Source: a virus. Taken from it: a stretch of DNA of 25,896 nucleotides. The stretch is taken from positions 1 through 25,896 of IMG/VR virus record IMGVR_UViG_3300017788_000148. One strand, written 5' to 3'. The notes beneath the pieces are model-generated. The model was not told the origin of the DNA, did no database searches, and saw only the letters and a program-made list of their open reading frames with translations. Shown one piece after another: positions 1-25,896 of the stretch (positions are counted from its first letter, which is position 1; the number at the start of each line of letters is the position of its first letter). A program made the position numbers and the translations under genes.

Positions 1-75
1 GGTAATCCACCTAAAGTATATGTTGAGATAAAAGATGAACAGAAAGAGATATTATTTTTACTAGCATGGCAATAA
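1..75 (+). CDS. C-terminal end of an unidentified upstream gene (partial)
   Basis: Frame 1 is open from the first base and stops with TAA at 73-75, giving 24 residues that end in LLAWQ. The next gene starts inside it at base 66, a 10-base overlap of the kind seen throughout this window. That makes it a plausible real gene end. It is too short to identify. It could be an earlier part of the same polymerase-related cluster or something unrelated. Confidence 0.5.
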   Translation, partial: GNPPKVYVEIKDEQKEILFLLAWQ

Positions 76-641
76 AATTCAACAGCGATATTGATATTGA
101 CTTAGGTGATAGAGATAAATTACTATCACTTATTGATCATATACCTGCTAGCATTAGAAAAAATGAAATCAAAAAACACAATACCGGCATATATGTTACA
201 GACATACCCTATGATCCTGTAAACAATATGTCCAATATTGATTATGAACTAGCAGAAGAACGCGGCTACATGAAACTAGACATACTCAATGTCCATGTCT
301 ATAATCAAGTACGTGATGAACAACATTTAGTTGAGTTGATGAATGAACCCGACTGGACATTACTCAATGATCAAAAGTTAGTAGAACAACTTATACATTT
401 AGGCAATCATCATAATACACTACGTAAGATGCCTGAGCCTGTAAATAGTATACCTAGATTAGCAATGTTTCTAGCAGTAATACGTCCAGGCAAAAAACAT
501 TTAATTGGTTTGCCATGGGTTGAAGTGGCAAAAACAATTTGGACCAAAGAAGAAGGAACCTATACCTTTAAAAAGTCACACGCAGTTGCTTATGCGCATC
601 TTGTGGTAGTGCATATAAACTTACTATCAAATGGAAATTAA
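66..641 (+). CDS. Miniature DnaE-like protein (DNA polymerase III alpha palm/finger fragment)
   Basis: This 191-residue protein resembles the central part of bacterial DNA polymerase III alpha (DnaE), in the same order. Residues 38-50 match the region before the last catalytic strand. YMKLDILN (68-75) matches the DnaE strand that carries the third catalytic aspartate, here D72. Residues 96-142, ending in AVIRPGK, match the finger region that ends in RPGP. KKSHAVAYA (169-177) matches the conserved KSHAAAYA signature. There is no PHP domain, no PDxDxDF motif with the first two catalytic aspartates, and no clamp-binding or OB domain. It is therefore unlikely to polymerise DNA alone. It may be a degenerate accessory or regulatory protein, or one piece of a split polymerase. 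It overlaps the deformylase gene by 11 bases. The family match is by eye. Confidence 0.6.
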   Translation: MAIKFNSDIDIDLGDRDKLLSLIDHIPASIRKNEIKKHNTGIYVTDIPYDPVNNMSNIDYELAEERGYMKLDILNVHVYNQVRDEQHLVELMNEPDWTLLNDQKLVEQLIHLGNHHNTLRKMPEPVNSIPRLAMFLAVIRPGKKHLIGLPWVEVAKTIWTKEEGTYTFKKSHAVAYAHLVVVHINLLSNGN

Positions 642-1128
642 ATTACTACCTGAGAATCATCCGCAACTCAAAGAAATAAGTCAAGATTATGACTTTGAAA
701 AAGACGGAGATCCTACCGAAATAGTTAAAGTGATGACTAAAATTATGTTTGAACATAATGGTATAGGTCTTGCCGCCCCCCAAGTTGGTGTGCAAAAAAG
801 ATTGTTTATTATGGGTAACGAGCATAAACTGGTCGTGTGCATAAATCCAAAAATTATTTCGGGTACCGGAAATGTCAAAGACTTAGAGGGTTGCTTAAGT
901 TTCCCTGATCTATGGCTTAAAGTTGTACGATACCATTCTGTAGTAGTCCAATATCAAAACATATCTAATGAAACAGTCAATGATACACTAACAGGGATAA
1001 TAGCCAGAGTCTTTCAACATGAGTACGATCACTTAGACGGTGTTTGTTTTGATAGTAAAGTTGGTCCTATATCATTAGACTTTGCTAAAAACAAAAGACG
1101 AAAAAAGTTAGTAAAGTCGCTTTACTAA
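631..1128 (+). CDS. def: Peptide deformylase
   Basis: Removes the N-formyl group from new proteins in the cytoplasm, using a bound metal ion. All three family motifs are present: GIGLAAPQ at residues 44-51, EGCLS at 86-90 with metal ligand C88, and HEYDHLDG at 130-137 with ligands H130 and H134 and catalytic E131. The length, 165 residues, is near that of bacterial enzymes and longer than some minimal phage versions. It ends in a basic tail (KNKRRKK). Phage-encoded deformylases are known from marine T4-like phages, where they are thought to favour host or phage membrane protein maturation during infection. The ATG lies inside the end of the preceding gene, suggesting coupled translation. The last 21 bases are shared with a convergent minus-strand gene. 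Confidence 0.95.
   Translation: MEIKLLPENHPQLKEISQDYDFEKDGDPTEIVKVMTKIMFEHNGIGLAAPQVGVQKRLFIMGNEHKLVVCINPKIISGTGNVKDLEGCLSFPDLWLKVVRYHSVVVQYQNISNETVNDTLTGIIARVFQHEYDHLDGVCFDSKVGPISLDFAKNKRRKKLVKSLY
1108..1128. repeat. Perfect inverted repeat shared by two convergent gene ends
   Basis: Two 9-base arms, TTAGTAAAG and its exact complement, flank a TCG centre. The repeat's edges coincide exactly with the stop codons of the deformylase (plus) and the conserved gene (minus). Both proteins therefore end LVK-x-LY, with S on the plus strand and R on the minus strand at x. It may also act as a weak bidirectional terminator, though there is no long T run. Confidence 0.85.
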
Positions 1129-1488
1129 AGTAATACTTTTTCGCTTAGTGCGCTTTTTATTAAGTTCGGCTAAACAAACTATAGGACCGTGTACTATAGT
1201 CAAATTTTTGTTATTAAAAGTTTTTAAATACGGTCTAAAGGGGCTCCATTCTTCCTTAAGAAATATGTTTATAGGTATCTGACGATTACTTTCCCACCAC
1301 CATATATCACCTAATTTTAAGAACAGTTCTTTACTGCTTTGACCCATGATTGATCCATAGTCATATATAGAGGTGCATTGCTCGTCCCTATTTTGAATGA
1401 TTCCAACATAATCTTGATTTGCGAAGGAAACTATAGTGATAAAAGGGTGATTTTCACTCAATTTTTTAAGAAATTCATTTGCGATCAT
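1108..1488 (-). CDS. Conserved T4-like phage protein of unknown function
   Basis: A 126-residue protein with an aromatic core (IWWWESNRQIP around residues 62-72), a GPIVCL segment and a strongly basic C-terminus (NKKRTKRKS). It looks like a conserved family I associate with T4-like marine phages, in which the WWWESNR and GP motifs are typical, but I know no function. The ATG at 1488 begins eight bases after the last A of a perfect TATAAATA late element on the same strand, so it should be a late gene with almost no leader. That suggests a virion or assembly role. It converges on and overlaps the deformylase gene. Confidence 0.75.
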   Translation of the reverse strand: MIANEFLKKLSENHPFITIVSFANQDYVGIIQNRDEQCTSIYDYGSIMGQSSKELFLKLGDIWWWESNRQIPINIFLKEEWSPFRPYLKTFNNKNLTIVHGPIVCLAELNKKRTKRKSITLVKRLY

Positions 1489-1495
1489 CAGATTT

Positions 1496-1503
1496 TATTT
1501 ATA
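1496..1503 (-). promoter_or_regulatory. T4-type late promoter, perfect TATAAATA
   Basis: TATAAATA on the minus strand matches the T4 late consensus exactly. Transcription is expected to start about six bases after its last A, near base 1490, two bases before the ATG at 1488. Confidence 0.8.
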
Positions 1504-1538
1504 TTCGGGCATCCGAAAAAATATTTTAATTTTATACA

Positions 1539-1546
1539 AATAAATA
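1539..1546 (+). promoter_or_regulatory. T4-type late promoter (AATAAATA)
   Basis: One mismatch from TATAAATA. It lies 19 bases before the GTG at 1565, with a strong GAGGAG ribosome site at 1551-1556 between them. It is back to back with the minus-strand late element at 1496-1503. Confidence 0.6.
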
Positions 1547-1564
1547 CTATGAGGAGCAACATCT

Positions 1565-2368
1565 GTGACTGTCACAAACGTAGGTTATTCAACAGCAGTA
1601 TTTGTATATACACAGCGTCAGATCGTAGTCCTATTGTCAGGAAACAGTCCGAGGGCCTATATGCCAAACTATGCTAAAACTTTAAATTTACATAAGGGTG
1701 TAGATAATAAAATACAATTTAAGTTCCTTAATCAGGAGCAAAAACCAGTAGACATTACCGGTAAAGAAATTACTTGCAGGATCATAAATGGAGAAGGAAC
1801 TGAAGTTCTGCTTAATAAAGCACTTACTTTAGAATTACCTCTAACTGGATTAGCCTATCTATATCTAAATGCAGCAGAAATTGAAGACATACCTGCTCAA
1901 AAAGCATTATATAGTTTAGAAATTCCTGTAGGAGAATTTAGTTTTCCTGTGTTTGTTGATCCAGCAGCAGGAGCCAGGGGTGACATCAATATTCTAAATA
2001 GTGTATTACCTAGTTTTGTACCAAGTCAGCTCGTCACTATCCCAACAGGACAACCTTTCCCTAATATAAATCCAAATGTCAACGCAGATGCTCCTTTGAC
2101 AAATGCTAATACTTACTATAGTTCAGTCATCAACACTGAAGATAATCCTATACTAACTATACAAACTAAATTAGAAGAATATAATGGTTATATCACGATT
2201 GAAGGCACATGTAATCAACAATTGACTGATTGGTATCCAATAGTTGAGACAGAAGAATATGAGAATGTGAGTACGACAAAAGGCTATACGATAAATGGAT
2301 TTCATCCATTTGTAAGAATGGTATTCACAAGCAACGCAGGTGTGGTAACTAATATTTTGGCAAGATAA
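1565..2368 (+). CDS. Putative virion/baseplate-type structural protein
   Basis: This 267-residue protein contains the stretch TLNLHKGVDNKIQFKF (about 40-55), followed by QKPVDITGKEITCRII. This style is typical of N-terminal beta domains in phage baseplate and fibre-attachment proteins and recurs in T4-like marine phages. The remainder is beta-rich, with a proline- and asparagine-rich linker near residues 150-185. The GTG start is chosen because a strong GAGGAG site lies eight bases upstream and no ATG upstream is in frame. A late-type element precedes it, supporting a structural role. The exact position in the particle is unknown. Its stop codon overlaps the next start (TAATG). Confidence 0.65.
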   Translation: MTVTNVGYSTAVFVYTQRQIVVLLSGNSPRAYMPNYAKTLNLHKGVDNKIQFKFLNQEQKPVDITGKEITCRIINGEGTEVLLNKALTLELPLTGLAYLYLNAAEIEDIPAQKALYSLEIPVGEFSFPVFVDPAAGARGDINILNSVLPSFVPSQLVTIPTGQPFPNINPNVNADAPLTNANTYYSSVINTEDNPILTIQTKLEEYNGYITIEGTCNQQLTDWYPIVETEEYENVSTTKGYTINGFHPFVRMVFTSNAGVVTNILAR

Positions 2369-2739
2369 TGAATATGCGAAATTATATGGATCTTGTTGAA
2401 AACCTAAGTAAACATCAACAATTGTGGCACGGAACCTCAACCCCGTCAGATATTATAAGAAAAGAAGGACTAAAAAGTTCCAGGCAACATTCTGTTTTCC
2501 TTACAGATAATCCTGAGTTAGCGGTAGAATATGCTGAAACAGATCAGGAAAGAACTGGTAATGATAACGTTGTTTTAGTTACGGTTGATGTAAGTAAATT
2601 AGACCATAGTAAATTAATAGGTGATATAGATCATACCAACATTGAGGATTGGGAAGAAAGTTTATTAGAAACTGACCAATGTATGTATATGGACCATATT
2701 ACCCCTACCATGATAATTAGTGTTCAAGATTTAGGATAA
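2368..2739 (+). CDS. Small ADP-ribosyltransferase-like protein (putative)
   Basis: A 123-residue protein with LWHGTS (19-24) followed by an I..EGL turn, then SVFLTDNPELAVEYA (42-56), then VTVDVSKLD (71-79). The order HGTS, eGL, fLtd..e.A..YA, vDv resembles small ADP-ribosyltransferase or Tpt1/KptA-fold domains, where the histidine of HGT contacts NAD. The catalytic glutamate cannot be placed with confidence; E96, E97 and E101 are candidates. T4 uses ADP-ribosyltransferases (Alt, ModA, ModB) to modify host RNA polymerase, but this protein is much smaller and not clearly related to those. It is probably co-transcribed with the structural gene upstream (TAATG overlap). Confidence 0.45.
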   Translation: MNMRNYMDLVENLSKHQQLWHGTSTPSDIIRKEGLKSSRQHSVFLTDNPELAVEYAETDQERTGNDNVVLVTVDVSKLDHSKLIGDIDHTNIEDWEESLLETDQCMYMDHITPTMIISVQDLG

Positions 2740-2756
2740 TTTATTACCAATAGTAT

Positions 2757-2784
2757 TTGTTTTCACGCAACATTATGTTATAAT
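2757..2784 (+). promoter_or_regulatory. Sigma70-like promoter for primase-helicase
   Basis: -10 box TATAAT at 2779-2784 is a perfect match. The -35 box TTGTTT at 2757-2762 is separated by 16 bases. The expected start of transcription, seven bases after the -10 box, is 2791, which is the first base of the GTG start codon. There is no Shine-Dalgarno site. Confidence 0.65.
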
Positions 2785-2790
2785 TACTGA

Positions 2791-3762
2791 GTGTTTGATA
2801 TTCTTCAAATAGTTCCGGGCAAAAAGAAATTAACGCAAAGCGGTTGGCATAGTTTCAATGCTGTCTGTTGCCATTATCATGGGCATAAGGCAGATCGCCG
2901 TAGTCGCGGCGGTGTAAAGTTTGATGGTAATAACTGGAGTTATCATTGTTTCAATTGTGGATTCAAGTGTACGTTTACATTGGGACGTACACTAACACGC
3001 AATACAAGACAATTGTTATCATATTGCGGGATAGACAAAGACGATATCAACAAATATAGCCTAGAAAGTCTACAGCATAAAGACTTGCTTGATTTCACAA
3101 AACTTAAACGTGAAAAGAAAAAAATAAAGTTTAAAGAGATGACATTACCTGATGCTGAATTAGTTGACGAGTCTAATCCTAAACATGAAGTTTATGTAAG
3201 TTATCTAAACAAAAGAAAAATACGTATAAATGATTATCCATTTATGTGTACGCCGGATGCTGAAGGTCGTCAGGCAAGTCGTGTGATTATACCCTACACA
3301 TATGAAAATAAAATAGTGGGCCACACTAGTAGGTACTTGGATGATCGCACGCCTAAATTTATCAATGAACAACAGCAGGGATATGTATTTGGATATGACC
3401 TACAAAAGAAAGAATATGAAGTTTGTATTGTTACTGAGGGCATATTTGATGCACTAAGCATAAACGGCTGCGCACTGACACATAACACAATCAGCGAAGA
3501 TCAAGCAGAAATATTAAAGAATTTAAACAAAAAGATTATTGTTGTTCCAGATCAAGATAAGACAGGATTGCAAATTTGTGATCGTGCATTGGATTTGGGT
3601 TTTTATGTTAGCATTCCAAACTGGGAAGATGACGTAAAAGACGTAAACGATAGCGTAGTAAAATATGGGAAACTAGCAACATTGCTAAGTATCTTACAGT
3701 CATGTACAAACAGTAAGATCAAGATTGAAGTAAAGAGGAAGCAACTTGATAAACGATTATAA
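2791..3762 (+). CDS. 61: DNA primase, T4 gp61 type
   Basis: Makes RNA primers for lagging-strand synthesis, working with the gp41-type helicase encoded next. The length, 323 residues, is close to T4 gp61 (about 340). The N-terminus holds a zinc ribbon: C26, C27, H28 and H30, then CFNCGFKC at 53-60. The TOPRIM domain has VTEG with E216 and the acidic pair in PDQDKTG (D254, D256), followed by a DVKDVND segment that fits the last TOPRIM acidic site. The GTG start immediately precedes MFDILQIVPG, typical of this family, and lies exactly at the predicted transcription start. The end overlaps the helicase gene by 17 bases. Confidence 0.92.
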   Translation: MFDILQIVPGKKKLTQSGWHSFNAVCCHYHGHKADRRSRGGVKFDGNNWSYHCFNCGFKCTFTLGRTLTRNTRQLLSYCGIDKDDINKYSLESLQHKDLLDFTKLKREKKKIKFKEMTLPDAELVDESNPKHEVYVSYLNKRKIRINDYPFMCTPDAEGRQASRVIIPYTYENKIVGHTSRYLDDRTPKFINEQQQGYVFGYDLQKKEYEVCIVTEGIFDALSINGCALTHNTISEDQAEILKNLNKKIIVVPDQDKTGLQICDRALDLGFYVSIPNWEDDVKDVNDSVVKYGKLATLLSILQSCTNSKIKIEVKRKQLDKRL

Positions 3763-5152
3763 CATAGAAGTACAAAAAATATTTTTACAAATGATGATTA
3801 CAAACGCCGAACTTTTTACTCGCGTTATGAATATCATTAATGCAGAAAACTTTGATCGCCGCCTACGACCAGCGGCAGAATTTATTATTGAGCATACTAA
3901 AAAATATAATGTGATGCCCGATCCAATTCAAATTAAGGCTACAACTGAGATAAGTCTTGAACGTATAGACGAATTAGATGAAGCCTATTATAATTGGTTC
4001 TTAGAAGAATTTGAGGCATTTACTAGACGACAAGAACTTGAGAGGGCTATTCTTAAGAGTGCTGATCTTCTTGAGAAGGGCGAATATGGACCTGTAGAGA
4101 AATTGATCAAAGATGCGGTTCAAATTTCTCTACAGAAGGACATGGGTACAGATTACTTTGCCGATCCTAGAGCAAGACTCATGGCATTGAAAAATAATAA
4201 CGGTCAGAACAGCACAGGTTGGCCTACACTAGATAAAAAGTTATATGGTGGTTTCAATCGTGGTGAACTACAAATCTTTGCAGGTGGTAGTGGATCTGGT
4301 AAGAGTTTGGTCATGCAAAATCTTGCAGTCAACTGGGTACAAGCAGGAATGAATGGTGTTTATATTACACTTGAGTTGAGTGAAGGTTTGTCTAGTATGC
4401 GTATTGATAGTATGATGACCGATACAAGTACTCAGGAAATCTTCAAAGACCTTGATAACGTTGAGATGAAAGTTAAAATGATTGCTAAAAAAGCAGGTCA
4501 TTTGCGCATCAAGTATTTGCCAGCACAGAGTAATGTTAATGACATTAGAGCATATGTTAAAGAATTACAAGTACAAACAGGAATGCGTATAGATTTCTTG
4601 TGTGTTGATTATCTTGATTTGATTATGCCTGTAACTGCAAAAGTCAGCCCTAGCGATCTATTCGTCAAGGATAAGTATGTTAGTGAAGAATTGCGCAATC
4701 TTGCTAAAGAATTAAACGTCATATTCGTTACAGCCAGTCAGTTAAATCGTAGTGCGGTAGACGAGATTGAATTTGATCATAGTCATATTGCAGGTGGCAT
4801 CAGTAAGATCAATACCGCTGATAATGTATTTGGTATCTTTACATCAAGGTCTATACGTGAAAGCGGTAGGTATCAGATACAGTTAATGAAAACACGTAGC
4901 AGTTCGGGTGTAGGACAAAAGATTGAACTTAAGTATAATGGCGAAACATTACGTATTACTGATGACGGAGAATCTGATAGAAAAGAACCTAGTCCTAGTG
5001 CGTCTCAAATTATGAGTCAAATTAAGTCAACTAGCCAGATAGGGGCTGTAAATGAGATCGTATCGCAGCAGGTTCAGCCAGAACCTACTAGTAAAAATGT
5101 TGATATTCAAAGCGTAAAACTTAAAAGTCTGATAGCATCATTAAAGAACTAA
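3746..5152 (+). CDS. 41: Replicative DNA helicase, T4 gp41 type (DnaB-like)
   Basis: Hexameric 5'-3' helicase that unwinds DNA at the fork and recruits the primase. The length of 468 residues matches T4 gp41 (475). An N-terminal helical domain (1-150) is followed by a RecA-like core. Walker A is GGSGSGKS at 180-187, Walker B is FLCVDYLDL at 284-292 (D288), and the TASQLNR sensor segment follows. The last 60 residues, rich in S and Q, are probably disordered. The start is a TTG codon. It is favoured because an AGAGGAA ribosome site sits at 3734-3740 and because the next in-frame Met would remove the start of the helical domain. Translation is probably coupled to the primase. Confidence 0.93.
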   Translation: MINDYNIEVQKIFLQMMITNAELFTRVMNIINAENFDRRLRPAAEFIIEHTKKYNVMPDPIQIKATTEISLERIDELDEAYYNWFLEEFEAFTRRQELERAILKSADLLEKGEYGPVEKLIKDAVQISLQKDMGTDYFADPRARLMALKNNNGQNSTGWPTLDKKLYGGFNRGELQIFAGGSGSGKSLVMQNLAVNWVQAGMNGVYITLELSEGLSSMRIDSMMTDTSTQEIFKDLDNVEMKVKMIAKKAGHLRIKYLPAQSNVNDIRAYVKELQVQTGMRIDFLCVDYLDLIMPVTAKVSPSDLFVKDKYVSEELRNLAKELNVIFVTASQLNRSAVDEIEFDHSHIAGGISKINTADNVFGIFTSRSIRESGRYQIQLMKTRSSSGVGQKIELKYNGETLRITDDGESDRKEPSPSASQIMSQIKSTSQIGAVNEIVSQQVQPEPTSKNVDIQSVKLKSLIASLKN

Positions 5153-5162
5153 ACTCCCTAAA

Positions 5163-5178
5163 ATAGATAAATATCTAT
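5163..5178 (+). repeat. Inverted repeat enclosing a late promoter
   Basis: Arms ATAGAT and ATCTAT are perfect complements around AAAT. The late element GATAAATA occupies the centre of this repeat. Confidence 0.6.
5166..5173 (+). promoter_or_regulatory. T4-type late promoter (GATAAATA)
   Basis: Seven of eight bases match TATAAATA. The expected start, six bases after the last A, is 5179, the A of the downstream ATG, so the mRNA would have no leader. No Shine-Dalgarno site is visible. Confidence 0.75.
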
Positions 5179-5433
5179 ATGCAAAAGCAGACTAAAAGTT
5201 TATTGGAAGAACTAGAGGCTATTGGTCAAAATCGTGATATGAAGCATGTCATTGAAAATAGGGCGAATAATGTCATTTCTAGTGCTATAAATTTGTTGGA
5301 ACTTATCAATAAGAATTTTGATAGTTCTAAAGCAGAAATACTAGAGAAGAAACTTTTAAGTGCTATAAAAAATAGGGAGCCTAATAGATTTGCTAAATCT
5401 ATCAGGAAGAAGGATGAAGAAAAAAGTAAGTGA
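5179..5433 (+). CDS. Small helical protein, unknown function, late gene
   Basis: An 84-residue, charged, almost certainly all-helical protein: SLLEELEAIGQNRDMKHVIE, then NVISSAINLLELI, ending in a lysine-rich tail. I believe similar small proteins occur in other T4-like marine phages, but I know no function. The ATG coincides with the predicted late transcription start, giving a leaderless mRNA. It overlaps the next gene by 20 bases, so the two probably act or are made together. A virion, scaffold or packaging role is possible because it is late, but this is inference. Confidence 0.7.
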   Translation: MQKQTKSLLEELEAIGQNRDMKHVIENRANNVISSAINLLELINKNFDSSKAEILEKKLLSAIKNREPNRFAKSIRKKDEEKSK

Positions 5434-6556
5434 GGCTCTAGCGGATAATGTATTCGGGGCATTAGGTGGTGCCTACGACTTTACAAAAAATGTCAATAAT
5501 CCTTTAGATAATGTTTTAGCAAGAAGAAAAACAGGCTTAAGCGCCGAACAGCAAAAAGCATATGAAATTTTTAGAAAGAATTTTATAAATGATATTGCTG
5601 ACTTAATAGATTATGGAATTGACAGAAACCAATTTACTTTATTAGATCCTAATGCAGTTGGCCCTGATATAGCAACGCAAAAAAAGGCGCCCGGTACAAC
5701 AACATATTCGTACCCTTCAGATTTTAAAGGTTCAAGAACGTGGACTAGTACAAAGGACTGGCTTGAAGCATATAGAGACGAACTAGCAGCAATCGCTAAT
5801 AAAGAGCCGGAACCTCCGCCTCCCCCTAAACCACAAATTCAAGCGCAAATGTCTTTAGACATTGGCGATAAACCCGAACCCGGAGAAATCCCTGATAGCA
5901 GCTCCTTAGCAGCAAACGATTGGTCAAAATTTAATACTCCGGCTTATAAAAGAAAAAGAATACCCGCAGCACCCAAACCAGCAATAGATACCGGCCAAAT
6001 GACTGCCCCCGGAATATCAGAACCAGTAACTTTCGGCGGTGTCAAATATTATAAGGTTAATGGAAAATGGGTAAATGCCAAAGGGAGAGCAGCAGACAAA
6101 AATACAAGCGATTTGCTAGACCGTGTTCCTTTGGGTGAATCATATCCTGTAAACGCAACGGTTAATGGAGTAGTATACACACGTACAAATAAGGGATGGT
6201 TTTGTGAAAGTTATAAGGCAGAAGGTCAACTAGAAAAATTCTTAAATGAATCATACATGGCTGCTCTAGTAGAAACCCTTAATTATAAAAATTTAAATAA
6301 AAAATATGCGCAGTTAATGGAAGCAGAATCTTTACCTAATTTAGGCGATTTCCTATACAATAATTTGCTGAAAAAACATATAGAAACTAACAATCTTCCA
6401 GCAGCAGTTAAAGCGGAAGTATTAAGCATATTAAATAACCTACATAAAAATGTTAATAATAAAGATAAGACTCAACTTACCCGTGATATTGAACAAATGG
6501 CGTTATTGATTTTTAAAAATAGTTATAATTTAATGCCAAGATTGCTACGTAAATAA
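5414..6556 (+). CDS. Late protein with proline-rich linker, unknown function
   Basis: This 380-residue protein starts at the ATG at 5414, preceded by AGGAAGAAGG; a TTG further upstream at 5390 is less likely. It has a helical N-terminal domain (about 1-125) and a linker EPEPPPPPKP (about 132-141). Two short beta motifs read alike: FGGVKYYKVNGKWVNAKG (about 207-224) and VNGVVYTRTNKGWF (about 251-264). A helical C-terminal domain (265-380) follows, rich in N, L and K. The linked architecture and late expression suggest a virion or internal head protein. I do not recognise the family. Confidence 0.65.
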   Translation: MKKKVSEALADNVFGALGGAYDFTKNVNNPLDNVLARRKTGLSAEQQKAYEIFRKNFINDIADLIDYGIDRNQFTLLDPNAVGPDIATQKKAPGTTTYSYPSDFKGSRTWTSTKDWLEAYRDELAAIANKEPEPPPPPKPQIQAQMSLDIGDKPEPGEIPDSSSLAANDWSKFNTPAYKRKRIPAAPKPAIDTGQMTAPGISEPVTFGGVKYYKVNGKWVNAKGRAADKNTSDLLDRVPLGESYPVNATVNGVVYTRTNKGWFCESYKAEGQLEKFLNESYMAALVETLNYKNLNKKYAQLMEAESLPNLGDFLYNNLLKKHIETNNLPAAVKAEVLSILNNLHKNVNNKDKTQLTRDIEQMALLIFKNSYNLMPRLLRK

Positions 6557-6587
6557 CCCACCCAAATCCATGTTTTTTTCATACAGG

Positions 6588-6595
6588 CATAAATA
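6588..6595 (+). promoter_or_regulatory. T4-type late promoter (CATAAATA)
   Basis: One mismatch from TATAAATA. The expected transcription start is 6601, which is the A of an ATG that opens an eight-codon frame before the main gene. Confidence 0.7.
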
Positions 6596-6600
6596 ATAGT

Positions 6601-6627
6601 ATGAGCCTTAAGGGTTCACAACATTAG
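6601..6627 (+). CDS. Possible leaderless eight-codon leader peptide
   Basis: ATG at the predicted late +1 opens MSLKGSQH and then TAG at 6625-6627. The TAG overlaps the AGGAG ribosome site of the next gene, so translation of this minicistron could influence the main start at 6639. Chance occurrence is possible. It is listed because the ATG placement repeats that of other genes here. Confidence 0.3.
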   Translation: MSLKGSQH

Positions 6628-6638
6628 GAGATTTTAAA

Positions 6639-7028
6639 ATGGCACAGTTTACAAGAGTCAATGGTGACTACAAACAGGTAATGTGGTTAGACGCCCCAGA
6701 TTATACTAACACAGGCGTTAACGCAATCACTTCAGCAGCAACAGTTCAGCCACAGGGCCCAAAGCTATCTTTCGGCACAGTGACATTTACTGGCGCAGCA
6801 ACTCCATCAGGATCAGATATACAGATTGCTGTCCAGACTGTTCAACAGTTAGCAACTATTCATATCTATGAGTTCACAGAAGTAGGTGCAAATACTGATA
6901 CATTAGCTCTAGCTATCTATCCAGTAGAAGCATGGGACTTCACTAACGGTGGAAACCTAGACGCTGCATTGACCACAGCACTAGGATATGCTGTAACTAC
7001 AGCAGCAACAGCAACTTTCACTAACTAA
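6639..7028 (+). CDS. Small virion-type protein, probably abundant
   Basis: A 129-residue protein, rich in A, T, G and V and low in charge, with predicted beta strands. It has the composition of head-decoration or other surface virion proteins. It has a late promoter, a clear AGGAG site before the ATG and its own strong intrinsic terminator. Together these make a single-gene transcription unit and suggest high output. There is no recognised family. Codons are biased to a limited set, as in the gp18 and gp19 genes, also consistent with high expression. Confidence 0.65.
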   Translation: MAQFTRVNGDYKQVMWLDAPDYTNTGVNAITSAATVQPQGPKLSFGTVTFTGAATPSGSDIQIAVQTVQQLATIHIYEFTEVGANTDTLALAIYPVEAWDFTNGGNLDAALTTALGYAVTTAATATFTN

Positions 7029-7054
7029 TAATTAGTTTTAGTCAAGCAGAATAA

Positions 7055-7086
7055 GGCCCGAGAAGTAAAATTCTCGGGCTTTTTTA
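7055..7086 (+). terminator. Strong intrinsic terminator
   Basis: Nine-base perfect stem GCCCGAGAA / TTCTCGGGC (7056-7064 and 7071-7079) with loop GTAAAA, followed by a run of six Ts. Confidence 0.93.
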
Positions 7087-7090
7087 TTGC

Positions 7091-7098
7091 TGTAAATA
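7091..7098 (+). promoter_or_regulatory. T4-type late promoter (TGTAAATA)
   Basis: One mismatch from TATAAATA. It sits directly after a terminator, and its last A is five bases before the ATG at 7103. A leaderless or nearly leaderless transcript is predicted. Confidence 0.55.
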
Positions 7099-7102
7099 CG
7101 GC

Positions 7103-7552
7103 ATGTCTCATAGAATTGGTTGTTTTACACTATTTGATATTACAAAAACCGGGGTATTAAATAGAGCCAGACCCCCTGATGATGTAGATTTTGACTTGTG
7201 GATAAATCAGCGCGCCTCACAATGCAATTTTGATACAATCTTACAAATAGTATCATTACGTGCCCAACCTGACAATATGACGATGCCTGCCAGAACAGTA
7301 TTAGATTTATCTCAAAATCACAGTTTTGGATTAAACTATAATACAGGTTCTACTTTTATATGGACCTTTGATTTTGAAGTGCAAAATATATCAGTTTTTA
7401 ATGATGGCACAGATATTTTAGGATCTTTATACAGCGACAGTCAAGGTGTGCCCATGGTTACTACTACCAATCAACTAAAAAATTTAGAACTAATTTTAGA
7501 TGTAACAAAACAAAAAAGAAACATTTATTTTGTTAAATATAACTATGAATAA
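7103..7552 (+). CDS. Conserved T4-like marine phage protein, unknown function
   Basis: A 149-residue protein opening with RIGCFTLFDITKTGVLNRAR, followed by NQRASQCNFDTILQIVSLRA (about 46-65). These segments look like those of a family conserved in cyanophage-like T4 phages. The C-terminal half is beta-rich and includes WTFDFEV. No function is known to me. It starts at the predicted late transcription start, lacks a Shine-Dalgarno site and overlaps the next gene by eight bases. It may be a structural or assembly protein. Confidence 0.78.
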   Translation: MSHRIGCFTLFDITKTGVLNRARPPDDVDFDLWINQRASQCNFDTILQIVSLRAQPDNMTMPARTVLDLSQNHSFGLNYNTGSTFIWTFDFEVQNISVFNDGTDILGSLYSDSQGVPMVTTTNQLKNLELILDVTKQKRNIYFVKYNYE

Positions 7553-7985
7553 GGTTGACATTAAAAATAAAATTTCTGATCTTTTCATTTCCCGAGACAA
7601 TAACGGGACATACAATCTATTTGGAAATTATGTAATTTTTACGGTTAACGGACAATATCATCTTTTAAAAAAAGATGTAACTGACCCTCTTGTTTTTAAC
7701 AATTTAAAACATGCTGTGACATGGTGTGTTTTTGATAAAGCAAATAAGTATAAAGAACTAAAGAGGGTATACGAATTAGACAACGATCTGGTATCAGCAG
7801 ACGTACTAATAGCAAATTATACACGCCTTATGGTCAATTGTAATAATAGCAATAAATACATATATAAAGCAAAACTAATAGAGCAAAAGATCAAAAAACG
7901 CAAAATGCTTGAAGAAATTAACGATTTTACTGGATTATCCAAATATATGCAGTCTAAGAAGTTTGCTGAAAATCAACACAAATAA
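7545..7985 (+). CDS. Conserved T4-like phage protein, unknown function
   Basis: A 146-residue protein starting MNKVDIKNKI. The ATG at 7545 overlaps the previous stop; a TTG start at 7530 is possible but less likely. Visible features are YNLFGNYVIF (about 23-32), HAVTWCVFDKA (about 62-72) and a long lysine-rich helix at the C-terminus. The pattern resembles a conserved protein of T4-like marine phages found next to the preceding gene. There is no enzyme motif. The shared late transcript suggests it works with its neighbour. Confidence 0.72.
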   Translation: MNKVDIKNKISDLFISRDNNGTYNLFGNYVIFTVNGQYHLLKKDVTDPLVFNNLKHAVTWCVFDKANKYKELKRVYELDNDLVSADVLIANYTRLMVNCNNSNKYIYKAKLIEQKIKKRKMLEEINDFTGLSKYMQSKKFAENQHK

Positions 7986-7995
7986 TCGTTAATAT

Positions 7996-8003
7996 GATAA
8001 ATA
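7996..8003 (+). promoter_or_regulatory. T4-type late promoter (GATAAATA)
   Basis: Seven of eight consensus bases. The expected start is 8009, giving an 18-base leader with only a weak GGGAT ribosome site before the ATG at 8027. Confidence 0.7.
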
Positions 8004-8026
8004 TATTATAATACTGGGATATTACT

Positions 8027-8731
8027 ATGAAACTTAATGAATTAGGATATGCGGATACAGCAGTCAAGGCTTTACAATCAAATTTTGATTTTACCTTAGA
8101 CGTAACTAAATTAGATCGCTCACAAACCTTCAATTTTTTAACTAAAGTTAACAATGCCCTTAAAGAAGCAAGAATGAAGCCAGATTTTGTAAAGTCACAA
8201 ACTAATGAGAACTATTTAAAAATGACTTTCATAGCCCAGGCATTGAATGAACATTATAAATCATTTAAAAAGACACGCATCGTTGTAGAAAATAAGGCTG
8301 TAGAAGATGCACAAAATACTTTAGCAGCCCAAGACATGGTAGACAGTATTCAGAAAATGATTGAAGAAGTTAACGATATGCTTGTCAAAGAACTACCTGC
8401 ACTAACAGATAGCCTATTATCAGAAATGGGCCCAGAAGCCTCTGGTCAATTTAATCAATTAGCCAACGAATCATTAACTGCTTTAAATCAAGCCCTAAGC
8501 CAAAGCAAGCAAGTATTACAACAAGCAATGAATGTAATTACACCGGGTGCCGAGTCTGGGTTTGATCCTAATGCCGGCGGTGATGAAATGGCTGTAACTG
8601 ATATCGCAGTTAAATCTCCAGAGGGTGATGCAGATGCGATGATGGCAGCAGCAGGTCCTGCTCCAGTCGAAGCACCAGTAGAAGAGCCTGAAGAAGAAAT
8701 GACCGGCGGAGTTGGTAGAGCAAAGAGGTAA
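8027..8731 (+). CDS. Putative prohead/virion-associated helical protein with acidic tail
   Basis: A 234-residue protein, mostly alpha-helical. TFNFLTKVNNALKEARMKPD (34-53) looks conserved among T4-like marine phages. Residues 110-175 form amphipathic helices rich in Q and L, fit for coiled coils. The last 50 residues are acidic and alanine/proline-rich (EAPVEEPEEEM), ending in a basic GRAKR. Helical, coiled-coil proteins with acidic tails are typical of internal scaffold and core proteins, so a prohead role is suggested, but this is inference. The late promoter supports a morphogenetic role. Three bases separate it from the next gene, whose ribosome site lies in its last codons. Confidence 0.6.
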   Translation: MKLNELGYADTAVKALQSNFDFTLDVTKLDRSQTFNFLTKVNNALKEARMKPDFVKSQTNENYLKMTFIAQALNEHYKSFKKTRIVVENKAVEDAQNTLAAQDMVDSIQKMIEEVNDMLVKELPALTDSLLSEMGPEASGQFNQLANESLTALNQALSQSKQVLQQAMNVITPGAESGFDPNAGGDEMAVTDIAVKSPEGDADAMMAAAGPAPVEAPVEEPEEEMTGGVGRAKR

Positions 8732-8734
8732 ATA

Positions 8735-9067
8735 ATGTACCTCTATGAATTTACCAATGATTATCTAGCAGCCAATATTATTACAGCAGTAGATAATTTA
8801 AAGCAAAAAATTCATAACGGTGAAATTAATCGTAATTTCACCATGGATGAATTATTAGATTATTTTGAAAATTTTGGCATTGATTTTAATCCTGTTGACA
8901 TTTACACAATGAGTCAGGTGCAACCACTTAAGTCTGTAGTGCATCCTATCAGCGGCAAAGAAATAAGATTTAAAGGATTACCGCAAGATCCTACACCAGC
9001 AGAATCTCCTCCCCCTGAAATGAGTAAAGAGGTTGTTGCTAAAATGGCTAAAAAAGCCCAAAGATAA
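8735..9067 (+). CDS. Conserved small phage protein, unknown function
   Basis: A 110-residue protein with MDELLDYFENFGIDFNPVDI in the middle, then VVHPISGKEIRFKGLP and a proline-rich, then lysine-rich, tail. It resembles a small protein that accompanies the preceding gene in related phages. It is translated after the 234-residue protein from the same late transcript, with AAGAGG nine bases before its ATG. There is no enzyme motif. A partner or chaperone of the upstream helical protein is possible. Confidence 0.65.
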   Translation: MYLYEFTNDYLAANIITAVDNLKQKIHNGEINRNFTMDELLDYFENFGIDFNPVDIYTMSQVQPLKSVVHPISGKEIRFKGLPQDPTPAESPPPEMSKEVVAKMAKKAQR

Positions 9068-9096
9068 TTGCATCGTATTATTTTTTAGTATAAAAT
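9068..9096 (+). promoter_or_regulatory. Sigma70-like promoter for the IscA-SGNH-exonuclease operon
   Basis: -35 TTGCAT at 9068-9073, 17-base spacer, -10 TAAAAT at 9091-9096. The expected start is 9103, the A of the ATG, so the transcript would have no leader. The -35 box begins directly after the previous stop codon. Confidence 0.65.
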
Positions 9097-9102
9097 AGTT
9101 GT

Positions 9103-9423
9103 ATGATTAATCTTACTGAAACTGCCAAACAGCGTTTCAAACACCAATTACAAGAACGTGGCAAAGGACTAGGAATACGTTTAGGTATAACTAAAACAGG
9201 ATGTAGCGGTTATGCTTATAAAATTGAATTTGCTGATGAATGGCGTAGTGACGATTATCTAAAAATCATTGATGATCTTTATATTTGGATTACTCCAGAA
9301 GCACTTAAATATCTTGACGGAATGACAGTAGATTATATCAAGAAAGGATTAAACGAACAGTTTGAATTCGTTAATCCAAATGAGACCGGTCGTTGCGGTT
9401 GTGGGGAAAGTTTTACTGTATGA
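9103..9423 (+). CDS. A-type iron-sulfur carrier (IscA/HesB family)
   Basis: Binds and passes on Fe-S clusters in the cytoplasm. At 106 residues it has the family length and all three conserved cysteines: TGCSGY with C34, and RCGCGESF with C98 and C100. DDLYIWI and VNPN also match the fold. HesB/IscA-like genes are recurrent accessory genes in marine T4-like phages and may help keep host Fe-S enzymes active during infection. The ATG is exactly seven bases after the -10 box, so the mRNA is probably leaderless. Its stop overlaps the next start by four bases (ATGA). Confidence 0.93.
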   Translation: MINLTETAKQRFKHQLQERGKGLGIRLGITKTGCSGYAYKIEFADEWRSDDYLKIIDDLYIWITPEALKYLDGMTVDYIKKGLNEQFEFVNPNETGRCGCGESFTV

Positions 9424-10250
9424 GTTTAGAAGTATCACATATTGTTACAAATGGTTGTAGTTATACATATTGTCAAGGATTATACGATCCCCCAGTTCAA
9501 GGGTGGCCTAAACTCTTAGCAGATAAATTAGGTGTACCTATTGTTAATTTAGCCGACCCCGGATCGAGTAATGATGGCATTGTTAGAAGAACTTATAACT
9601 ATTTTTATAAAAACTTTAATCGTAACTGCAAGCCACTGTATATTATAGCGATGAGTCAACCCCTAAGAAGAGAAGAGTATTATGCCGAATACCCACATAG
9701 CGATACGAATTGCGAACCAATAAATGATTATATGTTTTTGGCTGCATATGCAGACTTTGATCCTTTAAGCAAAGCACTATATGCACAAATGGATAAAAAA
9801 GGTTTGATGTTTTCGCAAGAAAGAAAATATAGATCGTGGGCGTCACTCATCAATTTGTTTAGAGCGCATAATAATCCTTATTTTATAGGCGACTACATGC
9901 CGGATAGGGATAGTGAAATCCATGAGTTTATGACTAAGAATTATAGTGAACTCTATAATTATGTAAACTATGATTCTTTTCATTTAGGTTATTTGAATCA
10001 ATTTTCAAATGGTATGATATATCCAAAAGCAAAAGATGGTACTCATGACGGTCCAGAAGCACAAGTTGCTCTAGCAGATTATGCATATCAAAAAATCTTG
10101 TCCAAATATAATGATATTAAAGTAATGGAAAATGCAGATTTTCTAACATTAAAAGATTTTCCAACAAGTTTTAAAAGACGCTTTGAAACACATAATAAAT
10201 GGTACCGTCATGAAATGAAATTACCATATGCTAAAGATTACGATTTATAA
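9420..10250 (+). CDS. SGNH/GDSL-like hydrolase
   Basis: A 276-residue protein with the four SGNH blocks: GCSYT (12-16), giving the nucleophile S14; NLADPGSSNDG (43-53), giving the glycine and N51; and DGTHDG (206-211), giving the D/H pair D206 and H209. These enzymes remove acyl groups from lipids, sugars or peptides; the substrate cannot be told here. It has no signal peptide, so action inside the cell or in the particle is expected. The start is the ATG that overlaps the IscA stop; a longer frame beginning at 9393 would read through IscA and is unlikely. Aromatic, charged residues from 180 to the end have no obvious match. Its role in the phage is unknown. Confidence 0.78.
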   Translation: MSLEVSHIVTNGCSYTYCQGLYDPPVQGWPKLLADKLGVPIVNLADPGSSNDGIVRRTYNYFYKNFNRNCKPLYIIAMSQPLRREEYYAEYPHSDTNCEPINDYMFLAAYADFDPLSKALYAQMDKKGLMFSQERKYRSWASLINLFRAHNNPYFIGDYMPDRDSEIHEFMTKNYSELYNYVNYDSFHLGYLNQFSNGMIYPKAKDGTHDGPEAQVALADYAYQKILSKYNDIKVMENADFLTLKDFPTSFKRRFETHNKWYRHEMKLPYAKDYDL

Positions 10251-10940
10251 ATGAAATATATACCTACTAAGTTTGATTACCCGACCTTAGAAAAAACAAA
10301 TTTAAATGGGTCACGAAAATATATGACTCCCGATGGATTCGCAGTTCCCAGTGTCACCACAATACTAGAAGCGACAAAACCGGAAGAAAAGAAGCAAGCA
10401 TTACGTGAATGGCGTAAACGTGTGGGTGAACAAAAAGCCAAAGAGATTACAACTGAGGCTGCAGGTCGCGGAACACGTATGCACAAATTTTTAGAAAATC
10501 ATATTAAGACCGGCGTATCAGGCGAGCCTGGATCTAACCCCTACAGCATACAAAGCCATACTATGGCTAAAACTATTATTACTGAAGGTTTAAGCAAGTG
10601 CCAAGAGTTTTGGGGTACAGAAGTAAGTTTATACTTTCCTGAAGTATATGCGGGCACTACTGATCTTGTGGGAGTGTATGATAATAGCGATGCGATCATG
10701 GACCACAAGCAGACTAATAAGCCTAAAAAGCGTGAGTGGATCGAAGATTACTTTTTACAACTAGCGGCATATGCTAATGCTCATAACGAAGTCTATAACA
10801 CTAAGATACGCAAGGGTGTTATCTTTATGTGTAGTGCTGATAATCAATATCAAGAGTTTATAGTAGAAGGCCTAGAGTTTGATAAGTATTCAGACCTTTG
10901 GTTTAAGCGTTTAGAGCAATATTATTCCACATTTCTATAG
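10251..10940 (+). CDS. PD-(D/E)XK exonuclease (Cas4/RecB/MGME1-like)
   Basis: A 229-residue nuclease. GRGTRMHKFLE (72-82) is the N-terminal motif of this group, YAGTTDLVG (133-141) supplies D138, AIMDHKQ (148-154) supplies D151 and K153, and QLAAYANAH (170-178) is the usual last motif. Related phage proteins are often annotated as MGME1-like single-strand exonucleases. A job in recombination, repair or host DNA breakdown is likely. It begins immediately after the previous stop codon, with no ribosome site of its own, so translation is probably coupled. It ends the operon opened by the promoter at 9068. Confidence 0.88.
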   Translation: MKYIPTKFDYPTLEKTNLNGSRKYMTPDGFAVPSVTTILEATKPEEKKQALREWRKRVGEQKAKEITTEAAGRGTRMHKFLENHIKTGVSGEPGSNPYSIQSHTMAKTIITEGLSKCQEFWGTEVSLYFPEVYAGTTDLVGVYDNSDAIMDHKQTNKPKKREWIEDYFLQLAAYANAHNEVYNTKIRKGVIFMCSADNQYQEFIVEGLEFDKYSDLWFKRLEQYYSTFL

Positions 10941-10951
10941 GGCAGATTTAG

Positions 10952-10959
10952 TATAAATA
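10952..10959 (+). promoter_or_regulatory. T4-type late promoter, perfect TATAAATA
   Basis: Exact late consensus, 33 bases before the ATG at 10985. The expected start is about 10965, giving a 20-base leader with no clear Shine-Dalgarno site. Confidence 0.85.
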
Positions 10960-10984
10960 GTTGTGATACCGGTATATTACAACT

Positions 10985-12373
10985 ATGTCAATTATTCAGA
11001 TTTCCAAAATTTTACAGAGGTCAGGCGATTTAGTTGACCTCCCGCAATTAGATCAAGCAGAATTTGGTTTTGCTAGCGATGCAAGTCGTCTTTTTATAGG
11101 CAAAACTGCCGGTATTCCCGAAAACGTTGAAATTCTCACGGCGTATTCTAATATCTCTTTTAGCCAAATAGATGGCGGCTATGGTAATTTAAACATAAGT
11201 AATACGGTTGCTGATGGAGAACTATTAGTATATGACGGTGATAATTGGGTAAATCGCGGCGGAGCAACTGGTGGTCTAATTGATTTGGGTGACGTTGCTG
11301 ATATAAAAATTGACGGCGGCGGCATTGGTTATGTTCTTACAACTGATGGGACCGGAAACTTAAGTTGGAGTCCTAAAGGTGTAGTTGTAGGTAATATTTC
11401 AAGTGTAAGTCAGGCGAACGCAGGGGTCGTAACTACATCTGAACCATTTTTCTTACCAAATAGTTCTGCTATAACTATTACAGATGTTATAGGTATGACA
11501 GAATTAAATGGTAACAGTTATTTTATAGGCAATGTAACTTCTAATACATTTAAACTATATGCCGACATAACATTATCTACTCCGGTAAATACTGAGGCTT
11601 ACACTACGTATGTTTCAGGTGGTAAATTTGTATGTGCTACGGGCGGTAGCGAAGGATCAGCCAATGCTGCTGGGGTAACTACCAGCATTCAATTTAATAC
11701 TAATAATTTATTAGATGCTAGTGCTAATTTTACATTTAATAAAAACACAAATACACTTACATTACATAGCACTAATCCATCACATCCAGGGGATCTCATT
11801 GTTAATGGTAACATAACTGCAAATGCAAATATATCTGCCGACACAGCATCATTTACAACACTAAATGTAACATCAGGATTTCCAACTTTGACTGTTGATA
11901 CACTTACTACGACAGAAATTACTACTGGCGGGGTAGGCATTGCTGGAACAATTACTGGTAATTGGACATTAACATCAGGTTCACGATTAGAAGCAACATA
12001 TGCCGACTTGGCAGAATACTATGGAGCGGATGCACATTATATTGCAGGTACAGTATTAGATTTTGGTGGTGAATTTGAAGTTACAATGGCAGGCATTGAA
12101 TCAAATAAAATTGCTGGTGTGGTCTCAGCCGACCCTGCCTATGTAATGAATGGTATGATAAAGTGCGAACATCCTGTAGCCATTGCGTTACAGGGACGTG
12201 TACCATGTAGAGTTAGGGGTAAAGTTCATAAAGGTGACATGATGATTAGCGCAGGCGACGGTTTTGCCAAAGCAGCAACTTCAGAGCCTAAAATGGGTAC
12301 CGTGATAGGTAAGGCATTAGCAAAGTTTGATGGTGAAGAAGGAGTCATTGAAGTCGTGGTTGGAAGACTATAA
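10985..12373 (+). CDS. Tail fibre-like structural protein
   Basis: A 462-residue protein. The N-terminal segment, including VDLPQLDQAEFGFASD (17-32) and RLFIGKTAG, is a common attachment module in fibres of T4-like marine phages. The middle (60-330) is rich in N, T, S and G, typical of fibre shafts. The C-terminal domain (about 335-462), with ADLAEYY, a GRVPCRVRGKVHKGDMM stretch and VIGKALAKFDG, resembles a peptidase G2-like fibre-end domain that helps trimers fold and may cut itself. It is expressed late. It is followed by two more virion-type genes, so this looks like a fibre or whisker locus. The receptor is unknown. Confidence 0.82.
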   Translation: MSIIQISKILQRSGDLVDLPQLDQAEFGFASDASRLFIGKTAGIPENVEILTAYSNISFSQIDGGYGNLNISNTVADGELLVYDGDNWVNRGGATGGLIDLGDVADIKIDGGGIGYVLTTDGTGNLSWSPKGVVVGNISSVSQANAGVVTTSEPFFLPNSSAITITDVIGMTELNGNSYFIGNVTSNTFKLYADITLSTPVNTEAYTTYVSGGKFVCATGGSEGSANAAGVTTSIQFNTNNLLDASANFTFNKNTNTLTLHSTNPSHPGDLIVNGNITANANISADTASFTTLNVTSGFPTLTVDTLTTTEITTGGVGIAGTITGNWTLTSGSRLEATYADLAEYYGADAHYIAGTVLDFGGEFEVTMAGIESNKIAGVVSADPAYVMNGMIKCEHPVAIALQGRVPCRVRGKVHKGDMMISAGDGFAKAATSEPKMGTVIGKALAKFDGEEGVIEVVVGRL

Positions 12374-12381
12374 GATAAATA
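12374..12381 (+). promoter_or_regulatory. T4-type late promoter (GATAAATA)
   Basis: Begins directly after the fibre stop codon. Its last A is exactly six bases before the ATG at 12387, predicting a leaderless transcript. Confidence 0.75.
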
Positions 12382-12386
12382 ATATT

Positions 12387-12656
12387 ATGTCAGCAACAAT
12401 TTACACCCCAAGCGGATCAAGTCAACAGACAGCAGCCTCAGGCACTGAAAAGGTCCGTATATCAACTACAAGCAGCGCAATCGCTGTAGTAGTAGGAACT
12501 AACCCAACTGCCAATTTATCAGCCTGTGAAATTATTCCAGCGAACACAGTAAACAATAGCTTTATTGTGGGTGAAGGAAATAAGATTGCATATATCTCAG
12601 TGAGCGGTACAGGTATATTCTCAGTCACAGAACTGGGCGCCCCAGTCGGCGAATAA
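12387..12656 (+). CDS. Small beta-rich virion-type protein
   Basis: An 89-residue protein, rich in S, T, A and V, beginning MSATIYTPSG. It is likely a single beta sandwich. The ATG at 12387 is chosen because it sits exactly at the predicted start of a late transcript; an earlier in-frame ATG at 12327 lies within the fibre gene and would add 20 residues without a ribosome site. Proteins of this size and composition are often decoration or fibre-tip proteins. There is no recognised family. Confidence 0.65.
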   Translation: MSATIYTPSGSSQQTAASGTEKVRISTTSSAIAVVVGTNPTANLSACEIIPANTVNNSFIVGEGNKIAYISVSGTGIFSVTELGAPVGE

Positions 12657-12683
12657 TAGTCGTGTAATAAAATAGACTTTTTT

Positions 12684-12691
12684 GATAAATA
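12684..12691 (+). promoter_or_regulatory. T4-type late promoter (GATAAATA)
   Basis: Seven of eight consensus bases. The expected start is 12697, directly before a hairpin and 77 bases before the ATG at 12774. Confidence 0.75.
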
Positions 12692-12696
12692 TAACA

Positions 12697-12766
12697 TGTT
12701 GTAACGTTGTTGTTACAACTTATGCGGTTCCCGCCGCGTATCGGCTAGAACCCGAACTTATAGGAG
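12697..12766 (+). promoter_or_regulatory. Structured 5' leader with two hairpins
   Basis: Hairpin 1 has perfect arms GTTGTAAC and GTTACAAC (12698-12705 and 12712-12719) with a six-base loop, starting one base after the predicted +1. Hairpin 2 pairs GGTTC (12726-12730) with GAACC (12748-12752) and, inside it, GCCG (12733-12736) with CGGC (12742-12745). An ATAGGAG ribosome site (12760-12766) follows. The arrangement suggests a leader that protects the mRNA or tunes translation. It resembles no riboswitch I know. Confidence 0.6.
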
Positions 12767-12773
12767 AAAAACA

Positions 12774-13898
12774 ATGGGTCGTCCACTTAAAATCGCAAAA
12801 GCACAAGCAGTAGTTACTATTACAGATACCACAGCCGGTACTGAACTAATAACAACTAATGCAAATTTTACAAACTTAGGTATCATTGCAGGCATGCCAT
12901 TTATTCCAGCAAGTAACATTGGTGGTCTAATCGCAGGTACTACATATTGGATTCTTGAAGTTGTAAACGCAGGCAACAACAGCACATTCTATGCATCTGC
13001 AACTGAGTTGTCAGCAAACCCAACTTACACAAAATTTGATGTGTCAACAGCAGCAGGTACAGTAGCAGCATCGGTAGGTGTTGTTGATGCATATTTCAAC
13101 AATCCAATTGGTGGTGCAGGTTATCCAGCAACTAACGCAAACACATATGGCGTAGTTGGTGGTAACACAGCAATCTATGGTAGCCAAGTATTAGTTGGCG
13201 TATGCATGGGTGTAACAGGAACAGGTACAATCACTGTTGCTGATGACAGCCCAAATGTTGACGGTGTAGGAACAGATTTTGCTAACACATTTGTAGACGG
13301 TACAATAGTTTATGATGTTGATGGCAACATTCTTGGTACTATTGATGACGTAGCAAACGCAAATGCAGTATTCGCAACGTTCGCAGCAAATGCAAGTGCA
13401 AACGTATCAGGTGGTGCATATGTATATGGCACACCGGAAGCAGGCTTTATCGTTCGTCAGAAAGGTAAAACAAAGTATCTAGTTAAAGGTACAACTTCAG
13501 GTCTAACACAGGCTTGCTATACAGCAAATGTAGCAAATACTGCATTATTACCTAACACGTTCACAATCACAGCAACTTATGCTGATACTTCAACAGCATA
13601 TGTGCAGTCACTAAGTGACTATAGGTCAGAAGTGTTCCCAGCAACTGTTGCTGCTGCTTCATTGGCAGCAGGTACAGTATATACTATTGAGTTTGTTGGC
13701 ACAACTGACTTTACAGCAGTTGGCGCATTTGCTAACATGACTGGAATCACATTCGTTGCCACTGGCGCAGGTTCAGGTACAGGTACAGCAGTACTTTCAA
13801 ACATTGATCCTGACGTAATAGCATCGTTCAACAGCGCAGTTGCAGCAAACGCTGCAAATGGTCTATTGAACCCAGTAGTAACCATCACAAACTCCTAA
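12774..13898 (+). CDS. Large beta-rich virion protein of marine phage type
   Basis: A 374-residue protein of low charge, rich in A, T, V and G. It contains modules I recognise from many marine phage structural proteins. These are an IAGTTYWILEV segment (about 53-63), a GTGTITV...VDGVGTDF segment followed by VYDVDGNILGTI (148-190), FIVRQKGKTKYLV (223-235) followed by TFTITATYADTSTAY, and YTIEFVGTTDFTAVGA with GAGSGTGTAV (about 300-340). These are beta-sandwich-like modules. The late promoter, structured leader and strong ribosome site imply high expression. The likely role is surface decoration or fibre-associated. The exact position is unknown. Confidence 0.7.
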   Translation: MGRPLKIAKAQAVVTITDTTAGTELITTNANFTNLGIIAGMPFIPASNIGGLIAGTTYWILEVVNAGNNSTFYASATELSANPTYTKFDVSTAAGTVAASVGVVDAYFNNPIGGAGYPATNANTYGVVGGNTAIYGSQVLVGVCMGVTGTGTITVADDSPNVDGVGTDFANTFVDGTIVYDVDGNILGTIDDVANANAVFATFAANASANVSGGAYVYGTPEAGFIVRQKGKTKYLVKGTTSGLTQACYTANVANTALLPNTFTITATYADTSTAYVQSLSDYRSEVFPATVAAASLAAGTVYTIEFVGTTDFTAVGAFANMTGITFVATGAGSGTGTAVLSNIDPDVIASFNSAVAANAANGLLNPVVTITNS

Positions 13899-13912
13899 TA
13901 GGAAAAAATAAG

Positions 13913-14227
13913 ATGCCAGCAGCAGTTAGAAAAAAGTTTGAACAAACTGTTACAGATGTAGCAATTTTGCAGTTTGAAGTTCGTAATCTTCATGATAAGG
14001 TTGATGAATTGAAAACTGATGTTAAAGACCTACATGATTGTTTAGATCGTAACATGGCTGAAACTAAAGAGTTTCTCGAAAAGTTTCAGGCACAACAAAC
14101 TGAACAACATGAAGAATTAGCAGACAAAGTATCTGGTATTGAAAAGATAAAATGGATGCTAATGGGCGCGGCAGCAATATTGGGCGCTACAGGTATTGAA
14201 GCAGTTCAAATGTTTCTAGCAAGTTGA
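13913..14227 (+). CDS. Coiled-coil protein with C-terminal membrane segment (XhlA/holin-like)
   Basis: A 104-residue protein. Residues 10-77 form a long charged helix with heptad spacing, a probable coiled coil. Residues 80-102 (WMLMGAAAILGATGIEAVQM onward) form one hydrophobic segment long enough to span a membrane. This order, helix then C-terminal membrane anchor, is that of XhlA-like phage lysis proteins, but also of other small membrane proteins. It has an AGGA site before its ATG and follows the large virion gene by 14 bases, then a terminator ends the operon. A lysis or membrane-anchoring role is inferred. Confidence 0.6.
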   Translation: MPAAVRKKFEQTVTDVAILQFEVRNLHDKVDELKTDVKDLHDCLDRNMAETKEFLEKFQAQQTEQHEELADKVSGIEKIKWMLMGAAAILGATGIEAVQMFLAS

Positions 14228-14246
14228 GAATAGTCTATATGACTAG

Positions 14247-14278
14247 TAGAAACGGGGCATACGCCCCGTTTCTATTTT
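14247..14278. terminator. Bidirectional intrinsic terminator
   Basis: Twelve-base perfect stem: TAGAAACGGGGC (14247-14258) pairs with 14263-14274 around loop ATAC, followed by TTTT on the plus strand. It separates the plus-strand operon from the converging NUDIX gene, whose TAG stop lies inside the stem. Confidence 0.88.
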
Positions 14279-14673
14279 GTAAGTGTTGTTAATTTTTCTT
14301 TGACGATATCAATATTTACCGTACTAAACAATCCTGGATGCATTGGTCGAGGATGTTGTGTATCACCTATCCAAGCATACCCTACATGTTCATCATTTAG
14401 TTTAGGTATAAATTCTTCATCAACAGCACAAAAAAATGTATGATATGTAAAACTATTGTTTACGAATTTTTGTATAGGAATTAATTTAGCGTTATTTGGA
14501 AAATATCCTATTTCTTCTAAACATTCTCTTTTCAAGCCTTCTAATAATGTCTCATCATTTTCAATTTTCCCACCGGGCACACCCCAACTATAATTGGCAT
14601 CACTACGCAGAAGATATAAAAATCTTTTAGTAATGCTGCTATAAAAGAAAATACCTGCTGAAGTGTTCTTCAT
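14272..14673 (-). CDS. NUDIX hydrolase
   Basis: A 133-residue enzyme that cleaves nucleoside diphosphates linked to another group; the substrate is unknown. The NUDIX box is complete at residues 35-57: G35, five residues, E41, then REC and EEIG (R49, E50, E53, E54, G56). The SWGVPGGK approach is also standard. The ATG at 14673 is preferred; a TTG one codon earlier is possible. It follows gp15 by about 24 bases on the same strand and is probably read from the gp14 late promoter, an unusual place for a metabolic gene. No separate promoter or ribosome site is clear. A sanitising or NAD/cap-cleaving role is possible. Confidence 0.93.
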   Translation of the reverse strand: MKNTSAGIFFYSSITKRFLYLLRSDANYSWGVPGGKIENDETLLEGLKRECLEEIGYFPNNAKLIPIQKFVNNSFTYHTFFCAVDEEFIPKLNDEHVGYAWIGDTQHPRPMHPGLFSTVNIDIVKEKLTTLTK

Positions 14674-14697
14674 CAATTAATTGTAACAGATTTATTA

Positions 14698-16074
14698 TTA
14701 AAGGACAATACTATAATCACCTTGGTCATACCAGCCTTCATACGATTTCATCCATTGTCCTTCTTGTTGAACATAGCGATATTGAATATTTGTAGTAAGA
14801 TTGGTCACATATTGTACCGTAGTAGATTCACTCGCATCAAATGACACGAACCATGACATTGAGGTTGAATTAAATTGTACTATATCGTTCGCGCTGGCTA
14901 CTAAATCTCCCCAAGCATCTGTTGGACTTCCTTCACTACCTACATCTTCAACAATCAAATATCTACGCCCATTTATTGGTCCAGGTAATCCAAAATTGGG
15001 TCCTTGAGTGATTGGATTGATTACCGCATCTATTGGATCAAGGGTATTTTGGGGTAAAGTGTCTTGATCAATATCGTAAATTAAGATTCTATCGTCTAAG
15101 GGATCTTGAACGATAGTGCCTACAATGTCGTCTTCCATATATGGATTTTGTAACCATATCTGACTTATGCCCGGCTTATATTTTCCATACACATTTAATA
15201 AACTACTCCAATACAAATTTGTATTAGGTGGTACAGGTTCTGATAATGTAGAATTTGATGGATCAAATGCTGAATCAGCAGGGAGCAATTGTAATCTATT
15301 TCCTAATAATAAAAGTTTATATCCGTATGGGGTGATTTTTTGTCTTGTACCTAATAATAAATCTTCATCTTGTATATCTTGCAAGGCTGTGCCTTTATAA
15401 ATGCTTGCAATAATTTTGTGTACAACACCCATCTTTTTAAGTTTGCTACTTGTGCTGATCCATATAGGCAAATAAAATTTCCAACTCATAACATCAATAG
15501 GATTATTACCACCTACTGGTATGCTACGTGAACTAAATGTTAATCCATCTTGATACACAACAGTTAATGAAGTCCAATCTATAAAATTATCGGTGCTTTG
15601 TATTTCTAAACTAGGGTTGAATAATGTACCTAATTGTTCTATCAACTGTAGTTTTTGATTATAATTAGTAGTCCAAAAATCCACCTGCATTCTTAGTGTA
15701 TAAGGCACTGGCATCAAACGTTCTACCGTAAATGCTTGACCTTGGACTTCTTCAAAAGTCTGTGTCTCTTGATTATATTGTCTTTGTCTAACATTTATTC
15801 TGTCAACAAAAAATGGTTCTTGAGTTCTACGTTGATCATATTCTAGACCAGTTATAAAATATGTAATAATAGGTGCACTTGGTAGTGTGCTTGCACTGTT
15901 GTTGGCAATAATAGTTGATACTTGCCTGCTTTGATCTCCATACATAACAGGTACACGAACTAATATGTCATTACCGTTTGGATCCTTGCCCTTAGTTACG
16001 TACCAGTTGCTAAAGATTTTTGCAAATTGTATTAAAAATCTGCGTATCTGATTGTCATAAAAAAATTGTGCCAT
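14698..16074 (-). CDS. 15: Tail sheath stabiliser/completion protein, T4 gp15-like
   Basis: Caps the contracted-tail end and joins tail to head neck. The N-terminus, FFYDNQIRRFLIQFAKIFSN, then LVRVPVMYGD, corresponds to the T4 gp15 opening (FYNSSFRR...LFSN...FIRVPITY). Residues 115-160, with PVPYTLRMQVDFWTTN and QLIEQLGTLFNP, match the central gp15 region. At 458 residues it is much longer than T4 gp15 (272). The extra C-terminal 200 residues form beta-rich modules of unknown function, as in marine relatives. It lies three bases after the gp14 stop, and the order 14-15 matches T4. Translation is probably coupled. Confidence 0.82.
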   Translation of the reverse strand: MAQFFYDNQIRRFLIQFAKIFSNWYVTKGKDPNGNDILVRVPVMYGDQSRQVSTIIANNSASTLPSAPIITYFITGLEYDQRRTQEPFFVDRINVRQRQYNQETQTFEEVQGQAFTVERLMPVPYTLRMQVDFWTTNYNQKLQLIEQLGTLFNPSLEIQSTDNFIDWTSLTVVYQDGLTFSSRSIPVGGNNPIDVMSWKFYLPIWISTSSKLKKMGVVHKIIASIYKGTALQDIQDEDLLLGTRQKITPYGYKLLLLGNRLQLLPADSAFDPSNSTLSEPVPPNTNLYWSSLLNVYGKYKPGISQIWLQNPYMEDDIVGTIVQDPLDDRILIYDIDQDTLPQNTLDPIDAVINPITQGPNFGLPGPINGRRYLIVEDVGSEGSPTDAWGDLVASANDIVQFNSTSMSWFVSFDASESTTVQYVTNLTTNIQYRYVQQEGQWMKSYEGWYDQGDYSIVL

Positions 16075-16077
16075 GTA

Positions 16078-17793
16078 TTACTCTATTGGTGGTAAATTGT
16101 CCGGTGCTAAAGCTAGTATACTTGATAATGGTTGAGCAGACGGTATCAACTTTTCTTGGTTATTACTGTAAATAACATCCTCGTTATTTATGAAGTTTGA
16201 CAATTGAGATTTATCTGTGGCTGTCATTCCTGTTTCTGTTCTTACGTTTGTTGATATACGAACCCATAATTTTCCATCCCAGCGGTAAAGTATTTGTGGA
16301 TTATAATCTATACGTAAGAAATAATCTCCGACTTGCGGATTTTGTGGGAAAGCAATACCGGCGCCGCTAGGTAATCCGTTAGGTGCGGTTCCATCTCCCG
16401 ACATGTAACCTGTTTCGTATCCAAAACTTCTTGGTGTGGAACGAGCAATAAATTGGAACGCTGGATCACAGTCCGCACGCCAGTCCATTTGTTGTGATAT
16501 AGTGCCCGTAAATCCTGACTGTTCGGGATCAGCATCAGCTGTAGCATATGTGTTATCAGCAGTACCGTATGGACCAGTTACTGGACCTAATGACTTGACT
16601 GATAGAATTTTATCTCCCTCTACGAATCCACTACTTGATTTGCTAACAGGCGAAACAGATTCAGTTACTTCTAAATGTGTTTGTACGAACTTATCAATTT
16701 TATCTGATAAATCTGCGTCTGCTGTCATATCCCAAATACTTTTTATTACATCCTTAGAAATTCTAATACCGACACTTGGATTTTTATATTTGTGATTACG
16801 CATATAAACAACGGTGCCGGAAACTGTACTTGGCGCACCGCCGCTATAAGTCACTACATTATAAGGCGGAGCAGGTTGATTCAACTGACCTGACGGCTGA
16901 TTATTATTAGCAAATACGCCGTAGGTTGGTACCACATACATCTTGCTATTATCATAACCTGCTTTAGGCAATATTCTTTTTGCTTCATCAAGTTGAGCAT
17001 TATTAATTTCAATATTCTTGTTGTATGTAGCAAGTATATCTTTGAGATTTTGATTGGGATCTAGTTCCCAATAAGTCGGATCAGGTGGTTTGATTCCTGC
17101 CGGTACTTCAATTTTACTAATATAATTTTTGTCACCGAAACTTACAACATAGCCAGGAGGATAAACTTTATCTTTCTCCCAATCACCTAAATAATTATCT
17201 GTATCGATTGGTTCTTTAAGTATGTTGCTAAATTCTTGACTGTCTACAAGTGGTTCACATTTGATACGCCATAAGTGAGGATACCAAGTCTGACTAAATC
17301 CTTCGCTGGCAAAGTTGGCGTCTGTGATTTGATAAAATCTTTTAAGCGCGACTGGTATGGTTTCTTTTAATGGATTATAATCTAGTAAGTGGGGTAGTTC
17401 TAATACATCCCCTACCATGAGTTTACGACCTATAATATCAATCATATCATTGTAGTGAACAACAATGAAAATAATATCGTTATTAAGAAATAATCCAAAC
17501 TGACTTAAATCAAAATCTAAATTCTGTACGTTATATTGACCTCTCAATCTATAAATGTTAGGATCATATTTGCGATCACGATTTTCTAAAAATAGTAAAT
17601 CTTGTATTTGAGTTGGCTCTGGACTGATATACTGAGGTTGAGTATAATCTGGGCTAGGAGTTTGTGCTTCCGGGCCTAAAAACTTGTGTATGTATAAATC
17701 AGTACCGCCTACGGTTAACGTTTCAGATATGGTTCTATCCAAATATCTATAGTCATTTTGTTTAGTAGGGCTATATAGCGATAGTTTTGGCAT
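16078..17793 (-). CDS. 14: Neck protein, T4 gp14-like, with added modules
   Basis: Part of the head-tail connector. Residues 75-190 hold the conserved part: YDPNIYRLRG, LDFDLSQFGLFL, GRKLMVGDVLELPHL, ALKRFYQITDA, TWYPHLWRIK and DSQEF, corresponding to the GDLIYFP...FEINWV region of T4 gp14. At 571 residues it is over twice T4 gp14 (256). Added parts include a CBM5/12-like motif (205-242), a long unmatched region, and a short module ending WDGKLWVRI (486-513). Identification is supported by the adjacent gp15. Its ATG lies exactly at the predicted start of a minus-strand late transcript, so it is probably leaderless. Confidence 0.78.
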   Translation of the reverse strand: MPKLSLYSPTKQNDYRYLDRTISETLTVGGTDLYIHKFLGPEAQTPSPDYTQPQYISPEPTQIQDLLFLENRDRKYDPNIYRLRGQYNVQNLDFDLSQFGLFLNNDIIFIVVHYNDMIDIIGRKLMVGDVLELPHLLDYNPLKETIPVALKRFYQITDANFASEGFSQTWYPHLWRIKCEPLVDSQEFSNILKEPIDTDNYLGDWEKDKVYPPGYVVSFGDKNYISKIEVPAGIKPPDPTYWELDPNQNLKDILATYNKNIEINNAQLDEAKRILPKAGYDNSKMYVVPTYGVFANNNQPSGQLNQPAPPYNVVTYSGGAPSTVSGTVVYMRNHKYKNPSVGIRISKDVIKSIWDMTADADLSDKIDKFVQTHLEVTESVSPVSKSSSGFVEGDKILSVKSLGPVTGPYGTADNTYATADADPEQSGFTGTISQQMDWRADCDPAFQFIARSTPRSFGYETGYMSGDGTAPNGLPSGAGIAFPQNPQVGDYFLRIDYNPQILYRWDGKLWVRISTNVRTETGMTATDKSQLSNFINNEDVIYSNNQEKLIPSAQPLSSILALAPDNLPPIE

Positions 17794-17798
17794 ATAAG

Positions 17799-17806
17799 TA
17801 TTTAGT
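17799..17806 (-). promoter_or_regulatory. T4-type late promoter (ACTAAATA), minus strand
   Basis: Two mismatches from TATAAATA, keeping the TAAATA core. The last A (base 17799) is exactly six bases before the gp14 ATG at 17793, predicting a leaderless gp14-gp15-NUDIX transcript. Confidence 0.6.
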
Positions 17807-17831
17807 GTAAAAACAATGACTTACAAAGGAC

Positions 17832-17860
17832 TTGACTTTACCCTTTTAATTTAGTAAAAT
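17832..17860 (+). promoter_or_regulatory. Sigma70-like promoter
   Basis: -35 TTGACT at 17832-17837 (one mismatch), 17-base spacer, -10 TAAAAT at 17855-17860. The start is expected near 17867, giving a 26-base leader with GGAG at 17883-17886. It is the only sigma70-like unit here with a normal leader. Confidence 0.8.
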
Positions 17861-17892
17861 TGTATAGTTAAGTAATACTAACGGAGCAGGTT

Positions 17893-19020
17893 ATGTCTAA
17901 ATCAAAGGATATTAAAGAGTTGCATCCTCGCGACCCTGACGCAAAGTACATTGGGCCTGAACCCAAATTTGATTATGAGTCGGTCAGTACTACGTGGGAC
18001 CTCGCAAAAGCATTTGGGTGGTACAATCACTTCTATGACAAGAAGGACGCCCGTGAGTTTATCGCACAGTATCTTGAAGTTGCAGGAAAGCAACAAGTTG
18101 CAAAAACGCTACGCCGTGTCAATGAGCGTCATGTCAAGCCCACATATGGCTGGCTAGCACGATGCATCGTTCGCGGTAGCGTAGTTGACAATGACACTCT
18201 TACTAAGTTGCAGGATGAGGTCAATCGTCTCATCGCACTGACTCAGCCTGAGGACACTACAGACGGTCCTGTTGTGTCTAATCGCCCCAATGTGCAGGAG
18301 ATCATGCGTGAGCGTACTCTGAATCTTGGTGGCGAACTTGAGGGATTGTGGGACGATTATTTAAAGAATGGTGCTGGTAAGGACGGCATTAAAGCAATTG
18401 ATGTGTTGTCTCAAAGCAACATATTGCCGCAGCACGTCCCAATTCTCATTGATGCTTGGCAGACTAAACTTGACGAATATAACGAAGTTATGTCAGGTAA
18501 AGATGAGCAATTGAACGAAGCCTATGAGCGTTTTGGCAAGATTCAGTTGCGTAATATCGTTAGCACTATTGAGACGGTCATCGCCGATCTTAACGCATAT
18601 ATCGGTATGAAGAAAGCAGGTAAGAAGCCCCGTGCTAAGAAGCCTGTACCGGTTGAGAAAGTCGTTCGTCGTCTCAAGTACCTTAAGACTTTTAAACTTG
18701 AGAAATTAGAACTGACTAGCATTAGCCCAACTAAGTTGCATGGCTGTAGTGAGGCTTGGGTCTATGACACCAAGAAGCGCAAACTTCATCACTACGTTGC
18801 TGACGAGTATACTAAGAGCATTGGTGTCAAGGGCAATACAGTGCTTGGGTTTTGTACTAAGGAATCGCAGATCAAAACATTGCGTAAGCCCGAAGAACAA
18901 ATCAAAGTGATTATGGGTAGCAAGCCGGCAGCACGTAAATTCTTTGATAGCATCAAGGCTGTGAGTGTTGCACCTAATGGACGCTTCAATGCTAACATGA
19001 TTATATTGAGGGCATTCTAA
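17893..19020 (+). CDS. Large conserved T4-like phage protein, unknown function
   Basis: A 375-residue, charged, soluble protein. The N-terminal helical domain includes WDLAKAFGWYNHFYDKKDAR (35-54) and YGWLARCIVRG. A lysine-rich segment with KKAGKKPRAKKPVPVEK (about 240-256) could bind nucleic acid. The C-terminal domain (265-375), with SEAWVYDTKKRKLHHYVA and GFCTKESQIKTLRKPEE, is strand-rich. I believe homologues occur in T4-like cyanophages and pelagiphages as a hypothetical protein. Its codons use C and G in third positions more than neighbouring genes, suggesting high early expression or different ancestry. Its promoter places it with early or middle genes, so a replication or transcription-takeover role is plausible but unproven. 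Confidence 0.75.
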   Translation: MSKSKDIKELHPRDPDAKYIGPEPKFDYESVSTTWDLAKAFGWYNHFYDKKDAREFIAQYLEVAGKQQVAKTLRRVNERHVKPTYGWLARCIVRGSVVDNDTLTKLQDEVNRLIALTQPEDTTDGPVVSNRPNVQEIMRERTLNLGGELEGLWDDYLKNGAGKDGIKAIDVLSQSNILPQHVPILIDAWQTKLDEYNEVMSGKDEQLNEAYERFGKIQLRNIVSTIETVIADLNAYIGMKKAGKKPRAKKPVPVEKVVRRLKYLKTFKLEKLELTSISPTKLHGCSEAWVYDTKKRKLHHYVADEYTKSIGVKGNTVLGFCTKESQIKTLRKPEEQIKVIMGSKPAARKFFDSIKAVSVAPNGRFNANMIILRAF

Positions 19021-19217
19021 TGAGTAAATATGAATTTCATCCCATCGAACAAAGAATGGGAACAATGATGCAAATTATAGACACCGCTATACTTTCAACT
19101 AATGATCGTAATGATCAGTTAATGTTGGCATGTGCTATGATGCAACGCACAAGAGAGATTTTTGATGCTGTATTGGCAGAAGAAGGTCGTAAAAAAATGT
19201 TTGAGGAATTAGTATGA
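19020..19217 (+). CDS. Small helical protein, unknown function
   Basis: A 65-residue, methionine-rich, all-helical protein (EQRMGTMMQIIDTAILSTND; QLMLACAMMQRTREIFDAVL). The ATG overlaps the previous stop (TAATG), and its own stop overlaps the MazG start (ATGA), so all three genes are translationally linked. There is no family I can name. It might assist the MazG-like enzyme or the upstream protein. Confidence 0.7.
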   Translation: MSKYEFHPIEQRMGTMMQIIDTAILSTNDRNDQLMLACAMMQRTREIFDAVLAEEGRKKMFEELV

Positions 19218-19663
19218 GTCAGGTAGATTTGAATAAGTATAAGGATTTTGTAGAGGCTGTCACAAGTGTCCAAAGTCAGGACCTTACTGAGTTTATGAAT
19301 CGTCTTGATCGTCTTGATGGCAACTATGAAGCATATGGTCCAGATGGTGAATACATCCATGGTCCAAATGTCAATGTACCACTATTGCTTTGTGGTGCTA
19401 TTGGTCTTGGCAGTGAGACCGGTGAGTTTCAAGAGATCGTAAAAAAGTGTGTGTTTCAGGGTAAGCCACTTAGTGAAGAAACACTATTTCATATGAAGAG
19501 GGAATTAGGGGATATCATGTGGTACTGGATCAATGCTTGTCGCTCACTTGGATTAGATCCTAATGATGTTGTTGCTGAGAATGTCAAGAAACTTGAAGCA
19601 CGATATCCGGGCGGCAAATTTGATGTATTTTATAGTGAAAATCGTAAAGTAAACGATCTTTAA
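19214..19663 (+). CDS. mazG: MazG-like nucleotide pyrophosphohydrolase
   Basis: Hydrolyses nucleoside triphosphates, or possibly the alarmone (p)ppGpp or other nucleotides, to monophosphates. The all-alpha MazG signature is clear: GSETGEFQE (66-74) with E71 and E74, then RELGDIMWY (96-104) with E97 and D100, with the K77/K78 pair between. At 149 residues it is a single-domain form. MazG is a recurrent accessory gene of marine T4-like phages. A GAGGAA ribosome site precedes the ATG. Residues 35-55 (DGNYEAYGPDGEYIHGPNVN) form an unusual N-terminal addition. Confidence 0.9.
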   Translation: MSQVDLNKYKDFVEAVTSVQSQDLTEFMNRLDRLDGNYEAYGPDGEYIHGPNVNVPLLLCGAIGLGSETGEFQEIVKKCVFQGKPLSEETLFHMKRELGDIMWYWINACRSLGLDPNDVVAENVKKLEARYPGGKFDVFYSENRKVNDL

Positions 19664-19674
19664 TATCTAAACTT

Positions 19675-19704
19675 ATTCCCGATAAATAATATATTATCGG
19701 GAAT
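19675..19704. repeat. Perfect 11-base inverted repeat containing a late promoter
   Basis: Arm ATTCCCGATAA (19675-19685) and its complement (19694-19704) flank an eight-base AT loop. The late element GATAAATA spans the left arm and the loop. It may end the MazG transcript, or control the gp13 promoter or mRNA. There is no long T run after it. Confidence 0.8.
19681..19688 (+). promoter_or_regulatory. T4-type late promoter (GATAAATA)
   Basis: Seven of eight consensus bases, 21 bases before the ATG at 19709. The expected start is 19694, the first base of the right arm of the surrounding repeat, with GGGAA as a weak ribosome site. Confidence 0.72.
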
Positions 19705-19708
19705 CTTT

Positions 19709-20494
19709 ATGGCAAACGATCCACTTTCAGTACCTACAAATCTTTCTTTACAAGAACTTAAAGAGCAGATGTTTAACAACCTAAGACTACGCTTAGGTGG
19801 CGATATTATAGATATAGAATTAGATCCTCAACACTATGAAGCATCATACGATTATGCTATAAAAGTTTACCGTCAACGTGCCCAAAATGCTAACATAGAA
19901 AGTTATACACTAATGACAATTATTAAGAACGTTGATACATATACTCTTCCTAGTGAGTTTGTAAACGTTCGTGCTATCTTTCGTAGAACTGTAGGCCTTG
20001 AGACTGGACCTAGTTCAACATCATTCGACCCATTCTCAAGTGCGATTCTTAACACATATCTGTTAAACTATAATTATACCGGTGGTATGGCAACATATGA
20101 TTTCTATGCAGGTTATGTAGAATTAGCAGCGCGTATGTTTGGTGGTTATGTTACATACACATTTAACCCAGTCACCAAAATATTAAAAGTTGTACGTGAC
20201 TTTAAAGGTACTGGTGAGCGCGTATTGATTTGGGCAGACGTTCAGCGCCCAGAATCTGAATTATTGCAGGATCCGGGTATTGGAATTTGGATAAACGATT
20301 TTATCTTCTCGCAATTAAAAATGATCATCGGCGAGGCGCGTGAAAAATTTGCTACAATCGCAGGTCCAGGCGGCGGTACATCATTAAATGGAACTGCATT
20401 GAAAGCAGAAGGTAAAGCAGATATGGAAAGATTGCTTGAAGATTTACGCCGTTATCAAGATTACAGTCAGCCGTTAACTTGGATACAGGGTTGA
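19709..20494 (+). CDS. 13: Neck protein, T4 gp13-like
   Basis: Head-completion neck protein that sits between the portal and gp14. A 261-residue protein, against 309 in T4. The segments IDIELDPQHYEASYDYAIKV and YRQRAQNANIESY (about 35-67), YTLPSEFVNVRAIFRRTVG (about 77-95) and the WADVQRPESELLQDPGIGIW region are characteristic of gp13 in marine T4-like phages. The C-terminus (AREKFATIAGPGGG...) also fits. In T4, genes 13, 14 and 15 are adjacent on one strand; here 13 is on the opposite strand from 14-15, with a different operon between them. Late promoter upstream. Confidence 0.85.
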   Translation: MANDPLSVPTNLSLQELKEQMFNNLRLRLGGDIIDIELDPQHYEASYDYAIKVYRQRAQNANIESYTLMTIIKNVDTYTLPSEFVNVRAIFRRTVGLETGPSSTSFDPFSSAILNTYLLNYNYTGGMATYDFYAGYVELAARMFGGYVTYTFNPVTKILKVVRDFKGTGERVLIWADVQRPESELLQDPGIGIWINDFIFSQLKMIIGEAREKFATIAGPGGGTSLNGTALKAEGKADMERLLEDLRRYQDYSQPLTWIQG

Positions 20495-20519
20495 TTTCAC
20501 TTTTTACTCTTGTTATAAT
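20491..20519 (+). promoter_or_regulatory. Sigma70-like promoter for dNMP kinase
   Basis: -35 TTGATT at 20491-20496 (overlapping the gp13 stop), 17-base spacer, perfect -10 TATAAT at 20514-20519. The expected start is 20526, the A of the ATG. Confidence 0.75.
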
Positions 20520-20525
20520 CAACAT

Positions 20526-21158
20526 ATGATCGTAGGTGTAGCAGGCTTCATAGGCAGCGGCAAAGATACTATTGCCGATTATCTAATCACATTCAAAGGG
20601 TTTCGTCGCATGAGTTATGCAGAACCTCTTAAGGATGCCATAGCCAGCATTTTTGGTTGGGATCGTGAATTACTTGAGGGTACAACAAAGTATAGCCGTG
20701 AATGGCGTGACACGATTGATCCGTGGTGGGCAGAACGACTTGATATAGCACATCTAACTCCACGCTGGGTATTACAACAATGGGGAACCGAGGTAGGTCG
20801 TAGAGCATTTCATGATGATATTTGGATTGCTAGTATTGAAAATAAATTACGATCTGTCAAAGATGATATTGTAATAAGTGATTGTCGTTTCCCTAATGAA
20901 CTCAAATCTATTAAACGTGCGGGCGGAATCACTATACGTGTTTCGCGCGGTGCTACTCCCGAATGGTATGACAGCGCAGTAGCCCTAAACAAAGGTTACT
21001 ATACTGTAGGTTACACGGAAGCAAGAAAAGTACTAGAGGACTATGACGTTCACGCTAGCGAATACAGTAGCGTAGGATTAGATTACGATTACTATGTTGA
21101 AAACAATGGAACTATTGATGAACTACATAGAAAGGTTGACTTAATAATCAACAGTTAA
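20526..21158 (+). CDS. 1: Deoxynucleoside monophosphate kinase, T4 gp1-like
   Basis: Phosphorylates dNMPs to dNDPs, feeding phage DNA synthesis. It has 210 residues, against 241 in T4. Walker A is GFIGSGKDT at residues 7-15. The stretches YAEPLKDAI and FGWDRELLEG, WVLQQWGTEVGR, and ISDCRFPNELKSI match the family's nucleotide-binding and lid regions. The ATG lies at the predicted transcription start, with no ribosome site. The gene is a single unit that converges on and overlaps the HNH-type gene by 18 bases. Confidence 0.93.
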   Translation: MIVGVAGFIGSGKDTIADYLITFKGFRRMSYAEPLKDAIASIFGWDRELLEGTTKYSREWRDTIDPWWAERLDIAHLTPRWVLQQWGTEVGRRAFHDDIWIASIENKLRSVKDDIVISDCRFPNELKSIKRAGGITIRVSRGATPEWYDSAVALNKGYYTVGYTEARKVLEDYDVHASEYSSVGLDYDYYVENNGTIDELHRKVDLIINS

Positions 21159-21539
21159 ATCCCCTCGCTTCCAAGTTATATCTTTACGTTTTATAATTTC
21201 AACACAGTTTAAACAGATAGTACGCAAGTTACTATGCTTTGCGTTTTTAAGATCTCCGTCAATATGAAATACAGTTAGTTGTGTATTATATACTGCTTTA
21301 AAACCGCAATTATCGCAGGCTATTTTCTTTTTATAGCCTGATTTTTCCCAACTCTTACGTTTGGGTTTAGTTTTGGTCTTCTTGCTACCGCATTCGTCAC
21401 ATATACTTCTATAATGACGTACATCGTTGCGGATATAGTTTACTGCACAATAATTCTTATTACACTGTTTACATATAGGTCTCACGTTGTATTTAATCAA
21501 AAACCTTTGAAGGTTTGCTAAAGTGGCTTTTTTTGCCAA
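21141..21539 (-). CDS. HNH-type nuclease with four CxxC motifs
   Basis: A 132-residue basic protein with four CxxC pairs (C23/C26, C47/C50, C75/C78, C109/C112), which could bind two zinc ions. The segment VFHIDGDLKNAKHSNLRTIC (90-109) has the HNH-like order H92, D94, N99, N104 before the last CxxC. HNH proteins in phages are often homing endonucleases or packaging nicking enzymes. The only usable start is a TTG at 21539, just after a stop in frame, with no ribosome site. The gene sits between dNMP kinase and the sheath gene on the opposite strand, a typical place for a mobile HNH insertion. Confidence 0.72.
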   Translation of the reverse strand: MAKKATLANLQRFLIKYNVRPICKQCNKNYCAVNYIRNDVRHYRSICDECGSKKTKTKPKRKSWEKSGYKKKIACDNCGFKAVYNTQLTVFHIDGDLKNAKHSNLRTICLNCVEIIKRKDITWKRGDLTVDY

Positions 21540-21543
21540 ATAC

Positions 21544-21551
21544 TATAAATA
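21544..21551 (+). promoter_or_regulatory. T4-type late promoter, perfect TATAAATA
   Basis: Exact late consensus. The expected start is 21557, giving a 46-base leader with a hairpin and a GTAGGAA ribosome site before the sheath ATG at 21603. Confidence 0.88.
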
Positions 21552-21563
21552 ATATTAAGCAAC

Positions 21564-21577
21564 AGGGTAGTTACCCT
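21564..21577 (+). repeat. Hairpin in the sheath mRNA leader
   Basis: AGGGTA and TACCCT are perfect complements around GT, so a small stem of three to four G-C-rich pairs can form near the 5' end of the sheath mRNA, upstream of the ribosome site. Confidence 0.5.
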
Positions 21578-21602
21578 TAAAATATAACGTAGGAATAAAA
21601 AA

Positions 21603-24600
21603 ATGCCAACACTAATTTCCCCAGGCGTATCGGTCACAGTTATTGATCAAAGTCAATATCTACCAGCCACAACAGGTTCAGTTCCACTAGTGGTATTTGC
21701 TACTGCTTCAAATAAAGTAAGCGGTACAGATACATCAGTAGCGGTAATGACTACATCAGCAAATGCTGGTAAACTAAAAGAAGTTACAAGTCAACGTGAT
21801 TTGGTAACTCTTTACGGAAATCCAATTTTCTATCAAGACAACGGTACACCTATTCAGGGTTACGAATTAAACGAATATGGGCTATTCGCAGCATATTCAG
21901 CATTAGGAGTATCAAATCGTGTATTCTGCTTAAGAGCAGATATTGATTTAGCAAGTTTGCAGGGTTCAGCAACAAGACCTACTAGCGCCGTAGCAAATGG
22001 TTCTTATTGGTTAGATACATCTGCTACAGATTGGGGTATCTATGAATTTAACGCTACTACAGGTAGTTTTTCATTAGTAGAACCTATAGTAATTATTGAC
22101 AGCACAAGTATCAGTAATGGTTATCCATTACAGACCTTAGGTCAAATAGGTAGTTATGCTGTGAATGCACTTCAACTAGAAGGTGCACCATCAAGCGTTA
22201 ATCAATTCTTCTACAAGAATTATTTAAATACTTGGGTTGTAGTTGGTTCTGAAGATTGGAAATTAACAACTCCTATCGTCGTAGGAACTGCTTCCCCAAG
22301 CACTTTAACAGCAGGTAATACTTTTACGATTGCTTTAACTGGTGGTGCAGGTGGTAGTACATCCACTACAATCACTGTTCCATCATCACCAAATAATACA
22401 GTGACCGGTGTCGCCACAGCAATTAACAATTTAGGTTATCTAACTATTAGCGCAAGTGTAAATTCAGCAGGAAGATTAGTATTATATAGTGCTGATACAC
22501 CGAGTATTACTGCAGGCATAGGAACCGTTTTAACGGATTTAGGTATTACTGCAGGTGTATATAATAGCCCTGGCTTTGAATATGGTACATCGGCACAACA
22601 ACCACTATGGCAAGCAGGACAAGATGCTCCTCGTCCAAGCGGCTCAGTTTGGATTAAGGTCGGTAATTCTGGAGTAGGATTCTCTCCTAGAATGTTAGTG
22701 TTTAATAGCACTACAGGTCTATGGACTTCAAAGACAGTAAACTTAGCAACCAACGATGCTGTTGCTATAAATGATTTAGATCCGACCGGTGGTAAGGCAA
22801 TCCCGGCCGACACATTATATGCACAGTATGCGCCCGATACGATAACTGGACCGATTTATTACTGGGAACGTTTGACTACTGGACAAACTGTAGTTACTGG
22901 TTCTGTAGAAAATCCAGAATTTGATGGTGGTCCTTATCAACTAACAGTTTATGTATCACAACCAAATACATCATCATATGCTGGTCCATATACTGTGACT
23001 GTCAACGACAATTCTACAGCAGAAGATGTTGCAGATGCTTGGATTACAGCGGCTATACCTTATACAATAGCATCAGTTACAGTTGACGGAGCATTACAAT
23101 TTACGCATACATTAGGCGGTGTAATTAGAATAAGCGACATTGTTTCTGCAACAGGTATTTCAAATGGCTTTTTAGCAACTGCTGGTTTAGTTGCGGGGTC
23201 TGATACTGGGTGTAAAGTTGGTGTTTGCACCAACCGCAGTATCACAACTGCGGCACAGACTAGCACTACAGGTGCAGGTGCTGGCTTGACCTTAGGTATA
23301 ACTTTTGCAGGAATTTACCAAGTATACGGTCTACAATCAATTGCATCAGCAGGTACAGGTTATGCAGTAGGAGATGTGGTAACATATGCAGGCAATGGTG
23401 TAGGACTAGGTGGATCAACACCAGCAAATGATTTAGCAGTTGAAGTTACAGCAGTTGATGGTTCAGGCGGTGTTCTAAAAGTTGTATTATCTAATACTAC
23501 TGATAATTTACCCGCACGTACTTTTGATACAGAATTGAGTAACTGGGTAGAATTTACATGGGAAGCAAATGATGATGCTCCTGTAAATCCACCAGCACAA
23601 AATCAAAATTGGTTCTATTCACAAGTAACTAATCAAGTTGATATCATGGTAAAGACATCAACAGGTTGGACAGGATACAAGAATGTTCCTGACTTTGACT
23701 CAAATGGTTTCCCACTACCAAGTGGAACAAATGAGACTGATCCAAATGGTCCTCAATTCAGCGCATCAGCACCAACTACGCAAAGTGATGGAACAGAGTT
23801 AGTTTATGGTGACTTGTGGATTGACACAAGTGATCTAGATAATTATCCGTTAATTAATCGTTGGCAATCAGTCAATGGTGAAGATCAATGGGCATTAATT
23901 GATAACTCAGACAATACAAGCGGGTCAGGTGTATTATTCCAAGACGCACGCTGGAGTGGCACTGGTGCAGTTGATCCAATTGAAGATCCGATCCCAACAA
24001 CTAAGTCAATGCTAACAAGCGATTATACTGATTTAGATTGTCCAGATCCAGGCTTATCACCAACAGGTATGTTGTTGTTCAACACACGTAGAAGCGGTAA
24101 CAACGTAAAACAATATAAGTCAAATTATTTTACAGTTTCAGCATATGGTGATTTAGTTGACGCATATAATAATGCAACAGCATATGTTCCTGGTGACAGA
24201 GTATTGTTCTCAGCAACATTCTATGTCTGTATCGCAGCAACAACCGGCAATGACCCAGACGATACAACTTATTGGTCGCCAATGGCAACTGGTACTTGGT
24301 ATAGTGTATCAGGCTTACAGTCAAATGGGGCACCTTACATGGGCCGCAAGGCACAACGCAACATGGTGGTAGAAGCATTGAATGCTATAATAGCAAGCAA
24401 TACTGCAATTCGTGACGAAGATAATTTCTTTAATCTAATTGCAACACCTAACTATCCAGAATGTCAAGCAGCGATGATTGAATTAAATCAAGCACGTAAT
24501 GACACTGGATACATTCTCGGTGACACACCATTGCGTTTACCTGAAGATGCGACAGCAATCAGAGAATGGGCAACCAATGCAGCAGGTGCTTCAAGCACAG

Positions 24601-25283
24601 GCGAAGATGGATTAGTAACAAGAAATGAATACATGGGATTGTTCTATCCAAGCGGTACTGCTGTTGATTTAACAGGAAACAATGTTGTTGTTCCTGCATC
24701 ATTTATGATGCTAAGAACATTCTTACGTAATGACACTATTGCTTATCCTTGGTTCGCAGCAGCAGGTACATTAAGAGGTCAAATAGGTAATGCAACAAGT
24801 ATAGGTTACTTGGATGCAGCGACCGGCGAGTTCGTTTCAACTAAGACACGAATCGGTATACGTGATGTATGTTATGAAAATCAAATTAACCCACTAGTAT
24901 TCTTTACTGGTAATGGTTTATTGAATTTCGGGAACAAAAATTCATTTAATACTCAAAGCGCATTAGACCGCACTAATGTATCAAGACTTGTGGCTTATGT
25001 TCGTCGTCAGTTGACTATAGCAGGAAGACCATTCGTGTTTGAACCAAATGACGCAATCACAAGAGCAGGTATAGCAGGCGTTGTTCAATCACTAATGATT
25101 GATTTAGTCGCTAAGAGAGGCATCTATGACTACTTGGTAGTTTGCGATGAATCAAATAACACCCCAGAAAGAATAGATCGTAATGAGTTGTGGGTAGACG
25201 TAGCAATTGAGCCTGTGAAGGCAGCAGAGTTTATCTATATCCCAGTACGTATATTGAATACAGGGGAGATAGGTAATCAGTAA
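21603..25283 (+). CDS. 18: Tail sheath protein, T4 gp18-like, with large insertion
   Basis: Forms the contractile sheath. Residues 1-118 (LISPGVSVTVIDQS, LYGNP, EYGLFAAYSALG, NRVFCLRADID) and 905-1226 (MGRKAQRNMVVEAL, AGRPFVFEPNDAITRAGIAG, RNELWVDVAIEPVKAAEFIY) are the conserved sheath core, both ends of one fold. The length, 1226 residues, is nearly twice T4 gp18 (659). The insert of about 780 residues (120-900) would face outward. It holds two similar beta domains (about 230-330 and 435-535), four related P...W-type segments (124-156, 341-374, 657-689, 722-763) and a CBM5/12-like motif (853-891). The ATG follows a GTAGGAA site. Confidence 0.95.
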   Translation: MPTLISPGVSVTVIDQSQYLPATTGSVPLVVFATASNKVSGTDTSVAVMTTSANAGKLKEVTSQRDLVTLYGNPIFYQDNGTPIQGYELNEYGLFAAYSALGVSNRVFCLRADIDLASLQGSATRPTSAVANGSYWLDTSATDWGIYEFNATTGSFSLVEPIVIIDSTSISNGYPLQTLGQIGSYAVNALQLEGAPSSVNQFFYKNYLNTWVVVGSEDWKLTTPIVVGTASPSTLTAGNTFTIALTGGAGGSTSTTITVPSSPNNTVTGVATAINNLGYLTISASVNSAGRLVLYSADTPSITAGIGTVLTDLGITAGVYNSPGFEYGTSAQQPLWQAGQDAPRPSGSVWIKVGNSGVGFSPRMLVFNSTTGLWTSKTVNLATNDAVAINDLDPTGGKAIPADTLYAQYAPDTITGPIYYWERLTTGQTVVTGSVENPEFDGGPYQLTVYVSQPNTSSYAGPYTVTVNDNSTAEDVADAWITAAIPYTIASVTVDGALQFTHTLGGVIRISDIVSATGISNGFLATAGLVAGSDTGCKVGVCTNRSITTAAQTSTTGAGAGLTLGITFAGIYQVYGLQSIASAGTGYAVGDVVTYAGNGVGLGGSTPANDLAVEVTAVDGSGGVLKVVLSNTTDNLPARTFDTELSNWVEFTWEANDDAPVNPPAQNQNWFYSQVTNQVDIMVKTSTGWTGYKNVPDFDSNGFPLPSGTNETDPNGPQFSASAPTTQSDGTELVYGDLWIDTSDLDNYPLINRWQSVNGEDQWALIDNSDNTSGSGVLFQDARWSGTGAVDPIEDPIPTTKSMLTSDYTDLDCPDPGLSPTGMLLFNTRRSGNNVKQYKSNYFTVSAYGDLVDAYNNATAYVPGDRVLFSATFYVCIAATTGNDPDDTTYWSPMATGTWYSVSGLQSNGAPYMGRKAQRNMVVEALNAIIASNTAIRDEDNFFNLIATPNYPECQAAMIELNQARNDTGYILGDTPLRLPEDATAIREWATNAAGASSTGEDGLVTRNEYMGLFYPSGTAVDLTGNNVVVPASFMMLRTFLRNDTIAYPWFAAAGTLRGQIGNATSIGYLDAATGEFVSTKTRIGIRDVCYENQINPLVFFTGNGLLNFGNKNSFNTQSALDRTNVSRLVAYVRRQLTIAGRPFVFEPNDAITRAGIAGVVQSLMIDLVAKRGIYDYLVVCDESNNTPERIDRNELWVDVAIEPVKAAEFIYIPVRILNTGEIGNQ

Positions 25284-25292
25284 GAGAAGAAT

Positions 25293-25319
25293 AATGAGGC
25301 TCAAAATTTGGGCCTCATT
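25293..25319 (+). terminator. Intrinsic terminator after the sheath gene, with an alternative fold
   Basis: AATGAGGC (25293-25300) pairs with GCCTCATT (25312-25319), followed by TT. A competing pair, CTCAAAA (25300-25306) with TTTTGAG (25318-25324), would use part of the same bases and end at the first base of the next late promoter. Confidence 0.65.
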
Positions 25320-25323
25320 TTGA

Positions 25324-25331
25324 GATAAATA
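25324..25331 (+). promoter_or_regulatory. T4-type late promoter (GATAAATA)
   Basis: Seven of eight consensus bases. The expected start is 25337, with AGGAG at 25341-25345 and the ATG at 25355. Confidence 0.78.
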
Positions 25332-25354
25332 AAATATATTAGGAGATTTTACAA

Positions 25355-25896
25355 ATGGCAACAGCCTCACAATCATTGTTTAACATGACAGTCGCTGGTG
25401 ACAACGCAGGTGGTAACCAGGGCTTACTCATGCCTAAACTACAATATCGCTTTAGAGTTAACTTCATTAATTTTGGAGTTGACACAACAGGTGGTTTGTC
25501 ATTAACTAAGCAAGTAGTTGATATCGCTAGACCAACTGTAAGCTGGCAAGAAATTGGATTACCAATTTACAACTCTATTGTAAAGATTGCTGGTAAGCAC
25601 TCATGGACTGATATCACAACTACTATCCGTGATGATGCAACTGGTTCAGTTTCAAAGGCTGTTGGTCAGCAATTACAAAAGCAAGTAGATTTCGTAGAAC
25701 AGTCATCTGCTGCTGCTGGTCAAGACTACAAGTTTCAAACTAACATTGAAATTCTTGATGGTGGTAACGGTACACAAGTTCCTGCAGTACTTGAAACTTG
25801 GGAACTATACGGCTGCTGGTTAAAGACAGCAAACTACCAACAGTTAAATTACGGTCAAAGCGATGCAGTAACTATTCAGTTAACAATTTGCTATGA
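25355..25896 (+). CDS. 19: Tail tube protein, T4 gp19-like (cut by window end)
   Basis: Forms the inner tube through which DNA passes. 180 residues are visible before the window ends. The conserved stretches are RFRVNFINFG, LSLTKQVVDIARPTVSW, DITTTIRDD, and at the end LETWELYGCWLKTANYQQLN followed by VTIQLTICY. This matches gp19 of T4-like phages (163 residues in T4), so only a short tail is missing. An AGGAG site is 9 bases before the ATG, and a late promoter lies upstream. The 18-19 order and strand are as in T4. Confidence 0.92.
   Translation, partial: MATASQSLFNMTVAGDNAGGNQGLLMPKLQYRFRVNFINFGVDTTGGLSLTKQVVDIARPTVSWQEIGLPIYNSIVKIAGKHSWTDITTTIRDDATGSVSKAVGQQLQKQVDFVEQSSAAAGQDYKFQTNIEILDGGNGTQVPAVLETWELYGCWLKTANYQQLNYGQSDAVTIQLTICY

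Follow-up and report, generated by a model that had tools for sequence, protein, structure and literature searches.

Probable leaderless mRNAs of replication, recombination and nucleotide genes form a conserved class in a freshwater jumbo-phage lineage

The window (the whole stretch of 25,896 nucleotides of viral DNA that was analyzed) carries genes identified by Pfam and PHROGs as a DNA primase (phrog_47, T4-gp61-like), an IscA-type iron-sulfur protein (PF01521) and a dNMP kinase (PF21448, phrog_139), together with a Nudix hydrolase gene on the minus strand. The primase gene lies next to that of a DnaB-like helicase, the order found in PA5oct, Atu_ph07 and RaK2-type phages. Many relatives are present in IMG/VR; no named phage gave a near DNA match to the window, and the nearest isolates by helicase (48% to PA5oct) and primase (30–33%) are PA5oct, Atu_ph07 and Phosso, followed by RaK2-like phages. 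The comparison with T4 made in the initial annotation is thus loose: these matches place the phage in a freshwater lineage of jumbo type that is related to PA5oct and Atu_ph07, and not with T4. A strong symmetric terminator-like hairpin is located at 7053–7082, between a gene end at 7028 and a gene start at 7103, and the Rfam “freshwater-2” RNA (RF02980, 65 bits) is matched on the plus strand at 12700–12776, right at the start of an ORF at 12774.

No tRNA or tmRNA was found in the window. In two larger related records there is a permuted tmRNA with a match to the Rfam betaproteobacterial family (beta_tmRNA), which suggests, short of proof, betaproteobacterial hosts. This match was more useful as a host marker than bS21, which was rejected because it led only to distant phyla via short motifs. 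IscA matches labeled as Acinetobacter phage were also set aside as bacterial isc operons; the record concerned (CAKLQH020000011.1, “Acinetobacter phage MD-2021a”) contains an isc operon, hupB, mfd and ppiD and looks like mislabeled host sequence.

Table 1. Features of the window and of related records (positions are those of the window unless another record is named).
Feature	Position	Strand	Details
Primase promoter	2757..2784	+	−35 TTGTTT 2757–2762; 16-nt spacer with CGCAACA 2766–2772; extended −10 TGtTATAAT 2776–2784 (TATAAT 2779–2784), then 6 nt; spacing kept in 36/36 distinct relatives
DNA primase, predicted leaderless	2791..3762	+	GTG 2791 = predicted +1; in-frame TGA immediately 5′
iscA promoter	9068..9096	+	−35 TTGCAT 9068–9073; 17-nt spacer; −10 TAAAAT 9091–9096, then 6 nt; homologues match better, gap 6–8
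IscA-type iron-sulfur protein, predicted leaderless	9103..9423	+	ATG 9103
Nudix promoter	14680..14708	−	TTGTCC 14708–14703; 17-nt spacer; −10 TACAAT 14685–14680, then 6 nt
Nudix hydrolase, predicted leaderless	14272..14673	−	ATG 14673; SD in 0/54 distinct homologues
Leadered promoter (contrast)	17832..17893	+	TTGACT-17-TAAAAT 17832–17860; gap 32; SD GGAG 17883–17886; ATG 17893; SD retained in relatives
dNMP kinase promoter	20491..20519	+	−35 TTGATT 20491–20496; 17-nt spacer; extended −10 TGtTATAAT 20511–20519 (TATAAT 20514–20519), then 6 nt
dNMP kinase, predicted leaderless	20526..21158	+	ATG 20526
TTGnnTTTTnnnCAACA element, examples	window 2757–2772; L004 9964–9984; L186 860–880		L004 and L186: iscA promoters of relatives
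Permuted tmRNA	L262 8503–8905; L356 15364–15715	−, −	tags ANDSQFSIAA and ANDSVYALAA
Large tRNA arrays with initiator-like tRNA, bS21 and IF1 genes	G004: L253, L254, L268, L269; 63744, 471943, 89943, 448305

As can be seen in Table 1, the −10 boxes of the primase, IscA and dNMP kinase genes stand at one fixed distance from the start codon, as the initial annotation had noticed. Its figure of seven bases is right as a position; counted as a gap, there are six bases between the −10 box and the codon. Since a σ70 −10 box occupies positions −12 to −7, a six-base gap places the predicted +1 on the first base of the ATG or GTG. Each of the three starts is the first possible start codon downstream of an in-frame stop, so that none can lie further upstream, and the dNMP kinase start is firm because the Walker A loop begins at most 14 residues from its ATG. 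The proposed set of three genes was correct but incomplete: at least four are present in the window, the Nudix gene having been overlooked. The absence of a Shine–Dalgarno (SD) site at the three genes was likewise observed; it is not independent evidence, because the −10 box sits at the SD position. The unit at 17832 has the normal leader and SD site ascribed to it. The iscA promoter of the window is weak (8/12), and those of its homologues score better.

The identical spacing had been thought unlikely to arise by chance, and shuffling bore this out. When only the first ATG or GTG of the 31 ORFs was considered, four genes of the window had a promoter scoring at least 8/12 at a gap of exactly 6, against a mean of 0.27 and a maximum of 2 in 300 dinucleotide shuffles of the upstream sequences. 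At a score of at least 9, the related genomes G001, G002 and G003 yielded 5–6 such genes, with 0.2–0.4 expected, and T4 and 121Q yielded none at gap 6. Counting all promoter-like sites, the total of σ70-like sites in the window showed no excess over shuffles. A comparison of in-frame with out-of-frame sites was dropped, since TATAAT contains stop codons and the control is confounded; family, intergenic and shuffle tests were used instead.

Within the lineage, promoters scoring at least 10/12 upstream of ORFs are of two classes: one is sharply concentrated at gap 6, the other forms a broad maximum at 24–36, and few lie between them. G001, G002, G003 and G009 have 7, 4, 4 and 5 promoters, respectively, at gap 6 versus 0.1–0.4 per gap at 8–23. 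Record IMGVR_UViG_3300027749_002876 (524,565 bp, G004) was rejected as one 524-kb genome, two related genomes being joined in it: a 347.5-kb unit bounded by a 4.1-kb direct repeat is flanked by 173 kb of an inverted relative (~80% identity). Recounting on the 347.5-kb part gave six promoters at gap 6 versus a mean of 0.56 per gap. The genome-wide excess that the initial annotation had proposed to look for is thus present in all five. At gap 6, T4, PA5oct and SCTP-2 had one promoter each and 121Q had none; the gap-6 peak is absent from T4 and from the RaK2-like 121Q. By these counts, the gap-6 habit appears to be rare in related laboratory phages and present across many genomes of this lineage.

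In five clade records, an SD site was found at 0 of 32 leaderless versus 41 of 67 leadered starts, and in four of the five, strong leadered promoters were at least as numerous as leaderless ones. The predicted leaderless genes of the relatives reach well past those of the window and serve mostly replication, recombination and nucleotide functions: primase, dNMP kinase, an SbcD/gp47-like nuclease (phrog_100), an exonuclease (phrog_107), DNA-polymerase-like (phrog_11127), DnaJ-like, Nudix, QueE-like and GIY-YIG endonuclease-like proteins and phrog_11279. A recurring dyad like TGTTGTATTTTTACAACA, lacking an adjoining −10 box, occurs in G004 at 121970, 269083, 451619 and 484586 and could be an operator or a terminator.

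The primase gap is exactly 6 in all 36 distinct upstream sequences of full-length matches, none of which has an SD site. Because 16 different 6-nt spacers share this gap, it is the length of the spacer and not its sequence that is conserved. The start codon is GTG in 27 of the 36, and the −35 element of the near clade (TTGTTT) is a weak match. Relatives at 35–41% protein identity have TTGACA-17-TATAAT-like boxes, six bases and then ATG; the isolates PA5oct and PAC2 have TTGACA-17-TATAAT-6-GTG (spacer GTGCGC in PA5oct), and the gap-6 promoter of SCTP-2 is a weaker match. At the corresponding place in 121Q, K64-1 and Munch, there is a leader of ~20–30 nt with an SD site. Apparent leaderless starts ~100 bases upstream of the annotation were noted for the primases of PP408249.1 (L288 2947, annotated 3049) and MF360958.1 (L294).

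The primase and iscA promoters share, in many relatives, an operator-like element between the −35 and −10 boxes, TTGnnTTTTnnnCAACA, which is often the dyad TGTTG-N7-CAACA. A −10 box follows 27 of its 60 distinct occurrences in relatives, nearly all before primase or iscA; the element is possibly the site of a regulator.

In the dNMP kinase family, we observed that the presence of an SD site is coupled to leader length. Where the promoter lies 15–40 bases upstream, 52 of 55 homologues have an SD site and three do not; where it stands at gap 6, none of 16 has one (Fisher P 3e-13, for homologues collected by similarity and not independent inside one family). Together with primase, this family bears out the SD-free conservation of the spacing that had been suggested as a check. 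When 83 dNMP kinases were placed on a tree, the leaderless rows, 15 in number, all fell inside one clade of 27 (support 100/99) that also includes 10 leadered rows, requiring at least three changes. Leaderless arrangements were found in 23 of 54 distinct Nudix homologues and in 16 of 25 members of phrog_11279, the latter SD-free, with SD sites in seven of the nine others.

We consider it very probable that these sites mark a conserved class of leaderless mRNAs, mainly of replication, recombination and nucleotide genes, in this jumbo-phage lineage. The σ70-type promoters of the genes listed above, of iscA and of others would be set so that RNA polymerase begins at the first base of the start codon, and the resulting mRNAs would therefore be leaderless, with a 5′ UTR of 0 to ~2 nt. 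A leader of 1–3 nt is possible, the distance from −10 to +1 in σ70 promoters varying by 1–2 nt. Such mRNAs would be translated by a start-codon-first (70S-type) route and not by SD pairing, and the remaining genes would use promoters ~24–36 nt upstream and, for the most part, SD sites. The gap-6 promoters would most likely be read by the host RNA polymerase carrying its primary σ factor; a search for phage σ factors (PF04542) in six records found none. In T4, replication, recombination and nucleotide genes of this sort belong to the middle class, and it is from gene function that we infer “early/middle” expression.

Several observations bear on whether these promoters serve translation in some other way. 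The promoters might be real while the proteins are made mainly from longer transcripts reading through from upstream operons, initiated independently of SD sites (by S1 or A/U-rich sequence), so that the start at the codon would be incidental. Genes with gap-6 promoters do follow one another closely, with short intergenic stretches, and the −10 region is A/T-rich; yet such read-through would leave unexplained both the exact gap of 6 with varied spacer sequence and the SD sites of the longer-distance dNMP kinase homologues, and we regard it as improbable. If the A/T-rich box were no promoter at all, but an enhancer of translation initiation or some other element, its place just 5′ of the starts would fit. 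This is very improbable, however, given a −35 hexamer at 16–18 nt that is often a perfect TTGACA (G004 and G001 have promoters scoring 12/12) and the occurrence of an extended −10 TGn: the box obeys a promoter spacing rule and not an RNA rule.

The starts themselves could have been miscalled, the true ones lying downstream with ordinary leaders, as the public primase starts of PAC2 and SCTP-2 do. Those annotated starts, however, would truncate a conserved N-terminal Cys motif, the dNMP kinase Walker A loop requires the present ATG, and conservation of the N-termini sets in at the first residue. We therefore give this possibility only a slim chance, and it is the PAC2 and SCTP-2 starts that appear to be mis-annotated. 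In a genome rich in A/T, one could suspect chance or a biased selection of sites, since three sites were picked from many promoter-like ones whose total does not exceed that of shuffles, but the shuffle tests, the same peak in independent genomes, its absence from control phages and its conservation refute this reading and leave it a negligible probability.

Against the leaderless reading itself count the weak −35 of the near-clade primase, the weak iscA promoter of the window and the GTG primase starts, given that leaderless GUG is poorly translated in E. coli (PMC9031893). All homologues were, moreover, collected by similarity, so that members of one family do not count as independent. In E. 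coli, initiator tRNA, IF1 and IF2 favor leaderless mRNAs and excess IF3 disfavors them (PMC9031893). G004 encodes IF1, bS21 and Met tRNAs with an initiator-type C1-A72 mismatch, and G001 encodes bS21; IF1 was found only in G004, and no IF3 gene was found in the records of six relatives. To tie these genes to leaderless expression is speculation. Jumbo phages carry such translation genes for other reasons too. It is an unlikely, if conceivable, extension that the phage uses the placement of +1 on the start codon as a regulatory code and remodels host translation so that leaderless replication mRNAs would be favored at one stage and SD-led ones at another.

Leaderless phage mRNAs are already known from lambda cI and phiYS40; what would be new is this gene class in this lineage. 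The lambda cI promoter is likewise a phage σ70 promoter with +1 on the AUG; it serves one repressor gene and not a class of replication genes. As summarized in PMC3594737, most middle and late transcripts of the Thermus phage phiYS40 are leaderless; its host has many leaderless genes, and infection is accompanied by an increase in IF2 and a decrease in IF3. On that account, both phages would have a whole class of leaderless transcripts beside leadered ones, here predicted from sequence; the difference is that the present set is limited and led by replication genes, in another lineage with probably betaproteobacterial hosts. A predominance of leaderless middle and late genes was not found: the leadered gene at 17893 retains its SD site in relatives. 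A TA-like box (TAnnnT/TATAAT) ~12 bp before the start codon in place of an SD site is an established computational sign of leaderless genes, according to the portion consulted of a survey of chromosomes, not phages (Zheng et al. 2011, PMC3160421). Here too, a −10-like box at about −12 peaks above shuffles, and SD sites are absent there and used elsewhere in the genome.

PA5oct, Atu_ph07, 121Q, K64-1 and Munch share the primase–helicase order and a promoter before primase, but in PA5oct only primase and perhaps one more gene would be leaderless, and the primases of the last three are leadered. T4 middle genes overlap in function (primase, dNMP kinase, gp47-like), but T4 lacks the gap-6 excess and the MotA box (TGCTTtA-like, centered at −30) of its middle promoters was found in none of the primase, IscA and dNMP kinase promoters; many promoters of relatives have TTGACA. 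Leaders of 26–491 nt are reported for the jumbo phage AR9 (PMC5312081), and roughly a hundred leaderless transcripts for the betaproteobacterium Burkholderia cenocepacia (PMC4603805). Our search of the open-access literature turned up no account of leaderless mRNAs for the PA5oct/Atu_ph07 lineage.

For gene callers, the apparently mis-annotated primase starts of PAC2 and SCTP-2 are a caution. In most Gram-negative bacteria, translation without a leader counts as a minor pathway. A set of phage genes that is conserved and relies on this pathway, and whose homologues change from one form to the other, leaderless or SD-led, would be a natural experiment on when the leaderless route pays, and one that could be tested in the laboratory phage PA5oct of P. 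aeruginosa.
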